Source: a virus
IMG/VR virus record: IMGVR_UViG_3300042340_000507
Coordinates: 62,001 to 126,000 of that record
Length of the DNA stretch: 64,000 bases
Reading direction: 5' to 3' (one strand)
Shown here: piece by piece, positions 1 through 64,000 of the stretch
How the letters are laid out: each line of letters starts with the position of its first letter
Numbering within the stretch: the first letter of the stretch is position 1
Program-made: the position numbers and the translations under genes
The notes under the pieces: model-generated
The model's input: only the letters and a program-made list of their open reading frames with translations
Databases searched by the model: none
What the model was told of the DNA's origin: nothing

Positions 1-652
1 GCCGTTCGATCCCATCATCGCACAGTTCCGTTCCTGACACAAATTCACCTGGTTCTGCCAACTCGAGATTTCTAGAGCAAACCCCAAATTCACCGTCTTT
101 GACATAAAATGATGCGGAACTGCCGTCCAACTTTTCGGTTGCATAGAACTGGTGTTTACTGGTGATCTTCCATTCTTCGTATTCTCTAGACAAATTTTGG
201 ACCCTTTCCTCATCGGTTCGGCGGAGAAAAGAAGGAAAGTAGCCTTTTACTTTGCCAGCCAGTTCGGCGGGAATGGGTGGTTCGTATTTAATCACCCCAA
301 GAATTTCGGTTACATCCATGCCAAGATATACATTTCCCCTAACGGGAAGCACATTCAGGGGCATGAGCAATCCCTGGGATAATTCTCCTTTCAAACGGAT
401 GGTCTTGAGTCTAAATCCCTCGACATCTCCCATTTTCTTGAAAGATGATTTTCGGAGAAACTCAAATTCATCCCGGACCGGAAGAAAAGAATCAATCTCA
501 AAATAAACACAGGTATCTCCAGGTTTAAACTCTCCTTTCTTGGTTACCACCTGCCACCCATCAACAACAGCCAATTCGATGGCGTCTGCTCCTTTGATGG
601 ACTTGATCTCCTTGACCAATCTGATGGAAGCTAATTTTCTGGTTTGTTCCAT
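1..652 (-). CDS. RNA ligase, DRB0094-like family (3' truncated by window edge)
   Basis: Reading from an ATG at 652 towards base 1 gives 217 codons with no stop, so the C-terminus lies outside the window. It starts MEQTRKLASIRLV and continues with a small beta-rich domain containing GDTCVYFEIDSFLP. Near residue 180 comes ATEKLDGSSASFY, which is the nucleotidyltransferase motif I (KxDG) whose lysine takes AMP. An N-terminal OB-like domain followed by KLDGSS is the layout of the Deinococcus DRB0094 type of RNA ligase, which seals 3'-OH/5'-phosphate RNA nicks. The later motifs (IIIa, IV, V) cannot be seen here. It sits downstream of a cyclic-phosphate-processing gene, which fits RNA repair. A DNA ligase is less likely because of the N-terminal domain. 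Confidence 0.75.
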   Translation of the reverse strand, partial: MEQTRKLASIRLVKEIKSIKGADAIELAVVDGWQVVTKKGEFKPGDTCVYFEIDSFLPVRDEFEFLRKSSFKKMGDVEGFRLKTIRLKGELSQGLLMPLNVLPVRGNVYLGMDVTEILGVIKYEPPIPAELAGKVKGYFPSFLRRTDEERVQNLSREYEEWKITSKHQFYATEKLDGSSASFYVKDGEFGVCSRNLELAEPGEFVSGTELCDDGIER

Positions 653-665
653 ATTATGTAATCAA

Positions 666-860
666 TTAAGACTCGGTTGAAACGGAAGAATCACTTCCTG
701 AAGGAGCAGAAGCCAAAATCCACACAAAAAGAGAAATAAGCACCAGTCCAAATCTGTCGTCGTTACTCCAATTTGAAATCATCAGATCCCATCTGATAAA
801 TCCAATAATTAAATAGAGGGAAAATAAAGATTTTAGAGGAGTGATAAACCATTTTTTCAT
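666..860 (-). CDS. Small membrane protein, unknown
   Basis: This 64-residue protein starts MKKWFITPL after an A/T-rich leader. It has two hydrophobic stretches (about residues 8-24 and 38-52) separated by a polar WSNDDR loop, and a short Ser-rich tail. It looks like a two-pass membrane peptide. No family is recognised. It lies 13 bases upstream of the RNA ligase start and could be cotranscribed with it. Confidence 0.55.
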   Translation of the reverse strand: MKKWFITPLKSLFSLYLIIGFIRWDLMISNWSNDDRFGLVLISLFVWILASAPSGSDSSVSTES

Positions 861-935
861 AAGACAATTTTTTTTTATTCTTCTAAACGATTTGAAAGGA
901 GAAAAGTTCCGAATAATCTTTCAGATCCTTTCTTT

Positions 936-1385
936 CTAAACGCTATGCGGGATGTTAACTCGAACACAGGATTGAGACTGTCCCTCATTCATCAAAAAAT
1001 TGTTGATGTATCCCATGATGTTAGCAGAGCCAATTGGATTGGCCGAATGGGTGTAAACTAAGGGGAAAATAATGCCCGATGATTTTTTCCCTACCCTGCC
1101 CTCGAGGGTGTCGTATTTATTCAGGTAGTAATCGACCAACCATTTTGCACAGTCCATCTCAGTCTTTTCAAGGATGTTTGAGTAGTTGAGCTCGTAATTA
1201 GGTTTAACATTGTTGAAATATTCCTCCATGACAGTATCACCCAGATCGTGGTCCAGTGAAATGATCTCAATGTTTTCTAATCCTATATCAGTGACAACTT
1301 TTACAAACTGCTCGTAATTTCGAACAACTATCCAGTTTTCATCGTTTGGGGTTCGAATATCATCTAAGTAAATTCTTTTTTTCAT
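936..1385 (-). CDS. Cyclic-phosphate-processing receiver-domain protein (cREC-REC type), copy 1
   Basis: The 149-residue protein begins MKKRIYLDDIRTPND, continues with WIVVRNYEQF and has ISLDHDLGD near residue 45. The pattern h-h-L-D-D-x-R-x-P, V-R, S-L-D-H-D-L is typical of the receiver-like domain family predicted to process cyclic phosphate ends of RNA and often found beside RNA ligases. A C-terminal part with THSANPIGSANIMGYINNF is shared with a second copy at 5285-5734 (about three quarters identical by eye). The role in RNA-end healing is inferred from the family and from the RNA ligase about 280 bases downstream. The catalytic chemistry cannot be read from the sequence. Confidence 0.65.
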   Translation of the reverse strand: MKKRIYLDDIRTPNDENWIVVRNYEQFVKVVTDIGLENIEIISLDHDLGDTVMEEYFNNVKPNYELNYSNILEKTEMDCAKWLVDYYLNKYDTLEGRVGKKSSGIIFPLVYTHSANPIGSANIMGYINNFLMNEGQSQSCVRVNIPHSV

Positions 1386-1416
1386 TTTTTGTGAGCTATT
1401 TTTTGCATTCTTGTGT

Positions 1417-1547
1417 AGTCAGGACAGGATTCGAACCTGTACGTGGGTTGAGTCCTTTGAGAATAACACCTTTCGGTCTCTTGAGTCTCTCCTGCAACAT
1501 CCCCCACAGCTTTAGCTTACTTGCTTCTACCATTCCGCCACCTGACT
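1417..1547 (-). tRNA. tRNA-Leu-like element with oversized variable arm, anticodon unresolved
   Basis: The minus strand has a 7-bp acceptor stem AGTCAGG/CCTGACT, a D-arm almost identical to class II (Leu) tRNAs (TGGCGGAATGGTAGAAGC) and a perfect T-arm ACAGG-TTCGAAT-CCTGT. A GTGGG/CCCAC pair before the T-arm resembles a variable-arm stem, but its loop is about 55 nt and contains a GAAA-capped mini-hairpin. Only about 14 nt remain for the anticodon arm, and no 5-bp stem with a 7-nt loop can be drawn. CCA is not encoded. It may be a decayed tRNA, an intron-bearing tRNA, or a tRNA mimic. A covariance-model search would decide. Confidence 0.45.
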
Positions 1548-1627
1548 ATAATTCACCTGCCTTTTATCTCCTCATATATTCCGCCCAAAATTATTATTAT
1601 AATTATAAGTAAAAACGTCTGCATATT

Positions 1628-1918
1628 CTAAAAATGCTCCCCGAAGCCGTGTTGAGTGGCTACCAACTGTGGGTTTTCCAAGTAGCGACCAATCTCTTTG
1701 TATCCAGCCTCGATGCTTGTAAATGCAATACTCTTACATCCAACCTTGACGATACATCCTCTGTCTAGCGCGTGAATGCCAATCTCCCAGCGTTTAAGGT
1801 TTTCAATCCTTCTGCGTTGCTCTCCTTGTTCTTTGCTTTCGCATTGCTCTGTTGACTTTTCAAAGCACTGTGGCATTTCTCCGACAGGTTCTACTCTTAA
1901 TGTTTGTTCTTCGTTCAT
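1628..1918 (-). CDS. Hypothetical protein between two tRNA-like elements
   Basis: This 96-residue protein starts MNEEQTLRVEP. It is charged in its first half (ESKEQGEQRRR), followed by a compact region with CIVKVGCKSIAFTSIEAGYKE. No known family is recognised. It lies between the tRNA-like elements at 1417-1547 and 1954-2032 and is read in the same direction as both. Confidence 0.5.
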   Translation of the reverse strand: MNEEQTLRVEPVGEMPQCFEKSTEQCESKEQGEQRRRIENLKRWEIGIHALDRGCIVKVGCKSIAFTSIEAGYKEIGRYLENPQLVATQHGFGEHF

Positions 1919-1953
1919 TTTGATTGGGTTTAAATTGTTTTTATATTTTTAGT

Positions 1954-2032
1954 AGTCAGGACAGGTACTGCCCCTGTTGCTTGTTCTTTTGCTTTTATGC
2001 TCACACATGAGTTACTTTTACTCCACCTGACT
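1954..2032 (-). tRNA. tRNA-like element, degenerate (second copy)
   Basis: The 79-nt minus-strand element has the same acceptor stem as the element at 1417-1547 (AGTCAGG/CCTGACT) and the same T-stem (ACAGG/CCTGT), but the T-loop is GGCAGTA instead of TTCGAAT. A GAGT/ACTC D-stem with a 7-nt loop can be drawn. The 31 nt between D- and T-arms form at best TGTG-TGAG-CATA, with no normal anticodon loop. The outer helices are preserved and the decoding parts lost. It is either a pseudo-tRNA or a structured mimic. Confidence 0.35.
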
Positions 2033-2037
2033 GTTTG

Positions 2038-2601
2038 TTAATCTAATTTACATTTTATTTTATCAAAATCCTTTGTTCCCAAATGAACTGAACTATCTAC
2101 AGTCATATTAGAACGGGTTTCATCTTGTTTCCAAAATTCATGGCGAATAACTTGAACAATATCATAAGTTACTCTTGCACTTTCATCTACTACATCGGGA
2201 TTGTAAATACCAAAACTTCCGCCATTAGCAAAGTTTTCTTGTAAAAGCATGTTAGCAGCATTATGTAATATTTTATCTGCTTCATCTCTAATACTGTGGT
2301 ATTTTTCATAATCAATAGATAATTTTACATCCCCAACATCAGTCCAAGTACGAATTTCTTCTCCATTACCCCAATGACCTTTGGTTTTAATGTAACCATC
2401 TCCAATTTCTATCACCTCACCACGTTCGGTACTATCACCAACTTCTATTTCTTTTTTAGGTCGGAGTTTATCCCGTAGAACATTGTAATATGTTGGATGG
2501 TCTTTAATTACCCATAATTGGCCGATACCGATACGGGAGTACATATCTAACGCCTGTTGAATTAGTCTAAGTTGTTCGTTTGTAACTTCTAATGTTGCCA
2601 T
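2038..2601 (-). CDS. Hypothetical protein
   Basis: The protein has 187 residues and starts MATLEVTNEQLRLIQQAL, an amphipathic helix. A beta-rich middle contains IEIGDGYIKTKGHWGNGEE, followed by a helical C-terminal half. No signal peptide, membrane segment or catalytic motif was recognised. It begins a run of minus-strand small genes of similar composition and ends 5 bases before the tRNA-like element at 1954-2032. Confidence 0.55.
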   Translation of the reverse strand: MATLEVTNEQLRLIQQALDMYSRIGIGQLWVIKDHPTYYNVLRDKLRPKKEIEVGDSTERGEVIEIGDGYIKTKGHWGNGEEIRTWTDVGDVKLSIDYEKYHSIRDEADKILHNAANMLLQENFANGGSFGIYNPDVVDESARVTYDIVQVIRHEFWKQDETRSNMTVDSSVHLGTKDFDKIKCKLD

Positions 2602-2612
2602 AATTTTTATTT

Positions 2613-2849
2613 TTAAGATTTTGCGTAAATTATTTTATTTTGAAAATTTCCACTATGGACGTTTTCAACAAAATCAATTGCGTCTTTTAAAGTATTAAAA
2701 GTGTTTATCCCATTCCTAAAGTTCATTTGAGCCCAAAAAGGCCACCACCATCTCCATACTTGACATTCATAACCATGATAGCTGTCGTCTACAATTCTAT
2801 ATTTAATAGTTTTGTAACCTAAAAAAGATTTTGAAGGCAATTTTTTCAT
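2613..2849 (-). CDS. Small hypothetical protein, Trp-rich
   Basis: The start chosen is ATG at 2849 (MKKLPSKSFLGYK), because it overlaps the stop of the small gene before it as ATGA. The 78-residue product has a striking CQVWRWWWPFWAQMNF segment and ends in a helix DAIDFVENVH. It has no recognised family. An open frame extends upstream to 2882 but would overlap the neighbour more deeply. Confidence 0.45.
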   Translation of the reverse strand: MKKLPSKSFLGYKTIKYRIVDDSYHGYECQVWRWWWPFWAQMNFRNGINTFNTLKDAIDFVENVHSGNFQNKIIYAKS

Positions 2850-2953
2850 AATAGTATTTTTAAAATCCCAAACGATATCCAAAATAATATAACAATGAAT
2901 GCAAATGCTACCGTAAAATAATAGAATTTATCTTCCGATTTTAGATTTTTCAT
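2846..2953 (-). CDS. 35-residue single-pass membrane peptide
   Basis: The ATG at 2953 overlaps the previous stop (ATGA), and its own TGA overlaps the next ATG at 2849. The product starts MKNLKSEDKFYYF and continues with one hydrophobic helix (VAFAFIVILFWISFGIL). Tight ATGA coupling on both sides is the main support that it is translated. Confidence 0.45.
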   Translation of the reverse strand: MKNLKSEDKFYYFTVAFAFIVILFWISFGILKILL

Positions 2954-3135
2954 TTATTAAATAGTCTTGAAAAAAATTCAATTGTAAAAGCCACACAAAA
3001 AGGAATCCAAAGTGGAGACGTTACCCACCACCAAGACCAATTGGCAACTACCCCGGCATCTGATAGTTTTAGAATTAAAAATATCAGAAAAATTATCCCT
3101 GCAATACCTAAACTCTTGTTTGTTTTCTTTTCCAT
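2950..3135 (-). CDS. Small two-pass membrane protein
   Basis: This 61-residue protein starts MEKKTNKSLGIAG and has two hydrophobic segments (about residues 8-24 and 34-54) around a WSWWW turn. The leader carries TATATTTA, close to the Bacteroidota TAnnTTTG element, about 30 bases before the start. It begins a coupled three-gene membrane/Trp-rich set (3135 to 2613). Function unknown. Confidence 0.5.
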   Translation of the reverse strand: MEKKTNKSLGIAGIIFLIFLILKLSDAGVVANWSWWWVTSPLWIPFCVAFTIEFFSRLFNK

Positions 3136-3174
3136 AACTTTTATTTTTATAGCGTAAATATACTAGAAATTTTC

Positions 3175-3570
3175 TTACTTTTCATCAATTTTAAAATTTT
3201 CGAAAAAAAATTTCACCTCCCTTCCTGTTTCTTCAATCAGCCCATATCTTTTTATGAATTTGTATTGTGTACTGTACTGGTTGAGCGAATTTAAAAAACC
3301 TTGAATATTGGATCTAAATTGTTCTAACGTGAAAGAATTTTTTTGAATATTACAACTAGAGCAAGCTGGATTATAGTTTTCTAAAATCTCATTTTCTGGA
3401 TACCTACATGTTCCACTATTTACAAACTTACCTTTTTTTCTGTCCCATTTACTGTCCCTGACAATTGGCTGGATATGGTCCGCGTGCCAACTTTTTGTCA
3501 AATCACAGCCACAATATGCACATTTTCCACCATACTTCTCAAAAATTTTAATCCTATCAGATTTTTTCAT
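3175..3570 (-). CDS. HNH endonuclease
   Basis: The protein has 131 residues from ATG 3570 (MKKSDRIKIFEKYGGKCAYC). The CAYC pair, the ADHIQP segment carrying the DH of the HNH core, and a later NPACSSCNIQK with a second Cys pair and the final Asn give the ggg-zinc HNH layout. It would cut DNA with a metal ion. Whether it is a free-standing homing-type nuclease or a defence/anti-host nuclease cannot be told; it is not inserted in a recognisable split gene. The ATG lies 14 bases inside the end of the upstream gene. A TTG at 3579 is the alternative start. Confidence 0.8.
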   Translation of the reverse strand: MKKSDRIKIFEKYGGKCAYCGCDLTKSWHADHIQPIVRDSKWDRKKGKFVNSGTCRYPENEILENYNPACSSCNIQKNSFTLEQFRSNIQGFLNSLNQYSTQYKFIKRYGLIEETGREVKFFFENFKIDEK

Positions 3571-3934
3571 CTGTTTCAATCTTTCTGATTTTCAGAATAG
3601 CCTCTATAGGCATTGTTTTCACACAATATTCAACGATATGTTTGAATTCTTCCAAAGGAAAAACTAGAAGTTCTAGGGAGAAGACTTTTGAATCTCGGTG
3701 TTCTTCTACCTGTAAATGTTTATTGACCTTACCTACAATCTGCTCGGCCAATCGTTGGGTTATTTGTTTGAGAATAATACAATCGATATCTGGTGATAGG
3801 TAGTGTTCTAATATTTCTCGAGATAAGGTGTGTTGACATTTGTGATGGGAATTTTCTAACATTAACGCTTGTTTGGCGGTCTGTAGAGATCTGACGAGTT
3901 CTCTAGAAACATGATCGAAATCTTGTGTGTTCAT
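3557..3934 (-). CDS. Hypothetical protein
   Basis: The 125-residue product starts MNTQDFDHVSRELVRSLQ and is mostly helical, with a central QRLAEQIVGKVNKHLQVEEH. It overlaps the HNH gene start. No family recognised. Confidence 0.5.
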   Translation of the reverse strand: MNTQDFDHVSRELVRSLQTAKQALMLENSHHKCQHTLSREILEHYLSPDIDCIILKQITQRLAEQIVGKVNKHLQVEEHRDSKVFSLELLVFPLEEFKHIVEYCVKTMPIEAILKIRKIETDEKI

Positions 3935-3938
3935 TGAT

Positions 3939-4313
3939 TTATGTTTTTGGGTTTGATCTTTCCAATCTGAAACAAAATTCAGTATGAAAAAAACTTTTAG
4001 TGCTCGACAGAGAGTTTTTCCAATCTACAAATGCTCTAGTAAATGCCTCGAAATCCATTTTGTCATAATGGTTCAATTCGGCCAGACGAACTAACTCATT
4101 GTAGTCCATGTCTCTTAAATATCCTTTTAGTGGCATTACTCTACCCACACAAGTGCTCCAACGAAAATCTCTACCATTAAAAGTAATATAGTAGTAATCT
4201 TCGCCATCGTCTCCTATTGCAACTAATCTTTCTATCTCGCTATATGATATAATCACAAATTGTCCCTTGAGTAGTTCAAATTCTTTTAAAATTTTCTCTA
4301 AGTTACTGTCCAT
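3939..4313 (-). CDS. Hypothetical protein
   Basis: The 124-residue protein starts MDSNLEKILKEFELLKGQF. A short beta region (EDYYYITFNGRDFRW) is followed by helices with many aromatic residues. No recognised domain. Its start overlaps the end of the gene at 4303-4545 by 11 bases, which suggests translational coupling. Confidence 0.5.
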   Translation of the reverse strand: MDSNLEKILKEFELLKGQFVIISYSEIERLVAIGDDGEDYYYITFNGRDFRWSTCVGRVMPLKGYLRDMDYNELVRLAELNHYDKMDFEAFTRAFVDWKNSLSSTKSFFHTEFCFRLERSNPKT

Positions 4314-4545
4314 TTTTTGCTTGGTTTTTAATATTTTGATTATGTAGTGCTACAATATGCTCTACTATTTCTTTGCTTAGCTCTCCACCTACTAGAATAT
4401 GATATTCCTCTTGAAAGTCTCCATCTTTAAATAAAATAGGTTCAACTGGACTGATAGTACGGCACCAACATTGCTCTCCCTGAGAGCAAGTGCCAATCTT
4501 CCACTCGACTAGGAGTGATTTTTCTTTAGCTTGAGAGTAGTCCAT
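4303..4545 (-). CDS. Hypothetical protein
   Basis: The 80-residue protein starts MDYSQAKEKSLLVEWK and has a Cys cluster (CSQGEQCWC) near residue 20-28. No known domain. It is coupled to the downstream gene through an 11-base overlap. Confidence 0.45.
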   Translation of the reverse strand: MDYSQAKEKSLLVEWKIGTCSQGEQCWCRTISPVEPILFKDGDFQEEYHILVGGELSKEIVEHIVALHNQNIKNQAKNGQ

Positions 4546-4556
4546 TGTGTTAAACT

Positions 4557-5255
4557 TTAGGAATGTATTTGAACTTCAAATATCTGACTTTCGTGTGCAT
4601 CCGATACATAACAACCCATAACGAGCAAAAATGTTTTTTCTCCGGGTATTCCAAAAAAACACCTATAATCGTTGGTGGAAAAGATTTCCAATTCAGATAT
4701 TCCAACGAACAAAAGATTATCAATCAATTCCCTTGTAGTCTTCATAGACAAGTAAACTCCATCCACATTAAAGTAATGATTTTCTGGTAAGTGGTAATGT
4801 CCAGTTTCCTCCGTGCCTGAGGGTATTTCACCTTCGCCATCACATTTTTCACAATCAGATTCTGAACCACAACAGTCACACTCTATAGTTCCAAATCCAT
4901 CACACTCAGAGCATTCTATGTATTTTTCCGAAAATTCTGGAATTAATTTGATTTTCTCAAAAACTTCTTCAAAATCCTTGATTTTGATTCTACCGATAGG
5001 TCGAGGCACACCCTCGTAAAATTCGGAGAATTTCTCAACAACTGGAAGTGCCTTGATCCCCTCTGTATCCGAATAAATGTATCTGTTTTCAAAATTTTTA
5101 TAATCAGGATCGTACGTCCAAATTAATTTGTAGGTGTCCGTAGCGCAGACCCATCCATCGTCAAAACAAGTTGGTTTCAACATTTGTGTTCTATATGAAT
5201 CCTTAGAACACCAGGATTCAATGAACGTTTGATATTTTGGATTTTCTCTAATCAT
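4557..5255 (-). CDS. Protein with DnaJ-type zinc-finger cysteines, unknown function
   Basis: The start chosen is ATG at 5255 (MIRENPKYQTFIESW), because an exact TATATTTG promoter element lies at 5267-5274, just upstream; the longer frame to 5318 would begin before that promoter. The 232-residue product has CSECDGFGTIECDCCGSES followed by CEKCDGEGEI near residues 115-145. These CxxCxGxG-like repeats are as in the DnaJ zinc domain, but there is no J domain. The flanking regions are unrecognised. It could be a zinc-binding adaptor. Confidence 0.55.
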   Translation of the reverse strand: MIRENPKYQTFIESWCSKDSYRTQMLKPTCFDDGWVCATDTYKLIWTYDPDYKNFENRYIYSDTEGIKALPVVEKFSEFYEGVPRPIGRIKIKDFEEVFEKIKLIPEFSEKYIECSECDGFGTIECDCCGSESDCEKCDGEGEIPSGTEETGHYHLPENHYFNVDGVYLSMKTTRELIDNLLFVGISELEIFSTNDYRCFFGIPGEKTFLLVMGCYVSDAHESQIFEVQIHS

Positions 5256-5266
5256 TATTTTTTTTA

Positions 5267-5274
5267 CAAATATA
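5267..5274 (-). promoter_or_regulatory. Bacteroidota-type promoter -7 element TATATTTG
   Basis: The minus strand reads TATATTTG, an exact match to the TAnnTTTG consensus used by the Bacteroidota primary sigma factor. The start codon of the next gene begins 12 bases on, so the leader would be very short. Confidence 0.5.
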
Positions 5275-5284
5275 CGGAAAAATC

Positions 5285-5734
5285 TCAAACAAAGTGTGGA
5301 ATGTTCACACGAACACAAGATTGAGGTTGACCCTCATTCATCCAAAAATTATTAATGTATCCCATAATGTTGGCAGATCCGATTGGATTTGCCGAATGGG
5401 TATACACTTGTGGAAAAACGATACCAGATGATTTTTTTTCTGACCTACTTTTCTGAGTAAGGTAATTGTCAAGATAGTGATTGACCAACCACTTAGCACA
5501 ATCCATTCCCGTCTTTTCAAGGATGTTATTGTAATCCAATTTGTAGTTTGGACTCACGTTATTGAAATATTCATTCATCGCTGTATCACCCAAATCGTGA
5601 TCCAAGGAAATTACATCTATGTTTTCTAATCCTATATTTGTTACCGCTTCCACGAACTCGTCATAATTCCTCACAACCACCCAAATATCTTCTTTGGGGG
5701 TTCTAACATCATCTAAGTAAATTTGTTTTTTCAT
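5285..5734 (-). CDS. Cyclic-phosphate-processing receiver-domain protein (cREC-REC type), copy 2
   Basis: This 149-residue paralogue of the gene at 936-1385 has YLDDVRTPKED at the start and VISLDHDLGDTAMNEYF in the middle. The C-terminal ANPIGSANIMGYINNF is identical. The family link and the predicted role in processing RNA 2',3'-cyclic phosphate are the same as for copy 1. The strongest differences fall near residues 95-105 (LTQKSRSEKK against LEGRVGKKSS). Two diverging copies 4 kb apart suggest duplication with selection for separate roles. Confidence 0.65.
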   Translation of the reverse strand: MKKQIYLDDVRTPKEDIWVVVRNYDEFVEAVTNIGLENIDVISLDHDLGDTAMNEYFNNVSPNYKLDYNNILEKTGMDCAKWLVNHYLDNYLTQKSRSEKKSSGIVFPQVYTHSANPIGSANIMGYINNFWMNEGQPQSCVRVNIPHFV

Positions 5735-5735
5735 T

Positions 5736-6173
5736 TTAAAGTTTGTTTATGACTTCACCCTTTGAGTTTTCATAGTAAGTTTCATATCCTTTGGAGTTAT
5801 ACTCTATTCTTTCCCACATCCCATTGGAATCCTCTGTTCGACAACCATTATTTGAATATGTAGTTTGTTTCCAATACCCTGTCGAATCTTCATACAAAGT
5901 TATATCCCGTTCAGAATTGTATTCATACCTTGCCCAAAACCCATTTGACGTAGTTTCTTTAATCCGATTATCATTAGAATCATATTCATATCGTTCCCAA
6001 CGGTTCTTTGAATTTTCCCAATAAATTTGGTTACCTCTATCATCTCGTTCACTACTTTCCCAATAACCGGTGGCATCTTCGCTATAAGCAACCTGCCCGT
6101 CTTTAGTTTCAATTACCAAGTCGCCATCTATTTCAAAGTTCCATTTAAGCAACTGTCCAATTGTTTGTGTCAT
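5736..6173 (-). CDS. Tandem-repeat protein (W/Y-rich, YD-repeat-like)
   Basis: The 145-residue protein is built of about six short repeats of the form (Y/E)DSxGxWxRxEYxSxG, for example YEDSTGYWKQTTYS and ENSKNRWERYEYDS. The repeats resemble the YD/RHS type in miniature and would form an extended beta structure. It ends one base before the next gene and has an AT-rich leader with TATATTTA. Function unknown; binding of a host or phage protein is only a guess. Confidence 0.5.
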   Translation of the reverse strand: MTQTIGQLLKWNFEIDGDLVIETKDGQVAYSEDATGYWESSERDDRGNQIYWENSKNRWERYEYDSNDNRIKETTSNGFWARYEYNSERDITLYEDSTGYWKQTTYSNNGCRTEDSNGMWERIEYNSKGYETYYENSKGEVINKL

Positions 6174-6248
6174 ATTTTTTATTTTTATTTATGGTATAAA
6201 TATACGAACGAATTTTCGTGTCTCCAAATGACGGAGTTATAACCAATG

Positions 6249-6536
6249 CTAAACAAGCACTGCATATTCATAGCCAAAATTAGTTGCCCCATCAGTTACG
6301 ACATACTTCCAATCAACTTCGAATTGTTCAAGTTCACATACAGGCTTGTTGAATTTTTGGACAAGTAGTAAATCTGCAATTTGCTCGCTTTCTTTTTCAA
6401 GTTCATAAATTGGTAAGCAGTGATGCCAGTTGTTTTCTCCAGCAGGTTCAGTAATGTAATCAACAAACCATTTTCCATTTGCTTTGGTTAGTTTTCCTTT
6501 GTTTATTTCGGTTGTAATGTTTGACATAAATTCCAT
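6249..6536 (-). CDS. Hypothetical protein in cassette-like segment
   Basis: The start chosen is ATG 6536 (MEFMSNITTEINKGKL); a second ATG at 6527 is equally plausible. The product is about 95 residues, acidic, with no known domain, and ends WKYVVTDGATNFGYEY. The gene lies between GTTATAAC at 6236-6243 and the attC-like palindrome at 6576-6662, so it may have arrived as a mobile cassette. Confidence 0.45.
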   Translation of the reverse strand: MEFMSNITTEINKGKLTKANGKWFVDYITEPAGENNWHHCLPIYELEKESEQIADLLLVQKFNKPVCELEQFEVDWKYVVTDGATNFGYEYAVLV

Positions 6537-6575
6537 ATTTGTATTATTTAAGTTTAAAAATTCGTAAAAGCACTG

Positions 6576-6662
6576 GTTATAACAGCACATAAGCAAAAGC
6601 CCAAATCCAACAGCACAATGCCCACGCTATTTGTGCCTTCGCTTATCTGCAAAACGTTATGA
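6576..6662. repeat. attC-like imperfect palindrome (integron-cassette-type recombination site)
   Basis: The 87-base segment is bounded by GTTATAAC and GTTATGAC. Inside, ATAAGC pairs with GCTTAT and AAAT with ATTT, with unpaired bulges between, like the folded bottom strand of integron attC sites. A matching GTTATAAC lies at 6236. The stop codon of the phosphatase gene (6657) falls in one terminal core site, as is common for cassette genes. No integron integrase is visible. Confidence 0.4.
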
Positions 6663-7376
6663 CATATTACCAACTTTAAGTTCACCATCATAAATCAAAT
6701 ATTGCTTTGATGGTAAAGCATCTATCATATAATATCTACCACCCATGTGTTTATTCATACCATTCAAATCTATTTCTTTAATTTGAGTATGTCCAAATAT
6801 TTGAATAAAACGTTTTTTGATTGCGTTTTCATTTCTTCGTTTGTTAGACATTAACAATGAAGTAGGTCTTATCCACACAGGAGTTTGAGTTACATTATCC
6901 CCATAAGCATTAAATCCATTAAAAGCAAAAGCATGAGGCCTGTGTTTAAATAGCTCATTGATTTCATCAACCAAAGTATCTACATTACAACGACCAAAAG
7001 TTTCTACAACCCAATAATGGCTTACTCCTGCGTGAGTGCAAAGAAAATCATCAAATGAGTATGCCATTTGCAACAGGTCCATATTCTCTGATAAAACATG
7101 GCTGATATCAAACTGAAGAGCGGGTTGAAAACCTGAATAAGTTTCGTTGATATGCATATAGTGTAGGTCATGATTACCTGTCAATAGAATCACTTCCTTG
7201 TCGGAGTTTCGTTTAAACTCACATATCTCCTTAAAGTTATGTATTTGGTCAACACCGGGTATATCAAAAGAATCAAAGTAATCTCCAACAAAGATTATTC
7301 TATCTGCGTTTTCTTTTGCTACAATGTCCTTCCAAATTGGACGGCCGTGGATATCTCCAATGAATATTGTTTTCAT
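6657..7376 (-). CDS. Calcineurin-like metallophosphoesterase
   Basis: The 239-residue protein begins MKTIFIGDIHGRP, followed by IIFVGDYFDSFD, LLTGNHDLHYM and later THAGVSHYW and IFGHTQIKE. These are the five metal-binding motifs (DxH, GDxxD, GNHD, H, GHT) of the binuclear metallophosphatase superfamily (ApaH/lambda PP-like). All expected ligands are present, so it should be active. The substrate could be a phosphoprotein, dinucleotide or RNA end. Its position among RNA-repair-type genes makes a nucleic-acid end attractive but unproven. It overlaps the upstream gene by 4 bases. Confidence 0.85.
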   Translation of the reverse strand: MKTIFIGDIHGRPIWKDIVAKENADRIIFVGDYFDSFDIPGVDQIHNFKEICEFKRNSDKEVILLTGNHDLHYMHINETYSGFQPALQFDISHVLSENMDLLQMAYSFDDFLCTHAGVSHYWVVETFGRCNVDTLVDEINELFKHRPHAFAFNGFNAYGDNVTQTPVWIRPTSLLMSNKRRNENAIKKRFIQIFGHTQIKEIDLNGMNKHMGGRYYMIDALPSKQYLIYDGELKVGNMS

Positions 7377-7792
7377 TTGTTAGTAAAGTTTATATCTCCA
7401 TTAGTCATACCAACAGCGGTGTTAGTGGTAGTAGTACCGATTACTCCAGTTCCATATTTTTTTGGGTTAGGGACCATCTTATTACCCATAATACAACCAC
7501 ATAAACCACTTCCACCATTTTTTGGATTACAAGAGCAAATACTTGCATAAGGAACTTCATCAGGTTCTGAACTTGTTAAACTTATACTGAACCCACCGGG
7601 ATGACTTTTGTCCCAAGTTGGGATATTTGGAATATTTTCATCGTGTGGAATAGATTTATCATATTGAATTGTTTCAAGAGCATCCAACTGCTTTTTGAAT
7701 GCTTTTCTTTCAGTTTCTAAAACTAAAATATCCCTATCAAGTGATTTGATATGTGATTTGATATCACTAATTGCTCTTTCAATCTTGTTCAT
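7373..7792 (-). CDS. Coiled-coil protein with Cys-rich segment
   Basis: The 139-residue protein has an N-terminal heptad-rich helix (MNKIERAISDIKSHIKSLD and beyond, about residues 1-45), followed by a loop-rich part with SICSCNPKNGGSGLCGC, a possible metal-binding Cys set, and a Gly/Thr-rich tail. No family recognised. Coupled to both neighbours by overlaps. Confidence 0.5.
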   Translation of the reverse strand: MNKIERAISDIKSHIKSLDRDILVLETERKAFKKQLDALETIQYDKSIPHDENIPNIPTWDKSHPGGFSISLTSSEPDEVPYASICSCNPKNGGSGLCGCIMGNKMVPNPKKYGTGVIGTTTTNTAVGMTNGDINFTNK

Positions 7793-8045
7793 AGTTTTTA
7801 TGTGTTTTTAATCCCAATAATAATAATATTTGATAATTACAATAATCAAAATAATCAACTAATTCTTTATGCCTTTCAGTTGTAAGTTCAGGATTAAGAA
7901 TTAATCTTGCCGCTTCTGCTCTGTGTGAAAGAAGATTGAATAATGAGGGTTTAATTGAATTATCCCACATATCTCTATTAAAATGGGATGACTGTACAAT
8001 TCTATGTTGAGTGCCCAGCGTCTCTAATGTGTTTGATTTAATCAT
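7779..8045 (-). CDS. Hypothetical protein
   Basis: The protein has 88 residues, starts MIKSNTLETLGTQHR and is mainly helical (LSHRAEAARLILNPEL). No known family. It overlaps genes on both sides by a few bases, as expected of an operon. Confidence 0.5.
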   Translation of the reverse strand: MIKSNTLETLGTQHRIVQSSHFNRDMWDNSIKPSLFNLLSHRAEAARLILNPELTTERHKELVDYFDYCNYQILLLLGLKTHKNYEQD

Positions 8046-8395
8046 ATTGTATTTTTGCTATCTTCCATTAACTTTTTAAGTTCTTTATTAAAATCTAAAT
8101 AATCTAATTCCATATCACACACATTTTCAACCAAAACCTCATATCCAAATACTATTCGCATATGAATATGAGATATATTTTTTTGATAATAATCCATATA
8201 GTATTCCCAGCTAAACTTGTCAGTATCTTCGCAGTGCTCTATAATCCCCATAAATTTTTCATCACCTTCCCAATCAGATTTGAAAGATTTCCATTCGTTT
8301 TTGTTGGTAGGATCAATTGTACATAGTTCATCGTTGAATTTCATCCAATGCATTAAACAATTAATATGTTCCTGCGGTGCTCTTGCCATTCTCAT
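8042..8395 (-). CDS. Hypothetical acidic protein
   Basis: The 117-residue protein starts MRMARAPQEHINCLMHWM and is rich in Asp/Glu and aromatic residues. No recognised domain. It overlaps the next gene as an ATGA-type junction. Confidence 0.5.
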   Translation of the reverse strand: MRMARAPQEHINCLMHWMKFNDELCTIDPTNKNEWKSFKSDWEGDEKFMGIIEHCEDTDKFSWEYYMDYYQKNISHIHMRIVFGYEVLVENVCDMELDYLDFNKELKKLMEDSKNTI

Positions 8396-8405
8396 AACTG
8401 TAAAA

Positions 8406-8624
8406 TTAATGTTTCCATCCCATTCTCATTTTGCTTATGGGAGTTAAAGCAGATGTGTAATTCATAAAGTTATCCCAATCTCCCCCACAACTATATACAA
8501 CCCGTACTTCAGTATTTGTATGATCGGGGATTTCTTTTACCATTCCGTTTTCGCAGTCATCACATCCTTCGAATGGTATGTAATGAACCTTGTCTCCGAT
8601 TTTCAATTTAGCAATATCTATCAT
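8406..8624 (-). CDS. Small KOW/SH3-like hypothetical protein
   Basis: The 72-residue protein begins MIDIAKLKIGDKVHYIPF, followed by CDDCENGMVKEIPD. The opening resembles small SH3-like barrel proteins that start with a (L)KxGDxVxY strand. A CxxC pair may bind a metal. Function unknown. Confidence 0.5.
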   Translation of the reverse strand: MIDIAKLKIGDKVHYIPFEGCDDCENGMVKEIPDHTNTEVRVVYSCGGDWDNFMNYTSALTPISKMRMGWKH

Positions 8625-8633
8625 TTTTTTGTT

Positions 8634-8843
8634 TTAAAGGTCATACCAATACATTCCTAAACATACTTTCATAAAAGTACGATGAATCCAATTAGGTCTA
8701 TAAGTTAAGTTTAATTGTACATAATGGGTGGATTGATTGCCAAATCTATACCCACCCACACATTTTGGTATTTCAGGACTTAGTACCGATATATTAGACT
8801 TTTCAAAATCCTTTGGGTGTAGGTTAAATGTTTCTCGTTTCAT
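8634..8843 (-). CDS. Hypothetical protein
   Basis: The 69-residue product starts MKRETFNLHPKDFEKS and ends RTFMKVCLGMYWYDL. No recognised domain or membrane helix. Confidence 0.4.
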   Translation of the reverse strand: MKRETFNLHPKDFEKSNISVLSPEIPKCVGGYRFGNQSTHYVQLNLTYRPNWIHRTFMKVCLGMYWYDL

Positions 8844-8864
8844 TAGTAAATCCTTTTTTCATAA

Positions 8865-9725
8865 TTATTTTCCTAAATTATACATCATATTAGTTCCACT
8901 ACCCAATTGAGTAGTGGGTAAAACTCCATTCCATTTATTGATATACTCAAGTTGTAATAGTAATGGTGTTAAGGTTTGTTGTTTCATCCTGTTAGCTTCT
9001 GCTTCAGCTTTGGCTGATGTTAGCATTGCTTGAGCATTACCTTCAGCTTGTGCGATTTTGATTTTGGCTTCAGCTTCAGCTTGCTTTACCCTATTTTCGG
9101 CTGTAAGTGCGGATTGAACTGCGTTATTTTTAGCTTCAATGGCTTTCTTAAATGTTTCAGGATATACAAGATTTGATGTAAATTGAGCCAACATGAATCC
9201 TTCAGGTAGTAAGTGTGATTCTAATACCTTTCTAACTTTCACTTCAAATTGTTCACGATTTGAAATAAGTTCATCGGCAGTATATGAGTTAGCAACCACA
9301 CGAAACGCATCATATACCGCAGTTTTTAAGAAACCTGATTCAATCTCATCCAATGTAACTCGGTATTTACTAAAAATATAGGGTACTCGTTCTCGTTTAA
9401 CTGAATAGTTTAATAATGGTGAAACGTGAAATTCTGAACCATCTTTTGAGTTTACCACAAATGATTCATCGGGATTATCTTCGCCATTGTTTTTATATTC
9501 TTTGTGCTGAACAAATGTTGGGAACTCAATGATTTTTGTGGTAAATGGATTGTAAAATACCCAACCAGTTACCTCAGTAATATCATCTACACCTTTACCA
9601 TCTCCATAGAGATTTACTTTAACACCAACGTGACCCGCATCAATGCGTTCACAACTTGATAGACTGAAAATGATTAATCCTAATGCTAGCAATGCTACTG
9701 ATACAATTTTAAAAGGGTTTTCCAT
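8865..9725 (-). CDS. SPFH/prohibitin-like lipoprotein
   Basis: The 286-residue protein starts with a hydrophobic signal ending in a lipobox (FSLSSCE, Cys about residue 26), so it is probably lipid-anchored outside the inner membrane. A band-7 region follows (GHVGVKVNLYG near residue 32, then LLNYSVKRE and YTADELISNREQF), then a long Ala/Glu helix (KQAEAEAKIKIAQAEGNAQA) typical of prohibitin/stomatin scaffolds, and a short tail. SPFH proteins form ring-like membrane assemblies and restrain proteases. For a phage this suggests remodelling or protection of the host envelope, possibly against superinfection; that role is inference. Confidence 0.8.
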   Translation of the reverse strand: MENPFKIVSVALLALGLIIFSLSSCERIDAGHVGVKVNLYGDGKGVDDITEVTGWVFYNPFTTKIIEFPTFVQHKEYKNNGEDNPDESFVVNSKDGSEFHVSPLLNYSVKRERVPYIFSKYRVTLDEIESGFLKTAVYDAFRVVANSYTADELISNREQFEVKVRKVLESHLLPEGFMLAQFTSNLVYPETFKKAIEAKNNAVQSALTAENRVKQAEAEAKIKIAQAEGNAQAMLTSAKAEAEANRMKQQTLTPLLLQLEYINKWNGVLPTTQLGSGTNMMYNLGK

Positions 9726-9739
9726 AGTTTTTTGTTTTT

Positions 9740-9946
9740 TTAGTTTTGTTTTGTTGTGGTTTTTGGTTTAAAAATGAATTGTAAGGTTAAAAATAAAAAA
9801 TAAATACCAATAAATAAGGTTATTACTCCGAAGAAAAAAGCAATGGTAGATGGCATATTCATTAACGAGAAACTAAACTTCATTAGTTCTGAAAATGCTA
9901 ATCCAAGTAGGATGCAGGAGAATGTTTTAATTAAAATGTTTTTCAT
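9740..9946 (-). CDS. Two-pass small membrane protein
   Basis: The 68-residue protein starts MKNILIKTFSCILLGLAF. It has two hydrophobic helices (about residues 5-22 and 32-60) and a basic tail KPKTTTKQN. It lies between the SPFH protein and the HAD gene and overlaps the latter by 20 bases. Function unknown. Confidence 0.5.
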   Translation of the reverse strand: MKNILIKTFSCILLGLAFSELMKFSFSLMNMPSTIAFFFGVITLFIGIYFLFLTLQFIFKPKTTTKQN

Positions 9947-10574
9947 AGTTTATATTTTGTAAAGTTCTATTCAATTTTCCATAGTTTGTTTTACCATCAA
10001 ATGCTCTACCAATACGATACAAATGATTAGGTGATAATCCAAAGTAACCATCGCAATGATAAAATTTATCCATTTGTTCTGGAAGCATATCTGAGTCATC
10101 ATCTAAAATTGCATAATCCTCAACTTCAGGTCTTTTATCTAGCCATTCCTTTATTTCTTCTCCTCTCATACCAAACCCACCTCCTGTGATACCAACAAAA
10201 GTTCCCTCATTAAATCCAAAATGAACCAATGCGCGTTCCCACCACTGGGGAATTACGTTTTTCTCCGTTCCAAAATGGCGTTTCCAAACAGATGAAATAC
10301 AAATTTTAGTTCCAGTCCTATTACAAAAATCAGAAAGCCACTGCCATTTTTGGGGGCAAGTCTCTTCAATCAACCTTTTAAGTTGGTATTCATAAGTGTA
10401 ATGGCTATCGGGTGTTTTGTAATTTGCTAAACTCACAGGTTTTGATTTAATACCTAAAAACTTTCTGATTAGGTAGTAGTAAGTCCTGGGTTTCAACCAC
10501 CTTTTTTTGTGTCGGTTCTCGTAAAAAATATGGGAGTTCATAACTCCATCAATATCTAAAAATATAACTTTCAT
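9927..10574 (-). CDS. HAD-superfamily protein of the RNA-repair-associated type
   Basis: The 215-residue protein starts MKVIFLDIDGVMNSHIFY (HAD motif I DxD). KICISSVWKRHF provides motif II (Ser), GMRGEEIKEWLDKRP lies in the cap/central region, and YAILDDDSDML is motif IV. The order hhhDIDGVhN, ISSxW, RGxEIxxWL, hLDDDxDM is the one I associate with the stand-alone HAD domains of RNA-repair (Swiss-army-knife) proteins, which remove phosphates from RNA ends. Assignment to the phosphatase superfamily is firm; the RNA-end substrate is inferred from the family and the two RNA ligases nearby. Confidence 0.7.
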   Translation of the reverse strand: MKVIFLDIDGVMNSHIFYENRHKKRWLKPRTYYYLIRKFLGIKSKPVSLANYKTPDSHYTYEYQLKRLIEETCPQKWQWLSDFCNRTGTKICISSVWKRHFGTEKNVIPQWWERALVHFGFNEGTFVGITGGGFGMRGEEIKEWLDKRPEVEDYAILDDDSDMLPEQMDKFYHCDGYFGLSPNHLYRIGRAFDGKTNYGKLNRTLQNINYEKHFN

Positions 10575-10583
10575 ATCAAAGGT

Positions 10584-11300
10584 TTATTTTGTAAGTAATT
10601 CTTTAAATCTTTTTCTTAACATTCTAACATATACATCATTGGATAGTCCGTAATTTCCGATAGCCCACATATCATTGTATTCAATAACTACGTTCTGACC
10701 CCCACTCAAAACACCTATATCAATTGTGTAGGCCGATGGAAAAGTATTTCTATTGTTTTGGATTATTTTTTCTAAATACGAACTATCAATCGAAACATAA
10801 AGATTACCAGAGTAGTTTGCTAGATATTCAATGCGGTGATCGTTGATATAGCATCTCCATTCACTCTCAATTGGTTGATCAAAAACATCATAAACCATAA
10901 CTCGTGTTTCTTCAGGAACATTAGAAATTGATGTGTTCTGCATTTGATCAATCACAAAACCAGTGAATAATTTTATGTCAAATGGTTTTATGAAAAACTT
11001 TTGACCTAGTTGTGCTAATCTCTTAATTTCCCCTAAGGTTTGTATGCTGTGTTTTCTATCGGAATTCATAGGTAGTCTAGGATCTTCAACACCAGCGATT
11101 TGAAACACAACTCTCATGAACTCAACAGAACCAACAAATAAATTGTTAGATGTTACTAATTTATTAAACTTGCCGGAAATTAAATCATCATAAGTAATAA
11201 GTCTAAAGTCCTGTCCAGTATCCATAGCACCATACATAGCACAAGAAACATCAAAGTGATGTGGTAACTCTCGGTTGCTGTCTTTTTGTAAATAAATCAT
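10584..11300 (-). CDS. R2K-clade ATP-grasp enzyme
   Basis: The 238-residue protein has FFIKPFDIKLFTG near residue 100 and SEWRCYINDHRIEYLANY in the middle, then YTIDIGVLSG and VIEYNDMWAIGNYGL near the C-terminus. The R-C-Y-I, D-I-G-V and E-x-N-D-x-W-A-x-G-N-Y-G-L sequence matches the R2K clade of ATP-grasp enzymes related to CDC123, predicted to form peptide-like bonds on protein targets. Substrate unknown. An exact TATATTTG element lies 8 bases upstream of the start. Confidence 0.7.
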   Translation of the reverse strand: MIYLQKDSNRELPHHFDVSCAMYGAMDTGQDFRLITYDDLISGKFNKLVTSNNLFVGSVEFMRVVFQIAGVEDPRLPMNSDRKHSIQTLGEIKRLAQLGQKFFIKPFDIKLFTGFVIDQMQNTSISNVPEETRVMVYDVFDQPIESEWRCYINDHRIEYLANYSGNLYVSIDSSYLEKIIQNNRNTFPSAYTIDIGVLSGGQNVVIEYNDMWAIGNYGLSNDVYVRMLRKRFKELLTK

Positions 11301-11307
11301 AATGGTG

Positions 11308-11315
11308 CAAATATA
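11308..11315 (-). promoter_or_regulatory. Bacteroidota-type promoter -7 element TATATTTG
   Basis: TATATTTG on the minus strand, 7 bases before the ATG of the R2K ATP-grasp gene. It is an exact TAnnTTTG match. The downstream transcript would be nearly leaderless. Confidence 0.5.
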
Positions 11316-11396
11316 TACATTTTGTAACTAAAAACAAAATTTTTTAGAAAAATTACCAACCTCAACTATTTTGAATATCTAAGAGTATAACTTTCA

Positions 11397-12473
11397 TTAA
11401 ATTTTATAAAATTGGGGTTTTATTATTTTCCAAATTAATGAGGAGTATTCCTTACGATCGTACATTTTAAATAAAAGGGAAGGATTTTTGTATTTTTTTG
11501 CTTCTTCGGCAAAACTAGCTCTCCACTTGAAATCTTTTATGCTCTTGAGGGTGTCGAAGATAGCCAAATACTCCTTCTCTACCTCCTGGTATTGACTTAT
11601 CAGCTCGTTGGCATATCCTGTCACCTTTCCATAAAACTCATCGGGGGTGTCGACAAGGATGGCTGACATGTCACCTCCGGTAGACAAGACCTCCCAGATC
11701 GAAGTGGAAGTAACATTTGTCATTATTCTGTGCAACCTGAGATACTCCTCAAATTTAATTTTCATCCGAAAGTTACCAGGTTGAAATCTAAGAACGAAAC
11801 CCTCCTTGTTAACATCGTTCTGTGCCTTCAAACTACGGTATAACTGATCGGAAAAGTTAAAATGCTGCTTTGTTTGGGTGATGTCTTTATCAGAGACACC
11901 GTTGAACTTAAAGACATCACAGGCCATAGACCAATGTAATTCTTCTTCGTTGGTTTGTTTGTAAAAATTATTGGGGACCGCAGATAAAAATATGACTTTT
12001 TCTTCCCCGTAATTTACAACGATACGATTTTCCGGGTAGATGATCTCAACCAAGTACGCGTATTCTTTTATCCAACTATCCAACTTGTATTTGGATTGAA
12101 CCATCTCTAATCCCTTTATTGCCTGGTCTGAGGTAAAAGAACCCCGGGTAGCCATAATCCATTCACCCTCGTAGTAAAACAGTATGCCTAAAGAGCCATC
12201 CGCCTTTTCCTGCACATACACACAGTCTCCTTGGGTTGGAATTTGTCCTTTGTTCACAATTTCTTCGTAGTTGAAAAACTTTGGAAAGGGTTTAACAAGG
12301 ATCCCGCCGGTAACATCATCGGTAATAAGACCTCTACACATAAGGGTCACATCGTCCCATAATCCATCGTATTGAACCTTTTCGCTGTAGTTCCAAATTG
12401 TCAGCGGAAAGCGAGGATGGGACTGGGAGTGGAGCAGGCCCCTTTCCTTATAATCTTCTAGTACGTTTCTCAT
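11397..12473 (-). CDS. RNA ligase, T4 Rnl1-like
   Basis: The 358-residue protein carries RGLITDD near residue 47 and VQEKADGSLGILFYY near residue 88, with KADGSL as motif I (AMP-accepting Lys). MATRGSF follows as motif III-like, then YAYLVEIIYPENRIVVNY (motif IV) and KEGFVLRF with RMKIKFEEYLRL (motif V), and a helical C-terminal domain. RG upstream of the KxDG and the YPENRIVVNY segment are characteristic of T4 RNA ligase 1, which repairs cleaved anticodon loops. Length is close to T4 Rnl1 (374). A TATATTTG element is 4 bases upstream of the ATG. No T4-type polynucleotide kinase is seen nearby; the HAD and cREC proteins may supply the end-healing steps (inference). Confidence 0.85.
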   Translation of the reverse strand: MRNVLEDYKERGLLHSQSHPRFPLTIWNYSEKVQYDGLWDDVTLMCRGLITDDVTGGILVKPFPKFFNYEEIVNKGQIPTQGDCVYVQEKADGSLGILFYYEGEWIMATRGSFTSDQAIKGLEMVQSKYKLDSWIKEYAYLVEIIYPENRIVVNYGEEKVIFLSAVPNNFYKQTNEEELHWSMACDVFKFNGVSDKDITQTKQHFNFSDQLYRSLKAQNDVNKEGFVLRFQPGNFRMKIKFEEYLRLHRIMTNVTSTSIWEVLSTGGDMSAILVDTPDEFYGKVTGYANELISQYQEVEKEYLAIFDTLKSIKDFKWRASFAEEAKKYKNPSLLFKMYDRKEYSSLIWKIIKPQFYKI

Positions 12474-12477
12474 TCCC

Positions 12478-12485
12478 CAAATATA
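12478..12485 (-). promoter_or_regulatory. Bacteroidota-type promoter -7 element TATATTTG
   Basis: TATATTTG on the minus strand, followed by GGGA and the ATG of the RNA ligase. With normal spacing the transcript would start at or very near the A of ATG, so the message is probably leaderless. Confidence 0.5.
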
Positions 12486-12522
12486 AGAATAAATTCTAAA
12501 ATTAATTCACAAAAAATCGAAC

Positions 12523-12750
12523 CTATCCATTAAAAAAAGTTTCCCTCTGAATCTTCTCCACAAAAGACAGAAAATATTCAGAAGGCAAAACTTTTTCCAA
12601 ATCAGACACAAGAACCACATCCCGGCCAGAAACCGATTGGATTTGAAGAGATTCCCCGCATTTCTCTAACAACTGGCCGTCAAAGAAATTTGAAACCAAT
12701 CCCACGGGAACTAACTCAGGAATGTTCAGTGCTTCCATTAATTTGGTCAT
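12523..12750 (-). CDS. Hypothetical protein
   Basis: The 75-residue protein starts MTKLMEALNIPELVPVG and is mostly beta-like with a helical end (FLSFVEKIQRETFF). No known family. It overlaps the end of the upstream gene by 35 bases; an internal ATG at 12738 would shorten this overlap. Confidence 0.4.
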   Translation of the reverse strand: MTKLMEALNIPELVPVGLVSNFFDGQLLEKCGESLQIQSVSGRDVVLVSDLEKVLPSEYFLSFVEKIQRETFFNG

Positions 12751-13372
12751 TAATTCTTTTTATTTTATTCATCTTATGAATTTCTAGATATTTTGCCAAA
12801 TCCTCATTACTCATCCACTTATTGAAATCCGGTTCAATTTTTTTGATTTGTTCGGTTAAATCTTTTTTGTAACCTTTTCGATAGTAATAATCTTCAATGG
12901 AATCAGCAAGGTCCTGAATGTATTGAGGTGCAGCAACTGAGATTCTTAAATCATACCATTCCCACTTTGTTTTATAATCTACAAATGTAATTCCTTTGGT
13001 TAGTTTTCTATGTAAATTATGTAGTGCCCTATTACGAACCCTTACAATAGATTTATCGTTACCAAACACATCGAGAAATCTAAGAAACCAACGAGGACAC
13101 CACCAAGGTTTTGCTTCATAGTCCATAGCCAAAACTAATGGGACCATAGCTTTATTACAGTTATTGTAATCAGGTACAGAACCTAAATACCCATACTTTT
13201 CAGAAAAATCTTTAGGAAAGAAAATATAACGAATATCATCCCACTCCAAATCACGAGTATGTACTATACCTTTCTTTCTACCCTTCCAAAATAGGAGAGA
13301 TTGTCCAAAGTCTTTAGCTTTTGCACTAAATGGGCGATTGTCCTTAAAAGGACCAAATTTACTTTTTTTCAT
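12716..13372 (-). CDS. Hypothetical protein, aromatic-rich
   Basis: The 218-residue protein starts MKKSKFGPFKDNRPFS. A first part has IRYIFFPKDF and KPWWCPRWFLRFLDVFG; a basic helical part follows (RALHNLHRKLTKG), then a charged C-terminus. No signal peptide. No family is recognised, although this size and layout recur in large phages. Confidence 0.5.
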   Translation of the reverse strand: MKKSKFGPFKDNRPFSAKAKDFGQSLLFWKGRKKGIVHTRDLEWDDIRYIFFPKDFSEKYGYLGSVPDYNNCNKAMVPLVLAMDYEAKPWWCPRWFLRFLDVFGNDKSIVRVRNRALHNLHRKLTKGITFVDYKTKWEWYDLRISVAAPQYIQDLADSIEDYYYRKGYKKDLTEQIKKIEPDFNKWMSNEDLAKYLEIHKMNKIKRINDQINGSTEHS

Positions 13373-13373
13373 A

Positions 13374-13493
13374 CTATTTGGTTAACAAATCATAAAGGAT
13401 AATTCCAAGTCCTATCAATAAAATCGTGGAGGTTACGAAAGAAATTACTGAAGAAAGGAGGAGCAAATAAAATTTTTTGTGTTTTAGTTTCAT
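13374..13493 (-). CDS. 39-residue membrane peptide
   Basis: ATG at 13493, TAG at 13374. The product starts MKLKHKKFYLLLLSS with a basic N-terminus and one long hydrophobic helix through GLGIILYDLLTK. It fills the gap between genes on both sides exactly and starts 5 bases after its neighbour's stop. Toxin-like or membrane-accessory peptide; function unknown. Confidence 0.4.
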   Translation of the reverse strand: MKLKHKKFYLLLLSSVISFVTSTILLIGLGIILYDLLTK

Positions 13494-13497
13494 GAGT

Positions 13498-13818
13498 TTA
13501 TGGTTTTAGTGAATCCTGGATTGAGCTTTTCTCTATTGTTGTGTCCATGTGCTGACAATGTATTTTTCCACATTTTTCAGTCACCAATTTGGTAATGTAA
13601 ATAGTATCTGTTGTTTTTATAGGGGGTTCTTCCTTTTTTATTTCATGAATTACTGTTCCTTCTATATCCTGTGTGGAGCTGGATCTAAAAAAATCAGAGG
13701 TGGCAACTTTATAAATAAAATAAATGCTGAAGAAACAAAAAATAAAGAAAAGCAAAAAACCCAGGCTTAGAAAAAGGGTAAAATTGTGATTTTTAGTGTT
13801 TTTGGGTGATTTCATCAA
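13498..13818 (-). CDS. Single-pass membrane protein, unknown
   Basis: The protein has 106 residues: polar N-terminus (MMKSPKNTKNHN), one strong hydrophobic helix (FLSLGFLLFFIFCFFSIYFIY, split here for length at residues 15-37), then a soluble tail with a CGKIHCQHMD metal-like motif. The topology resembles small Rz-like or spanin-type proteins, and the GH19 endolysin lies 0.5 kb upstream, but no direct evidence of a lysis role is seen. Confidence 0.45.
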   Translation of the reverse strand: MMKSPKNTKNHNFTLFLSLGFLLFFIFCFFSIYFIYKVATSDFFRSSSTQDIEGTVIHEIKKEEPPIKTTDTIYITKLVTEKCGKIHCQHMDTTIEKSSIQDSLKP

Positions 13819-14218
13819 GGAGATTTTTAAGTGAATAACGGATATTAGCGGTGATGTCAGCCTCTAGAGAATGCCTTCTTTCTTCAATTTCCAAATTATA
13901 AGAATGAATTAATCTCTGCCAAGCTCTTTCCCGAAGGGTAACGGAGTAGCTGTGGATATTGTCTATAATTTGGACCTGGTTGGAGTCCATAATAACATAA
14001 ATCTTTAACCTCTCGTTTTTTAAAAATCTTTTGTCGGTCAAAGGTGTCATTAAGAGAATAGAGTCTGACATTTTAGCCAGCTTTTTACACAGCATGACAC
14101 ACTGCGCCTCGTGGGGCAAAGGTGATTCTTTGCGGTCGCTGGTGGAGTCTAGACGCCTGAGCAAATAGATAGACAATTTTTGCATTCTACGTCTGAAGTT
14201 GTGAGTAATTAGTTGCAT
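13793..14218 (-). CDS. Hypothetical helical protein
   Basis: The 141-residue protein starts MQLITHNFRRRMQKLSIYL and is predominantly helical and basic, with LERAWQRLIHSYNLEIEERR-type heptads. An exact TATATTTG element lies 21 bases upstream of its start. Function unknown. Confidence 0.45.
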   Translation of the reverse strand: MQLITHNFRRRMQKLSIYLLRRLDSTSDRKESPLPHEAQCVMLCKKLAKMSDSILLMTPLTDKRFLKNERLKIYVIMDSNQVQIIDNIHSYSVTLRERAWQRLIHSYNLEIEERRHSLEADITANIRYSLKNLLDEITQKH

Positions 14219-14238
14219 GGAGAATTTGGTTTAGACCC

Positions 14239-14246
14239 CAAATATA
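14239..14246 (-). promoter_or_regulatory. Bacteroidota-type promoter -7 element TATATTTG
   Basis: TATATTTG on the minus strand, 21 bases upstream of the ATG at 14218. Exact consensus match to TAnnTTTG. Confidence 0.5.
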
Positions 14247-14285
14247 GAAAAATTCCTCCAATAGTTGATACTTCGAATAAAAAAA

Positions 14286-15203
14286 TTAGGCGGTAGTAGA
14301 TAAGTCTTTGACCTCAATGTTTTGGGCAAAATCTAGAGCTTTTCTGGTACCCTCTCCGATAATTCCGGCATCTACATTATTTCCTGGACCCGCATTGGCA
14401 TTGTTAACTGCTCTAACTGCAGTTTTTAAATCTTGAAAATCGTTCTCGTTGGAGTTGGAATACTTCTCCTTGATAGTTGGGTTGTTCAAAGTGATCTTAA
14501 AGAAGAGGGCTGCTACTTCGGCGGCAATTTTTGAATTCTTTTCTAAAGTTTCAGGATTAGCTACTAGATCAACATTAGTTCCAGCTTTTTTGAGTAAGTC
14601 TGTGTATACTCGGTAGTTTGCTTTCCCTGTGAGCCCGTTGTATCCTCTACCTCGATATTTCCAGCCGTCACCTGGCTGATCGTTGCCTAGATCCTTACCC
14701 GTACTAGTTGGACAATCTACGCCGTATACTCTATCCCAGAATTTAGCATCATCCTTTCTTAATTCTTCAATCTGAGCATCTGTTAGATCCTTGACCCTCC
14801 GTCCGAAAACATCTCTAATCCTACTAGCCGGTGTGTTTCTATAAGAAATTTCAGCAACGCTGGGGTTGAACCCGCTTTCTTTATTCACAACTCCCAAGAC
14901 CGCTCTTTGGACGTAAGGGTTTGTGAGACCGTGTTTATTGAGAGCTTCTACGAGCTCTTGCATTGCCTGCTTTTGATTAGCAGGGGCACTGGGCAGAATT
15001 AATTCTCCCGATACAGGAGATTCAGTATCAGAAGCTTTAGAAGCTGAAACTAATCCCGAATCGGAAGTGATGGTGGATCCAAAAGAGCTTCTAATTTCGG
15101 AATCCATCCATTTGTCAAAAGATTCCTTCCCCCTCTCTGAGTTCGATTTTGGTGTATTTTCATACAAGTCCCTAAAAGATTTGAGATATTTCATTTTTTT
15201 CAT
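14286..15203 (-). CDS. Endolysin, GH19/chitinase-like lysozyme with capsid-targeting-like N-terminus
   Basis: The 305-residue protein starts MKKMKYLKSFRDLYE, which ends in an LxE site like the T4 internal-protein targeting peptide, followed by a low-complexity Ser-rich linker to about residue 70. The catalytic part (about 75-275) has VLGVVNKESGFNPSVAE with the catalytic-type Glu, and DGWKYRGRGYNGLTGKANY, the YRGRGxxxLTG signature of GH19-like phage lysozymes. It would cut peptidoglycan. An N-terminal processing signal instead of a secretion signal suggests it may be carried in the virion for entry rather than acting only at lysis (inference). Confidence 0.75.
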   Translation of the reverse strand: MKKMKYLKSFRDLYENTPKSNSERGKESFDKWMDSEIRSSFGSTITSDSGLVSASKASDTESPVSGELILPSAPANQKQAMQELVEALNKHGLTNPYVQRAVLGVVNKESGFNPSVAEISYRNTPASRIRDVFGRRVKDLTDAQIEELRKDDAKFWDRVYGVDCPTSTGKDLGNDQPGDGWKYRGRGYNGLTGKANYRVYTDLLKKAGTNVDLVANPETLEKNSKIAAEVAALFFKITLNNPTIKEKYSNSNENDFQDLKTAVRAVNNANAGPGNNVDAGIIGEGTRKALDFAQNIEVKDLSTTA

Positions 15204-15270
15204 TCTTTTGTTCTAACTTTGAGATTTCTGTTGAAAGCCCTTGTTTTAATGTATAACGAGGGGGTCGGTC

Positions 15271-15278
15271 TATATATC
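15271..15278 (-). promoter_or_regulatory. T4-late-like promoter element GATATATA
   Basis: GATATATA (GGATATATAGAC in context) on the minus strand, 67 bases upstream of the endolysin start. It matches the element recurring before virion-type genes in this window. Confidence 0.4.
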
Positions 15279-15307
15279 CACAAGATAGTGCACACTTTTC
15301 ATGTAGA

Positions 15308-16093
15308 CTACCAGTTTTCTAGACTGGGGTAGTACGTATCGCTATCAATGAACTGGTAAAGAAATGCATTTTCTCTAATTCTTGCTTCCATGTTTCTAAC
15401 TTTCTGGTGATGATCCGACATTGACAGAAATTCCCGGGTTACCATGGGCCAAATGGTGTAATTGTGAATATTTGTTTCAGGTGATGTAACGAAATGGTCA
15501 AAATCTTTTATACCAACAACTGTGTCCCTCTTCTCGATATTCGCTTCTATCTTGTCAACAATGGTTCTTCTGAATATCCCAAAATTCAGGGTCGAGGCTG
15601 TGCCCAATGGTTTTGCTAGATGGTCTGTTAAGATCTCGATCCTGCCTATAAAATAGTGGTTCCCGATAAGACAATCCCAATCCTCAGGCAGGTCTTCAAA
15701 AGCTAAACGAATTTTATCCATAGCTCCTGCAACGAGATACGAATCATCTTCCATAATAATAATGGTTTCTTCATCCTTTAGATGCTCAGTCAGACAAGTT
15801 GAGAAGGAGGCAAAAATTCCATCTACTGGGGATTTTTTTTCTAGGGCAGAAAATCTGGTGATCTGAAAATTGGCCAAAGAGTTCTGATTCAATTTCATGA
15901 AATTCTCCCATCTATCCTCTCTTCTGTCAAGGTTGATCACATAAACTGAAGTTGGGAATTGACAGGGATTTTTCTTGAATTCTTGGGAACTTAGACGGGA
16001 GTTTTGAATTTTTTGTAGATCCGATAACCTGTTTTTATTGGACATGATTCTGAAATACCCTTTGGAGGGTCCTGAAGAAAGAGGATTGTCCAT
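15308..16093 (-). CDS. Glycosyltransferase family 25 (LPS-type galactosyltransferase-like)
   Basis: The protein has 261 residues from ATG 16093, two bases after the previous stop; a start 18 bases earlier would overlap it. TSVYVINLDRREDRWENF is the GT25 opening motif, FSALEKKSP follows, and TIIIMEDDSYLV carries the E-D-D acidic metal site. Family members add sugars to surface glycans. It lies outside the main sugar cluster (21-34 kb) but probably works with it. Confidence 0.8.
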   Translation of the reverse strand: MDNPLSSGPSKGYFRIMSNKNRLSDLQKIQNSRLSSQEFKKNPCQFPTSVYVINLDRREDRWENFMKLNQNSLANFQITRFSALEKKSPVDGIFASFSTCLTEHLKDEETIIIMEDDSYLVAGAMDKIRLAFEDLPEDWDCLIGNHYFIGRIEILTDHLAKPLGTASTLNFGIFRRTIVDKIEANIEKRDTVVGIKDFDHFVTSPETNIHNYTIWPMVTREFLSMSDHHQKVRNMEARIRENAFLYQFIDSDTYYPSLENW

Positions 16094-16095
16094 GC

Positions 16096-16497
16096 CTAAT
16101 CCTCGGTCCAAATGTTCAGATCCATGTCCTCGTAGAAATCGTCTTTCTCCTCAAATTGAATTTCCCATTCGTATTTATTTTTTTTCCATCCTTTGGAATA
16201 GAATGGAAAATTGTAAGTCCAAATGATTTTAGAATGGTCTGCAAATTCGCACAGTTCTTTTTCCACCTTTGTGACACACTCAAAAAACTCCTCTGCATTG
16301 GACATCTCGATTTCACCTTCATCAATGTAGATCTCCAATTTACCAGACTTACCAATAACAGAGGACTCGGAAACAGCTTCTTTCATCTCAGGGGGAATGT
16401 CTAATTTTTTCAATTTTTGTAAGAACCTCGCCAAAGATTCGGGGTTGACCTGACAGGTACTGATCAGATCCAGATGATAAATTCCAGTTTCTTCCAC
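16096..16497 (-). CDS. Hypothetical acidic protein
   Basis: The 133-residue protein starts MEETGIYHLDLISTCQV and is rich in Glu/Lys with a final EEKDDFYEDMDLNIW. No known domain. Two bases separate its stop from the GT25 gene, so they are probably cotranslated. Confidence 0.5.
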   Translation of the reverse strand: MEETGIYHLDLISTCQVNPESLARFLQKLKKLDIPPEMKEAVSESSVIGKSGKLEIYIDEGEIEMSNAEEFFECVTKVEKELCEFADHSKIIWTYNFPFYSKGWKKNKYEWEIQFEEKDDFYEDMDLNIWTED

Positions 16498-16511
16498 TTG
16501 TTTATTTTTTT

Positions 16512-18047
16512 TTAAACTGAGGCAACAAAAGTTATTTTCATGCCTTCGGAGGGATGAATCAGATAGGCTTGAAGAGCTCTATTGGATCCTTCAAACCCGT
16601 GTTGGTGATGCCATCTATCAGAACCAGACAGACTCGGCATTTGATAAACCTTCACCCCATTGAAGTCCTTCACCATCTCATGATGCAGGTGTCCAGTAAA
16701 GAAGAATCTGTGTTTGGTTCTGGACCAAAAATCAGGAGCTTCTCTGGCCATAAGGTAAGGAAGCTCTGAAAGTTTGGTTCCGTCACCGTGCGTGAATCCC
16801 ATGAGATTTTCACCGTATTCGTAGTACTGACGGAATTTATGACATTTAATCACCTCTACATCTTCACAGCTCCTATAATAGGCTCCCAAATACTCCAAAA
16901 GAACATGAGAAAGTTTGAAGTCGTGATTGCCCGCAGTTAATAAAATCTCAACGGGAGCCACCCCTCTCAGGATATCGATGAATTCTACCATCAGTTGCTG
17001 GCCCTCCACCATGATCTGGATAAAAGTACCATCGCAGTCCTGAGGTGTGCCTTTGGTCGTGGTTCCACCGAGGGTATCAACATGAAAAAAATCGGATCCT
17101 ACAGGAATAATAATTTTCTCAATCTGATACTTAACAACATCGGACAAGATGGAGGCAGTTTTTCCGAGTAATAAATCCCGGGCCATTTGACGGTTGTATT
17201 CATCCCTCACCTCTCCTGACCAGGCATATTTCCCGTAGTGCAGATCAAAGGGAGAAATAACGAGGGAATGAGGTTCTCCGGGAGGCAGGGTCAATTTAGG
17301 AACCTCGTACTGGGCAAAAACCTGGGATAATTTTTCGGCCAAAGGATTGATAACCAGACCCTTAAAAGCCCACCAATTTGAGGCTGCCTCTTTGATCATT
17401 TTTTCCTCTTGCCGGGTGTATTTCTGGAAGAATGAAAATTTTCTTTTTTGTAGAGCATCTGAAACCATCTCTTCCTCGTCTCGGACGAACATTTCTTCGT
17501 CGGTATAGGGTTCGGAGTCGTGGGTCCAGCCCAGAATAGATTTAAGGGCGGTAAATATGTTTCTAGGTATTTCGAAATTCCGACAGATTTCGTTGATGGT
17601 TTCTGCACTGCCGGTCAGAGAAGAATAACGGGATTTCATGTCCCTAATGATGGTGCCGGTAAATCGATAGGCTTTGTTCTTGATGTACACTATATAGAGA
17701 TCTTTTGCCTCATCATAGTAGTAGTTGGTGTTGTGCTTGTATTTTTTGTAGGCAGACCGGGCTATTTTTTCCTCCTCTTTGTCGATTTCTAATTCCATAG
17801 AAGGAGGAATTTCCTCCTGCCTGAATTTTTCCTCGATCGATTGTCTTAGAACATCTTCCGGTAATTCTTCTGACAGCTTGGCAGAGATTGCTCTTCTAAA
17901 AGAATCAATGGCCGAAGTGCCCAGATTTAGAAATTTTTCGGAAACCAATTTTTTGGCTATCTCAGTATGAGAAAAACCTTGACCGTGTAAAGACCAGATT
18001 TCCTCTGAGAATTTTTCGGCTAGGTCCTTGAGTGAAATTTGACTCAT
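16512..18047 (-). CDS. Large calcineurin-like metallophosphoesterase with N-terminal helix-turn-helix region
   Basis: The protein has 511 residues. Residues 1-90 are helical with SLHGQGFSHTEIAKKLV, a plausible helix-turn-helix. From about residue 265: ISPFDLHYGKYAW (D-x-H), PVGSDFFHVDT (GDxxH-like), LLTAGNHDFKL (GNHD), GFTHGDGTKL and FFTGHLHHEM (GHxH). All metallophosphatase motifs are present in order. The arrangement recalls Mre11/SbcD-like or RNA 2',3'-phosphodiesterase-type enzymes, but the substrate is not determined. The N-terminal domain suggests nucleic-acid binding. Confidence 0.75.
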   Translation of the reverse strand: MSQISLKDLAEKFSEEIWSLHGQGFSHTEIAKKLVSEKFLNLGTSAIDSFRRAISAKLSEELPEDVLRQSIEEKFRQEEIPPSMELEIDKEEEKIARSAYKKYKHNTNYYYDEAKDLYIVYIKNKAYRFTGTIIRDMKSRYSSLTGSAETINEICRNFEIPRNIFTALKSILGWTHDSEPYTDEEMFVRDEEEMVSDALQKRKFSFFQKYTRQEEKMIKEAASNWWAFKGLVINPLAEKLSQVFAQYEVPKLTLPPGEPHSLVISPFDLHYGKYAWSGEVRDEYNRQMARDLLLGKTASILSDVVKYQIEKIIIPVGSDFFHVDTLGGTTTKGTPQDCDGTFIQIMVEGQQLMVEFIDILRGVAPVEILLTAGNHDFKLSHVLLEYLGAYYRSCEDVEVIKCHKFRQYYEYGENLMGFTHGDGTKLSELPYLMAREAPDFWSRTKHRFFFTGHLHHEMVKDFNGVKVYQMPSLSGSDRWHHQHGFEGSNRALQAYLIHPSEGMKITFVASV

Positions 18048-18101
18048 GAATAAATTTTTTTACTGTAGTGTAAATCTTAAAACTGTTTCTATCCCGGCTA
18101 A

Positions 18102-18374
18102 TTATTTCTCGGTTTTTGATTCTTTGGTCAAGGTTAAAATTTGACTGAGTAGAATATCTTTCTCCAGCTTGGCGAAAAAGTTTGTGATGTACTGACATTT
18201 TTCATACTCCTCTGTCGACTCATAGTATCTCAACAAACTAGCTTTAATGTCTTCTCTCTTTTCGAGAAGATGAGGATGGTTAATGGCGCTGCTGCCCATT
18301 TTTTCCATTCTAGATAAGGCTTTTTCGTACACCTTACGCTCTATCCTCGGTTCGGTTTTCAAATTCTGAATCAT
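18102..18374 (-). CDS. Small helical protein, YEKC-motif family
   Basis: The 90-residue protein starts MIQNLKTEPRIERKVYE. It contains LLRYYESTEEYEKCQYITNFF, with the same E-E-Y-E-K-C-x-x-[IL] motif found in four other small proteins here (18334, 18872, 42911, 50745). Its start overlaps the end of the 18334 gene. Function unknown. Confidence 0.5.
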   Translation of the reverse strand: MIQNLKTEPRIERKVYEKALSRMEKMGSSAINHPHLLEKREDIKASLLRYYESTEEYEKCQYITNFFAKLEKDILLSQILTLTKESKTEK

Positions 18375-18576
18375 TTTTTTTCAGTTTAGACTGGGTGCGC
18401 TCTACTGGGTGGATCTGATGAAGATCCATACATTTTTCATATTCCTCGAAATCTTCTAAAACTTTAATACATTCTTCCCGCTGGGAAAAGGCAAGACTTT
18501 TCTCGCCAAATTTTACGATGTCACTATAGACTTCTAAAGCCCTATTCAATCGGTCTATATTCTGATGATTTTTCAT
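18334..18576 (-). CDS. Small helical protein, YEKC-motif family
   Basis: The 80-residue protein starts MKNHQNIDRLNRALEVY and has CIKVLEDFEEYEKCMDLHQ in the middle. The motif FEEYEKCxxLxxI is shared with its neighbour at 18102 and with others in the window. A CATATATA late-like element lies 15 bases upstream. Overlaps the next gene by 41 bases. Confidence 0.5.
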   Translation of the reverse strand: MKNHQNIDRLNRALEVYSDIVKFGEKSLAFSQREECIKVLEDFEEYEKCMDLHQIHPVERTQSKLKKNDSEFENRTEDRA

Positions 18577-18590
18577 TTCTGATTCAGAAG

Positions 18591-18598
18591 TATATATG
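18591..18598 (-). promoter_or_regulatory. T4-late-like promoter element (CATATATA variant)
   Basis: Minus strand reads ACATATATACTTC, 15 bases before the ATG at 18576. One base differs from the common GATATATA. Confidence 0.35.
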
Positions 18599-18671
18599 TT
18601 TTGACCAGAATGAATTTTCTGAGTTTAAAGTGCAAAAGACAATTTACAGCAATCTTTCTTGCCAGAATTTT

Positions 18672-18896
18672 TTAGGTCAGAAATTGAAAGCTATCCGGCG
18701 ATTTTTGAAAGGGCACTCCAAAAGAGCCTGGAGCATTATATTCCACCAGTAACTCCACTTTCCCTTCATTATTTTTAAGTACATTCAATACCTTGACAGT
18801 TTTTTGGGAAGATTTCTCTCTTAAGATGTCACCCTTTTCTATTCTCATATCGTTCAAGTAGTGTGAACTGATTAGTCTAAATCCTGAGTTTTCCAT
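18672..18896 (-). CDS. Small SH3-like hypothetical protein
   Basis: Start chosen at ATG 18896 (MENSGFRLISSHYL), overlapping the end of the upstream gene. About 74 residues, with MRIEKGDILREKSSQKTVKV as a beta-barrel-like stretch. No known family. Confidence 0.45.
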   Translation of the reverse strand: MENSGFRLISSHYLNDMRIEKGDILREKSSQKTVKVLNVLKNNEGKVELLVEYNAPGSFGVPFQKSPDSFQFLT

Positions 18897-19183
18897 TTTT
18901 TTAGAAGTTGTAAAGTTTTTTTTATTTGCCCACACGCCTCGTAATTTTCAGTCCTTTCGTTCCAGAGTTGGCAGTTGACAAGGAATTTTTCATAGTCTTT
19001 TTTCTCAATGATTACGGAATAGCTGGGACCATCCGTGTTGAAATCTTGACCCATCGTAAAAAGAACTGCGAAATTATACCTTTGTTCTACAGCTTCGGTA
19101 ATCTTTTCACGGAAGAGTTCCCAAAATCTGTCTTTATCTTTGAACTGAAGTGCTTCTTTGAACGGCGGGTGGGAATCGTACAT
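18872..19183 (-). CDS. Small protein with YExC-motif C-terminus
   Basis: The 103-residue protein starts MYDSHPPFKEALQFKD and ends with CQLWNERTENYEACGQIKK, a variant of the YEKC motif of the small-protein family in this window. The first half is beta/alpha mixed with EQRYNFAVLFTMG. Function unknown. Confidence 0.5.
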   Translation of the reverse strand: MYDSHPPFKEALQFKDKDRFWELFREKITEAVEQRYNFAVLFTMGQDFNTDGPSYSVIIEKKDYEKFLVNCQLWNERTENYEACGQIKKTLQLLKKWKTQDLD

Positions 19184-19192
19184 GAATTTAGT

Positions 19193-20245
19193 TTATTCTA
19201 ATTCCTCGAGAGAGTTGGAGAGATATTTGGTGATTTTATAAGGATCCGCATTTGATCCTGGTCTCCTGTCTTCAAGATAACCCAACCACTTATCAGAGGT
19301 AGAAATGGGTATTCTGATTGATGCTCCTCTATCACTTACACCCCAACTGAATTTCGAAATGCTTTGGGTTTCGTGCTTGCCGGTAAGTCTCAGATGATTG
19401 TCCGATCCATAGAGGGAAATAGCAACATCGTGGGTTTTTTCCAGCACTTGACAAATGCTGTTAAAAAATTCTTCCCCTCCTGTTTCTCTCATTCTATTAT
19501 TTGAAAAATTGGTGTGCATTCCTGATCCGTTCCAATCTTCCTCTGCTCCCATGGGCTTGGGGTGAAAGTCAACTTTGATCTGGTAATTTTCTGCAATTCT
19601 CATGAGCAAAAATCTAGATATCCAAAGATCATCTGCGGCCGTCTGTTCTCCCTGGCCAAAAACCTGATATTCCCACTGACCGAGCATCACTTCGGCATTG
19701 GTGCCTGTGATCTGAATGCCACAAGAAAGACAGGCATCCAAATGTTCCTCTGAAATATTTCTGCCAGCGGAATAAGGATGACCGACTGAACAATAATACT
19801 TGCCCTGAGACTCGGGTGGGTTGAAATTTTCAAATCCTACCGGCCGATTACTATTTTTATTGAACCACCTGAGCACATACTCTTGCTCAAACCCAAACCA
19901 AAGAGCATGAGAATCCTTTCCGATCAAGGCTCTAGTATTGGAAGAATGTGGGGTGCGGTCTGGATTTAGAACCTCACACATTACGAGATAGCAAAAGCCC
20001 ATTCTGAGAGGATCTGCATAAACCCTCACTGGTTTTAGAATCAAATCTGAGAAATTACCTTCAGCCTGCCGGGTGGAACTTCCATCAAAAGACCATTCTG
20101 GAAGTTCTTCTGGTCTAGGTTTTGCGTGTTGGGGCGAAAGAGTGTTCAGATTTGACGGGGTATAATCGAAAATCTTTACTTTTGATCTCAAATTTGGTTC
20201 GGGTTGATATCCATCTAACCAAACATACTCCAATTTTAATTTCAT
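19193..20245 (-). CDS. glnII: Glutamine synthetase, type II (eukaryote-like)
   Basis: The 350-residue protein covers the whole type II enzyme. PEWSFDGSSTRQAEG is the D-G-S-S-T motif; FGFEQEYVL and NAEVMLGQWEYQ supply metal-binding Glu; NGSGMHTN is the Glu/ammonia site motif; NHLRLTGKHET, DRGASIRIP and LEDRRPGSNADPY complete the active site. It makes glutamine from glutamate, ammonia and ATP, and the length matches stand-alone GSII (about 350). Its GC content and leader resemble its neighbours, so the transfer is not recent. A phage-borne GS could supply amide nitrogen for nucleotide synthesis in nitrogen-poor water or serve amino-sugar synthesis for the adjoining glycan cluster; both are inference. 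Confidence 0.93.
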   Translation of the reverse strand: MKLKLEYVWLDGYQPEPNLRSKVKIFDYTPSNLNTLSPQHAKPRPEELPEWSFDGSSTRQAEGNFSDLILKPVRVYADPLRMGFCYLVMCEVLNPDRTPHSSNTRALIGKDSHALWFGFEQEYVLRWFNKNSNRPVGFENFNPPESQGKYYCSVGHPYSAGRNISEEHLDACLSCGIQITGTNAEVMLGQWEYQVFGQGEQTAADDLWISRFLLMRIAENYQIKVDFHPKPMGAEEDWNGSGMHTNFSNNRMRETGGEEFFNSICQVLEKTHDVAISLYGSDNHLRLTGKHETQSISKFSWGVSDRGASIRIPISTSDKWLGYLEDRRPGSNADPYKITKYLSNSLEELE

Positions 20246-20337
20246 GTTAAATTTGTTTTAATGAACTCCTGTTTATAGCCCAAAAATTCAAAAAATTTCA
20301 ATTTTTCAAGGGTATTGAAAGAAATTGTAAAGAAAAA

Positions 20338-20523
20338 TTATTTAGATTGGAGGCTCGAGAAAGTCTTTTTGAACTCTTCAAACTTCATGAGCTTACCAAC
20401 CGTGGCCTGCTTCATACCCAGAGAGCCAACTTTCGAACTGTAAGCCCTTTGATCGTACCACTTGACGAAATTATCGTCGGTGGTGTGTTTAGGGTCTGGA
20501 GCAACTGTTTGTGGATTTGACAT
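20338..20523 (-). CDS. Small protein with C-terminal F-x-x-F motif
   Basis: The 61-residue protein starts MSNPQTVAPDPKHTTDD. Its C-terminus VGKLMKFEEFKKTFSSLQSK resembles the F-x-x-F segment seen at the N-terminus of putative capsid-targeted proteins, but here placed at the end. Unknown function; may be a small virion protein. Confidence 0.45.
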   Translation of the reverse strand: MSNPQTVAPDPKHTTDDNFVKWYDQRAYSSKVGSLGMKQATVGKLMKFEEFKKTFSSLQSK

Positions 20524-20532
20524 GGTGTTTTT

Positions 20533-20934
20533 TTAATTTGTATCAGATAGGAAAAAGATTTTTGCTAAAATCCCAACCAAAGTGGTGAAAAAGATCCACA
20601 TAGCTTTGGTGATCCCCCCTTTCCACTTCATGAGGTCAGAGTGTTCTAGTAAGAGGTTCCGGTATTCAACCTCATCTTTCTCCTTCTGTCTCTGTTGTTC
20701 TAGTCTGAATTTGGTGTTTTCGTTTACTTTGACGATCACACCATCATCTGGATCCAGAAGTTTTTTCTTTAGCTCCGAGAGATCTTTTTTCATTTCAGAC
20801 TGAGCTGCTTTGAGTTCCTCCATGCTGATCTGGATGATCCTTAGATCGTGGCCTGGAGATCTTTCCCTCATAGAGTTTAATTCATCCTGTAAAACCTCCC
20901 TGATGATCTCTGAAATCGGTTTTTGAGTTTCCAT
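20533..20934 (-). CDS. Coiled-coil protein with C-terminal membrane helix (XhlA/holin-accessory-like)
   Basis: The protein has 133 residues. Residues 1-85 are highly charged with heptads (SEMKKDLSELKKKLLDPDDG). The C-terminal 30 residues contain one membrane helix (GGITKAMWIFFTTLVGILAK). A coiled coil followed by a C-terminal transmembrane helix is the layout of the XhlA-type hemolysin/holin accessory proteins. A late-like promoter element lies 9 bases upstream. A role in lysis is possible but not proven. Confidence 0.5.
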   Translation of the reverse strand: METQKPISEIIREVLQDELNSMRERSPGHDLRIIQISMEELKAAQSEMKKDLSELKKKLLDPDDGVIVKVNENTKFRLEQQRQKEKDEVEYRNLLLEHSDLMKWKGGITKAMWIFFTTLVGILAKIFFLSDTN

Positions 20935-20943
20935 AACTGAGAT

Positions 20944-20951
20944 TATATATC
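20944..20951 (-). promoter_or_regulatory. T4-late-like promoter element GATATATA
   Basis: Minus strand reads CAGATATATAATC, 9 bases before the ATG at 20934. Confidence 0.45.
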
Positions 20952-20969
20952 TGCATCAGGACTCATTTT

Positions 20970-21176
20970 TTACTGGATTTCCTTGTTCCAGTGAACTTTT
21001 ATGTCGGGAATTAGAATAAAATCATCAACGTAGATAGGTAGACTTTCTAGTAAAAAAAAACTATAAAATCCTTCTTCATCAAATTTGTTTTCTAAGATTT
21101 CAACCTTATGAAGATTAATAAGGGAACAAACTTCCAGATGTGTTCTGGGCGAGGTGGTAAGAATCTTAATCTTCAA
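20970..21176 (-). CDS. Hypothetical protein
   Basis: The 68-residue protein starts MKIKILTTSPRTHLEVC and is a beta-rich small protein with no recognised family. Overlaps the upstream gene by 11 bases. Confidence 0.4.
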   Translation of the reverse strand: MKIKILTTSPRTHLEVCSLINLHKVEILENKFDEEGFYSFFLLESLPIYVDDFILIPDIKVHWNKEIQ

Positions 21177-21447
21177 CTTCTGGCTCTCCTAAAATTGATT
21201 TTGTAACGGGATCAATGGACATGATAAAGTATTCGGAGGTGGATTTTTTTTCAACCACAACTTGAACGGGACTGGTACTACCCCGAAGACAGTATTTTTC
21301 ACCTTCCAATAGAAATTCTTGATCTAAGTGTTCTGGCAAGAGTTTGGATCTTCGAATCCACTTGTTTTGATTTCTGACGTATTGTTCCTGATAATGTTTC
21401 ATCAGAGAATCCTCTGGCTTTCTGATTCTTTTAGGGGGGATTTGCAT
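21166..21447 (-). CDS. Hypothetical protein
   Basis: The 93-residue protein starts MQIPPKRIRKPEDSLMKHY. A basic helical first half (QNKWIRRSKLLPEHL) precedes a small beta domain (YCLRGSTSPVQVVVEKK). No family recognised. Confidence 0.45.
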   Translation of the reverse strand: MQIPPKRIRKPEDSLMKHYQEQYVRNQNKWIRRSKLLPEHLDQEFLLEGEKYCLRGSTSPVQVVVEKKSTSEYFIMSIDPVTKSILGEPEVED

Positions 21448-21458
21448 GCTGTTTATTT

Positions 21459-22193
21459 TTAAAATTTTTCGGACGATAATTTCATGCTCATTAGGTCATC
21501 TAAAATAGGACCCATAAGGTAATACTCTGCTGAAGGTTGGCCCTTATCACAAACTCCAGGCTGGGAATACCAGTGGACGTTATAGTGATAATGATTGTGA
21601 ACTTTGCTGCTCATTCTTTTAGACCCTTCAACCTCGTTTGTCCAGGGATCTTCTCCATCAACAATGTTTTGGATTAAGTACTCTCTATTCCAGATAGTTG
21701 CATTATGAGAGTGGAGATAATTTTCTCCTTGACTGTGCTTCATGATCCTAACCTTGTTAATGACGTAAGGGGTAGGATCTAGGCGGTAGGCATCGTAATA
21801 GTGTAATTTGGTGTGAATCTTGATGGATTCCGCCTTTTGGACTTCTGCGAACAGCAAAAGTTGTTCTAAAACGGGATAGGGAAAAGAAGATTTTAGCCAC
21901 ATATCTTCCTGGAGATAAATGATCCATTTTGAGGTAATTTCGGATAAGGTTTTTTTCATTCTGGTGGAAAATCCATTTTTATCCGTCTTTCCGGTCAAAA
22001 TGCTTTGCATCGCGGAGTTAGGCTTGAAGAGGTGACCCCTGCACGAAAGTTCAAAATCCTTGACATTCCGTTCTTCGGATGCCCAATAAACAGGGATTTT
22101 TTCAAAATCCCAGTACAGGTCTAAGGAATACAACATACCAAACCAAAACTGATGGTACGAATCACACGTGTGAACAACCAAAGAAAGATCCAT
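21459..22193 (-). CDS. Glycosyltransferase-like protein (GT-A fold)
   Basis: The 244-residue protein begins MDLSLVVHTCDSYHQFW, a Rossmann-type start. KWIIYLQEDMWLKSSFP has a single acidic E-D in the place of a DXD metal site, and HNHYHYNVHWYS lies near the end. Similar proteins are annotated as glycosyltransferases in glycan clusters. It is the first of a run of sugar-related genes read on the minus strand with 1-10 base gaps. Confidence 0.55.
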   Translation of the reverse strand: MDLSLVVHTCDSYHQFWFGMLYSLDLYWDFEKIPVYWASEERNVKDFELSCRGHLFKPNSAMQSILTGKTDKNGFSTRMKKTLSEITSKWIIYLQEDMWLKSSFPYPVLEQLLLFAEVQKAESIKIHTKLHYYDAYRLDPTPYVINKVRIMKHSQGENYLHSHNATIWNREYLIQNIVDGEDPWTNEVEGSKRMSSKVHNHYHYNVHWYSQPGVCDKGQPSAEYYLMGPILDDLMSMKLSSEKF

Positions 22194-22194
22194 G

Positions 22195-23184
22195 TTATAA
22201 AGTGTTAAAATAATTAGATTGCTGGAGATGTTTCAAATAATCTAAAATTTTCAGAAATTCTTCCGGTCTTTTCTCGCCGTGGAGAACCTTGATGTCCCTT
22301 TTAGAAGGAGGAATTCTATAAAAATTAAGAGAATAGTCCTTATTTTCCTCCGACATCCAGGTGGAAAATCCTGGATGTCCCTCTTCATAAAAATGACAAA
22401 CCGTGTTGATCCCATCTCTTAAATTTATATAGCATAGTGGAAATCCTTCGTTGGTTTTTTTCCACGATAAAACGTTGTAGATTGTCTCTTCGTGAAAAGC
22501 GGCAACCCTAGATAAACTAATTTTCAATTTGGGAAGCAGAAAACAGAATTCCCTCCATGTTTTAACAAAATTCAAACAAGATGAATTACAGAGTATAACG
22601 TTGGTTGTTCTGTAGGTTCCCCTAGATTCCGCAGGCATTTCTAAAAATTGCATTAAAGGCCATTCTAGGGTTTTGGTTAAATCGGCCTTTGGCCAGCACC
22701 CTTCAAATGGATTTCCTCTTTCAAACCCATTTGGCTCGACTATGATCATATATTGATGAATGCCCTCCGTGCAAACTGGGTAGTCTTTTACGATGGGCAT
22801 CCAATCGAACATTTCGTCGATTATAGGAGAAGCTATACAATCCGAATCTAAGTAGCAGAGCTCTTCGAAACCTTCTTCTAAAGCCAGCTGCATAGCCATA
22901 GTCTTAGCACATAAAATTTTATAAATTTTTGGATTTTCTCTGGTAACGTAAAAATTACCATTAGCTTGATGAGTAAAATTATCTAGGTAGTCTTCATCCA
23001 GTTCTAGATCTAAATTTCTAAAGATAACTTTTTCCAGTCCTTTAAAGAAAAGGGACGCATCAGGAGAGCAATTTACACCGCAAACAATAATAGGAAATTT
23101 AGAGAAGAGTTCTATACTTGTAGCTAAATTTTTGGCTATGTCTAGATAATTTTCAGTGGCATGTGTAATAAAAGCTCTTTTCAT
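22195..23184 (-). CDS. Glycosyltransferase (GT-A, DXD type)
   Basis: ATG 23184 overlaps the previous stop as ATGA. The 329-residue protein opens MKRAFITHATENYLDIAK; EELCYLDSDCIASP near residue 110 is the D-S-D metal-binding motif of GT8-like transferases, and later FHEETIYNVLSWKK is a typical acceptor-side segment. It would transfer a sugar from a nucleotide donor. Acceptor unknown. Confidence 0.65.
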   Translation of the reverse strand: MKRAFITHATENYLDIAKNLATSIELFSKFPIIVCGVNCSPDASLFFKGLEKVIFRNLDLELDEDYLDNFTHQANGNFYVTRENPKIYKILCAKTMAMQLALEEGFEELCYLDSDCIASPIIDEMFDWMPIVKDYPVCTEGIHQYMIIVEPNGFERGNPFEGCWPKADLTKTLEWPLMQFLEMPAESRGTYRTTNVILCNSSCLNFVKTWREFCFLLPKLKISLSRVAAFHEETIYNVLSWKKTNEGFPLCYINLRDGINTVCHFYEEGHPGFSTWMSEENKDYSLNFYRIPPSKRDIKVLHGEKRPEEFLKILDYLKHLQQSNYFNTL

Positions 23185-24107
23185 ACAAATTCCCATCCTC
23201 CTCCTGGAAACTTTTCGGCTTGATCCAAAACGTCAAAAATTTTACCATTTCTCCAAAACTCGAATTTTTGTAAACTAGGATCAATCTCAAATTGTTGGAA
23301 CTCTGATATTGTCATCTTTTGGATATCGTTATCCTTTCTTATAAAGATTTCCAAGGGTTGTTTCACATCGTAAACCAAACAGTGTTGGGGATCTGCGGTG
23401 CCAACATTTTTGGAGAAATAAATTTTGAATTCCTGCCAGGGAGAATAATTGTAAAAATCTTCGTGCCAATTACGAAAAGTGTAAATATGATCTTCGATAA
23501 TAAAATCCCTGTTAATTGAAACATTAATTTTTTGGGCAAGATCTGCCCAAAAGTGTTCCGCACAATCAAACTCCAAACATCTTTCCCAAATAAATTCAGA
23601 TTCTAGATTTTCTAATTTTGATTGTGAGACGGAAAAAAATTGGGAAGCACAATCATTAATTAATTTTTTTCCATTTTCGGTTGTTCTAAAAGCAAAAAAA
23701 GATTCTTGGTTTTTGTATTTGATGAAATTTAAAATTTGATTATCGATGACCAAATCATATAGCATAAAATAATTCATGTCATAATTTAGAATCCTTGCAA
23801 GTTGAACTAATTTCAGAACCTGAGAAAACCCAGCAAAACGGTTATTTCTCCAAAATCTGTAAAATTTAATTTTTTTCGCTCCAAAAAATTCTTCTTTCCA
23901 AAAAAGGTTAGAAGAATCCTCTTTTAATGGGTTATTTGGGTTGAAAAAATAAAAATCAACTAAGTTTAGAATGTCTCTTTCCAGATGAATAGACGAATAA
24001 AGCAAAATAGATGTGTCTATTTGCCTTAAAAGTTCCAAATTAATTTTTAGAACTTTTCTTTTTTCTTCTGAATCACAATGAGAACTAATTAAAACTAATT
24101 TTTTCAT
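23181..24107 (-). CDS. Glycosyltransferase-like protein, SH-family copy A
   Basis: The 308-residue protein starts MKKLVLISSHCDSEEKRKV. It shares with the proteins at 27116 and 33317 an opening of IxSH, a run of Leu-rich helix, then DYFFFNPNNPL-like text (VDFYFFNPNNPLKED here) and NYFMLYDLVIDN where a DXD-like site would fall. The family is unnamed to me; the context suggests sugar transfer. It overlaps the downstream gene by 4 bases. Confidence 0.5.
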   Translation of the reverse strand: MKKLVLISSHCDSEEKRKVLKINLELLRQIDTSILLYSSIHLERDILNLVDFYFFNPNNPLKEDSSNLFWKEEFFGAKKIKFYRFWRNNRFAGFSQVLKLVQLARILNYDMNYFMLYDLVIDNQILNFIKYKNQESFFAFRTTENGKKLINDCASQFFSVSQSKLENLESEFIWERCLEFDCAEHFWADLAQKINVSINRDFIIEDHIYTFRNWHEDFYNYSPWQEFKIYFSKNVGTADPQHCLVYDVKQPLEIFIRKDNDIQKMTISEFQQFEIDPSLQKFEFWRNGKIFDVLDQAEKFPGGGWEFV

Positions 24108-24114
24108 AATTCTT

Positions 24115-24756
24115 TTAAAAATTAATTTTTTTTAAATATCCATTTGGATTAAAAGTGACATTGTAACCATAAAAATCACACCATTTTCTATCTATTTCGA
24201 ATTGTGGATTTTGTGGTAAAAATTCTTCTATCGCTCTAAGAGGACCTCCGTCATAGTTTTTTTCGATGCCCATCCAATTCACAGTTCCGTCTTCAACGAT
24301 CATATAGGAATCTTCGCTGATTAAATCTTTGAATTTATTCATCACAGACAAAACATCGTTATAGTTGTGTGACCCATCTTCAATCAACATAATTTTTTTA
24401 AATGAGGATGCATAATCCAAGTTGTATTCTTGATAACCTCCCAAGAATCTCTGAATTCTTGGATGTCGATTAATCAAACCCCTCTTTTCTTCGGAATTTG
24501 ATAAAAAAGTTTCATCCTGAATATCCACAGTATGAACCATACCTTTACCTATATTATTTAAAATATCACCCAAATACAGACACGATCCTCCATAATTAGT
24601 CCCTATTTCTATTATCAAATCGGGTCTTATTTCATTAATTATCATTTGATACATTACGTAATCAAATGGGGATTTTTCAGTTATAATTCCTCTATATAAA
24701 GTTTTTAGATGTCCATCCATGATACCATCTAAATTTAAGTTGTATGAATTGTTCAT
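24115..24756 (-). CDS. Class I SAM methyltransferase, cephalosporin-hydroxylase-like (CmcI) family
   Basis: The protein has 213 residues. LIIEIGTNYGGSCLYLGDIL is the glycine-rich SAM loop, VHTVDIQDE is motif II, IMLIEDGSHNYNDV and YMIVEDGTVN are the D-G-S-H metal/substrate motifs typical of the CmcI family. In glycan clusters these enzymes often O-methylate sugars. Confidence 0.7.
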   Translation of the reverse strand: MNNSYNLNLDGIMDGHLKTLYRGIITEKSPFDYVMYQMIINEIRPDLIIEIGTNYGGSCLYLGDILNNIGKGMVHTVDIQDETFLSNSEEKRGLINRHPRIQRFLGGYQEYNLDYASSFKKIMLIEDGSHNYNDVLSVMNKFKDLISEDSYMIVEDGTVNWMGIEKNYDGGPLRAIEEFLPQNPQFEIDRKWCDFYGYNVTFNPNGYLKKINF

Positions 24757-24766
24757 TTTTTTTATT

Positions 24767-25171
24767 TTAAAGATCCACTCTCATAGTATTGCACTCCCTG
24801 AAAAATCCACATCTTTCATAGAAATTAATTCTCTCATCGAAACAGGATAGAATAACCTTATAACATCCAAGATCCCTGGCTTTTTCCAAAGCTTTTTGAA
24901 CCAATAAAAAACCAATTTTATTACCTCTAAATTTTTCTTTCACCGCCACATCTTCAATGAATCCTGCTAACCCGCCATTTCGGATTAATTTTCTTTGGAG
25001 ATGGAGTGTAATTGTTCCTATGATTTCTTGTTCTTCAACCGCAACAAAATTGTAATTATTTGTCATCCATTCAGATAAAACGTTTTCTTGTATTTCTGTG
25101 ATGTACCAGGTCTCCTTCAAGATTTCCAGTAATCCAGCTTCATCTCCCTTCTGAAATTCGCGAATGGTCAT
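24767..25171 (-). CDS. GNAT N-acetyltransferase
   Basis: The 134-residue protein has IEDVAVKEKFRGNKIGFLL as motif A (R-G-N-K-I-G acetyl-CoA loop), followed by ALEKARDLGCYKVILSC and a C-terminal FYERCGFFRE (motif B). Being immediately downstream of an aminotransferase in the same operon, it most likely acetylates the amino-sugar made there. Confidence 0.8.
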   Translation of the reverse strand: MTIREFQKGDEAGLLEILKETWYITEIQENVLSEWMTNNYNFVAVEEQEIIGTITLHLQRKLIRNGGLAGFIEDVAVKEKFRGNKIGFLLVQKALEKARDLGCYKVILSCFDERINFYERCGFFRECNTMRVDL

Positions 25172-25176
25172 AAATG

Positions 25177-26337
25177 TTATTTTTGTGATTCGATAACGTT
25201 TTGAATCACAAATTCAATATCATCATCGGTTAAAAATAAATGTAAAGGTAAACTAATAATTTTCTCGCTCAGGTTCAATGAATTCGGATTCAACCCAAAT
25301 TGTGATTTGTACATATCATAATGGGTATTATCACGATAATGAACTCCTGGATATATCCCACGAATATTTAAAAATTCCATAGTTTTGTTTCTTTCTTCCA
25401 CAACAATTTGATACAAATGCCTAGAAGAAAGTTCTGTGTACGGAGAAACTTTAACTGACTGGATGCCTGCAGATTGAAATGACTTTTCATACATTTGGCA
25501 GATTTCTCTTCTTCTGGTGTTATCCTCTTCAAGATATTTCAAACCAACTAAAGCCATCGAAGCCATCATAGAATTACCATGATATTTGAAACCAACATCA
25601 ACGAGATCATATTCCCATTTATAACTTCCTTTGTCGTGTGATCTTTGGTAAGTGTCTTTAGAAATTCCAAGCCAAGATAATTTTCTGGCTAATACGTCAT
25701 AATCTTCATTCTTGAAACAGATCATTCCCGAATCTGCGGTCGGAAGATTTTTGACCGCCTGAAAACTAAAAATAGAAACATCAGCATCTAAACCAACATG
25801 ATCTTTCGAGTAACCAACACCAACCTCTGTTTTGTTTTTTATCCAGGTTCCAGCCATATGTGCGGCATCTAAAATAATTTTAAGGCCTTTGCGTTGGCAA
25901 AAATTTACTATTTCATCGAACCTCCCGGCATTACCCCCAATTCCCACAAATAAAACAGCTTTGGTTTTTTTGGTGATTTTTGATTCTACTGATTTTGGAT
26001 CCAGACATAGAAATTCATCTACGTCTGCAAAGATTGGTCTCAGTCTTTCGTACATTATTGCGTGATTTGAAGACACAAAAGTTAAGGGGGACGTGATAAT
26101 CTCGTCTCCTTCTTTCCATTTATTGGCGTCTTTTAAAATTTTTAAGGCAAGATGCAAACCAGAGGTGTTCGAATTTAGAAAATGCGCATGCTTAAATCCG
26201 GTGTATTTTTTCCATTCTTCTTCAATCTGCTGAGTTTTAAAACCTAAACCTGTCCATCCTATTTCCATACACTCTTGCATATGTTCCCAGATTTCTGATG
26301 TTCTGAACTTAGGTTTGAATAATTGAATATTTTTCAT
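25177..26337 (-). CDS. DegT/DnrJ/EryC1-type PLP sugar aminotransferase
   Basis: The 386-residue protein is full length. HFLNSNTSGLHLAL lies near the phosphate-binding start, EIITSPLTFVSSNHAI and LKIILDAAHMAGT (D binding the pyridine nitrogen) follow, and SIFSFQAVKNLPTADSG carries the PLP lysine. C-terminal LPLHLFLTDDDIEFV is typical. It transfers an amino group to a keto-sugar nucleotide. Glutamate is the usual donor, which is a possible link to the phage glutamine synthetase. Confidence 0.88.
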   Translation of the reverse strand: MKNIQLFKPKFRTSEIWEHMQECMEIGWTGLGFKTQQIEEEWKKYTGFKHAHFLNSNTSGLHLALKILKDANKWKEGDEIITSPLTFVSSNHAIMYERLRPIFADVDEFLCLDPKSVESKITKKTKAVLFVGIGGNAGRFDEIVNFCQRKGLKIILDAAHMAGTWIKNKTEVGVGYSKDHVGLDADVSIFSFQAVKNLPTADSGMICFKNEDYDVLARKLSWLGISKDTYQRSHDKGSYKWEYDLVDVGFKYHGNSMMASMALVGLKYLEEDNTRRREICQMYEKSFQSAGIQSVKVSPYTELSSRHLYQIVVEERNKTMEFLNIRGIYPGVHYRDNTHYDMYKSQFGLNPNSLNLSEKIISLPLHLFLTDDDIEFVIQNVIESQK

Positions 26338-26348
26338 TCTTAAAAAAT

Positions 26349-27119
26349 TTAAAAATTATGAAATTTTTGATTGAAAATCGATTTAATTTCATCTAAATCT
26401 TTTTCTGTTATTTCAGTTTGAGCTTTAGATGACATTGAATCTTCTTTTTTTTCATAAACAAATGATGGATAATCAAGATATCCTATTCTACCGCGAAGAG
26501 ATAATTCAAAATTGGTAGCCCAATCTATGAAATGCTTATTTTTAACATAACTTAAATCAATGTCAGTGAAATTTCTAAAAAATCTTGATGATGAGTAGCA
26601 CAAGTTACTATGATGTAAAAGTTTTTTGTCAATTTCTCCGTCACTAATTGGATGTAAAACGGAGTTATACTCTGTCATAGCAGCAATCCAAAAGCTCCCA
26701 TCCGCCGAGGGAACCAATTTTCTTCCTTCACTAATCAAATATCCAGTGCTAACGAGAGAAAAATCAGGATTATTTTCTAAAAAATCAAATTGTTTTTTTA
26801 GTTTATATGGATCTATCCAATAATCATCTGGGTCTATATAAGCAACATAAGAAGTTGAACAATTTTTGAGAAGAAAAATAACGGTTTCTATAAATCCTTT
26901 GTTTTCTTTATTGGAAAATATCGAAATTTTAAAATTTTCGTTTTCAAAATTTTTTAATCTGTGTAAAATAGCCAGACTTTGATCTGTAGAACAGTCATCG
27001 CAGGCTATAAAATGAATATTGCAGTCGATTTTTTGCACGTAAACGGAAAAAAAAGCACGATCTAAAAAATAAGCATAATTGTAGACCGGCATTATAACAC
27101 TTATTTCTTTTCTTTTCAT
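26349..27119 (-). CDS. Family 2 glycosyltransferase, copy A
   Basis: The 256-residue protein starts MKRKEISVIMPVYNYAYFL; CDDCSTDQS and YIDPDDYWIDPYKLKKQFDF give the GT2 DDxS and DXD motifs. Closely related to the gene at 31818-32603, with the same YWIDPYKLxKQFDFLExNP segment, so the two are a duplicated pair. It transfers sugars onto a glycan. Confidence 0.85.
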   Translation of the reverse strand: MKRKEISVIMPVYNYAYFLDRAFFSVYVQKIDCNIHFIACDDCSTDQSLAILHRLKNFENENFKISIFSNKENKGFIETVIFLLKNCSTSYVAYIDPDDYWIDPYKLKKQFDFLENNPDFSLVSTGYLISEGRKLVPSADGSFWIAAMTEYNSVLHPISDGEIDKKLLHHSNLCYSSSRFFRNFTDIDLSYVKNKHFIDWATNFELSLRGRIGYLDYPSFVYEKKEDSMSSKAQTEITEKDLDEIKSIFNQKFHNF

Positions 27120-28237
27120 TCGATTTTATAGTAATTTTTTACCAAAGCATATTTAGACAAGTTTTCTCTTTTAATTTTTATAGAATCTGTGAATTGACAT
27201 GTTTCATCTTCTATATTATGTAATTTTTTTGTGAAAACTACAGAGTCCCCATCTACAAACAAATCATTCAATTTTTCTTTGTACCACCCTCCCTTTCCTA
27301 GAATTATTTCGCGATGGAAAATTTCTTCTGAATTTTCAGTAATAATCTTAATGGAGAAGCTGACTTCATTACAAGGGCAACCTGGTTCAACATTTAAAAG
27401 TAAATAACAATCCGATAGATCTTCCTTCCAGAATAGTGAAGAAGTTGTGGTGAAATGTAAAGCGCTTGGCCCAGGTTTTATGATCGAACTTACTGTATTC
27501 CAATTTCCGAATCCGAAAAATTTATCCATCTCGGAATGTTCATCAACTAGATTATTATCCCCGCCAAAAAGTTTTAGCATCACATCTTCAAGACCACAAT
27601 TGGGAAAAATCTTTTGAAAATTGGAATTATCCGAAAAATCGAGATTTGGAATTTTTTGAATCAAACTTTCGTCCAAAGTAAACCCAAAAAGGTGTGGGCA
27701 ATACCAGCTACTAAAATTTGGATTATTTTTTATAAAGTAATTTTTGTGCTCCCCTAAATTCGAAAAAATTTCAGAGAATTTTTGTTGAATATTATCCGGA
27801 CATTTGAAATCTCCAACAAAATAAAAGGCAAATTCATATCCCTTTGACCACAAAAATTTAATCGAATTAACAAATTGGGAGACAATGGAAACCGACCAAC
27901 CGGTAACAACCAAATGGTCTCTAAACATTTCATTTCCTATTTGAATGTATTTCAGGTAAACTGGATTTTGTATTCCCTCTAGATTGTAATTTAGAATGTC
28001 TGAATCAAGGAAATGATAATTGTTTTTCCTTTCAAAAATAAAATAAGTAGTGTTTTCAATAATCTCGGGAGTACATGGATGGTGGCTAGTTAAAAGAACG
28101 TCTATCTCATTTTGTTGAAAAATTTTTAGATTGGCCAGAAGAATTTCTTGTTCCTCCGTGGTTTGGGGATATGCATCTATGATGACACAGAACTTTTTAT
28201 CTGATATTTTTTCTCCTATTAAATTATCAGAATTCAT
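27116..28237 (-). CDS. Glycosyltransferase-like protein, SH-family copy B
   Basis: The 373-residue protein has CVIIDAYPQTTEEQEILL, then LLTSHHPCTPEIIENTTYF, like the opening of the proteins at 23181 and 33317. FAFYFVGDFKCPDN is a candidate metal site. The C-terminal 100 residues are beta-rich (LLNVEPGCPCNEVSFSIKII), a possible carbohydrate-binding domain. It overlaps the GT2 gene by 4 bases. Confidence 0.5.
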   Translation of the reverse strand: MNSDNLIGEKISDKKFCVIIDAYPQTTEEQEILLANLKIFQQNEIDVLLTSHHPCTPEIIENTTYFIFERKNNYHFLDSDILNYNLEGIQNPVYLKYIQIGNEMFRDHLVVTGWSVSIVSQFVNSIKFLWSKGYEFAFYFVGDFKCPDNIQQKFSEIFSNLGEHKNYFIKNNPNFSSWYCPHLFGFTLDESLIQKIPNLDFSDNSNFQKIFPNCGLEDVMLKLFGGDNNLVDEHSEMDKFFGFGNWNTVSSIIKPGPSALHFTTTSSLFWKEDLSDCYLLLNVEPGCPCNEVSFSIKIITENSEEIFHREIILGKGGWYKEKLNDLFVDGDSVVFTKKLHNIEDETCQFTDSIKIKRENLSKYALVKNYYKIE

Positions 28238-28238
28238 G

Positions 28239-29165
28239 CTAAGACAAGATCTTTTTATTCTGCCAAGCCCAGATCATATTTCCAGTGTGGTGTGTTTGAA
28301 ATCCATTTTCTGAAAAGATAAGCAATAATTGATCCGGAGGATGAATATGATATTCCAAAACTATCTTTGGTATAGACTTTAAAAATTCAGAGCTCATGTT
28401 TGGAAAAATTTCCCATTCACCTCCCTCGCAGTCTATTTTTAAATCTATTTTTACCTCATTTTCTTTTGCCCATTCTTCCAGGACAACTCCTTGACAAAAA
28501 ACACTTTCATCGGTGTGATCGAACGAAACAGAAACTGAATTCAAAACACTTGACTCATGAATATTTAGTTTCAAATCCTTTTTTTCCGACCACACAGCTA
28601 AATTGTGGACATGAATTGGCAAATCACCGAAGTTTGTTTGAATAAAACTTGATAGCTTGGGGTCTGGTTCAAACGAGTGAACTTGTGCAGCTCCTTTTGT
28701 AATCGAAAAAAAGGAAAAGAAACCGATGTTTGCCCCAATATCAACAACAACATCTCCAGGTTCCACTTTACAATGTTCGTGGTTGTATTCCCCACTTAAA
28801 AAAATCTCCCAAAGTACAAGCCCTGTTACTAAGTCTTTTTTTGAAAGATTACTTCCTATATTTTTCAACCTGTTCTTTGGGTCCAAATTTCTTATATCAT
28901 GCCTAAAAGTATCTGAGTAATCACAAACTTCGAGTAGGATTTCTCCAGTTTGCAAATCCTCTACTACAAAAGTGATAAATTTTGTGATTCTACCGCTATA
29001 TGCTACCCAGTATGAACATTTGGGAAAAACATTAATTATGTCACCCCAATAACACAATCTTGTGTGAGAATCTATAAACTTAATTACAATTTCCCTTTCC
29101 TCGTCAAAATGACTGGTAAAGTCTATCCCGTTTCTATCCGGTAAAATGTGATTTAGAGAGATCAT
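28239..29165 (-). CDS. FkbM-type methyltransferase
   Basis: The protein has 308 residues. From about residue 130, GDVVVDIGANIGFFSFFS is the SAM loop, VHSFEPDPKL is motif II and KIDCEGGEWEIFPNM is the FkbM D-C-E-G-x-E motif. The N-terminal 120 residues are a separate beta-rich domain (YWVAYSGRITKFITFVVED). It most likely O-methylates a sugar. Confidence 0.8.
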   Translation of the reverse strand: MISLNHILPDRNGIDFTSHFDEEREIVIKFIDSHTRLCYWGDIINVFPKCSYWVAYSGRITKFITFVVEDLQTGEILLEVCDYSDTFRHDIRNLDPKNRLKNIGSNLSKKDLVTGLVLWEIFLSGEYNHEHCKVEPGDVVVDIGANIGFFSFFSITKGAAQVHSFEPDPKLSSFIQTNFGDLPIHVHNLAVWSEKKDLKLNIHESSVLNSVSVSFDHTDESVFCQGVVLEEWAKENEVKIDLKIDCEGGEWEIFPNMSSEFLKSIPKIVLEYHIHPPDQLLLIFSENGFQTHHTGNMIWAWQNKKILS

Positions 29166-29172
29166 AATTTTT

Positions 29173-29949
29173 TTATTTATTATTTTGTCTTAGAACTTCT
29201 TTCTCCTTATTGAAACAATGCAAAGAAGTGATGTGCATGGTAAAAAATCCAGGTTTAACCTCGCCCCAGGATTCGGGATTTCTTTCCCTCAATTTTTCTA
29301 GAACCCAAAAAACTTTCCGACAAGCCATATAGATATCGTCTCTAAAGTGGCGGAGATAGTCACAGGACCTGATGTAATACACGATGTGTAGATAATCCGC
29401 TCTTCTCATAAAATGATAGCCGATTGTACAAGGAACTCGTTCCCCGTGGACAGATCCAGTGTCTTCCGGGAACCACAGGGGCAGAAAAGCCTGTCTAGTG
29501 AAAGGTTCTCTTGCCAACAAATCAATCACATCACCAAAGTCACCGTAGTTGTACCTAATGCCAAACATGGTCGAATTGGGTTCTTCTGATGCAAATTTAG
29601 GCCAGAGTCTTTCTGGATAAGTGTGAGAAAATTTCTCCTCTGTTTTGAATTGGGAATTCTTCTTTTGGTTGAAAGGCCACCATTCGTTAGAAGGAGGTGG
29701 ATTCAGCGGCTGGCCCCCGATTCTTTCTTCAAAATGATCGTCCGCCCAGGGAAGATTAGGTCTGACCTCATCACGTAGTTCTTCGAGTGTGTGGGGGACA
29801 AACATAGAGAAAGAAGTATTTAAGGTTTCCCACATGTCGTCAGGGGAAGGTATACCCTGCCATCTCTCGGTCTGTACGACATATCCGTGATCGATCAATT
29901 TTTCCTTAGCCCACTTGATGGCTTGTGAGGGCTTTTGAAATGTTTTCAA
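29173..29949 (-). CDS. Thymidylate-synthase-fold protein, divergent (dNMP hydroxymethylase-like?)
   Basis: The 258-residue protein starts MKTFQKPSQAIKWAKEKL. The C-terminal half contains GERVPCTIGYHFMRRADYL followed by YIRSCDYLRHFRDDIYMAC. The P-C-T/H...F...L-x-h...RS-x-D...D-I order is that of thymidylate synthase and T4 dCMP hydroxymethylase, with the nucleophile Cys in P-C-T. The N-terminus lacks the usual folate/dUMP arginine region that I could recognise. It may hydroxymethylate or methylate a pyrimidine nucleotide, giving a modified DNA base that the neighbouring glycosyltransferases could decorate. Confidence 0.55.
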   Translation of the reverse strand: MKTFQKPSQAIKWAKEKLIDHGYVVQTERWQGIPSPDDMWETLNTSFSMFVPHTLEELRDEVRPNLPWADDHFEERIGGQPLNPPPSNEWWPFNQKKNSQFKTEEKFSHTYPERLWPKFASEEPNSTMFGIRYNYGDFGDVIDLLAREPFTRQAFLPLWFPEDTGSVHGERVPCTIGYHFMRRADYLHIVYYIRSCDYLRHFRDDIYMACRKVFWVLEKLRERNPESWGEVKPGFFTMHITSLHCFNKEKEVLRQNNK

Positions 29950-30009
29950 TGGGATGAATTTTCAAATTATACGGCCTAATCTGAATTAGTTTTCGATGGA
30001 TTTTAAGTT

Positions 30010-30642
30010 TCAATCTAAAATCCAGGAAGATATTTTTTCAGGGGAAATTAAATTCAAATCTCTGGTTCTATTTTGCTGGAAAATTTTATACTCAAAATAT
30101 GGGTTATCGAAAGGAACGAGCTCTTGGCTTTCCCTTTTGATCAGTCCAACACCTTCGTCGGTATTAACAGTACAAATATTCAGATCTGGCCTGGTTGCCT
30201 TTAACTTATAGATAGTTTTCCAAACTGTTCCATTCCATGCTACTCCAAGATAATCTTCGATGACCCGAATGTAATTTACTTCATACATAAAAGGATCACA
30301 ATCATGAAGAACTATAACTCCCTCTTCTGTCAAGTGATTCAAAGAATTTAAGATGTCTTTTTCTACCTGGTAAGAAAGGTGTAATCCGTCGATAAAAATA
30401 AGATCCCACTCATAATCAGGAGGTAAATCCAACAGATTATTTTCTAGCCTGGAAAAAAATTCATCAGAGGTAAACGGATACTTGACCGGATTTTCAGGAT
30501 TTTCTAGACCTGGATCGACCCCAGATTTCTCTTCGCATTGAATTAAATCGTAACAATCCTCAGGCCATCTTACTCCTATCTCCAAGTAGGTGCTAAATTT
30601 TTTGGTACTGATAATCTGATTGATCACTTCTGATCTATGCAT
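30010..30642 (-). CDS. Class I SAM methyltransferase (Methyltransf_24-like)
   Basis: The protein has 210 residues. FSTYLEIGVRWPE is the SAM loop region, DLIFIDGLHLSYQVEKDI the D-G-x-H motif and EEGVIVLHDCDPF the following strand. This is a common family in glycan clusters. It stands 60 bases from the thymidylate-synthase-like gene. Confidence 0.65.
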   Translation of the reverse strand: MHRSEVINQIISTKKFSTYLEIGVRWPEDCYDLIQCEEKSGVDPGLENPENPVKYPFTSDEFFSRLENNLLDLPPDYEWDLIFIDGLHLSYQVEKDILNSLNHLTEEGVIVLHDCDPFMYEVNYIRVIEDYLGVAWNGTVWKTIYKLKATRPDLNICTVNTDEGVGLIKRESQELVPFDNPYFEYKIFQQNRTRDLNLISPEKISSWILD

Positions 30643-30664
30643 AAGTTCAAATTTGTAAATTAAT

Positions 30665-30691
30665 CACAAAAAACCCAGCCGAAGCTGGGTT
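30665..30691 (-). terminator. Rho-independent terminator after the small lipoprotein gene
   Basis: Minus strand: AACCCAGC-TTCG-GCTGGGTT followed by TTTTG. A perfect 8-bp stem capped by a stable TTCG loop lies 15 bases past the lipoprotein stop codon. Confidence 0.85.
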
Positions 30692-30705
30692 GAAGAGAAG
30701 AAATC

Positions 30706-30867
30706 TTATTGAGCTGAAACTGTATCAACAGGGGCGGTAGCTTCTGTTGTAGTGTCAACTGGAGTGGTTTCTTCAACTACTGCCGGTTCATCAGTTGTAG
30801 TTTCTACTACAGGACCGCAGGAGCTTAGGATGGAAATGAGAGCGAGCGTAAGCAGGGATTTTGTCAT
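30706..30867 (-). CDS. 53-residue lipoprotein
   Basis: ATG at 30867, TAA at 30706. The product starts MTKSLLTLALISILSSCG: a short signal with lipobox LSSC, mature end at Cys17. The rest is a Thr/Glu/Val/Pro repeat (VVETTTDEPAVVEETTP) with an unstructured look. A late-like AATATATA element and a strong terminator flank it, which makes it a one-gene unit. Entericidin-size lipoproteins of this type can affect the outer membrane; a lysis role (o-spanin-like) is possible but not shown. Confidence 0.65.
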   Translation of the reverse strand: MTKSLLTLALISILSSCGPVVETTTDEPAVVEETTPVDTTTEATAPVDTVSAQ

Positions 30868-30898
30868 TGTTTTTTTTGTTTTTTGTTTTAACTTTCTT

Positions 30899-30906
30899 TA
30901 TATATT
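30899..30906 (-). promoter_or_regulatory. T4-late-like promoter element (AATATATA)
   Basis: Minus strand CAATATATAAAG, 31 bases before the lipoprotein ATG at 30867. It fits the repeated [GA]ATATATA element. Confidence 0.4.
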
Positions 30907-30932
30907 GAATCACCAACAAGGTTTCAAATTTT

Positions 30933-31520
30933 TTAATTTGCTATTTGAAATTTTTTAGGATCTGTAAAGGCCGGCTTACGATTTGGAAAATAATAAGTTA
31001 TTTTTTCTTTCTTGTCGATGGTTAGGATTTTCCAAAAACCAGTTGGAACTGTTGCTCCCGTACTTAATTTTTCAGGAGACCCTGAAAAATCTAGTTTAAT
31101 GAGAACGTCGACCTGATGAAATTCTGCTACCAATTGTCTCTCTTTGGCCTCTAAAATTCTCCAAACCCCCCGATTTAAATCTTGGTGTTGGAGAGCACAG
31201 TTGAGGTAGGAGAAAGTTCTTACTAGTGACTCCTTAGAACAACTGAAAGTAGCCGCCGGGGCTAGGTGCCCTTTGTCCCAGATATTCTTTTCGTAATCCG
31301 CATGATCAGAGGTAATGATGGAATCAACCCGGTAAAAATCCAATCCTTGTCTGCTCTCCTTTGCCGCAGTACATCTGACCGAGTATGATAATTCTAGAGG
31401 TTGCTGATATATTTCAGAGTAAACGAGAGAGTATTCCCCCGCATTAACCGCTACAGATGCTCTTTGTGAATATGTACAAAAAGGAAAAAAAAGGACAAAA
31501 AGTAAAATTCTTGATAGCAT
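30933..31520 (-). CDS. Secreted DNA/RNA non-specific endonuclease (NUC family)
   Basis: The 195-residue protein has a signal peptide (MLSRILLFVLFFPFCTYSQ). IWDKGHLAPAATF contains the K-G-H-L-A-P catalytic His motif (normally DRGH) and NCALQHQDLNRGVWRILE the metal-binding Asn plus the LNRGxWxxLE signature. It would degrade DNA and RNA in the periplasm or outside. In an infected cell it could recycle host DNA released at lysis or block incoming phage DNA (inference). Confidence 0.85.
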   Translation of the reverse strand: MLSRILLFVLFFPFCTYSQRASVAVNAGEYSLVYSEIYQQPLELSYSVRCTAAKESRQGLDFYRVDSIITSDHADYEKNIWDKGHLAPAATFSCSKESLVRTFSYLNCALQHQDLNRGVWRILEAKERQLVAEFHQVDVLIKLDFSGSPEKLSTGATVPTGFWKILTIDKKEKITYYFPNRKPAFTDPKKFQIAN

Positions 31521-31536
31521 TGGATATTTTTTCCTT

Positions 31537-31544
31537 TATATATC
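31537..31544 (-). promoter_or_regulatory. T4-late-like promoter element GATATATA
   Basis: Minus strand TTGGATATATAAAGG, 16 bases upstream of the nuclease start at 31520. Confidence 0.5.
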
Positions 31545-31563
31545 CAATCTGGGTGTCGTGAAC

Positions 31564-31812
31564 CTATCTAGAGGCTAAAGATTCGTACTCTTGCTCCAAG
31601 AAAGACATCTCAATCTCGGCGGATCTCTGATCCAAGCCCATTTCAGCCATAATTAAATTTACCCCAAAATCAGTCCATTCTTTTTTAACCGAGCCTTTTA
31701 AGGGATGGTTCAGCACCCAGAGGTGATCTTTCTTAATTTGCTCATCGTGTAATCCAGTGTAAAGCTGATGCCTTTTTTTGAGAGAATTAATAATGTGATT
31801 TTTCGTCTCCAT
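31564..31812 (-). CDS. Hypothetical helical protein
   Basis: The 82-residue protein starts METKNHIINSLKKRHQ and is mostly helical and charged, ending in EMSFLEQEYESLASR. No family. Starts 5 bases after the GT2 gene. Confidence 0.45.
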   Translation of the reverse strand: METKNHIINSLKKRHQLYTGLHDEQIKKDHLWVLNHPLKGSVKKEWTDFGVNLIMAEMGLDQRSAEIEMSFLEQEYESLASR

Positions 31813-31817
31813 TGATT

Positions 31818-32603
31818 CTATTGTTTATTCTGATTTTTCTGAAATTCTTCTTTTCTCCTGGTAAAAATCAGGGACTTTTGATCAAGCCATTCTTTTTCAC
31901 TTGTTTCATCCACTTTTTCTATTTCTTTAGGATGAGTTAAAGAATTCGAATGTTTCCTATAAATGTAGCTAGGGTAATGATCGTAGTTAATCTTACCCCT
32001 TAAGCTTAATTCATAATTCATGGGCCAATCTGAATACGGAAATTCGAAAAAGTAAGGCTGAAAAAGATCCTCATAATTTCTAAAAAAACGGGAGGATGCA
32101 TATACACAGTTCCTGCCGGTAGAAATAAATTCAGGGGAGGTGAAATTTTTATCCATAAATTCTTCGGGAACTCCAAAAAATAAATCTCCTTCTGGATGTG
32201 GACAAAATCCATACTCTCCTTCTAAAGTTAAATAACCGGTAGAAGACGCGGAAAATTCTGGATTACTCTCAAGAAAATCAAATTGTTTCTGTAATTTATA
32301 AGGATCTATCCAATAGTCATCACCATCAAGATAGGCTATATAATTTCCTTTAGCTTTAGAAAGTAATCTTTTAACTGTTTCTACTTCTCCCTTATTTTCT
32401 GTGTTGATAAAAAAGTCGAATTTGTCCTGCCCGTAAAATTTTTTGAACCGTGTTAAAATACCAGCGCTCTGATCTTGAGAAGAATCATCCCCCACTAATA
32501 CTTGCACGTCGAAATTGGTGATCTGCGAAAAAACGGAAAAAAGAGTCGTATCAAGAAATTCAGAGAAGTTGTAATTTGGAATTATGACGGTAACGGAGCT
32601 CAT
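31818..32603 (-). CDS. Family 2 glycosyltransferase, copy B
   Basis: The 261-residue paralogue of the gene at 26349 begins SSVTVIIPNYNFSEFLD, with VGDDSSQDQSAGIL and YLDGDDYWIDPYKLQKQFDF as donor and metal motifs. Full length. Confidence 0.85.
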   Translation of the reverse strand: MSSVTVIIPNYNFSEFLDTTLFSVFSQITNFDVQVLVGDDSSQDQSAGILTRFKKFYGQDKFDFFINTENKGEVETVKRLLSKAKGNYIAYLDGDDYWIDPYKLQKQFDFLESNPEFSASSTGYLTLEGEYGFCPHPEGDLFFGVPEEFMDKNFTSPEFISTGRNCVYASSRFFRNYEDLFQPYFFEFPYSDWPMNYELSLRGKINYDHYPSYIYRKHSNSLTHPKEIEKVDETSEKEWLDQKSLIFTRRKEEFQKNQNKQ

Positions 32604-32620
32604 TTTTCTCTACTCAATTT

Positions 32621-33007
32621 CTATTTTTGTGAATCACCTTTCCAAACACGATAAGAATCCTCGTCAAAGTGTTGGGTGGAAACCTCGAAGATTATCCCAT
32701 CCGTTATTGCTTCCAGTTGATGTGGTTGGCCGGGCATTTGTCTGACCGAATCACCTTCTATTAAATTTTTTTCAACCACTTCTGCGTTGCGGGTGTCTAT
32801 ATACCGATAAATAAAAGTGCCTTCCTTTACGTACCAAGTTTCATCTTTGATCAAATGATAGTGCATTGAAAATTTGGCTCCTCCCTTAAAACATAGAAGT
32901 TTTCCACAATACAGTTCGTTATTTTCGAAGACAACCTCATGACCCCATCCTTTAGGGATGTTGCACTCATCGCAGGAGGGTACATGATATATAATAGGTG
33001 GTTCCAA
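32621..33007 (-). CDS. Cupin-fold sugar-processing protein
   Basis: The 128-residue protein has KFSMHYHLIKDETWYVKEG (H-x-H...E metal-type motif) and QMPGQPHQLEAITDG as the two conserved cupin boxes, like mannose-6-phosphate isomerase type II or WxcM-like epimerase domains. The start appears to be TTG at 33007; no in-frame ATG precedes the conserved core. Confidence 0.7.
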   Translation of the reverse strand: MEPPIIYHVPSCDECNIPKGWGHEVVFENNELYCGKLLCFKGGAKFSMHYHLIKDETWYVKEGTFIYRYIDTRNAEVVEKNLIEGDSVRQMPGQPHQLEAITDGIIFEVSTQHFDEDSYRVWKGDSQK

Positions 33008-33075
33008 GAGATTTGTCAGTCAAATTAAATATGGACCTTTTATGAAAAAGAAAGAAATGATTTCGAATTATTTCT

Positions 33076-33083
33076 TAAATTTG
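33076..33083 (+). promoter_or_regulatory. Bacteroidota-type promoter -7 element TAAATTTG
   Basis: TAAATTTG fits TAnnTTTG, 12 bases before the ATG at 33096. It supports the plus-strand small gene as real, in a region where neighbours are read the other way. Confidence 0.5.
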
Positions 33084-33095
33084 TAAAAAAAAACA

Positions 33096-33302
33096 ATGGA
33101 AGTTAACAAGTGGACCAATCGGATCAAGAATTTAATTCTAGATCTGGAGCTGAACCAAGACCCTGAGAAAAAGAGTGAAATTCTCGGTCGGTTAAAAGCT
33201 CATGTAGAAGATCTAAATAAAGAGCTGGAAAAATTAGAAGAGCATCACACTTTGGTGGTTTCGCAGCTAAAACAGGAGATCTCCAGATTGAATGGCCTGT
33301 AA
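33096..33302 (+). CDS. Small coiled-coil protein
   Basis: The 68-residue protein starts MEVNKWTNRIKNLILDLEL. Nearly all of it is heptad-patterned (HVEDLNKELEKLEEHHTL). A TAAATTTG promoter and AAAAAAAAAC leader support the start. Isolated on the plus strand, it might be a small regulator or structural spacer. Confidence 0.55.
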   Translation: MEVNKWTNRIKNLILDLELNQDPEKKSEILGRLKAHVEDLNKELEKLEEHHTLVVSQLKQEISRLNGL

Positions 33303-33316
33303 GAAGAGATATTAAA

Positions 33317-34297
33317 TTAATAGATAGAACCATATCCGCCGTTTAAATCTGCAAACTCATACAGTTCTAAAAATCCTTTGGCACTGTAAAACTTTTCGTT
33401 CTCTTCGGTCAATTCGAATCTTTTTTCTAAGGAATATTTGCCATCCACGATTCGAACTTCCATTTTTTCAGAGGCTGGGCAGTACCAATAACCCCCAAGT
33501 GTAAGAACAATTTGATTCTCTCCGACGTAATATATTATTTCTCTTGAGGTGTTGTTCATTAAAAAAAGATAGTAGCCAGTTTGAGATGGGAGGACTTCAC
33601 ACACTATCCCAATAGCGGAAATTCTATTCATCTCGCTAGTTCTAAATCCTTCCATAGCACCATCTTCGTAACATTCCTTAATCAAAAAATCAGATTCATT
33701 TACACCCAAATGCTCATAAAAATCTCTTTCGAGAATACCAGTGATATTAAAGGCATGATAGGCATCATAATTTGTGGGTAATTTGATTTTCTGCACAAAA
33801 TATTCAGCATTTCCTCCAAACAAGAGAGTGTGATAATTGTAACCCTCGTTAAATTGGTATCTATGAAAGATCATTTTTTTTTCGGCATGAATCATTTCTT
33901 GCAGAAAATTATCAAAAGTAGAAAGATCTTTTTCAGAAATTAAATTGTCACATTCCAAAAAATAGAAATACTCATAGCCCATTCGGTGGGCGGCAGAAAT
34001 ACTAGTGTCCATATTTTTACAGATAGCAAGCATGTGACCTATGTTCCACAGAGTTGCCTTAATAAAAGAATTAGCAAACCAACTGAATGAATGGGATCCT
34101 AAGAGTGGATTTTCTGAATCATAAATAAAATAGTCTATTTCCTTCTGCACATCAAGGGGCAGAGGTAAATGTGAAACAACCATCAGTTTGTAGTCAAGCC
34201 CCTTGAGTCTGACAATACATTCTTTCAGAATTTGTAAATGGTAGTCACTAGAAGGAAAACAATTTATAATGAAAATTTTTTTAAATGGATAATTCAT
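33317..34297 (-). CDS. Glycosyltransferase-like protein, SH-family copy C
   Basis: The 326-residue protein has KIFIINCFPSSDYHLQIL, MVVSHLPLPLDVQKEIDYF and IYDSENPLLGS, the same opening as the proteins at 23181 and 27116. YEYFYFLECDNLISEKDL has an E-C-D where a DXD metal site would lie. The C-terminal third is beta-rich (IIYYVGENQIVLTLGGYWY). Probably a sugar transferase with a C-terminal binding domain. Confidence 0.5.
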   Translation of the reverse strand: MNYPFKKIFIINCFPSSDYHLQILKECIVRLKGLDYKLMVVSHLPLPLDVQKEIDYFIYDSENPLLGSHSFSWFANSFIKATLWNIGHMLAICKNMDTSISAAHRMGYEYFYFLECDNLISEKDLSTFDNFLQEMIHAEKKMIFHRYQFNEGYNYHTLLFGGNAEYFVQKIKLPTNYDAYHAFNITGILERDFYEHLGVNESDFLIKECYEDGAMEGFRTSEMNRISAIGIVCEVLPSQTGYYLFLMNNTSREIIYYVGENQIVLTLGGYWYCPASEKMEVRIVDGKYSLEKRFELTEENEKFYSAKGFLELYEFADLNGGYGSIY

Positions 34298-34328
34298 AAT
34301 AAATAATTCAAGGCGTAGTTCTGCGATT

Positions 34329-34721
34329 TTATCCCTCTGTCTGGGAATTTTTTTTGTTTGAAATATCGTTGAACCTCATTTGGCTCAACTCGTAATTTGC
34401 ATTCACCTGAGCCCAGAGCTTATCGCATCTGGAATCCAACTGCTTTTGTAGAGATTCAAATTGTTCTCTTCCCGATCTGATTCCGACTTCTTCTCGTTTA
34501 TTGATTTCGTCGAGAACTTCATCGATCCGATTGTGGATGTAAGAATCATCGGAGTGTAAATTGTTCCTTGTAATTTCAATCTCTTTCATGACCGATTCGA
34601 TGTGGTCGGAGATTTTGGTTCTGATTTTTCGGTCTAAATCCGAATTCATCTTAAACACACCCGCCACGGTGACCAAGACCACCACGGTAAGCGCACCTAA
34701 AAGAAAATAAAGTATTGCCAT
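34329..34721 (-). CDS. Membrane-anchored coiled-coil protein
   Basis: The 130-residue protein has an N-terminal membrane helix (MAILYFLLGALTVVVLVTVAG) followed by about 95 residues of heptad helix (KISDHIESVMKEIEITRNN). The layout resembles phage Rz/i-spanin or other envelope-spanning rods; no lytic partner is adjacent, though the lipoprotein at 30706 could play o-spanin. Inference only. Confidence 0.5.
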   Translation of the reverse strand: MAILYFLLGALTVVVLVTVAGVFKMNSDLDRKIRTKISDHIESVMKEIEITRNNLHSDDSYIHNRIDEVLDEINKREEVGIRSGREQFESLQKQLDSRCDKLWAQVNANYELSQMRFNDISNKKNSQTEG

Positions 34722-34787
34722 AATTTTTAATTTTTTTTGAAGCAGAACTACGCCTTTCGAATTTCTATAAGAAATTACACAAAAGTT

Positions 34788-34819
34788 TCAAAAAAAAGTT
34801 TGTCTTACGACAAACTTTT
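34788..34819 (-). terminator. Rho-independent terminator of the tmRNA gene
   Basis: Minus strand: AAAAGTTTGTC-GTAA-GACAAACTTTT followed by further T residues. An 11-bp stem and T-run begin directly at the CCA end of tmRNA. Confidence 0.85.
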
Positions 34820-35258
34820 GGTGGAGCTGGGCGGATTCGAACCGCCGTCCTGCTAGGTAATTCCATGAAACTCGTTCACAGGCTTAGTCCATTTTTCTAA
34901 ACAGACAAATCTTTACCTCCTAGTTTTTGACTGTGATAGGAGATAATCCACATCATCGATCCCTACAGCGATCTGAAGGGTATTGGACCGGAGCCCGCAG
35001 GGTTACTGAGGATCGACGGATTGTGTGGTACTGTTAACCCTTTTTCCCACCCTCGTGACTTTCTGTTCCTGGGTGTCACCCCCCGAGGTTTAGGCTGCCA
35101 AGGCAACTTCAACCGGCTCCGCTGAACCTAGTCCAGCCAAAGCAAAAAATGGATTTTCGCCATTTAAGAAGTACTTAGGATATTTAGGTGCTTCCAAAGC
35201 TAGCACCGCCTGCATCATGTCAAAGAACTTATGCCTCCAGTCGATTCCTTTCAGCCCC
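34819..35258 (-). ncRNA. ssrA: tmRNA (ssrA), one-piece, with encoded CCA
   Basis: The minus strand starts GGGGCTGAAAGGAATCGACT and ends in GGTTCGAATCCGCCCAGCTCCACCA, the canonical tmRNA termini. GGGGCTG pairs with CAGCTCC as acceptor stem, and the T-arm and CCA are encoded. The tag frame on the minus strand runs 35161 to 35090: it begins GENPFFALAG and ends EPVEVALAA then TAA, 23 residues in all. Terminal ALAA is the usual protease signal. The middle is longer than in typical bacterial tags and contains an extra ALAG. Phage-encoded tmRNA would rescue stalled ribosomes with a phage-chosen degradation tag. A TATATAAA element lies just before the 5' end and a strong terminator follows. Confidence 0.95.
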
Positions 35259-35264
35259 ATTTTT

Positions 35265-35272
35265 TATATATT
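35265..35272 (-). promoter_or_regulatory. T4-late-like promoter element of the tmRNA gene
   Basis: Minus strand AATATATAAAAAATGGGG. The TATATAAA ends four bases before the mature tmRNA 5' end (G at 35258), which is the spacing expected between a T4-type late -10 and its +1. It therefore calibrates the promoter motif. Confidence 0.55.
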
Positions 35273-35333
35273 TCATCATTCTAAAAAACCCCGAATTTTT
35301 CTCTGAGATGGAACGGAACCGTTTACGAGAATG

Positions 35334-35341
35334 AATATATA
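35334..35341 (+). promoter_or_regulatory. T4-late-like promoter element (AATATATA)
   Basis: GAATATATAGTG on the plus strand, 21 bases upstream of the Clp ATPase start at 35363. Divergent from the tmRNA promoter 60 bases away. Confidence 0.4.
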
Positions 35342-35362
35342 GTGCAAATGTAAAAAAAATTT

Positions 35363-37828
35363 ATGAAAAGAATATCCAAGAATTACAAAAAATTAAGATT
35401 ATTCGAATCTGAGGAAGAACTAAAAGTCCCAGATGATGAAAAGCTTTGGCAAGCATACGGTGAGGATATGACCAAAGCAGCGAAGGAGGGAGAGATAAAT
35501 GAAGTAATTGGAAGGGATAAGGAATTGGAACAGTTGCTTCGCATTCTGGCCAGGAAAACCAAGGATAATCCAGTTTTGGTTGGAGAGCCGGGCGTTGGAA
35601 AAACCGCTATTGTGGATAAGCTTGCTCTTTTAATGGCAAGCGATAAATGTCCCGGTTTTTTAAAGGGGAAAAAGTTAATAGATTTGACCTGGGCATTTAA
35701 AAAAATAGTTAATGGAGGTTATTTACCCCTTTTGGCCCGTGAAATTGAGGAAGATAACTTGATTATTTTTGTGGACGAACTCCATTCTCTACCTAAAGCA
35801 AGTTACGATGAACTCAAACCCTTTTTGGCTAAAGCCAAACTTCATATGATCGGTGGTTCCACTTATAGTGAATATGGTCAAACTATTGAGAAAGACGGAG
35901 CCATGGAAAGAAGATTTCAACCGATCAAAGTTGAAGAGCCTACCTACGAGGAATGCATGGAAATACTTAGAGAAATCCAAGAAAAATATGGGGATTGGCA
36001 TCATGTTAATTATTCACCAGAAGCCTTAGAATCCTTTTATAAACTATCTAAGCAGTATATTAAAGACCGATTTTTGCCAGATAAAGCTATCGACTTGATG
36101 GACGAATCCGGTGCACGAATTCGCATTAAAAATGCCCCGGATGCGGAGGTTGCGAATCTAGAAAAGAAAAATTTAGAACTCCTAGACCGGATCAGGCAAA
36201 AGACGGCAGAAGGTGACTATGATGCTGCTGCAGATCTATCAGATGAAAAAGAAAAGATAGAGAGTCGGCTTGAAAAAATGGCTGCGAAAGGTCAAATGGG
36301 ACCTAAAATTACCGTCACTAAAGAAATGGTGGAAAAACTAGTGGCAGATAAAACAGGGATTCCTGTTGAAACGATGAAAAAGGGCAGTAAGGCAATCCTA
36401 AAAGGAATGTCAAGCAGACTGAAATCAAAAGTTATCGGTCAAGACGAGGCGGTAGAGACCGTTGTTAGAACAATTAAAAGAAACAGGTCGGGTCTTAAAG
36501 ACCCTAATAGACCTGAAGGGGTATTTTTATTCGTGGGCCCTACTGGGACAGGTAAAACCTATTTGGTGAAAAAATTGGCTGAGGAGCTTTTTGGATCTAG
36601 GGAATCTAAATTGATTAGGATTGATATGAATGAATATTCGGAGGCTCATACAGGATCTAAATTGTTTGGATCACCTCCCGGTTATGTAGGTTATTCGGAA
36701 GGAGGCAAACTAACAGAGCAAGTCAGAAGAAACCCTTATTCGGTAATTTTGCTAGATGAGATCGAAAAAGCAAACCCTCAAGTTATACAATCCCTGCTAG
36801 GGGTGCTAGAAGATGGAAGGATGACGGACGGGCAAGGGAGAACGGTTGACTTTACAAACTGTGTTATTATCATGACTTCTAATGTGGGATCAAAAACAGG
36901 ATCTAAAAAGGTTAAATCAAAGGAACCCAGAAAAGCGATTGGTTTTTTGGTTAAAGATGAACCAGAAGATGAAACAAAACAGACTGGAGCAGAATCACCT
37001 GAGGAAATCAAAGCAAGAGTCGATGCAGCGATCAAAAAAGAGTTTTCGCCCGAATTTATTAATAGAATAGATGATATTGTTATTTTTCAGTCAATAGACC
37101 AAGAATCAATAAAAAAGATTGCAGAAAAAGAGCTCGAGAAGGTGGCAGATAGGATTAAAAATACCCAAGACATTAATCTGACTTGGGGAACTTCGGTTTA
37201 CAAGTTGTTACTTAAACACGGATTTGACCCTGAATATGGGGCTAGACCCCTTAGAAGAGCAGTGGAGAAATATATCAAGGACCCTCTAGCCAATTTTATA
37301 ATCGAGGAAGAGATTGAGGAAGGATCCAACCTCAAAATTGATTACGATTCCTTGGCAGATGAGTTAGTCATTAACGGAAAGAAAATTTCAGAGTTATCTG
37401 AATCTAGACTCAGAAAAATCCACAAAAGTTTTTCTTTGTTCGAATCTACAAGTCCTAGAAGAATCAATAGTTTTTCAGAATTTAGCGATAGATTAGACGA
37501 GGCGGAAACAGAAAGGGAGAAAGAAGAGGAAAAGGGAAAACCAGCTCCTTTGCCTAAACCACTGCCTAAACCACTGCCTAAACCTACGCCTAAACCACAG
37601 CCTAAGCCTACTCCTAAACCTACACCCAGTGAGGATGAAGATGAGGATGAGGATTTTGATCCAGATGCAGAACCGGTCCGAAGAATAACTCCTCATCCGT
37701 CAATTGCACCACGAATTAAAGTTCCTTCTCATGCTCCTGGACCCCAAGCAATAAAGAAAAAAGCTTCAGAGATGGATGTGATCAAAAGGTACATATCAGA
37801 ACTCAAAAAAAGAAAACCATTTTACTAA
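35363..37828 (+). CDS. Two-domain Clp-type AAA+ ATPase with capsid-targeting-like N-terminus and Pro-rich tail
   Basis: The protein has 821 residues. It starts MKRISKNYKKLRLFESEEE with an LxE site at residue 15, then lacks the Clp N-domain. First AAA module: GEPGVGKT (74-81), IIFVDELHSL. Middle coiled coil is short (RIRQKTAEGDYDAAADLSDE), as in ClpA/ClpC types rather than full ClpB. Second module: GPTGTGKT (about 392-399), VILLDEIEKAN, RIDDIVIF, ARPLRRAVEKY. After about residue 690 comes SFSLFESTSPRRINSFSEF, a repeat of the N-terminal motif, then a PKP repeat (about 728-755) and an acidic run. It would unfold or disaggregate proteins. The terminal motifs suggest packaging in the head; no ClpP-loop (IGF/L) was identified with confidence. 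Confidence 0.88.
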   Translation: MKRISKNYKKLRLFESEEELKVPDDEKLWQAYGEDMTKAAKEGEINEVIGRDKELEQLLRILARKTKDNPVLVGEPGVGKTAIVDKLALLMASDKCPGFLKGKKLIDLTWAFKKIVNGGYLPLLAREIEEDNLIIFVDELHSLPKASYDELKPFLAKAKLHMIGGSTYSEYGQTIEKDGAMERRFQPIKVEEPTYEECMEILREIQEKYGDWHHVNYSPEALESFYKLSKQYIKDRFLPDKAIDLMDESGARIRIKNAPDAEVANLEKKNLELLDRIRQKTAEGDYDAAADLSDEKEKIESRLEKMAAKGQMGPKITVTKEMVEKLVADKTGIPVETMKKGSKAILKGMSSRLKSKVIGQDEAVETVVRTIKRNRSGLKDPNRPEGVFLFVGPTGTGKTYLVKKLAEELFGSRESKLIRIDMNEYSEAHTGSKLFGSPPGYVGYSEGGKLTEQVRRNPYSVILLDEIEKANPQVIQSLLGVLEDGRMTDGQGRTVDFTNCVIIMTSNVGSKTGSKKVKSKEPRKAIGFLVKDEPEDETKQTGAESPEEIKARVDAAIKKEFSPEFINRIDDIVIFQSIDQESIKKIAEKELEKVADRIKNTQDINLTWGTSVYKLLLKHGFDPEYGARPLRRAVEKYIKDPLANFIIEEEIEEGSNLKIDYDSLADELVINGKKISELSESRLRKIHKSFSLFESTSPRRINSFSEFSDRLDEAETEREKEEEKGKPAPLPKPLPKPLPKPTPKPQPKPTPKPTPSEDEDEDEDFDPDAEPVRRITPHPSIAPRIKVPSHAPGPQAIKKKASEMDVIKRYISELKKRKPFY

Positions 37829-37832
37829 GAAT

Positions 37833-38849
37833 ATGTCACTAAAAGCCAATTTCACAAAGAATTTTGCATCCTTTAATGAGGCTATTAGGGTTAAAGACAT
37901 GGTGAGTATTCCCCCCGACTACCTAGAGGATGTCACGAGAAGAGCTAAAGAAAAACTCGGCATCGGGAAAACTCCCGAGGGATCCCCGCAAGGAATCAGC
38001 CAAGCCGTTAGCCAGTTGATGGGAAATTTTTCGAGATCCCAGCAACTTTCTAGAGGGTATGAAAAGGAGCTAGAAGATCTAGCAAGAGAAATAATTACAG
38101 ATCTATACAAGCCCCTCATTGATTACTACGACATAAAGCTTGAAATTAAACTAGTACAGGGACCAGAAATAAGGAGGATGTTGGATGACAGCTTTAGAAA
38201 AACAAGACAAAAAAACAGACCTCGACCGGATTCTAAACCAGTAATTAAAGCTTTAGGAGCGGATTTCAGCATGCTGATTCATGAGGCAGTCAAAGGAATT
38301 TGGAGGGTTATGTCAATGTCTGCAGTACCAGATGACCCTGAACTAGCCAAGGCTATTGAAGATCAATTCGGATTGATAGACGAACCGGACGAATGGAGAT
38401 ATGGTCCTCAAATGGCCGAAGATCTAAGAAAATTTATCTTTGAGAATCCCAAGGTCATCAAATATTCTAATTTGAGAGAGGAACTTTGGAAATATATGGT
38501 GGATCCAGAGAATTTACCCACGGCTGAATTTTTACCTCTGATGACAGGAATTTTTAGAAAAACTCCAGAAGCCAGAAAAAAAATCGATGAATTGATTGAT
38601 GTAGTCATTGAGAGGGTGGAAGCCAGAGATGCCTGGCTGGAGCAGGATAGAGCCGATAAGGCTGAGTATGAAAGGAAATTAGCAGCATGGAAAGCCAGAC
38701 AAGCTGCCAAATCCCCAAGTGGTTCAGAATCACAGATCACCAAAGATTACGCTAGTATGTCCCAAGAAGAACTAAAAAGGGAATACAGAAAGGCCGACGA
38801 GGAGGGAGATTTTGATAAAATGATGGAAATCTCTGATTACATAAAATAA
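37833..38849 (+). CDS. Hypothetical protein with F-x-x-F N-terminus
   Basis: The 338-residue protein starts MSLKANFTKNFASFNEAIR, which resembles the putative targeting segment (F-x-x-F-N-E). It is helical throughout and charged, with an Ala/Lys-rich stretch (ERKLAAWKARQAAKSPSG) before the end. No family recognised. It begins 4 bases after the Clp gene, so the two are cotranslated and may work together. Confidence 0.55.
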   Translation: MSLKANFTKNFASFNEAIRVKDMVSIPPDYLEDVTRRAKEKLGIGKTPEGSPQGISQAVSQLMGNFSRSQQLSRGYEKELEDLAREIITDLYKPLIDYYDIKLEIKLVQGPEIRRMLDDSFRKTRQKNRPRPDSKPVIKALGADFSMLIHEAVKGIWRVMSMSAVPDDPELAKAIEDQFGLIDEPDEWRYGPQMAEDLRKFIFENPKVIKYSNLREELWKYMVDPENLPTAEFLPLMTGIFRKTPEARKKIDELIDVVIERVEARDAWLEQDRADKAEYERKLAAWKARQAAKSPSGSESQITKDYASMSQEELKREYRKADEEGDFDKMMEISDYIK

Positions 38850-38857
38850 ATTTTACT

Positions 38858-39136
38858 ATGGATAAATTCATGTCAGAAACAGAGAAAAGGAAGATGCTGA
38901 ATTTGATTGGCCAGGGAGAAGCAAAGAACACCAAAAAAATCTTGCAGTTACCCGAGATAAAAAACAAATTGAAAAAAATTATGGGGGATGAAAAAGGTCA
39001 GGAATTAGCTAATTGTCTATTGGAACTTGCCAATTCAGCAGATAGACTAGATTGGTTGGATTGGACAGAAAACAGAGGCAGACAGATGGAACACGGAACA
39101 TCATTTGGCGGGGGTTATTATGTTGAATGGGAATGA
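38858..39136 (+). CDS. Hypothetical helical protein
   Basis: The 92-residue protein starts MDKFMSETEKRKMLNLIG and is helical and Lys/Glu rich; ends in HGTSFGGGYYVEWE. Third gene in the Clp operon; overlaps the next start as ATGA. Confidence 0.5.
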   Translation: MDKFMSETEKRKMLNLIGQGEAKNTKKILQLPEIKNKLKKIMGDEKGQELANCLLELANSADRLDWLDWTENRGRQMEHGTSFGGGYYVEWE

Positions 39137-39453
39137 AAGATCTACAGAAATTTTTCGGCACAATTAGGGTCAAAATGTTTTGGCTCTGCCGAGAGCTAGT
39201 TTACATGTACAGTCCCAAGAAATCTTTTTTTTCAAAGAAAAGAATAGAATCTAGTTTGGCTTTTGTTATTGGGCAATGGGGCATGATCTTCTGGATGTTA
39301 GAAAAACACTCTGAATTGTCTGCCTCTGATGTTGCCATCTGGGCGGGGATCGAATTTGCGATTGCCGGGTACATCATGACCGAAATCCAGAAAGAAAAAA
39401 AGGAGGTTTCTCGAAACGCTGATGATTTCGAAGAACCTCCTATTCACTCTTAA
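39133..39453 (+). CDS. Small membrane protein
   Basis: ATG 39133 overlaps the upstream TGA. The 106-residue protein has two hydrophobic stretches (LAFVIGQWGMIFWMLEK and VAIWAGIEFAIAGYIM) and a polar tail. Last gene of the plus-strand Clp operon; convergent with the next gene 7 bases on. Holin-like topology, but no evidence of function. Confidence 0.5.
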   Translation: MKDLQKFFGTIRVKMFWLCRELVYMYSPKKSFFSKKRIESSLAFVIGQWGMIFWMLEKHSELSASDVAIWAGIEFAIAGYIMTEIQKEKKEVSRNADDFEEPPIHS

Positions 39454-39460
39454 TATCCCT

Positions 39461-39991
39461 TTAAATCAGAGAACGGTTGACTGTTCGGTTACTCACCCCA
39501 CCTACACCTGGGTAGGAAGAGTACATGTTTTTAGGATCTTTGATGGTGTTGTCCGTTGGAGAATGTGTATTTTCAGTCAGGTCCATGTGCTTTTTGATGA
39601 AACGATAAAGTCTTTGGCATTCATCATCGATATCCGCCAAATCCAATTCACTTCCTCCCCATCTGATGGAAGGGTCTTGTGGATCGCACATAACAGACAG
39701 ATTTCTAGGTCCCAGATGGCAAATTAAAGCCGGATATTCTCCACTGATGTCTCTGACGTTGGAGATATAACCTTGATAGGGAGGATTTTCAATTTCTTTG
39801 TAAATTTGTCCTAATCTTTCCCGATCCTTGCTTGATTCAATACCAAACAGGCTTTTTGTTTTTCTTTTCATGGTTTGTAACATGCCTGGGGGTTGGTACC
39901 TTTTGTAGCCATAGCCGGCATCTTTCCATCCCTCCTGTAAAGGATCAGAAGATTCTGGAGTAAAATTGTCGTAAGAGATAATATTTTTCAT
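39461..39991 (-). CDS. Hypothetical protein with capsid-targeting-like N-terminus
   Basis: The start chosen is ATG 39991 (MKNIISYDNFTPESSDPLQEG), as the F-x...L-x-E opening matches the repeated N-terminal motif of this window; an upstream start at 40021 overlaps thioredoxin. 176 residues, Pro/Tyr-rich start, then a helix-rich core (SELDLADIDDECQRLYRF). No family. Confidence 0.5.
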   Translation of the reverse strand: MKNIISYDNFTPESSDPLQEGWKDAGYGYKRYQPPGMLQTMKRKTKSLFGIESSKDRERLGQIYKEIENPPYQGYISNVRDISGEYPALICHLGPRNLSVMCDPQDPSIRWGGSELDLADIDDECQRLYRFIKKHMDLTENTHSPTDNTIKDPKNMYSSYPGVGGVSNRTVNRSLI

Positions 39992-40004
39992 AAAGTCTTT
40001 TTTT

Positions 40005-40301
40005 TTAAGAATGAGTGTCAATTAATTTTTGATAGAGGTCGAGGTTTTTTAAGCCCGTAGCTCTTTCTACTTCTTGACCGTCTTTGATGAGCAGTACGGT
40101 CGGGAGAGATCTAACCCCAAATTCAATGGCAGTTTCTCTGTTCTCGTCTACGTTGATTTTGTGGATGACTAGGTCTGGATTTTTGGTCTTGATTTGGTCC
40201 AGAATAGGATGGAGCATTCTACAAGGGCCGCACCATTCAGCCCAAAAATCGAGCAGGGTTAATTCAGTAAAATCTTCGGAAGTAATAGTTGATAAGTTCA
40301 T
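40005..40301 (-). CDS. Thioredoxin
   Basis: 98 residues from ATG 40301. LLDFWAEWCGPCRMLHPIL has the W-C-G-P-C active site, FGVRSLPTVLLIKDG the cis-Pro motif, and the fold is complete. It can supply electrons to the ribonucleotide reductase encoded at 62-64 kb. The start skips an in-frame upstream segment that would overlap the gene before. Confidence 0.92.
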   Translation of the reverse strand: MNLSTITSEDFTELTLLDFWAEWCGPCRMLHPILDQIKTKNPDLVIHKINVDENRETAIEFGVRSLPTVLLIKDGQEVERATGLKNLDLYQKLIDTHS

Positions 40302-40311
40302 ATAATTTATT

Positions 40312-40638
40312 TTAGTAAACAATTGTTTGGGTCATATCGGGATTGGTCCGGTAGATAATTTCAGGACCCGGGGACATAATAACTGACATACCATCAGACA
40401 GAGTTTGAAGACTCTGAATGAAATTCTGAACGTCTTCTTTTTTAGAAGAGGGAAAGTTAAAGTGGGTCATCACATCTTTAACTAATTCATCTAAAGAAGA
40501 TTCAAAATCTCCCGTGTCATGAAAATTCATGTATTTTTCGTATTTTTTAACGAAATCTTTGATTTCTTCCTGTTGGACTTCACTGAGAGACAGATTTGAA
40601 ACAAAATCGTCGAATTCTAGAATTTTTTTCTTATACAT
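40312..40638 (-). CDS. Small helical protein with capsid-targeting-like N-terminus
   Basis: Start at ATG 40638 (MYKKKILEFDDFVSNLSLSE), directly behind a GATATATA element; the longer frame to 40668 would begin inside that promoter. 108 residues, helical, ending NPDMTQTIVY. F-D-D-F and L-S-E match the putative targeting/processing motif. Confidence 0.55.
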   Translation of the reverse strand: MYKKKILEFDDFVSNLSLSEVQQEEIKDFVKKYEKYMNFHDTGDFESSLDELVKDVMTHFNFPSSKKEDVQNFIQSLQTLSDGMSVIMSPGPEIIYRTNPDMTQTIVY

Positions 40639-40642
40639 AGTG

Positions 40643-40654
40643 AGATATATATCT
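40643..40654. promoter_or_regulatory. Palindromic AGATATATATCT: bidirectional late-like promoter
   Basis: The 12-base palindrome gives GATATATA on both strands. It lies 4 bases before the minus-strand ATG at 40638 and 19 bases before the plus-strand ATG at 40674, so one element could serve both genes. Confidence 0.5.
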
Positions 40655-40673
40655 GAATTAAAAACCAAAAACT

Positions 40674-41168
40674 ATGCAAACTTCTTTAGCAGAAAAAGAC
40701 AAAGATTTTTACCTTCAGGATTCAACTTCGGAATTTGAAATAGAAGAAGCTGAAGTGGAAATTTCTCCCGAAGAAATAGAAGATCCTTCTGAAGAACCAG
40801 AAGATCTGGGTACAATCGATTTCCAAATTTCATCAGATGAGGAAGAGGATCCGGATGAAAGAGAAGAAGACAAAGGGGAAGAGGACGAAGAGGAGAGCGA
40901 CGAAGAAGAAGAGGTCCAGAGTATAGAATATAGCGAAGTCGATGACGAGGATGATGATGAAGATGATGAAGATGATGAAGATGATGATGAAGATGAAACA
41001 GATTACGAAGAAGAGGAAATGCTAACTGAACCTTTTCTCGGAGATGAAGATTCCGAAGAAGAGGACGAAGAAGAGGACGAAGAAGATGAAGAGGACGAAG
41101 AATCTTCATCGGATGAAAGAACCCCAATCCTAAGTTTCAAAGATTTTATTAAAAAAACTAGGAAATAA
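40674..41168 (+). CDS. Highly acidic protein (possible head-core/scaffold protein)
   Basis: The 164-residue protein is about half Asp/Glu; the centre is runs such as DEDDDEDDEDDEDD and EEEDEEEDEEDEEDEE. The C-terminus ILSFKDFIKKTRK is basic with the F-x-x-F motif. T4 head-core protein gp67 has a similar acidic tail, so a prohead-core role is plausible. The GAN/GAT repeat coding also makes it prone to slippage. An antisense reading frame here is a by-product of the repeat. Confidence 0.6.
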   Translation: MQTSLAEKDKDFYLQDSTSEFEIEEAEVEISPEEIEDPSEEPEDLGTIDFQISSDEEEDPDEREEDKGEEDEEESDEEEEVQSIEYSEVDDEDDDEDDEDDEDDDEDETDYEEEEMLTEPFLGDEDSEEEDEEEDEEDEEDEESSSDERTPILSFKDFIKKTRK

Positions 41169-41174
41169 TCCTAG
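41151..41174 (-). terminator. Terminator of the gene at 41177-41359
   Basis: Minus strand CTAGG-ATTATTT-CCTAG followed by seven T residues. It lies inside the last codons of the convergent acidic-protein gene. Confidence 0.45.
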
Positions 41175-41176
41175 AA

Positions 41177-41359
41177 TCAATCGTCGGAGGTTGTGCTTCT
41201 GCCCAGGTCTCTCCGAATCAATTTTCTAACGTAGTGAGAAATAGAAACCGGAGGATCGCCCTTGGTTAGAGCTTGCTTTGAGATCTTTTTGCCAAGTTCT
41301 TCCAGATCTTCAGATGACAGGAGAACCTGAATTTTTTCACTTTTATCTGCTTTTGCCAT
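41177..41359 (-). CDS. Small ribbon-helix-helix-like protein
   Basis: The 60-residue protein has SEKIQVLLSSEDLEELGKKI followed by PVSISHYVRKLIRRDLG. A strand, then two helices with the second starting S-x-S-x-x-V-R-x-L-I, fits CopG/RHH DNA-binding proteins. It could repress phage genes. A GATATATA element precedes it. Confidence 0.5.
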   Translation of the reverse strand: MAKADKSEKIQVLLSSEDLEELGKKISKQALTKGDPPVSISHYVRKLIRRDLGRSTTSDD

Positions 41360-41377
41360 GTTGTTTATTATTTGGTT

Positions 41378-41385
41378 TATATATC
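41378..41385 (-). promoter_or_regulatory. T4-late-like promoter element GATATATA
   Basis: Minus strand AAGATATATAAACC, 18 bases before the ATG at 41359. Confidence 0.45.
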
Positions 41386-41386
41386 T

Positions 41387-42853
41387 TTAAGAAAATTCAA
41401 TGCCAAGATGGGGTTTGCCTTTGGCTTTCAAAGGTCTATAACCTTTAATCTCCTCGGTGACGACAAAGGCTTTGTGTGGATTAACCATTACCCCCATTTT
41501 TTTCATCAGGCCTCTGCTGGCCAGGAATGGAGTGCTTTTTTGGACCCTATCCGTGGGAGCAACTTTTACATCCGAGATCTTTACCCCGTTGAGCATGACG
41601 TCTAGCAGAATAATAGGTCTCTTGCTTTTATCTCTACCCACTTCCGTATCGGTGTAACCAACAATGTCGCTGGTAAATTCTTTGCCCCCGATTTTCCACT
41701 TCAGCTGATTTCCTACTTCTTTCGTTTCATCTGCCTGAATCGATGAGGCACTGGAGCCATTTCCAGTGTCGAATTTGGCAACAAGCTTTCCTATCTCTGG
41801 GATCTCAATCGTCTCTAAATAACCAACCTCCATCCTAGAGTAGATCCAATTCTTTTTATTGATGACATAATCGATGACGTCCCCCACAATGGGTCTTCCT
41901 ATGGCCTGAGAGATGCCTTCTGTTCCAGGCGAGGAATTAACCTCCAGAATATACGGCTCTTTCGTTTTTTTATCGATCATGATGTCTACCCCGCACCAAT
42001 GGCTACCGACAGAATTAGCAGCCCGACAGGCTAAATCGGCAATTTTATCATCTATATTATAGGCAGAAACTTTACCTCCTAGAGAGTAATTGGTTCTGAA
42101 ATCCTTTTTTACTGCTTCTCTTTTCATGGATCCAAGAATAATGCAATTGCTTGGTTTGGTGATTAAAGGGTCAAATCTTTTGAGGATGACCTGAATTCTC
42201 AAATCAAAGTTCGAGTCAATTTTTTCCTGAATAAGAATTTCCTTTTCGGGATCCAATTTGGCAATCGTTTGATACACAGATTTCAGAGAGGCGTAAGAAT
42301 CAACAATTGAAACCCCAATGCCCTGAGTGCCCGAGAGCAACTTCATTACTACAGGAAACTGACCACCTATTTGTTCCAAGGCAGTATCCAGATTTTCTTC
42401 CCCGTTCACCAGGGCATATCTGGGAACTGGAAGTTCATTCTCTTCCAACACCTTTGAGGTTAAGAATTTACTCTCACACACCTCGATAGATTCCAGAGAA
42501 TTGACACAGAAATAACGGGATGCTTCTAATTCTCTCATGATCTGTTTGGTCAGAGAATTGGAAATAACCCCTCGTCTAGGAATAATAGCGGTCACATCAG
42601 GATTTATGAAAATTTCTCTTTTGTCCCCTGAGGTCTCCCGGAGTAGATGTCCATTATAGATTTTTTCAAGCTGCACATTGTTGATGTTGACAACGTAACA
42701 AGGGATACCCCTTTTTTGGCATTCCTCCAGGAAGGATTTGGACGTCGGACTGGGTTTTACCGTGCCTGAGAGGATCAGGAGTTCAACTCCTTTTTCTTCT
42801 TTAGATTCGTTCAAGAAGTTGCAAAAATTTAACACGGCGGGTAGTGAATTCAT
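41387..42853 (-). CDS. RimK-like ATP-grasp ligase fused to retropepsin-like (RimB-type) protease
   Basis: The 488-residue protein starts MNSLPAVLNFCNFLNESK (F-x-x-F...N-E). An N-terminal pre-ATP-grasp domain has ILSGTVKPSPTSK; the ATP-grasp part (about 105-325) has VVMKLLSGTQGIGVS (Gly-rich loop), EILIQEKID and GVDIMIDKKT...ILEVNSSPG, as in RimK. From about 345: EIGKLVAKFDTGNGSSASS contains the D-T-G aspartic-protease signature, and the rest matches the RimB/ATP-dependent zinc protease type. RimK adds glutamate residues to proteins and RimB trims poly-glutamate; here both activities are joined. Behind a late-like promoter and with a targeting-like start, it may be a virion protein acting on host ribosomes or enzymes. 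Confidence 0.8.
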   Translation of the reverse strand: MNSLPAVLNFCNFLNESKEEKGVELLILSGTVKPSPTSKSFLEECQKRGIPCYVVNINNVQLEKIYNGHLLRETSGDKREIFINPDVTAIIPRRGVISNSLTKQIMRELEASRYFCVNSLESIEVCESKFLTSKVLEENELPVPRYALVNGEENLDTALEQIGGQFPVVMKLLSGTQGIGVSIVDSYASLKSVYQTIAKLDPEKEILIQEKIDSNFDLRIQVILKRFDPLITKPSNCIILGSMKREAVKKDFRTNYSLGGKVSAYNIDDKIADLACRAANSVGSHWCGVDIMIDKKTKEPYILEVNSSPGTEGISQAIGRPIVGDVIDYVINKKNWIYSRMEVGYLETIEIPEIGKLVAKFDTGNGSSASSIQADETKEVGNQLKWKIGGKEFTSDIVGYTDTEVGRDKSKRPIILLDVMLNGVKISDVKVAPTDRVQKSTPFLASRGLMKKMGVMVNPHKAFVVTEEIKGYRPLKAKGKPHLGIEFS

Positions 42854-42877
42854 CCAGAGAATTTTTTTTAGATGTTC

Positions 42878-42885
42878 TATATATC
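42878..42885 (-). promoter_or_regulatory. T4-late-like promoter element GATATATA
   Basis: Minus strand TAGATATATAGAAC, 24 bases upstream of the ATG at 42853. Confidence 0.45.
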
Positions 42886-42910
42886 TAGAACTCTGAAAAA
42901 ATTAGATGGT

Positions 42911-43162
42911 TTACTGCATCAAGAATTCGATTTCCACCGCTATTCTGATTTTGTGAAGCACTGCACATTTCTCGTACTGTTCCTCCAAAGTGAAGAAATC
43001 AACCAGCTCTTCCAACCTCTCACATTTGAAAGAAGGGGAGAGACTTTTATCACTTATAAACAAAAAACGGTTTTCTTCTAACAGATGGTAGGTCTCGTCC
43101 ATATACTGGCAATATGCCTCGAATTCTTCATCCGCAATATCTTCAAACTGGTACTTGTTCAT
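42911..43162 (-). CDS. Small helical protein, YEKC-motif family
   Basis: The 83-residue protein starts MNKYQFEDIADEEFEAYC and contains DFFTLEEQYEKCAVLHKIR, the motif shared with four other small proteins here. Function unknown; it overlaps the end of the next gene upstream by 20 bases. Confidence 0.5.
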   Translation of the reverse strand: MNKYQFEDIADEEFEAYCQYMDETYHLLEENRFLFISDKSLSPSFKCERLEELVDFFTLEEQYEKCAVLHKIRIAVEIEFLMQ

Positions 43163-43325
43163 GCTTTTCTAAAATTTGACGGAGGTAGGACAAAGAGGAC
43201 TCAGAACCTAGAACAGCATCAGGAGAGTACCAGTACAGTTGGAGGAATTTTGAATCATCCCCCAAATTTTCCCTGATTTTGCTCAGAGTATCAGGATCGG
43301 GTAAAATTGTGTGGTGGTAACCCAT
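43143..43325 (-). CDS. Hypothetical small protein
   Basis: The 60-residue protein starts MGYHHTILPDPDTLSKIR. It begins 3 bases after the polymerase stop codon, so it is cotranscribed with the replication gene. No family recognised. Confidence 0.45.
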   Translation of the reverse strand: MGYHHTILPDPDTLSKIRENLGDDSKFLQLYWYSPDAVLGSESSLSYLRQILEKHEQVPV

Positions 43326-43328
43326 AAG

Positions 43329-44483
43329 TTAAAAAAGAGTGTTGATCATGAAAAGATTTGGACTGATTGGGTGAAAGCCCATTACTTCGATAAATCTGTT
43401 AATAGGATCTAGAATTGTTTTGGTGAACTGTTCGTCGTAGTTGACTGGGGGTGCGTATTCATAGGGAAAATTACCCTGGGAATAGGCAAAGACGTTGTTC
43501 TCTGCCTCGGATCTAACCGGCACGAAATAAAATCTGACTTTATCTCCAGATCTCAGAAGAGGATATTTCTCTTTGTACTTGGAGTTGTTTAGCAGAAAAT
43601 TATGGAAAGCGGAGGCTCTAACGTGAATCGGACAGGACTTGCTCACCTCGAGTTTTGTCGTGTCATTCAGGATGAATTTTTCGTAGTTGTTAACCGATAT
43701 TGCGAGAGAGATCTGCTCGGCTTCTTGGGCCTTGAAATCTTTTTTAATGCTCTTTAACTCCTGAACAAATTCTCTAAGGTTGAAGTTTTTACCCACAGAC
43801 AGAATATACTTCGTCAAATAAAGAAGTTTTTCTCTGACAAAAGTGGGGGTTCCTCCCTTGATCATTTCTACCCCTGTTGTTTTAATAAAAGTCAGAGGAT
43901 CCGAGTGTATCCCGTCGGCATAGACTTGATTGGTGACATATTTTTTCTTACCCAAGAAAATAGCATTCTTTGAGATTGTTTCAAGTTCAAAGTCCTGGTA
44001 GTTTTCAGTGTTCCATTTCTTAGAGTAAAGATCAAAACATTTTTTGATGTAGTTTTTCAGCCTTAAATCGTTAATGGCAAGAATAAGTTCTTTGGGATCA
44101 CCCTGCCAATCACAGGAAGCAACGACTTCCTCAAAGGTAACATAGTTGGAATCAGTATCAGAGTAAATGACAAGGGGTTTGGCCACTCTTTTAACCTCAG
44201 TTAGACCTAATTTTTCGTGCAGTTCTACGTCCTCGTGCCAAAAATCGTGGAAGTACCGGTTGACTATCTTCTCCGAATATTTAATCATATCCTGACCCTG
44301 AAGGGTAACGGCTTCTGCTACCTCGTGGTTGAAACACACAAAATAACTGTTCCCAATCGAACCATAGATAGAATTCATGGTCAATTTGATCGCCTGTTCT
44401 TCATTCTTATATTCGTTTTTCAGAGCGGTCAGTTCTTCTTTTTTCTGAAGCAGTTCTGATTGGGACAAATTTTCGTACGACAT
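43329..44483 (-). CDS. 43: Family B DNA polymerase, C-terminal part (T4 gp43-like, split)
   Basis: The 384-residue protein starts MSYENLSQSELLQKKEEL with an A-rich leader. KLTMNSIYGSIGNSYF (polymerase motif B, residues about 33-48) is followed by LVIYSDTDSNYVTFEE (motif C, catalytic D-T-D), then a thumb. The exonuclease domain and motif A (DxxSLYP) are absent, and no upstream gene in the window supplies them. The part is only about 40% of a full gp43, so the enzyme must be assembled from two polypeptides, with the N-terminal part elsewhere. Split gp43 genes are known in some T4-like phages. Confidence 0.85.
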   Translation of the reverse strand: MSYENLSQSELLQKKEELTALKNEYKNEEQAIKLTMNSIYGSIGNSYFVCFNHEVAEAVTLQGQDMIKYSEKIVNRYFHDFWHEDVELHEKLGLTEVKRVAKPLVIYSDTDSNYVTFEEVVASCDWQGDPKELILAINDLRLKNYIKKCFDLYSKKWNTENYQDFELETISKNAIFLGKKKYVTNQVYADGIHSDPLTFIKTTGVEMIKGGTPTFVREKLLYLTKYILSVGKNFNLREFVQELKSIKKDFKAQEAEQISLAISVNNYEKFILNDTTKLEVSKSCPIHVRASAFHNFLLNNSKYKEKYPLLRSGDKVRFYFVPVRSEAENNVFAYSQGNFPYEYAPPVNYDEQFTKTILDPINRFIEVMGFHPISPNLFMINTLF

Positions 44484-44534
44484 TTTTTGATTGTGTTTAT
44501 TTTATGCTAGAAGGCTGGTTTGTTTCCATTCCTA

Positions 44535-44542
44535 GATATATA
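44535..44542 (+). promoter_or_regulatory. T4-late-like promoter element GATATATA
   Basis: CTAGATATATAATTGATG: the element ends four bases before the ATG at 44547, leaving almost no leader. Confidence 0.5.
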
Positions 44543-44546
44543 ATTG

Positions 44547-45362
44547 ATGCAAAAGGAGAACCCCATTCAAAGTTTTAAAATTTTCGAGGCAAAAAAAGGA
44601 GATCGGGCAGCTGGCACAAGATTGTCCAGAAAGCAAACAGAAATCTTAAATAAACACGTTGTTGGCACCTGGGAAATGAACAGGAAAACTGACAGGGTGG
44701 ACATCACAGGCAATTTTTATCTTTCTGAACCTTTTAATCAGACCCGGGAAATTGATATTTTCAAGGGGATCGGATTTGGCAAGGTGACCGGGGTTTTTTA
44801 TTGCACTAGAAATTTTTTTCAAGATCTAGAGGGATTTCCACAAGAAGTTCAAGGAAGTTTCAACTGTAGCGATAACTCTTTGACCTCCTTGCAGGGAGGA
44901 CCTACTAAAATAGGGAAGAATTTCTCTTGCAACAACAACAATCTTAAAGATCTAGTTGGGGGTCCTGTTGAAGTTGGTGGGCAGTACTTGGCCTTTGGTA
45001 ATCCCTTAACCAGTTTGGTAGGAGCTCCAGTTAAATTGAAGAAAGGTTTTTACTCCGATTTGGTCGATTTTAATGAAGGTAAATGGAATTATCTAGGTTG
45101 GATACAAGCCTTAGAAGAAGCTAAATCCAAAAATTTTACCCGTATTGAAGCTCTGATTTCAACCCTTCCTTTTTTAGATGTAAATTTCTTGAAGAATTAT
45201 ATTGTCGATAATCCAGATCGCATGGTGGATCTAGCTATGTTTTGGGAATATCCAGAAGTTGCCAATTTCAGACGGGAGCTAGAAAAAGTTCTAGATCTCA
45301 ATACGAAGAAAAAAGTGAAAATTCTGAGCAATATGAGGGGATATTTCTCTACTTTTCGATAA
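44547..45362 (+). CDS. Leucine-rich-type repeat protein with capsid-targeting-like N-terminus
   Basis: The protein has 271 residues. It starts MQKENPIQSFKIFEAKKG (I-F-E site). About residues 65-165 carry repeats of about 21 residues (NSLTSLQGGPTKIGKNFSC, NPLTSLVGAPVKLKKGF) related to those at 54-57 kb, followed by a helical C-terminal domain with LGWIQALEEAKSKN and FREL-type end shared in outline with those paralogues. Base composition is AT-rich like the rest of the phage, so this looks like the older copy. Last 14 bases overlap the convergent clamp gene. Confidence 0.6.
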   Translation: MQKENPIQSFKIFEAKKGDRAAGTRLSRKQTEILNKHVVGTWEMNRKTDRVDITGNFYLSEPFNQTREIDIFKGIGFGKVTGVFYCTRNFFQDLEGFPQEVQGSFNCSDNSLTSLQGGPTKIGKNFSCNNNNLKDLVGGPVEVGGQYLAFGNPLTSLVGAPVKLKKGFYSDLVDFNEGKWNYLGWIQALEEAKSKNFTRIEALISTLPFLDVNFLKNYIVDNPDRMVDLAMFWEYPEVANFRRELEKVLDLNTKKKVKILSNMRGYFSTFR

Positions 45363-46110
45363 TGCCGATAGCGGTGGAAGTAGGGGTTTGATCAGAGGCA
45401 AAGACTATTCTGTTCTCATGGAAGAAGCAAATGCATGATTCAGGATCTACATAGTTCAAATGTGATTTGTAAATCGAAGCATCTAAGGGCTTGGCACAAT
45501 CTATGTCAGAGCTTCCAATAGTCAATTTATAGTCAAAAGATTCTCCGATAACTCTGACGTAGTCCGAGTGAAGTGAGAAGTTTAGCAGCTCTTCGGAGTT
45601 GGACTCCATTCCACAGAGGGAAGAAACAGAAGAGAAATCAGAAACAAAAAATTTGAAACTGGCCAAGGCATCTTCTTGACTTTGAACCAGATCAGAAATG
45701 GAATCCTCCACATAAGAAAGCAAAGATAGATCAGCACATTTGATCCTTATTTTCAGAGAGGGGGAGATCAATTTTAATTCCGTTGCGACACACTCATCAT
45801 CAATAGTGGCAATTTCCAGGTGTAAAAAAACTTCCTCCTCCGACCTAAAATAGCGGAAGCTATCCATCAGTCTGGTAATATCCAGCAGACCTATTTTAAT
45901 TCTGTCACACTTAAGGGCTGAAAATTCAGTTAAGGAATCAAAAATAAGATTAGTGGGAATTCTGGAGAATTTCATGACAGATTTATCGGGGGTGTGAACT
46001 TTACAAAAAAGATCCGTTTCTGTTAATTCTAGCAAGACGCTTCGGTCGACGACTTTTAGCTTCTTGAGAAAAAGGATGAAATTACTCGTGCTGGTTACTC
46101 TAATTTTCAT
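45349..46110 (-). CDS. Probable sliding clamp (T4 gp45-like)
   Basis: 253 residues from ATG 46110 (MKIRVTSTSNFILFLKKL); the longer frame would overlap the upstream gene. Alternating strands and helices with LLELTETDLFCKVHTPDK, and two similar halves, end in CICFFHENRIVFASDQTPTS, reminiscent of PCNA-type clamps. Placement between the polymerase part and a topoisomerase gene supports it. The similarity is weak by eye, so the call is tentative. Confidence 0.5.
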   Translation of the reverse strand: MKIRVTSTSNFILFLKKLKVVDRSVLLELTETDLFCKVHTPDKSVMKFSRIPTNLIFDSLTEFSALKCDRIKIGLLDITRLMDSFRYFRSEEEVFLHLEIATIDDECVATELKLISPSLKIRIKCADLSLLSYVEDSISDLVQSQEDALASFKFFVSDFSSVSSLCGMESNSEELLNFSLHSDYVRVIGESFDYKLTIGSSDIDCAKPLDASIYKSHLNYVDPESCICFFHENRIVFASDQTPTSTAIGIIEK

Positions 46111-46136
46111 GGATTTAGATTTTTTTATTATAGGGT

Positions 46137-46805
46137 TTAGATGGAGGATTCTTTCGATGCATCGCAAAGAGAATCTGATTTTTTTTCTGAGAAATTTGTG
46201 AAGTAATGGTAGTCTGTTTCATATTTACCATTCCCTTCGATAGAATAGACCCTCATGTCGATCTTGTAGCCGGGATTTTTATCAATCCGGTTAAAAGTCC
46301 AGGCATTATCCATCCAGATGATTCTGTTGTTGGGGTAGATAAAGAAATTACCATTGTCCATTTTAAAAACGTGTCCGCACTTGTGTTCGGGGGTTTCTGA
46401 GAAATTGGTGTCTAGAACACTTCTGTTTTCGTGGGACCAGTCCAAGGTAAATAGATAGACACCCTGCCTTTTGAGCCCCGTGATCGAAATCAGATCGGCC
46501 CTGAGACCCGACAGCCTTTCTCTTACCTGGACGTCAATGTAAGAACTGAAACAGTCCCAGTACATGTGTTCACTGAGGGGAAGAACTTCGGCCTGACGGT
46601 GCCAACAAAAGGCATGAATGGGCCGGCGGGTCCAGTTAACCCCATTTTCTAGAAATGCCTCGAAGAGAGGAACTCTTTTCTGAATAGATGCCACCGAATG
46701 AACATCGGCTAGGGTTAGATCCCCGTGTCCTTTTTCGTGATTGAATAAGAATTCATTTCTGATAAAACAGGTGAGGGTTGGAATGTTGTGATTTAGGTAA
46801 GACAT
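46137..46805 (-). CDS. Conserved-looking hypothetical protein
   Basis: The 222-residue protein starts MSYLNHNIPTLTCFIRNEF and is aromatic- and His-rich (FCWHRQAEVLPLSEHMYW), with a central LITGLKRQGVYLFTLDW-like strand pattern and WMDNAWTFNR near the end. No catalytic motif recognised. It sits between the topoisomerase and the clamp-like gene and is likely part of the replication operon. Confidence 0.5.
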   Translation of the reverse strand: MSYLNHNIPTLTCFIRNEFLFNHEKGHGDLTLADVHSVASIQKRVPLFEAFLENGVNWTRRPIHAFCWHRQAEVLPLSEHMYWDCFSSYIDVQVRERLSGLRADLISITGLKRQGVYLFTLDWSHENRSVLDTNFSETPEHKCGHVFKMDNGNFFIYPNNRIIWMDNAWTFNRIDKNPGYKIDMRVYSIEGNGKYETDYHYFTNFSEKKSDSLCDASKESSI

Positions 46806-46812
46806 AGGTGTT

Positions 46813-48177
46813 TTATTCTTGTTCCTCGTCGCTAGGGGTAAAAATTTCTATCTCTGCATCTGATAATTTAAAAGCAGTCTGGGTTGGACCTGCCAGTAAC
46901 ACCGCCGCTCCTTTTTTCTGGGTCGCTTTAATCTGGGCAACTGCTTTTTGTTGCTGTTGGATTGCCTTTTTGGTGGATTGAAGGCGAGACTTGATCTCTT
47001 TGATTTCTTGCTCTGTCTCTTGGATGTGATTCGAGGAGAGTTTAATCAATTGGATAGAGGAAAGTCTTCCTGCAATTTCTTTAGAAAACTGGGTTAGAAA
47101 CTGGGAAATCTCATCGTTCTTTCTTCTAGTTTGACTCATGTAGATTAGGAATTTGAGTTTGGCCTCTAAATAGGCCAACTCATGGGTTAGATCCTTTTCA
47201 TCTTTCATGAATCTTTTAAGTTTTAGGTCCTCCAGATGCACCGCAAATTCCCCCAGGTATTCTTTAATTGAAGAATATTGGCGTACTGCTCCGTCTTTGA
47301 TAAAAACAACATCTTCTTTAACAATAATCTGGGTCATCTTTTTAACTGCGTCCGTCATGACAGAAAATTCTGGTGCCGAAAGTTTCGAGAAGGTGAGAGT
47401 CAGATCACATTTACTTTGCGAATTGTTACCCAACCTGTATTCCTTGCCCATTTTTTCCAGTTTAGTCAATAATTTATCCATGAAAGAATCATATCTCATA
47501 ACTGGAGGAAGATCAAAGATTCGGATCGATTTTTTTTCGGGTTGAACCTCAAATCCGCTTTCGAGCAGCCACACGTTATCCTGATCTTCGTATTTGAAAA
47601 TTTTGCCTCCAAAATCTTTGAAATGTGGTTTAAGAATCTTGTTCTTGCCTTCTAAAAATTCTTGAATGTCTTCTAGTTTTCTCGGTAGAATGTTGCTTCT
47701 GTATCCGACGGCAATCCCCACAATGTGGGTTAAAAGTCCAATAGGGGTTTCAATGTGCAACCAATCAAAACCCCCTTCCTCGTTCTTTTCATTCAGATCG
47801 TAGTGTTTAAAGATGATTTCTTTGATGCCCCGATTGACCCTGACTGAGGTGTACCTAGGAGCAGAGGGATTGGGATTGACAGGAGAACCAAAAAAACCAT
47901 CCCCTTCCAACAGGGACCCTGAGCACCCAAAGGGTCTGGCTAATTTAGAGATCGCTCCGGCGATTGAAGAATCTCCGTGGTGATATCTGCCAGTTCGAAT
48001 AACCTCCCCTACCAAGCCGATGGTTTTTTGAAAAATAGCTGGGCTGTTTTCTAGTACGATCCTCTGGACCGGGGTCAATGAATCATAAAAATTAGGTATA
48101 CCTCTGGATTGCAGGACGTACAGGGCATATTCACGATACTGGGTTTCGATCTGCTCTGTGATACTAAGTACTTTCAA
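46813..48177 (-). CDS. 52: Type II DNA topoisomerase medium subunit (T4 gp52/GyrA-like)
   Basis: The protein has 454 residues. SRGIPNFYDSLTPVQRIVL opens like gp52; TGRYHHGDSSIAGAISKLA and SAPRYTSVRVN give the H-H-G-D and catalytic Tyr motifs. Ends with a long coiled coil (QETEQEIKEIKSRLQSTKK) and an acidic tail, shorter than GyrA because the C-terminal beta-propeller is absent, as in T4. It cuts and rejoins both strands with the ATPase subunit encoded at 52320-54107. Confidence 0.9.
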   Translation of the reverse strand: MKVLSITEQIETQYREYALYVLQSRGIPNFYDSLTPVQRIVLENSPAIFQKTIGLVGEVIRTGRYHHGDSSIAGAISKLARPFGCSGSLLEGDGFFGSPVNPNPSAPRYTSVRVNRGIKEIIFKHYDLNEKNEEGGFDWLHIETPIGLLTHIVGIAVGYRSNILPRKLEDIQEFLEGKNKILKPHFKDFGGKIFKYEDQDNVWLLESGFEVQPEKKSIRIFDLPPVMRYDSFMDKLLTKLEKMGKEYRLGNNSQSKCDLTLTFSKLSAPEFSVMTDAVKKMTQIIVKEDVVFIKDGAVRQYSSIKEYLGEFAVHLEDLKLKRFMKDEKDLTHELAYLEAKLKFLIYMSQTRRKNDEISQFLTQFSKEIAGRLSSIQLIKLSSNHIQETEQEIKEIKSRLQSTKKAIQQQQKAVAQIKATQKKGAAVLLAGPTQTAFKLSDAEIEIFTPSDEEQE

Positions 48178-48234
48178 GATTTTAATTTTTCAGATTGTAG
48201 CAGCCCTGCAGATAAGAAGTTTCCCCTTGAGCCG

Positions 48235-49305
48235 TTAATTAATTGAATCTAGATCTAAAAGAACCAATTCGATCTGATCTTGGCCGGCATCTTTCAATTT
48301 CTTGATGATCTCTTTCATGTCTTTTTTGTACTGGGTGGCAAGACAGCCACTGCTAATGTTATCGACGGTATCTATATCAGCTCCTTGATGAATGTTGATT
48401 CCAAATTCACCTTTTTCTTCATTGCCCGGTGAAAAAGTTTTAAATGTTGCCTGACTTTCAGAATCGACTGGCGTGTATCTATGAACCGTGACTGGTTCTG
48501 CCTGGATTAATGCATCCTCTTTCCCTTTGTGCTTACCCAATTTATAGGTATAAACACCCGGTTGAATGATGGCTAGCCCCTTGGGGTTAATGCCGGAAGC
48601 ATTGCCCCTACTAGCCATTAAATTCCGATAACTTTTTACCATAAAGGCTGGCCCAGGTGTGGTGGTGGCTGGATAAAATTGGACTGTTTTATTGGAGTCG
48701 GGACCTAGTAAGAAAAGTGCATCGGTGAAACGATTGGGCATTTTTTTCTTCACCACCAGGTTGTTTCTCAGAGCAACAAGAGTGTATTTATCGGACGGGT
48801 ACTTGATTCCTTCTTTTTTCAATAGTTGGCTGAGATCACTCCAATCCATTTCTTTGGCCTCACTAAATTCGTAAGATCCTCCGTCTGGTAACTTACCGAA
48901 ATCTATATCTCCACTTTTTCCCATTCCCATTCTATCGAGCATATCTTGCAATTCTTTTTCCTTTGAGATATTGCCGGAAGGTGCATTTCTTGATCCAGTT
49001 CCTTCATCAGATAAATATTTGCTGTCTAGGAGACCTTTCTCGGACATCTGCTTTCGATAATCTTCATCCGTTTTTTCTAAAAATCTCTTGCCCATACTGG
49101 TAGACCAAAACATATTCTGTAAATCTTTACCTGACTTGATAATTGGTTCTTTTAGACCACCGCTTTCTCCCCCTGTTTTGGGAATCAGTGGGGCAACTTC
49201 CCCAATGGCATCTTTTAAAATATCCTGAATTTTTTCATTCTCTGTTATTCTGTCCGTTGACAGACCGAGAAAATCTTGAAAATTCAGAACTTTAGATGAT
49301 TTCAT
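48235..49305 (-). CDS. YkuD/L,D-transpeptidase-like protein with capsid-targeting-like N-terminus
   Basis: The 356-residue protein starts MKSSKVLNFQDFLGLSTD and reaches an I-T-E site at residue 22. Residues 60-180 are low-complexity and helical. Near the C-terminus GEFGINIHQGADIDTV is followed by ISSGCLATQ, the H...S-x-G-C pattern of L,D-transpeptidases (normally S-H-G-C). They cross-link or trim peptidoglycan peptides. Behind a GATATATA element, so a virion cell-wall enzyme is plausible. Confidence 0.6.
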   Translation of the reverse strand: MKSSKVLNFQDFLGLSTDRITENEKIQDILKDAIGEVAPLIPKTGGESGGLKEPIIKSGKDLQNMFWSTSMGKRFLEKTDEDYRKQMSEKGLLDSKYLSDEGTGSRNAPSGNISKEKELQDMLDRMGMGKSGDIDFGKLPDGGSYEFSEAKEMDWSDLSQLLKKEGIKYPSDKYTLVALRNNLVVKKKMPNRFTDALFLLGPDSNKTVQFYPATTTPGPAFMVKSYRNLMASRGNASGINPKGLAIIQPGVYTYKLGKHKGKEDALIQAEPVTVHRYTPVDSESQATFKTFSPGNEEKGEFGINIHQGADIDTVDNISSGCLATQYKKDMKEIIKKLKDAGQDQIELVLLDLDSIN

Positions 49306-49321
49306 GAGGGATTTTTTTCTT

Positions 49322-49329
49322 TATATATC
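49322..49329 (-). promoter_or_regulatory. T4-late-like promoter element GATATATA
   Basis: Minus strand GGGATATATAAAG, 16 bases upstream of the ATG at 49305. A short GGGAT/ATCCC inverted repeat surrounds the leader. Confidence 0.5.
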
Positions 49330-49331
49330 CC

Positions 49332-49694
49332 TTATAGTTCTTTTTTCATTCCCATTTTGGCAAAAGTTATCAGGAGGGTGTTGAAGATGACACTCACTCC
49401 GCTGATCCAAACGCCCGAGGTGAAAATAAGGAGCAAAAATTCTATAAAATGCCTGATTTTGCCTGCCGTTTCCCCTTGAAATTGAAAAAAATCGGACCAA
49501 GGGTTCTCAATGATTCCGGCAAAATTAAAAAGACCCAGAAGTACACCTACCCAAAACCCAGAGCATTGCATACAGGTGAGGAGTTTACCCAACTTAGGGT
49601 GCATCACGAGAAGGTAATTTCTGATATCATCAAAAATAGACCCATTGACTAAAAGATTGGTGATTCCCCAGCCTATAAAAGAATAAATAAACAT
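49332..49694 (-). CDS. DUF1360-like membrane protein
   Basis: Start at ATG 49694, one base after the DnaJ stop. 120 residues with three hydrophobic segments, and KLLTCMQCSGFWVGVLLGLF, the C-x-x-C-x-G-F-W motif of the DUF1360 type found in phages and bacteria. Function unknown. Confidence 0.6.
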   Translation of the reverse strand: MFIYSFIGWGITNLLVNGSIFDDIRNYLLVMHPKLGKLLTCMQCSGFWVGVLLGLFNFAGIIENPWSDFFQFQGETAGKIRHFIEFLLLIFTSGVWISGVSVIFNTLLITFAKMGMKKEL

Positions 49695-49695
49695 C

Positions 49696-50739
49696 TTAAA
49701 ATATTTTTTGATATGTAGCCAGAAATTCCCGCTGAGTTTCATCCAGCTCCTTGGGAATTAGCAGTTTAATTCTCACCAGAAGATCTCCTCTAAAATCAGT
49801 GTTAAATTCAGGAACACCTTTCCCCGCCAGTCTCAATATTTTACCAGGATCCGTGCCCGGGGGAATAGAAATTTTATATTCACGATCAGGATTTTCCAGA
49901 CTCGGGATTTTGACTTCAGTCCCAAGGCAAGCCTGAACAAAGTTGATCTCGCAGTCGCAGATTAAATTAATGCCATCTCTTTTGTAAAATGGATGGTCCA
50001 TATCTTCTACAACGACGATCAGATCCCCAGGATCGCAAGGTACTTTATCAAAATCACCTTTGCCATCCAGTTTAAAAGAAATCCCAGAGACGGATCCAGC
50101 GGGAATTTTTATTTCAACCTGATCTGTTTTTCTGATGGTGCCAGATCCTGTACAATAGATACAAAGCTCTTCCGCTATCTCACCGATCCCCGAACAGGTA
50201 TAGCAGGTTTCATCGATCGACATTTGACCAAATCCAGTATTGACGACCTTTTTAATGAAACCCAAACTCATGCAAGCAGGGCAGATTCTAATTTTACCGT
50301 CTTTAGCTCCAGTTCCTTGACAGGGATTGCAGGGCAATCTTCTAAAGATGTTAACGATCTTCTTAGAACCCTTGATGCTCTCCTCTAGAGTCACCTGGAG
50401 TTTTGCGGTGATATTTTTGCCCCTTCTTATACCTCCATTATAGGTAGTATTATTATTAAAATTGTTAAAAAGATCTCCAAATCCCCATTGGAATGGTCCT
50501 CTTCCTCCCTGGAAAGGATGATTTCCAAATGGGGACGCAGGCCGATCATATTGAGACTTTTTTTGGGGATTGCTTAGAACCTCATAGGCTTCAGAAACTT
50601 CTTTGAATTTTTCGGCGGCAGCAGGATCCTGATTGTTTTTATCTGGATGGTATTGAAGAGCTAGCTTTCGGTAATTCTTTTTGATTTCCTCCGGAGTAGA
50701 TTCTTTGGTCACCCCAAGAATTTGATAATAATTCTTCAT
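49696..50739 (-). CDS. dnaJ: DnaJ co-chaperone (class A)
   Basis: The 347-residue protein starts [27 protein letters not shown] holds the H-P-D motif for stimulating DnaK. A Gly/Phe region ([17 protein letters not shown]) is followed by four zinc-type motifs [24 protein letters not shown] and CIYCTGSG, and the two C-terminal substrate domains. Full length and apparently functional. It could recruit host DnaK for phage assembly and work with the Clp ATPase. Confidence 0.95.
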
Positions 50740-50744
50740 ACAGT

Positions 50745-51089
50745 TTAAAGACCCTGTAAAAAATCCCTTAATTTTTTGGCCTGTGTTTTATCTATGAGAG
50801 GCATCCCCTTCCATTTCTGAATGACCTGCGTTTTTAATTTTTGAATCTCGGCGCAAATTTCATATTTTTCTTCCTCCTCCCAATATTTCAGAGTTCTGCT
50901 GACAAAGTCTTCGATTTTATTCTCGGACTCGAAAATTGATAAGAATTCATTGTGTTGCTCTCTCAGAGCCTGAAGAAAAATATCGTGGACTGCCCGATCG
51001 ATATTTTTCTTCAGCACGGCGTGTTGTGGATGATCTTCAAAGGAAGATCCCCAACCGGACAAATCGAAGTTTCTAGTAAAACTGCTCAC
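50745..51089 (-). CDS. Small helical protein, YExC-motif family
   Basis: The 114-residue protein starts [16 protein letters not shown]. The C-terminal half contains [20 protein letters not shown], the shared E-x-Y-E-x-C motif. Five bases from DnaJ; overlaps the next gene as ATGA. Confidence 0.5.
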
Positions 51090-51346
51090 TGGGCCAGGGT
51101 ATTTTGAAGGGTTTTGTTAACTTGAAAAAAGAGGTGATCTACTCCTAGATCTCGGGCTTCGAATCCAGTTGCAGCCAAAACTTCGGCCAGCTTCTCTTCC
51201 CCGAAATTCTCAGCTAGGACCTGTCTTCTGACTTCGGCCTGAATTTCTAAATCTGGAGTGTACTTGACACGGGGAACTTCAAGTTGGAGAATTTCTTGCT
51301 CAAATTCCTGGAATTTTTGGAGGTCTATTGGTTCTATTTTTTTCAT
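51086..51346 (-). CDS. Hypothetical helical protein
   Basis: The 86-residue protein starts MKKIEPIDLQKFQEFEQEI, with helices throughout (EVRRQVLAENFGEEKLAEVL). A TATAAAA sequence lies 10 bases upstream. No family recognised. Confidence 0.45.
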   Translation of the reverse strand: MKKIEPIDLQKFQEFEQEILQLEVPRVKYTPDLEIQAEVRRQVLAENFGEEKLAEVLAATGFEARDLGVDHLFFQVNKTLQNTLAQ

Positions 51347-51381
51347 AAGTGCATTTTATATGACAGGTTGACTAAAAAATT

Positions 51382-52308
51382 TCATGGGAGAATGAAAGGA
51401 AAATCTCTGAGGTAGGCTAAGAGAGCAAGTTCTTTCATTTTGACCTCGAATTCTATATCTATCTCTAATCCGTAATGAGCCACACTTTCATAGATCCAAT
51501 CTGAGTGGGCAACCTCTCTTGCCTGGGCATCTTCGTACTTCTTTTTGGAAGAAGAGAAGTGAACTACGGGCACTGTTCCAGCCGGCCAGGTAGAGAAGCA
51601 GAGCTTAAGGGCTTCTTCTTCGGAGAGAGCAGAGGGGTGACATTGATTATGAAGAAAGTCGAAGGTAATGGGAATCCCTACTCTCTGATGAACCAGCCTA
51701 AAAAGATCCTCGGCGTGAAAGCCAGACTTCTTGTCATCCACCTCCACTACCAATCTTTTTCTGACATTAGGAGGAGTGAGCTCTACCTGTCGGCAGAATC
51801 TCTCTGCTGCTTCTTCTTTCGTAGGCTGGGAAGTGTTGACGTGGATGTTAATGGGGTAGAAATATGACTGATCTAAACCCATCAAATCCATAATTTCTGC
51901 GTGTTGCCTAAGATCTTTTTGGGCAGCCCGAACCACTGAGTCTTGTTTGGATGCCAGAACTGCGAAGTGGGAAGGGTGGAAAGTTAGTCTTTGATCCCCC
52001 ATTTTGGCCTCTTCTCCCGCCATTTGCAAAAAAGATTTGATCTCGGCAAACCCAGGTAGATCTGAAAACTCGTATTCACTACACCAGGGAAAAATATCAG
52101 AGGACATTCGATACATTCTTACCCCCTGCTGATTGTTCCATTTAATGATTTGAATTAGATCTCTGCAATTGGCCAAAGCCAGTTCAGACACATAGTCCAG
52201 TCCTTTGGCCAGAAATGTTTTTTTCACCATTGACCTGTTGGTGGTAATCCGGGGTTGGCCCTGAGTTTCACCCAGAGTTAGATTGATGCAGCAGTAGCCG
52301 TGTCTCAA
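51382..52308 (-). CDS. uvsE: UV damage endonuclease UvdE
   Basis: The 308-residue protein starts MRHGYCCINLTL. VRMYRMSSDIFPW, RLTFHPSHFAVLASK (H ligand), YPINIHVN, RLVVEVDDKK (E ligand) and ITFDFLHNQCHP (D/H ligands) are the TIM-barrel, three-metal motifs of UvdE. It nicks DNA 5' of UV photoproducts and other lesions. Full length. A phage carrying it probably lives in sunlit water. Confidence 0.93.
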   Translation of the reverse strand: MRHGYCCINLTLGETQGQPRITTNRSMVKKTFLAKGLDYVSELALANCRDLIQIIKWNNQQGVRMYRMSSDIFPWCSEYEFSDLPGFAEIKSFLQMAGEEAKMGDQRLTFHPSHFAVLASKQDSVVRAAQKDLRQHAEIMDLMGLDQSYFYPINIHVNTSQPTKEEAAERFCRQVELTPPNVRKRLVVEVDDKKSGFHAEDLFRLVHQRVGIPITFDFLHNQCHPSALSEEEALKLCFSTWPAGTVPVVHFSSSKKKYEDAQAREVAHSDWIYESVAHYGLEIDIEFEVKMKELALLAYLRDFPFILP

Positions 52309-52319
52309 GATAGAAGGTT

Positions 52320-54107
52320 TTAGATTTTATTTTGCAACCAGTTCTTACGAAGCTCTGAAGAATTACCGAAAGCCATTTCGAGCATTTGTTTAGATTTCTT
52401 ATCTCCCACAATGGCAACTATTCTTTTATTTTTCATGACATAATCCCAATCGTCCAAAGATAGAGAACCTAAACCTTTAAGATATCTGATGTTGGACATT
52501 TTCTTCTTGGAGCTAGCCTCTTTATACTCCGCCAGAGAATAGAAATACTCTTTCTGCTTGTCACCAGAGGTAACCAAGGGTGTTTCTAGAATATAAAGCA
52601 TACGTTTGGCAATAACCCAGGGAAACCAGTTGTGAAAGAGGGAGATGAGAAGGGAAGTAATGTGGGATCCATCAGGATCCTGATCGGTGGCGATAATGAT
52701 TTTTTGGTAGGGGCATTGGCCTGAGTCTAATCCTGGGTCCAGATTCAGGATGTGCATCAATTCCAATATCTCTTTGTTATCTGAGAGGTCGGACAGATTT
52801 CTGGCGTTTTTGATCTTGCCTTTCAGTGCATAAACACCGTCCCGGGCAGGGCTTCTTTTCTGAAGAATACTGCCCATGGCCGATAGACCTTCAACAATAA
52901 AAATATTTTCTGCTACTCTAGAGTTAGGCGGAAAATACTTATGAGAGAATTTGATATTAATTGATTTTTTCTCTTTCCTGATTTTTTTGAGGGCCGTGTC
53001 TTTTTTTCTTTCTTCAACCTTATCTCTGATTTTTTTGAAAAGAGGTGTGGAAAAAAATTTTTTGATTTGAGGTTCAAACGAATCAGTAATAAGCCTTTCA
53101 ATCTCTTCCCGCTTTGTCACATATTTGGTTTTGTTCTGGTCCCCGAACTTTACTAAGGCGGGGGGTAGGTTCAGAATTAAGCAAAAATCGTAGAAGTGAT
53201 GACCCAAAGAATCCTCGAGTTCTCCGTTGATGAGATCCAGAATAATCTTCTGGTGGATCCCTGTACACATGGCACTGTTTACAAAAGCTAACGACCCCGA
53301 ATTCTCCGTTTTTTCCCAGATTAAAATTTCCCCCAGTGAATTCTTATAAGATAACTGGTGGAGAACATCGGTTGTAATATAAATTCTTTCGGGTCCCCAG
53401 TGAAACTCAATGTCGATTTTTCGGGTGTGAGCTTCAGATTCTAAGACTCTTTTCTTCAGAATCAGGATGGAATGAAGAATTTGGCGATCCCATCGGCACC
53501 CATCAAAAATTGTTTCTAAAGGCACAAAAGACACTGAAGTACCTAATTCTTCCGTCTGCCTGGGCAGAACCTCAGGTTTGCTGGATTTAAAATTCTTCCA
53601 TTCCTGACGGTAGGATTCTTTAGTGTTAGTGGTGTGAATTGAAAAGAAAGATGACAGAGCATTGACTAAACTAACCCCCATTCCGTTGGTACCAATCAGA
53701 GTTTCAGAGGTGCCCTCATTGTCAAAATTAGAACCAGCTCTGAGCATAGAAACAGCAGTCTGGATGTTGCTCATTTTGCTCTTTTCGTTAATTTGAGATC
53801 CATCAACAAAACCTCCTCCGCTGTCAGTAATAGTCACTGAGTTTCGAATTGGATCCACAAAAACTTTTATCCAGGGCATGGATTTTTTCATGCGTTTGGC
53901 TTCATCCACACAGTTGGAAAAGACTTCGTCAAAGAGTTTGTACATCCCAACTGAAATTTGTTTAGGGACCAGACAAATTTTATCGCTTTCTACCGAAGGA
54001 ATCATTTCCTCCGATAACTTAACGGAGCCAACGTAGATAGTAGGCCTTTTTAATATGTGCTCGAAGTCGCTAAGGACCTGGATTTTTTTGCTGGGTTGGA
54101 TAGTCAT
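52320..54107 (-). CDS. 39: Type II DNA topoisomerase large subunit (T4 gp39/GyrB-like)
   Basis: The 595-residue protein has the GHKL ATPase motifs SNCVDEAKR (N/E/D), ITDSGGGFVDG and TNGMGVSLVNALS, then the transducer, and from about residue 400 the TOPRIM motifs FIVEGLSAMGSI and DQDPDGSHI. It fuses the ATPase and TOPRIM domains in one polypeptide, unlike T4 where gp60 and gp39 are split. Partner of the gp52-like subunit. Confidence 0.93.
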   Translation of the reverse strand: MTIQPSKKIQVLSDFEHILKRPTIYVGSVKLSEEMIPSVESDKICLVPKQISVGMYKLFDEVFSNCVDEAKRMKKSMPWIKVFVDPIRNSVTITDSGGGFVDGSQINEKSKMSNIQTAVSMLRAGSNFDNEGTSETLIGTNGMGVSLVNALSSFFSIHTTNTKESYRQEWKNFKSSKPEVLPRQTEELGTSVSFVPLETIFDGCRWDRQILHSILILKKRVLESEAHTRKIDIEFHWGPERIYITTDVLHQLSYKNSLGEILIWEKTENSGSLAFVNSAMCTGIHQKIILDLINGELEDSLGHHFYDFCLILNLPPALVKFGDQNKTKYVTKREEIERLITDSFEPQIKKFFSTPLFKKIRDKVEERKKDTALKKIRKEKKSINIKFSHKYFPPNSRVAENIFIVEGLSAMGSILQKRSPARDGVYALKGKIKNARNLSDLSDNKEILELMHILNLDPGLDSGQCPYQKIIIATDQDPDGSHITSLLISLFHNWFPWVIAKRMLYILETPLVTSGDKQKEYFYSLAEYKEASSKKKMSNIRYLKGLGSLSLDDWDYVMKNKRIVAIVGDKKSKQMLEMAFGNSSELRKNWLQNKI

Positions 54108-54206
54108 GGTGTAGAAGTGTAAATGTAAAACATAAATGCAATTGAAAGTCTTCTATGACAGAATTTTTTAAGGTTTCGAGGTGGTGCTATTCAGGGAGGT
54201 ATAACA

Positions 54207-54214
54207 GATATATA
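54207..54214 (+). promoter_or_regulatory. T4-late-like promoter element GATATATA
   Basis: CAGATATATAAGGCGTG: the element ends four bases before the GTG start at 54219; nearly identical copies precede the next two paralogues. Confidence 0.5.
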
Positions 54215-54218
54215 AGGC

Positions 54219-55202
54219 GTGAAACACCTCCAATCCTTTTCCCTGTTCGAAGCTCGGAAGACTTCAGATCTGACCCAAAAGCAAAAGACTTTCCTGACCA
54301 AATACACGCAAGGGACCTGGTCGGTCAACCGACAGACCGGTCTGGTCGATGTGGAAGGAGATTTTGACTGTAGTTACAGCGGACTGAGGTCTCTATCGGG
54401 CATCTCGTTCGGACATGTCAGTGGGAATTTCTCCTGTGCCGGCAACGATCTGACCTCCCTGGCCGGGGCACCCCAGACGGTGGGTGGGTATTTCTCCTGC
54501 GACAACAACCAGCTGACCTCCCTGGTCGGGGCACCCCAGACGGTGTGTGGGAGTTTCTTCTGTCAAGGCAACCATCTGACCTCCCTGGCAGGGGCACCTC
54601 AGACGGTGGGTGGGGTTTTCGACTGTTCCGGCAACCAGCTGACGACCCTGGCCGGGGCACCTCAGAAGGTAAATAGGAGTTTCGGCTGTTCCGGCAATCG
54701 ACTGATCTCTCTGGCCGGGGCACCTCAGACGGTGGGTGGGAATTTCTACTGCGACAACAACCAGCTGACCTCCCTGGTCGGGGCACCTCAGACGGTGGGT
54801 CGGGATTTCTGGTGTTCCCACAACCGGCTGACGACCCTGGTCGGGGCACCTCAGACGGTGGGTGGGTATTTCTTCTGCGACTCTTTCAAACTCCGGAGTG
54901 GGGAATGGAATCCCCAGGGCTGGTTGGCCATTCTGGCCACTGGAGATAGAAAAGCCCGGAGGCTGATTGTGACCCTGCCCATGTTCGATGCCGGCTTCTG
55001 GCTGCAGAAACTGAAGGGAGACTTGAAGAAAGACGGTCAGGTGCTTCTGCAGCTGGCAGACCTCTGGGATAAGTCAGGCTGGGAGGAGCAGAGACAGGAG
55101 ATCGAACAGAGACTCAGTCCTGAGCAGCTTCGGGTCATCAAGGCCCTAAAGACCAAATTGGGCTACGTCAATCCCTGGAAAGACTTTGACGGGATTGTCT
55201 AG
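54219..55202 (+). CDS. 21-residue-repeat protein, paralogue 1 (7 repeats), capsid-targeting-like start
   Basis: The 327-residue protein begins with GTG because a stop lies just upstream. MKHLQSFSLFEARKTS (L-F-E site) is followed by a helical linker, then seven units of 21 residues such as NFSCAGNDLTSLAGAPQTVG (about residues 70-216), and a C-terminal domain (about 220-327) with AGFWLQKLKGDLKKDGQVLL. The repeat resembles leucine-rich-repeat-type coils with Cys and Leu at fixed places. Likely binds another protein. The DNA is GC-rich compared with the flanking genes. Confidence 0.7.
   Translation: MKHLQSFSLFEARKTSDLTQKQKTFLTKYTQGTWSVNRQTGLVDVEGDFDCSYSGLRSLSGISFGHVSGNFSCAGNDLTSLAGAPQTVGGYFSCDNNQLTSLVGAPQTVCGSFFCQGNHLTSLAGAPQTVGGVFDCSGNQLTTLAGAPQKVNRSFGCSGNRLISLAGAPQTVGGNFYCDNNQLTSLVGAPQTVGRDFWCSHNRLTTLVGAPQTVGGYFFCDSFKLRSGEWNPQGWLAILATGDRKARRLIVTLPMFDAGFWLQKLKGDLKKDGQVLLQLADLWDKSGWEEQRQEIEQRLSPEQLRVIKALKTKLGYVNPWKDFDGIV
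54426..54866 (+). repeat. Tandem 63-bp repeats, 7 units
   Basis: Seven tandem copies of a 63-bp unit encode LTSLxGAPQTVGGxFxCxxN. The units share long identical stretches such as GGGGCACCTCAGACGGTGGG, so copy number can change by recombination. Confidence 0.85.
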
Positions 55203-55203
55203 A

Positions 55204-55211
55204 GATATATA
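55204..55211 (+). promoter_or_regulatory. T4-late-like promoter element GATATATA
   Basis: TAGAGATATATAAGGCGTG, directly after the stop of paralogue 1 and four bases before the GTG of paralogue 2. Confidence 0.5.
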
Positions 55212-55215
55212 AGGC

Positions 55216-55998
55216 GTGAAACACCTCCAATCCTTTTCCCTGTTCGAAGCCCGGAAGACTTCAGGCCTGACCCAAAAGCAAAAGACTTTCCTGACCAAAT
55301 ACACGCAAGGGACCTGGTCGGTCAACCAGCAGACCGGTCTGGTCGATGTGAAAGGAGATTTTGACTGTAGTTACAAAAGACTGAAGTCTCTGCGGGGAAT
55401 CTCGTTCGGACATGTCAGTGGGGATTTCTGGTGTTTCAGAAACCAGCTGACGACCCTGGCCGGGGCACCCCAGACGGTGGGTGGGAGTTTCTTCTGTGGC
55501 GGCAACCAGCTGAAGACCCTGGCCGGGGCACCCCAGACGGTGGGTGGGGATTTCTACTGTCAAGGCAACCAGCTGACTTCCCTGGTCGGGGCACCCCAGA
55601 CGGTAAATGGGGATTTCTACTGTTTCAGAAACCAGCTGACGACCCTGGCCGGGGCACCCCAGACGGTGAGGGAGGGTTTCTACTGCGACTCTTTCGAAGT
55701 CCGAAGTGGGAAATGGAATCCCCAGGGCTGGACCGAGATTCTGGCCAAAAAAAATAGCAAAGCCCGGAGCCTGATTGTGATCCTGTTCGATGCCGGCTTC
55801 TGGCTGCAGAAACTGAAGGGAGATCTGAAGAAAGACGGCCAGGTGCTCCTGCAGCTGGCAGACCTCTGGGATGAACCAGGCTGGGAGGAGCAGAGACAGA
55901 AGATCGAACAGAGACTCAGTCCTGAGCAGCTTCGGGTCATCAAGGCCCTAAAGACCAAATTGGGCTACGTCGATCCCTGGAAGGACGGGATTGTCTAG
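55216..55998 (+). CDS. 21-residue-repeat protein, paralogue 2 (4 repeats)
   Basis: The 260-residue protein has an N-terminus (MKHLQSFSLFEARKTSG) and C-terminal domain nearly identical to paralogue 1; differences are concentrated in the repeats, of which only four are present (about residues 70-153). The C-terminal part has lost a few residues (VILFDAGFW against VTLPMFDAGFW). GTG start. Confidence 0.7.
   Translation: MKHLQSFSLFEARKTSGLTQKQKTFLTKYTQGTWSVNQQTGLVDVKGDFDCSYKRLKSLRGISFGHVSGDFWCFRNQLTTLAGAPQTVGGSFFCGGNQLKTLAGAPQTVGGDFYCQGNQLTSLVGAPQTVNGDFYCFRNQLTTLAGAPQTVREGFYCDSFEVRSGKWNPQGWTEILAKKNSKARSLIVILFDAGFWLQKLKGDLKKDGQVLLQLADLWDEPGWEEQRQKIEQRLSPEQLRVIKALKTKLGYVDPWKDGIV
55423..55674 (+). 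repeat. Tandem 63-bp repeats, 4 units
   Basis: Four units of the same 63-bp repeat as in the flanking paralogues. Confidence 0.85.
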
Positions 55999-55999
55999 A

Positions 56000-56007
56000 G
56001 ATATATA
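56000..56007 (+). promoter_or_regulatory. T4-late-like promoter element GATATATA
   Basis: TAGAGATATATAAGGGCGTG before paralogue 3; one extra G compared with the previous copy shifts the spacing to five bases. Confidence 0.5.
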
Positions 56008-56012
56008 AGGGC

Positions 56013-57116
56013 GTGAAACACCTCCAATCCTTTTCCCTGTTCGAAGCCCGGAAGACTTCAGATCTGACCCAAAAGCAAAAGACTTTCCTGACCAAATACA
56101 CGCAAGGGACCTGGTCGGTCAACCCAGAGACAGGGCTAGTGGATGTAAAGGGAAGTTTTGCTTGTGGGGGTAAAAGATTAAAGAGCTTACAGGGCATCTC
56201 GTTCGGACATGTCAGTGGGAATTTCTACTGTTCCGTCAACCAGCTGACCTCCCTGGCAGGGGCACCCCAGAAGGTGAGTGGGGATTTCTCCTGTTTCAGA
56301 AACCAGCTGACCTCTCTGGTCGGGGCACCTCAGACGGTGGATGGGCATTTTTACTGTGGCGGCAACCGGCTGACGACCCTGGTCGGGGCACCCCAGACGG
56401 TGGATGGGGATTTAGACTGTTCCTACAACCAGCTGACGACCCTGGCCGGGGCACCTCAGACGATGGATGGGCATTTCTTCTGTTCCTACAACCAGCTGAC
56501 GACCCTGGTCGGGGCACCTCAGACGGTGGGTGGGTATTTCTCCTGTTCCAGAAACCAGCTGACCTCCCTGTCAGGGGCACCCCAGAAGGTGGGTGGGAAT
56601 TTCTCCTGTTCCGGCAACCAGCTGACCTCCCTGGCAGGGGCACCCCAGACGGTGGATGGGTATTTCTCCTGTTCCTACAACCAGCTGACGACCCTGGCCG
56701 GGGCACCTCAGACGGTGGGTGGGAATTTCTACTGCGACAATAACCGGCTGACCTCCCTGGTCGGGGCACCACAGACGGTGGGTGGGATTCTCCGGTGCGA
56801 CTCTTTCACACTCCAAAGTGGGGCATGGAATCCCCTGGGCTGGACCAAGATTCTGGCCACTGGAGATAGCGAAGCCCGGAGCCTGATTGTGACCCTGCCC
56901 ATGTTCGATGCCGGCTTCTGGCTGCAGAAACTGAAGGGAGACCTGAAGAAAGACGGCCAGGTGCTCCTGCAGCTGGCAGACCTCTGGGATAAGTCAGGCT
57001 GGGAGGAGCAGAGACAGGAGATCGAACAGAGACTCAGTCCTGAGCAGCTTCGGGTCATTAAGGCCCTGAAGACCAAATTGGGCTACGTCGATCCCTGGAA
57101 GGACGGGATTGTCTAG
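56013..57116 (+). CDS. 21-residue-repeat protein, paralogue 3 (9 repeats)
   Basis: The 367-residue protein has the same start (MKHLQSFSLFEARKTSD) and C-terminal domain. Nine 21-residue units (about residues 70-258), for example DLDCSYNQLTTLAGAPQTMD. Between residues 37 and 60 the codons differ from the other paralogues (ETGLVDVKGSFACGGKR), suggesting a mosaic. GTG start. Confidence 0.7.
   Translation: MKHLQSFSLFEARKTSDLTQKQKTFLTKYTQGTWSVNPETGLVDVKGSFACGGKRLKSLQGISFGHVSGNFYCSVNQLTSLAGAPQKVSGDFSCFRNQLTSLVGAPQTVDGHFYCGGNRLTTLVGAPQTVDGDLDCSYNQLTTLAGAPQTMDGHFFCSYNQLTTLVGAPQTVGGYFSCSRNQLTSLSGAPQKVGGNFSCSGNQLTSLAGAPQTVDGYFSCSYNQLTTLAGAPQTVGGNFYCDNNRLTSLVGAPQTVGGILRCDSFTLQSGAWNPLGWTKILATGDSEARSLIVTLPMFDAGFWLQKLKGDLKKDGQVLLQLADLWDKSGWEEQRQEIEQRLSPEQLRVIKALKTKLGYVDPWKDGIV
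56220..56786 (+). repeat. Tandem 63-bp repeats, 9 units
   Basis: Nine units of the 63-bp repeat. Together with the arrays at 54426 and 55423 this gives copy numbers of 7, 4 and 9 in adjacent genes. Confidence 0.85.
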
Positions 57117-57135
57117 AGATATAACATAGGTAAAG

Positions 57136-57143
57136 TATATATA
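57136..57143 (+). promoter_or_regulatory. T4-late-like promoter element TATATATA
   Basis: AAGTATATATAGATAATG, with the ATG at 57148 four bases downstream. Confidence 0.45.
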
Positions 57144-57147
57144 GATA

Positions 57148-58029
57148 ATGAAAGAAAAAATAAGAAGGATTCAAAACTTCAGAGATTTTAGCAACTTGAA
57201 TAGTTCCTTTAATTTAGATTTAGTTCTGGAAAAAATGGGTCGAAGAAGCCCAGTTGAATTGGCAAATTTACTGGAAAAATCCATCAAAGGTCTAGGAACG
57301 GACGAAGAACTGTTGCTGAAAACTTTATTAGAAATTCCTGATTTGAAAACTCTGGGGGAAATTGATGCCATTTTTGCTAAATTTCCAGCCGTTTATTCAT
57401 ATAGAAGTGTTGGATCCCTTATTAATTCCGAGTTAGGTTTTTTTGATCAGAAAATAATCGATGAAATAAAAAAACACACGGATCAATTGAAAGTCACAAA
57501 TGACTTCTTACAAAAACAAGAAGAATCTCGTTTGAAGGACGAAAAAGTTAGAAGAACCGCGGAAGAAAGCATTAAATTGCACGAGGGTATTAAATATCAA
57601 ATTTACCGGGACTCTAGAAAAAATCTATCAATTGGAATTGGAATGAATCTAGAAAGATCGGATGCAGATACCAGGTTAAAGGAAATTGGGGCCAATCCAA
57701 AATTAATCAGGTCGGGAAAAGAGAAATTGAATGACAGTCAAATTCAGATTCTGTTTAAAAAAGACGTGGATAAAGCTATCGAAGATGCCAAATCTCTGGT
57801 TCCTGATTTGGGTCAACAGCCCTTACCGGTACAATGTGTTTTGATAGAAATGGCATTCAACCTCGGAAAGTCGGGCCTGTCCGAATTCAAAAAATTCTTA
57901 TCTCACATCCAAAACATGAATTACAAATTGGCTTCCCAAGAGATGCTCAATTCAACCTGGGCCAAGCAAGTGGGGAACAGAGCAAAAGAGCTGGCCAAAA
58001 GAATTGAAACTTACGAAGTAAAAAAATAA
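57148..58029 (+). CDS. Annexin-like repeat fused to T4-type lysozyme (GH24)
   Basis: The 293-residue protein starts MKEKIRRIQNFRDFSNLN. Residues about 30-105 read like an annexin repeat: SPVELANLLEKSIKGLGTDE, then LLLKTLLEIPD, SLINSELGFFDQKIIDEI. Residues about 130-293 are a T4-like lysozyme: IKLHEGIKYQIYRDSRKNLS gives E, D (+9) and S (+15) at the E11/D20/T26 positions of T4 lysozyme, with Ser replacing Thr26, then IEMAFNLGKSGLSEF and WAKQVGNRAKELAK. The T26-to-Ser change may alter activity. An annexin-like domain would bind membranes (calcium site not proven). Likely a virion peptidoglycan enzyme. Confidence 0.75.
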   Translation: MKEKIRRIQNFRDFSNLNSSFNLDLVLEKMGRRSPVELANLLEKSIKGLGTDEELLLKTLLEIPDLKTLGEIDAIFAKFPAVYSYRSVGSLINSELGFFDQKIIDEIKKHTDQLKVTNDFLQKQEESRLKDEKVRRTAEESIKLHEGIKYQIYRDSRKNLSIGIGMNLERSDADTRLKEIGANPKLIRSGKEKLNDSQIQILFKKDVDKAIEDAKSLVPDLGQQPLPVQCVLIEMAFNLGKSGLSEFKKFLSHIQNMNYKLASQEMLNSTWAKQVGNRAKELAKRIETYEVKK

Positions 58030-58037
58030 AAAAAAAA

Positions 58038-58601
58038 ATGAAAATACTGAACTTCGGAGAATTTAGGGATCAGATCAGTGAAAATCTGCAATATCACCTC
58101 CAAAATGATCTGACTCTAGCCACTAGCGTCTTTAGAATTGGCTCCGAAGCCTGGTACGGGGTAATAGATGAGACTAGACGCCTTTGGGAATCAAATTCGA
58201 TTGAATTAGACGACGACGACACTTTTTTGATTAGCACCGAACTGGGCCGAAGGGGAATCTTTGAAGGGAAAGAGGTGTGGCTGGATTTACCTCTCCCTGA
58301 AGAGGATCTGCACGAGGCAGAATATAAGGGCAGGAAGGTTTCTCTGAACAAACCTTTCAGAACCCCGGGTGCTCCTAGAAAATTTGGGGTTTACACTAAA
58401 AACGAGTCTGGTAACGTCGTTCTAGTTAGATTCGGCCAGCCAGGTATGAGAATAAGAAATGACGATCCTCAGAGATCAAAATCTTTTAGAGCAAGACACA
58501 ATTGTGATAACCCAGGTCCCAAATGGAAAGCCAGATACTGGTCCTGTAACGTGTCAAGATACAGAAAACTACTGGGCATTAAATCTTCAAGTCCATGGTA
58601 G
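58038..58601 (+). CDS. Phage conserved protein with F-R-A-R-H motif, capsid-targeting-like N-terminus
   Basis: The 187-residue protein starts MKILNFGEFRDQISENLQ (I-S-E site). The C-terminal half has KFGVYTKNESGNVVLVRFG followed by DDPQRSKSFRARHNCDNPG and KARYWSCNV, a Cys/His-rich segment widely seen at the end of proteins in T4-like marine phages near head genes. Probably a structural or head-maturation protein. Function not established. Confidence 0.6.
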   Translation: MKILNFGEFRDQISENLQYHLQNDLTLATSVFRIGSEAWYGVIDETRRLWESNSIELDDDDTFLISTELGRRGIFEGKEVWLDLPLPEEDLHEAEYKGRKVSLNKPFRTPGAPRKFGVYTKNESGNVVLVRFGQPGMRIRNDDPQRSKSFRARHNCDNPGPKWKARYWSCNVSRYRKLLGIKSSSPW

Positions 58602-58900
58602 AGTCTAGACCTTTTTCAGAAAAACAGATCGAGGAAAGCACCTACGAAAGATTCTTTTCTGCTAAAACAGACAGATCCGAACTTCATTGGCACATTGATC
58701 TAGAAGATCGATTGGTGAGGGCTCTCGAAGAAAACGACTGGTTGATTCAGTTGGACAACGATCTACCTCGGGAAATAGGGGAGCACGAATTACTTATTCC
58801 CCAAGGCGTGTGGCACAGACTGATTCAGGGAACTTCCGATCTCAGGATCTCGGTCAAGAAACTGAATCGGAATTTGACGTCATTAGAGTCTGAATCCTGA
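58595..58900 (+). CDS. Small cupin-like phage protein
   Basis: The 101-residue protein has ELHWHIDLEDRLVRALEEND, DNDLPREIGEHELLIPQ and GVWHRLIQGTSDLRISVKK, with His at cupin metal-type positions. It overlaps the previous gene by 7 bases, so it is cotranslated. The last 47 bases overlap the convergent thioesterase gene. Confidence 0.55.
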   Translation: MVESRPFSEKQIEESTYERFFSAKTDRSELHWHIDLEDRLVRALEENDWLIQLDNDLPREIGEHELLIPQGVWHRLIQGTSDLRISVKKLNRNLTSLESES

Positions 58901-59297
58901 TTCTAGCTCTTTCTGAAATAGGGATCGAATTACCGTCCTCGTCTATTCTAACAAATCTGATGTGGGTTCTTAGAATTAATCTCTGCTCACCCGTATAAAC
59001 ATTGTGGGCTCTAGCTTCAACATAGAGAGTGATAGAGGAGTTTCCTATTTGTGATGGCAGCCCGTAAATTTTAAGCAACTGACCTTCTCGAGCTGGTTTT
59101 TCAAAGAAGCACTTATCAATGGAGACAGTCACCATTCGGGGAGTGTCGCACAACTGCATGGCGTATCCAGCAGCAGCAGCATCTATCCACTTCAGGAGCT
59201 GACCTCCGAACAAATTACCGTGAAATCCTAGATCTGATTTTTTTACTGGGTACATGGAAAGCATTTCCATGCTATGTAAAATCTTATCCTGCATCAA
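58854..59297 (-). CDS. Acyl-CoA thioesterase (hotdog fold)
   Basis: The 147-residue protein has NLFGGQLLKWIDAAAAGYA, the YciA/acyl-CoA thioesterase signature with the Asp in W-I-D-A-A, then VTVSIDKCFFEKPAREGQL and RTHIRFVRIDEDG. It would hydrolyse acyl-CoA and may change host lipid or fatty-acid flow. Unusual for a phage. Confidence 0.85.
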   Translation of the reverse strand: MMQDKILHSMEMLSMYPVKKSDLGFHGNLFGGQLLKWIDAAAAGYAMQLCDTPRMVTVSIDKCFFEKPAREGQLLKIYGLPSQIGNSSITLYVEARAHNVYTGEQRLILRTHIRFVRIDEDGNSIPISERARIRIQTLMTSNSDSVS

Positions 59298-59608
59298 AAA
59301 AGGAGCCAGACCAAATTAATCGCGGTAAACTTAGGATCAAAACCAAAAGCCACCTGTAGAACTACAAGGGATGACAAAATAACAATTCTTTTTTTGTTTA
59401 AAAATTTTTCTTTTTTAGGTTGCATATTTATATTCTTAGAAAAAATAGAATCGGACGGGACTAATGAACTTGAAGAAATAGTATATGCTAAAAGAGAATC
59501 CTCATTCTCTATAGGATTAACAATTTCGCAAGAATCTACCGATTGTGCATTCGCCGAAAACACACAAGTGAACGCCAATAGGAATAAAGTCACTACAATT
59601 TTTTTCAT
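59294..59608 (-). CDS. Exported membrane protein, unknown
   Basis: The 104-residue protein has a signal peptide (MKKIVVTLFLLAFTCVFSANA), then a Ser/Asp-rich stretch and a C-terminal hydrophobic segment (RIVILSSLVVLQVAFGF). Overlaps the thioesterase gene by 4 bases. Function unknown. Confidence 0.55.
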   Translation of the reverse strand: MKKIVVTLFLLAFTCVFSANAQSVDSCEIVNPIENEDSLLAYTISSSSLVPSDSIFSKNINMQPKKEKFLNKKRIVILSSLVVLQVAFGFDPKFTAINLVWLLF

Positions 59609-59614
59609 AATTTT

Positions 59615-60859
59615 TTATTTGTTTCTTGCCTGTTCTTGCTGTATTTTTAATTTTTGGGCTGCCGCTCCCCTGAAATTATCCAAATTTCTTTTGATCCTTT
59701 GCTGTTCTTGGAGATTTAGGCTAGAAAAAGCTGGCATTTCAACCACAGCCTTCATTTTCTCGTAGGAGATCTCTGGATTTCCGGTTTGGAAGGCGGCCAA
59801 TGAATATTCATCCAGCAGTCTCCACTGCCAAACTTCAGGTTCCACAAAGAGGATATCTTGGGTGCCTGGATTTTTTAGGGCCATGCTTCCGTAGGTGAAA
59901 GATAGAATCCATCTGTTTTGCTCCCTTAATTTTCTCATGCAGTGAAAAACTGCCTCCAACCTTTCGGGCCGGAATTCCCAGGCTTTAGAATAGGCGGTAA
60001 TAACTTCTTCAATCGGATGCCCCAGTTTTTCTTTGATCCTGCCTATCATGTACATCGAGTAGTAAACCTCTTCAGGCCAGCCTCCGGCGTCAACTCTTTT
60101 TTGATACCAGGTCAGAGATTTTTCGTGCTGGGAAGAATCCCGATAACTTTGGGCGAGATAAAACATGTACCGGGTGTTGTTGGGATCTTCCTGCAGAGCC
60201 TGAAGTAGAATATCCGCATCTTTGGAATATTTTTCTTCCAATGAAGATGCTCTTTTCAAAGGAGAAATGTTAGCATTGACCAGACACCTATCACCAGGTA
60301 TTTGAGCTTGAACTAGAGGTGCCTTGCCGGGAAGCTCTAAATACTCGTGGAGAACTCCCCGATAAACCCAATCCTGGTCAGATCTGACTATCTGGGCCCT
60401 AAAATACTGCAATGAGTTCAATTTATACTGCAGTTGAAAGCAATCTATATCGGCAGGCAAATCCATGAAAGGATTGGTGCCAGGTTTAAGGTTTGTAAAG
60501 GTGTCGTCGGCATCAATGATCCATCTGTAGTCACAAATTCCTTTGGAGAGTTCCAGGCTTTCTGTTCTATTCACCTCGAAATTAACCCAAGGCCTGTGGT
60601 GGAGCTCCCCTGGAATTCCTAGATCCTGCATGGTAGTTTCGATCTCTTGAACCGTGTTATCAGAGGAACCTGTGTCACAGATGACCCAATAAGAAATAAA
60701 AGGGGCAACGTGTGTAAGACATTTTCTAATGGTGTCCTCCTCGTCTTTGACGATCATAACCAGACAGAGAGAATATGTTTGGCGGGGGTCTTTAGGTTTG
60801 ATAGAAGAAGATACTTGTGAAGCTGGAAAAATATCAGTTTCTGGCAGAATTTCAGGCAT
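59615..60859 (-). CDS. Family 2 glycosyltransferase with TPR-like C-terminus
   Basis: The 414-residue protein has LCLVMIVKDEEDTIRKCL, VICDTGSSDNTVQEIE and YRWIIDADDTFTNL, with the D-x-D motif of SunS-type transferases; from about residue 215 helical TPR-like pairs (FYLAQSYRDSSQHEKSL). Such enzymes often glycosylate peptides or surface proteins. Confidence 0.8.
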   Translation of the reverse strand: MPEILPETDIFPASQVSSSIKPKDPRQTYSLCLVMIVKDEEDTIRKCLTHVAPFISYWVICDTGSSDNTVQEIETTMQDLGIPGELHHRPWVNFEVNRTESLELSKGICDYRWIIDADDTFTNLKPGTNPFMDLPADIDCFQLQYKLNSLQYFRAQIVRSDQDWVYRGVLHEYLELPGKAPLVQAQIPGDRCLVNANISPLKRASSLEEKYSKDADILLQALQEDPNNTRYMFYLAQSYRDSSQHEKSLTWYQKRVDAGGWPEEVYYSMYMIGRIKEKLGHPIEEVITAYSKAWEFRPERLEAVFHCMRKLREQNRWILSFTYGSMALKNPGTQDILFVEPEVWQWRLLDEYSLAAFQTGNPEISYEKMKAVVEMPAFSSLNLQEQQRIKRNLDNFRGAAAQKLKIQQEQARNK

Positions 60860-60944
60860 AGAAAATTATTTCTCATTATATTCTAGGAAGAGAAAAAATT
60901 TCAGGAATGACGAATAAAAAGTGAGAATTTTTTCTCAAAGAGGT

Positions 60945-61634
60945 TTACACTCGCTTGATATCTCTAATCTTTTGAAGCATGAGGCCTCTACCTGCATAAA
61001 AGGTAAAATCCGCCTCCATCTTCCAATTTCCTTCTTTGGTGTGAGCCATCAACTCTAGATTTTGAACTAGATCCTGCGGTTCAAGTGAAACACACTTCTG
61101 GTCGGAAGAAGATTCAAAGTTCATCTTTGCCATTTTATTACCAGTCCAGATAACAGCCCTCAAGTTGCTGATTTGGACATCCAGAATCTTGACCACTTGA
61201 TGATCTTGAAGAAGTTCTAATTTAAAACAGGGTTTTCTGGAGTTGCCATGAGAGGTCAAAGTCAATAAACTGTGGGATTTACTTGCCAGTAAAGAAGGGA
61301 TGGAGGGATTGTAAAGAGAAAAGATAGGGTAACAACCGGGATACTTGTGTCTTTTGAATACAATCCGCTGTCCTTTCAGGATATCCTCCAACTGGGAGAG
61401 CATATGGTCGACCGAGGTGAAATTCTTGGACTTGAGGTAGACCACGGGATTTCTACTCAAAGAAACCCGATAGGGAGAAATTTCAATCCCCAGAGACAAC
61501 CACCGTGTTTCTAAAAATTTGGCAATCTCTTCAAGATGATTCCGATCCGAGGTGGATGTTTTAGATTTATGGGTCAGAGAATTCTTAAACTTATCGATGA
61601 AATCATCAACCAAGGAAAACTTGTAGGCAGACAT
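60945..61634 (-). CDS. Hypothetical protein
   Basis: The 229-residue protein starts MSAYKFSLVDDFIDKFKNS; helical start then beta-rich body (VVYLKSKNFTSVDHML, ADFTFYAGRGLM). No family recognised; lies between the glycosyltransferase and adenylate kinase. Confidence 0.45.
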   Translation of the reverse strand: MSAYKFSLVDDFIDKFKNSLTHKSKTSTSDRNHLEEIAKFLETRWLSLGIEISPYRVSLSRNPVVYLKSKNFTSVDHMLSQLEDILKGQRIVFKRHKYPGCYPIFSLYNPSIPSLLASKSHSLLTLTSHGNSRKPCFKLELLQDHQVVKILDVQISNLRAVIWTGNKMAKMNFESSSDQKCVSLEPQDLVQNLELMAHTKEGNWKMEADFTFYAGRGLMLQKIRDIKRV

Positions 61635-61657
61635 AGAAAAAAATTAGAACTGAAAAA

Positions 61658-62290
61658 TTATTCTGAATCAGGGGTCCGGTTTAGTTCTAAGGCCTTCACG
61701 ATCTTCTTGTAAACGCTCTCGCTACCTTTGGCGGCATTATATTTTTTCAGTTTTCTGTTTTTTGTGTAGAGATCAATCAGGGGTGCAGTTTTTTCTTCAT
61801 AGTCTCTGAATCTTTTAGCCACCACCTCTGGATCTTTGTCGTCCTTCCGGTCTTCTCTTTCCGCCCTGGCAGTAATTCTGCCTTTGGCCGTTTCTTCGTC
61901 TATATCCAGATAGATGGTGTGGCTCAGGCCCAAGCCCATTTTTCCGAGCAAAGAATCTAACAGAGAGGCTTGTTTAACGGTCCGGGGGAATCCGTCAATA
62001 ATGATCCCATCATCAGGATCAATTTTCTTCAGTTCCCTCCGGATCATCTTTACAACTGTCTGATCGTCGATGAAATCACCCCGTTCAACTTTTTTCTTGA
62101 TCTCCGGGTTTTTTGATTTCCTGAGCAATTCTCCGGTTGAAATGTGGTGGAAGCCTTGCCTATCTGCCAGTTTTTCGGAAAAAGTTCCTTTACCTGATCC
62201 CGGAGGTCCCATCACAACTAGAATTTTTCCTTGAGAATCCGGCAATTCTCTTTCTATTAAAAAATCTGAGAAATTCTTAACTAAATCCAT
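61658..62290 (-). CDS. adk: Adenylate kinase with capsid-targeting-like N-terminus
   Basis: The 210-residue protein starts MDLVKNFSDFLIERELPD (L-I-E site at residue 13) ahead of the kinase. GPPGSGKGTFSEKLA is the P-loop, HHISTGELLR and IDGFPRTVKQA the AMP-binding motifs, GRITARAERED the LID region. It converts AMP and ATP to two ADP. The extra N-terminus is absent from cellular Adk, and a GATATATA element lies right before the ATG. Confidence 0.9.
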   Translation of the reverse strand: MDLVKNFSDFLIERELPDSQGKILVVMGPPGSGKGTFSEKLADRQGFHHISTGELLRKSKNPEIKKKVERGDFIDDQTVVKMIRRELKKIDPDDGIIIDGFPRTVKQASLLDSLLGKMGLGLSHTIYLDIDEETAKGRITARAEREDRKDDKDPEVVAKRFRDYEEKTAPLIDLYTKNRKLKKYNAAKGSESVYKKIVKALELNRTPDSE

Positions 62291-62294
62291 GTGC

Positions 62295-62302
62295 TATATA
62301 TC
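62295..62302 (-). promoter_or_regulatory. T4-late-like promoter element GATATATA
   Basis: Minus strand GGATATATAGCACATG, with four bases between the element and the adenylate kinase ATG. Confidence 0.5.
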
Positions 62303-62315
62303 CAAACATAACTCG

Positions 62316-64000
62316 TTAAGATTCACAGGCAACACACTGAAGATCGTTTAAATTTAATTTTTTTCTGGAAAAAGCCTGGGCAGAGTTCATAGAATGCTGG
62401 TAGTACAAAGTTTTAATCCCGAGCTTCCAGGCATCGATCAGAAGTCTGTTCACGTCTTTGGTTGGCATTTCAGGAGAAATCATCAGATTGAGAGATTGAG
62501 CTTGATCGATGTAATCCTGTCTCACAGCCGCCTGGTTGATAATGGCCGCCTGGTTGATCTCGGAGAAAGTTCTGAACACTTCTTTCTGATGGTCAGTCAA
62601 CCAATCGAAATGCTGGACAGATCCATCGTGCTTTTTGATGCTGTCCCAGATGTATTTGGTGTCTTTATCCAGTTCAACTAGCAATTTTCTCAAAACCGGA
62701 TTCTTGATTGAGACCTTGATCTTGGCGACATCCTTAACAAAACAATTGGACCAAATTGGTTCGATAGACTGAGAAACCTGGCCTAGAATAAAGGCAGAAG
62801 ATGTGGTGGGAGCAATGGCATTCAGAGTCACATTTCTCCGGCCGTATCCAACGAGCATTTCGGGTTCTCCGAAGATGGTGGCTAGCTGCCTAGAAGCAGC
62901 ATAGGATTCATCTTTGATGTATTTGAAAACCTCCACGTTCAACTGGGCACTCTCTTTGCAGTCAAAGGGCAGAGATTTGGATTGAAGCAAGGAATGCCAG
63001 CCCAATACACCTAGACCCAGAGCTCTCTGTCTTTTGGCAAAATTGTAGGCTCTAGACAAATAAAAGAATGCTCTTTGTCCTTCCACTGTGCCGTCCTGCC
63101 TCAGATTATCTATTTTGGTCAGAAATTCCGTTACCACGGCATCCAAGAAATAGACCATGGTTTGAACTGCATCTGTGCCTTTCCATTCGTCGTAATGAAG
63201 TAAATTCATCGAGGACAGAACACAAACAAAAGATTCGTCATCAGAATTGTGCAAGGCAATCTCAGAACAAAGATTAGAATTGGAAATTTTAAGATCTTTA
63301 TCCCGATAAACATCCGGTGACTTGGAGTTCATGGTATCGCTAAACATGATGTAGGGATAACCTATCTCCCCTCTTCTCTGAATGACTTTAGCCCACACCG
63401 CTCTTTTTTCCTGATCTCCCAAGGTCATCTTGGTCATGAAGTCGTCAGAGACCGTCACGGCGTGGGTCAAATCCTGAATGGGAAATCCCTCGGTTCCGAT
63501 GTCTAAAAACTCCAGAATGTCCGGATGGTCGATGGGCAGATAAGGTGAAAATCTGCCTCTTCTGGTCGAGCCCTGGGAGATGTTGTCCACCACACTCTGA
63601 AAAAGGTTCATGAAGTGGACTGCCCCTGGGGCGTGGCCGTTATCACTGACCGTGGCTCCTCGACCTCTGATGTTGCCAAAATAACCTGAAGTTCCTCCTC
63701 CCATCTTGCTCATTTCACCTACTTCTCCTTGGGTATACAGGATAGACTCGATATTGTCCATTAGATGAGAACCAAAGCAAGAAACGGGGAGACCTCTTTT
63801 TTTCCCAAAATTAGCCCAAACTGGAGAGGAAAGGGAGTACCATCCTCTGCCCATATAATCAAAGAATTTGTCGGAAAATCCGGGCATGCCCAGCAATTTT
63901 TCTGCATGATCGGCAATGACTTTTACCCGGACCCCGGGATCTTCATGCTCGGCTAAATAGCCCCTTTTGAGAAAAGTCATGGATTCCCAATTGATCCAGT
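62316..64000 (-). CDS. nrdA: Ribonucleotide reductase class Ia large subunit (5' part outside window)
   Basis: The open frame continues past base 64000 (upstream codons read W-I-N-W-E-S before the ATG at 63980), so the start is not in the window; about 561 codons are visible. LPVSCFGSHLMDN (redox Cys), GGTSGYFGNIRGRG, QGSTRRGRFSPYLP, SNLCSEIALHN (active-site Cys and Glu), FVCVLSSMNLL (second redox Cys) and C-terminal CVACES (shuttling pair) identify class I NrdA. It reduces NDPs to dNDPs with NrdB and thioredoxin. NrdB is not in the window. Confidence 0.95.
   Translation of the reverse strand, partial: WINWESMTFLKRGYLAEHEDPGVRVKVIADHAEKLLGMPGFSDKFFDYMGRGWYSLSSPVWANFGKKRGLPVSCFGSHLMDNIESILYTQGEVGEMSKMGGGTSGYFGNIRGRGATVSDNGHAPGAVHFMNLFQSVVDNISQGSTRRGRFSPYLPIDHPDILEFLDIGTEGFPIQDLTHAVTVSDDFMTKMTLGDQEKRAVWAKVIQRRGEIGYPYIMFSDTMNSKSPDVYRDKDLKISNSNLCSEIALHNSDDESFVCVLSSMNLLHYDEWKGTDAVQTMVYFLDAVVTEFLTKIDNLRQDGTVEGQRAFFYLSRAYNFAKRQRALGLGVLGWHSLLQSKSLPFDCKESAQLNVEVFKYIKDESYAASRQLATIFGEPEMLVGYGRRNVTLNAIAPTTSSAFILGQVSQSIEPIWSNCFVKDVAKIKVSIKNPVLRKLLVELDKDTKYIWDSIKKHDGSVQHFDWLTDHQKEVFRTFSEINQAAIINQAAVRQDYIDQAQSLNLMISPEMPTKDVNRLLIDAWKLGIKTLYYQHSMNSAQAFSRKKLNLNDLQCVACES

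Follow-up and report, generated by a model that had tools for sequence, protein, structure and literature searches.

Dozens of otherwise different proteins of this large, uncultured phage bear one cuttable N-terminal tag, which very probably serves to direct them into the head and on to the next host. The stretch analysed (hereafter the window) comprises 64,000 nucleotides, positions 62,001–126,000 of IMGVR_UViG_3300042340_000507, a 177-kb record (G000) that is incomplete and lacks the head region. A 230-kb contig (G001) belongs to the same phage species, with common stretches at 99.8–100% identity. Genes were called mechanically as the longest ORFs of at least 60 amino acids, and the labels 'early' and 'late' were assigned from position and gene content. 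A strict tag pattern, F-x-x-[FLY] followed by [LI]-x-E with the E at residue 10–22, was fixed beforehand, and its enrichment was judged against internal protein segments (25 residues long in the window) and composition-preserving shuffles of the N-termini.

The initial annotation had proposed that 14 unrelated window proteins share a T4-internal-protein-like start. All 14 N-termini are present where they had been placed; in 39461 and 40312 the tag starts only from an internal ATG, and 44547 is an ATG one codon within ORF 44544. The tags are listed below, with genes named by their lower coordinate and a slash at the presumed cleavage point.

15159–15203, minus strand: tag MKKMKYLKSFRDLYE/ of gene 14286–15203, endolysin-like (phrog_181 endolysin, E=8e-24)
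35363–35407, plus strand: weak tag MKRISKNYKKLRLFE/, lacking FxxF, of gene 35363–37828, a ClpC-type ATPase
37430–37501, plus strand: two tandem tag-like copies, FSLFE/S...FSEFSDRLDE/A, at residues 690–713 of Clp 35363, near its C-terminus
37833–37880, plus strand: tag MSLKANFTKNFASFNE/ (fails the strict pattern) of gene 37833–38849, unknown
39953–39991, minus strand: tag MKNIISYDNFTPE/ (internal ATG; fails the strict pattern) of gene 39461–40021
40579–40638, minus strand: tag MYKKKILEFDDFVSNLSLSE/ (internal ATG) of gene 40312–40668
42806–42853, minus strand: tag MNSLPAVLNFCNFLNE/ of gene 41387–42853, a RimK-like ATP-grasp ligase
44547–44588, plus strand: tag MQKENPIQSFKIFE/ of gene 44547–45362, a repeat protein
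49240–49305, minus strand: tag MKSSKVLNFQDFLGLSTDRITE/ of gene 48235–49305, phrog_3000, function not assigned
54219–54251, plus strand: tag VKHLQSFSLFE/ of repeat protein 54219–55202
55216–55248, plus strand: tag VKHLQSFSLFE/ of repeat protein 55216–55998
56013–56045, plus strand: tag VKHLQSFSLFE/ of repeat protein 56013–57116
57148–57231, plus strand: long tag MKEKIRRIQNFRDF...LVLE/ (fails the strict spacing) of phage lysozyme 57148–58029
58038–58082, plus strand: tag MKILNFGEFRDQISE/ of gene 58038–58601
62252–62290, minus strand: tag MDLVKNFSDFLIE/ of adenylate kinase 61658–62290

The proposed motif holds in its strict form for ten of the 14 genes (14286, 40312 from its internal ATG, 41387, 44547, 48235, 54219, 55216, 56013, 58038 and 61658). 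The other four fail: 35363 is Y-based, 37833 reads SFNE, 39461 reads YDNFTPE, and in 57148 the E lies at residue 28. Overall, the aromatic spacing is F-x-x-[FLY] in 12 genes and Y-based in two. 'Unrelated' was too strong a word, since in one relative 44547 and 54219 match the same homologues, and 54219 has clear paralogues in 55216 and 56013; the diversity therefore stands at about 11 families rather than 14.

Tag-like N-termini recur in homologues of individual window genes. The ClpC match of 35363 begins at ClpC residue 166, and its orthologue in relative G006 starts with MKRLSKLYSKRLSE/A and keeps the C-terminal copies as FSLFE/S...FSEFKSSRINE/A. An orthologue of 37833 reads IYSFLSFNE/AVRVKDM, a homologue of 54219 has the N-terminus MKHLISFRVYE/S, and the 58038 orthologue retains FxxF (NFERF) with an ambiguous cleavage site. 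In adenylate kinase 61658, the solved kinase fold aligns from about residue 20 onward, beyond the tag, and orthologues carry KFDEFVHLHE/RELP and DFYGFLLE/REIP. Genes 39461 and 40312 had no orthologue among the relatives compared. The C-terminal part of RimK-like 41387 matched a putative Zn protease below threshold.

The strict pattern is enriched at protein starts. It occurs in 9 of 98 mechanical ORFs of the window compared with 15 of 595 internal segments (p=3e-3); shuffles gave a mean of 2.0 passes and reached nine in 1 of 400 rounds. Genome-wide enrichment, which the initial annotation had put forward as a check, was borne out in genes that its author had not seen: 14 of 132 N-termini pass in G000 outside the window versus 17 of 1,099 internal segments (p=7e-7; shuffles, mean 2.9, maximum 8 in 400), and 4 of 90 versus 11 of 907 in the parts of G001 absent from G000 (p=0.04), both counts leaving out piece L046, which is wholly G000 sequence. 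In total, 27 of the phage's 320 genes pass, with about 5 expected, and there are about 40 candidates by eye. Enrichment was also seen in G006 (7/98, p=0.006) and at 200–250 kb of the huge phage LR756502 (5/69, p=0.025).

Neither early genes (2/46) nor tail genes (0/14) are enriched. The same holds for samples of the relatives G003 (3/85), G004 (3/91) and G007 (3/54), for MA9V-2 (2/53), for T4 at 66–116 kb (3/59, p=0.08) and for the 91 of 168 kb covered in the related phage MaF61 (0/90), where YSEYLAE-type repeats are also absent. Among the huge phages, covered in 50-kb samples (LR756502, n=4; LR745206, n=1; LR756501, n=3), the pattern was not enriched in LR745206 (2/58) or LR756501 (2/51); tags are clustered in these phages, and one LR756501 sample gives 2/59. 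The first three loose regular expressions produced little or no enrichment because they barred the aromatic pair and [LI]-x-E from overlapping. Another pattern (40/332 versus 122/2,619) was devised after data inspection and so is not relied on, and a tighter register pattern, [FY]xx[FY][LIVM]xE, marks 5 of 331 N-termini against 4 of 3,429 (p=5e-4), some genes being counted twice in both sets through the inclusion of L046.

Across orthologues, the tag has a constant layout: an aromatic-x-x-aromatic block, a linker of varying length, then [LI]-x-E adjoining the mature domain. For four tagged families of the head region, this two-part signature is present in 29/33, 36/37, 35/45 and 7/20 distinct orthologues (shuffled N-termini averaged 4.5, 3.9, 3.6 and 0.2), and 32 of 33 capsid proteins have it too; the three untagged neighbours with at least 20 orthologues gave 0/53, 7/48 and 1/22. 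For RimK-like 41387, [FY]xx[FY][LI]NE[AS] is found in all 23 distinct N-termini, collected with six search patterns of which one was the tag peptide itself; entropy is 0–0.93 bits at the six motif positions versus up to 2.9 elsewhere. The codons of this tag vary synonymously, and a DNA-level motif was dropped on that account. Export signal peptides were likewise dropped, the segments being short and E-terminated by eye. The scans of 48235 (two loci, both 100% identical) and 61658 (five loci, four 100% identical and one at 53%) lend their tags thin support, because the loci are few and mostly identical. Of 41 tagged genes tried (a list differing slightly from the 41 used for promoter counts below), 13 had no orthologue among the relatives compared. 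The curated set is generous: L038:15151 and L039:13020, with their orthologues, keep the aromatics without [LI]-x-E, L001:8322 has an untagged orthologue, and in the L001:13353 orthologue the site carries D.

These data bear on the possibility that A+T-rich phage N-termini, rich in K, F, L and E, simply supplied look-alikes for a reader to select. The four strict failures among the 14 and the single early genes that pass are what such a process would leave, but it is contradicted by the shuffles, the internal segments, the genes untouched by the reader and the conservation despite synonymous codon change. For the full set we regard chance as refuted, and as a general account it is scarcely credible, although individual tags may be chance.

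In G000, the profiles PF03420, PF07068 and PF07230 found no match, because that record lacks the head region, which is found on G001. There, the prohead protease that the initial annotation had expected elsewhere in the genome is present: an S77 (gp21-type) enzyme above the Pfam cut-off (phrog_207, E=1.1e-37), so that this possible refutation did not materialize. Of 11 records, six exceed the PF03420 cut-off, with E from 4e-11 to 6e-10, and at least 484 related protease-bearing stretches exist. D79-H80-P81 and S135-S136-R137-A138, which we take to contain the candidate catalytic His and Ser, are invariant in all 27 aligned sequences. G001 also encodes a portal and a Gp23 major capsid protein (PF07068, E=1.6e-39), whose propeptide-like N-terminal site YHSLNE/SAGAYQS (L-N-E/S) is identical in the phage and three relatives (4/4). 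Immediately beyond the capsid gene lie genes for several small tagged proteins that, by eye, resemble core proteins.

A new feature is the fusion of the protease to a scaffold-like stretch made of 14 tag-like YSEYLAE repeats in tandem; the repeats thus belong to the protease polypeptide rather than to a separate gp22-type scaffold. A phmmer search of the fusion against the PDB gave no match up to E=0.01. An AlphaFold2 model from 27 sequences showed a long helix across the repeats and was set aside for its poor quality (mean pLDDT 52, pTM 0.27). With L046 included and some genes therefore counted twice, a profile of the repeats ranks N-termini unconvincingly (5 of the top 20, p=0.03; p=0.02 at 200; not significant at 40–150, 400 or 1,000). 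Repeats and tags are not strictly linked, because MA9V-2 has a protease fusion without repeats yet 2 of its 53 N-termini match [FY]xx[FY][LIVM]xE (shuffles, 0.1). That the tags mimic the scaffold is thus offered as a hypothesis.

A late-promoter-like element, GATATATA, precedes 7 of the 14 tagged window genes:

54207–54214, plus strand: GATATATA, before 54219
55204–55211, plus strand: further copy
56000–56007, plus strand: further copy
44535–44542, plus strand: further copy
62295–62302, minus strand: further copy
49322–49329, minus strand: further copy
42878–42885, minus strand: further copy

Within 60 nt upstream, it is found for 22 of 41 tagged genes (curated by eye, some without [LI]-x-E), 22 of 177 other non-early genes and 0 of 76 early genes, the totals that include L046 counting some genes twice. 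For the pattern-defined set outside the window, with L046 left out, the link is weaker (7/18 versus 26/197, p=0.01).

By analogy with T4, the tags are probably removable capsid-targeting propeptides, and late cargo would be packed, trimmed and ejected into the next host. The protease on G001, the separate conservation of the two tag elements and their match to the targeting and processing residues of IPIII all favour the T4-like interpretation of the initial annotation. A competing account, which we think unlikely but worth weighing, is that the tags are prohead-assembly propeptides but many of the proteins serve head assembly as chaperone, core or protease regulators and are then cleared or trapped rather than injected. 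The core-like proteins after the capsid gene fit this account, as might Clp as an assembly chaperone, given the suggestion that jumbo-phage Clp ATPases may be translocases or aid virion assembly (PMC7824862). However, adenylate kinase, a RimK-like ligase, lysozymes and peptidoglycan-binding proteins are implausible as scaffold, and the mature T4 head retains all copies of Alt and IPI–III (PMC9026906). It is improbable that the peptide instead addresses the tail, a membrane or a replication compartment, with [LI]-x-E incidental: the repeat profile's failure to pick out N-termini convincingly would suit such an address, but [LI]-x-E is kept at the mature-domain border despite the variable linker, the capsid protein conserves this signature near its own N-terminus, and the phage has the protease. 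Counting against packaging and ejection are the four window tags outside the strict pattern and the lack of overall enrichment in G003, G004, G007, LR745206 and LR756501.

Under the packaging-and-ejection reading, cargo genes would be switched on late in infection together with head genes, many from GATATATA. The aromatic-x-x-aromatic half of the tag may dock the cargo into a prohead core presumably built from the S77 protease–repeat fusion and the small tagged proteins encoded after the capsid gene. Once the Gp23-type shell has closed, the protease would cut after [LI]-x-E in the tags, the capsid N-terminus and the scaffold repeats, all of which carry such sites. In T4 IPIII, replacing the E with D abolishes cleavage. 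Scaffold pieces would then exit and DNA enter, with the trimmed cargo retained: cell-wall enzymes, adenylate kinase, RimK-like ligase, Clp ATPase, repeat proteins and many unknowns. We infer that these proteins are present in virions, cleaved and, as in T4, ejected into the next host along with the DNA. A Clp hexamer is a large cargo for ejection through the tail tube, which speaks against this step.

More tentatively, and with somewhat less than even confidence, the tag may be a detached scaffold repeat, with T4 Y-Q-E-F-I-A-E and F-x-x-F-L-N-E docking like Y-S-E-Y-L-A-E and one protease cutting both. Any gene acquiring the tag would then encode cargo, and a lineage of large to huge phages (this one, many of the at least 484 related protease-bearing stretches, and genomes of up to 735 kb) could deliver tens or more enzymes at time zero. 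With hardly any huge phages in culture, little is known of the non-DNA cargo that they inject; given a legible address label, the delivered protein set could be predicted from sequence alone and then tested. The tag as a scaffold-repeat mimic is also a candidate answer to how the core recognizes a CTS, and the genes supply a natural inventory of tags and of cargo sizes, Clp ATPase and RimK-like ligase included.

The closest known system is T4, in which IPI, IPII, IPIII and Alt, with gp21 and the gp22/gp67/gp68 core, likewise combine a short N-terminal tag whose aromatics sit three residues apart, [LI]-x-E ahead of varied mature domains, an S77 protease and a Gp23-type shell. In T4, gp21 cleaves after L/I-X-E, and mutational work on IPIII assigned residues 4 and 7 to targeting and 8 and 10 to processing (PMC9026906); the two elements of our tag fall at matching positions of the ipIII N-terminus taken from the T4 record. 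The breadth claimed by the initial annotation is right in kind, but the concept of a CTS through which T4-like phages take up varied proteins has already been published (PMC9026906). T4 packages four non-structural proteins in this way (PMC9026906), whereas here 27 of 320 genes pass, with recognizable enzymes among the roughly 40 by-eye candidates, and T4 has separate genes 21 and 22 where this phage has a single polypeptide with tag-like tandem repeats. In phiKZ, 201phi2-1 and SPN3US, many N-terminal propeptides of head and inner-body proteins are similarly cut after glutamate and cargo is ejected, with nine substrates in SPN3US and at least 19 in phiKZ and 201phi2-1; SPN3US propeptides are mostly long (111–254 residues), and the accessible text describes no short shared F-x-x-F tag (PMC10052503). 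Freshwater bS21 huge phages, compared by description, are Bacteroidetes-linked, reach 331 kb and have a 'prohead core scaffolding and protease' gene next to those for terminase, portal and capsid, with late co-expression; bS21 encapsulation has been speculated, and the tag does not feature in the accessible account (PMC9723584). Finally, the uncultured GenBank phages LR756501/LR756503, LR756502 and LR745206 (634–735 kb) encode the same protease fused to about 10–12 tandem YSEYxAE repeats, and their 50-kb samples contain N-terminal tags such as FxxFINE.

The window covers bases 62001-126000 of an IMG/VR phage record of 177,044 bases. All 14 tagged N-termini listed in the initial annotation, which had described unrelated proteins sharing one start, are present. 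Scored literally, F-x-x-[FLY] occurs in 12 of them, and this motif followed by [LI]-x-E with its E at residue 10-22 (the strict pattern) in 10, the genes at 35363, 37833, 39461 and 57148 failing. Nor are the proteins all unrelated: 44547, 54219, 55216 and 56013 belong to a single repeat family. Tandem paralogues of these repeat proteins, with identical tags, occupy window 54207-57147 (G+C 0.54 at 54-56 kb versus ~0.40 around), and one partial copy also lies where the record begins (L005:119-1287; L numbers denote stretches of this phage's DNA), so the contig may have broken inside this gene family.

The strict pattern was fixed first and then scored on genes unseen in the initial annotation, using internal segments of the same proteins as control. 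Enrichment extended beyond the window: in the rest of the record, 14/132 ORFs pass versus 17/1,099 internal segments (p=7e-7), and shuffled N-termini gave a mean of 2.9 passes (maximum 8 in 400 trials). Passes numbered 12/72 versus 13/597 (p=1.7e-6) in three regions taken as late, 2/46 in the early region and 0/14 among tail genes. In G001, a second contig of the same phage, sequence outside the record gave 4/90 versus 11/907 (p=0.04). Across the window, the rest of the record and unique G001 sequence, 27/320 genes pass versus 43/2,601 internal segments, ~22 above the ~5/320 expected; some passing genes, such as two early genes and L043:9969, are probably due to chance. Among other phages, the pattern is enriched in the relative G006 (7/98, p=0.006) and weakly in LR756502 at 200-250 kb (5/69, p=0.025). 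No enrichment was found in MaF61 (0/90), MA9V-2 (2/53), T4 (3/59, p=0.08), LR745206 (2/58), LR756501 (2/51) or the relatives G003 (3/85), G004 (3/91) and G007 (3/54).

In T4 IPIII, residues 4 and 7 serve targeting and residues 8 and 10 processing, and gp21 cuts after L/I-X-E (PMC9026906); the N-terminus in the T4 record reads MKTYQEFIAE|A (presumed cut at the bar). The best single case for the tag is the RimK-like protein (window 41387), whose 36 viral loci yield 23 distinct N-terminal blocks. [FY]xx[FY][LI]NE[AS] is present in 23/23, with N and E invariant and L two before the first aromatic in 21/23; non-motif positions show up to 2.9 bits of variation, and synonymous codon variation is present. 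For head-region families, we counted distinct orthologues in which, close to the N-terminus, an aromatic pair is followed by [LIVF]xE with no limit on the spacing. The tagged families scored 29/33, 36/37, 35/45 and 7/20 (shuffle means 4.5, 3.9, 3.6 and 0.2) and the capsid protein 32/33, while untagged neighbours scored 0/53, 7/48 and 1/22; four more (2-3 orthologues each) all scored 0 and two others had no orthologues. Misses displayed for the 7/20 family retain [LIV]xE, the first aromatic being mostly gone. The capsid protein's own N-terminus (L039:3520-5241) carries an aromatic pair and I-I-E at residues 9-18 (FDTWAPIIE), and YHSLNE|SAGAYQS is kept near it in this phage and three relatives (4/4). 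Directly after the capsid genes lies a small tagged protein (L039:7041-7301) whose orthologues seen keep [LIV]xE and often lose the first aromatic; its targeting may have drifted, or may depend on the body of the protein.

Adenylate kinase tags in three phages read NFSDFLIE|RELP, DFYGFLLE|REIP and KFDEFVHLHE|RELP. This tag is an added extension, since alignment to the solved kinase fold begins only at about residue 20. In the Clp ATPase the N-terminal tag is weak, but two tandem tag-like copies near the C-terminus are kept in G006; in the window protein (35363-37828) the pair spans residues 690-713, followed by a proline-rich tail. By analogy, C-terminal processing as reported for T4 Alt is possible. 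Some results run counter to conservation of the tag: among the relatives examined, 13 of 41 candidate tagged genes have no orthologue, the cut site is not kept in orthologues of L001:8322 and L001:13353, and L038:15151 and L039:13020 keep the aromatics without [LI]-x-E. Judged from sequence, the tags are very likely prohead-targeting propeptides.

The element GATATATA, which we take to resemble the T4 late promoter, occurs in the 60 nt upstream of 7/14 tagged genes in the window and of 15/27 curated tagged genes elsewhere, its frequency predicting ~0.007 per gene. It precedes 22/177 other non-early genes, 2/30 genes in the cluster at 14-35 kb and no early gene (0/76). Defining the tagged set by pattern rather than by eye gives 7/9 versus 4/88 within the window (p=9e-7) and 7/18 versus 26/197 beyond it (p=0.01). 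The element is also found before the protease gene and certain other virion-type genes (for example L001:3726, phrog_8510). Adenylate kinase-type genes are otherwise expected early; the placement fits late, head-stage expression, adenylate kinase included.

Examples of the element, and tagged proteins with matches
54207-54214: GATATATA
62295-62302: GATATATA
14286: endolysin-like (profile match)
57148: phage lysozyme
61658: adenylate kinase
41387: RimK-like ligase
35363: Clp ATPase
L006:13474, outside the window: LysM protein
L006:15762 and L001:9162, outside the window: peptidoglycan-binding proteins, the latter matching endolysin families too

Other tagged proteins searched gave no informative match. 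Of the proteins proposed as cargo, the identities of the Clp ATPase, adenylate kinase, lysozyme and repeat proteins were borne out; of the proposed RimK/protease fusion, the RimK-like part stands, and the 'protease' half resembles a putative Zn protease only below threshold (E=0.007). By analogy, injection of this cargo into the host is plausible.

No S77, Gp23 or T4 portal match was found in the window's own record. A sheath search identified G001 (230,445 bases), whose sheath is 100% identical and whose stretches overlapping the record match at 99.8-100%, except for a 105-base side match at 97%; ~89 kb of it has no match there. The gp21-like protease anticipated in the rest of the phage is on G001 as an S77 protease, together with a Gp23 capsid protein and a portal (phrog_213, E=5e-59). 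Sheath and RimK-like gene positions in the two records are consistent with collinear overlap, so the phage would be ~266 kb, an unassembled estimate. Sheath relatives are three uncultured phages and, as the only named match, Flavobacterium phage MaF61. Among 969 records matched by the protease, uncultured huge phages and Prevotella Lak phages rank highest, and lower matches include E. coli, cyanobacterial, Flavobacterium and Chryseobacterium phages; the host is likely one of the Bacteroidota.

Elsewhere in the genome, the ribonucleotide reductase large subunit is apparently split between window 62316-63980 (barrel domain) and the adjacent L001:41-1348 (N-terminal part, by eye). A glutamine synthetase-like gene (19193-20245; PF00120, E=1e-16; PF03951) lies near a run at ~21-34 kb, sugar-/methyl-transferase-like by eye. 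The early region encodes two closely similar 149-aa proteins (936-1385 and 5285-5734; MKK[RQ]IYLDD[IV]RTP...), and 46813-54107 groups topoisomerase-type proteins (PF00521; Toprim), DnaJ and a UvdE-type UV endonuclease. A tail-region ORF of 3,486 aa (L003:9228-19688) has TPTPTQTPTNT repeats close to its start.

The protease extends into a scaffold-like stretch built of 14 tandem repeats of 14 residues, whose core is Y-S-E-Y-L-A-E, and this fused protease likely cleaves the tags. A scan found at least 484 stretches related to it; in 75 of the best 80 retained, one being this phage, an ORF carries 8-15 repeats (at least five demanded). Every scaffold repeat bears the tag's [LIV]-x-E signature and resembles the T4 tag (Y-x-E-[YF]-[LI]-A-E). 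On this basis the tag may mimic a scaffold repeat, a testable hypothesis. In its favour, N-termini of the two contigs combined are enriched for the repeat-register pattern (5/331 versus 4/3,429, p=5e-4). Among huge phages with the repeats, LR756501 near the protease gave 7/51 (shuffles 0.1), two more samples of it 2/59 and 3/75 (shuffles 0.2), LR756502 8/267 (shuffles 0.6) and LR745206 2/58 (shuffles 0.2); MaF61, with a protease fusion without repeats, has 0/90 register-type tags. Against mimicry, a profile of the scaffold repeats ranks N-termini only weakly, and MA9V-2 lacks repeats yet has 2/53 register-type tags.

In open-access full texts, mostly at abstract level, we found neither tags in huge phages nor a tag-like repeat scaffold described. 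The breadth of cargo had been called undescribed: as to set size, this agrees with those texts (preprints and subscription papers lying largely outside them), but the principle is known, since a 2022 review already proposes varied protein carriage by T4-like phages via capsid targeting sequences (PMC9026906). Cleaved head proteins number nine in SPN3US and at least 19 in phiKZ/201phi2-1, in the portion of that source consulted (PMC10052503). Non-structural cargo bearing such sequences in the T4 head comprises Alt and IPI-III in the sections consulted (PMC9026906), whereas this phage has about 22 genes above expectation and 41 curated by eye, some doubtful.
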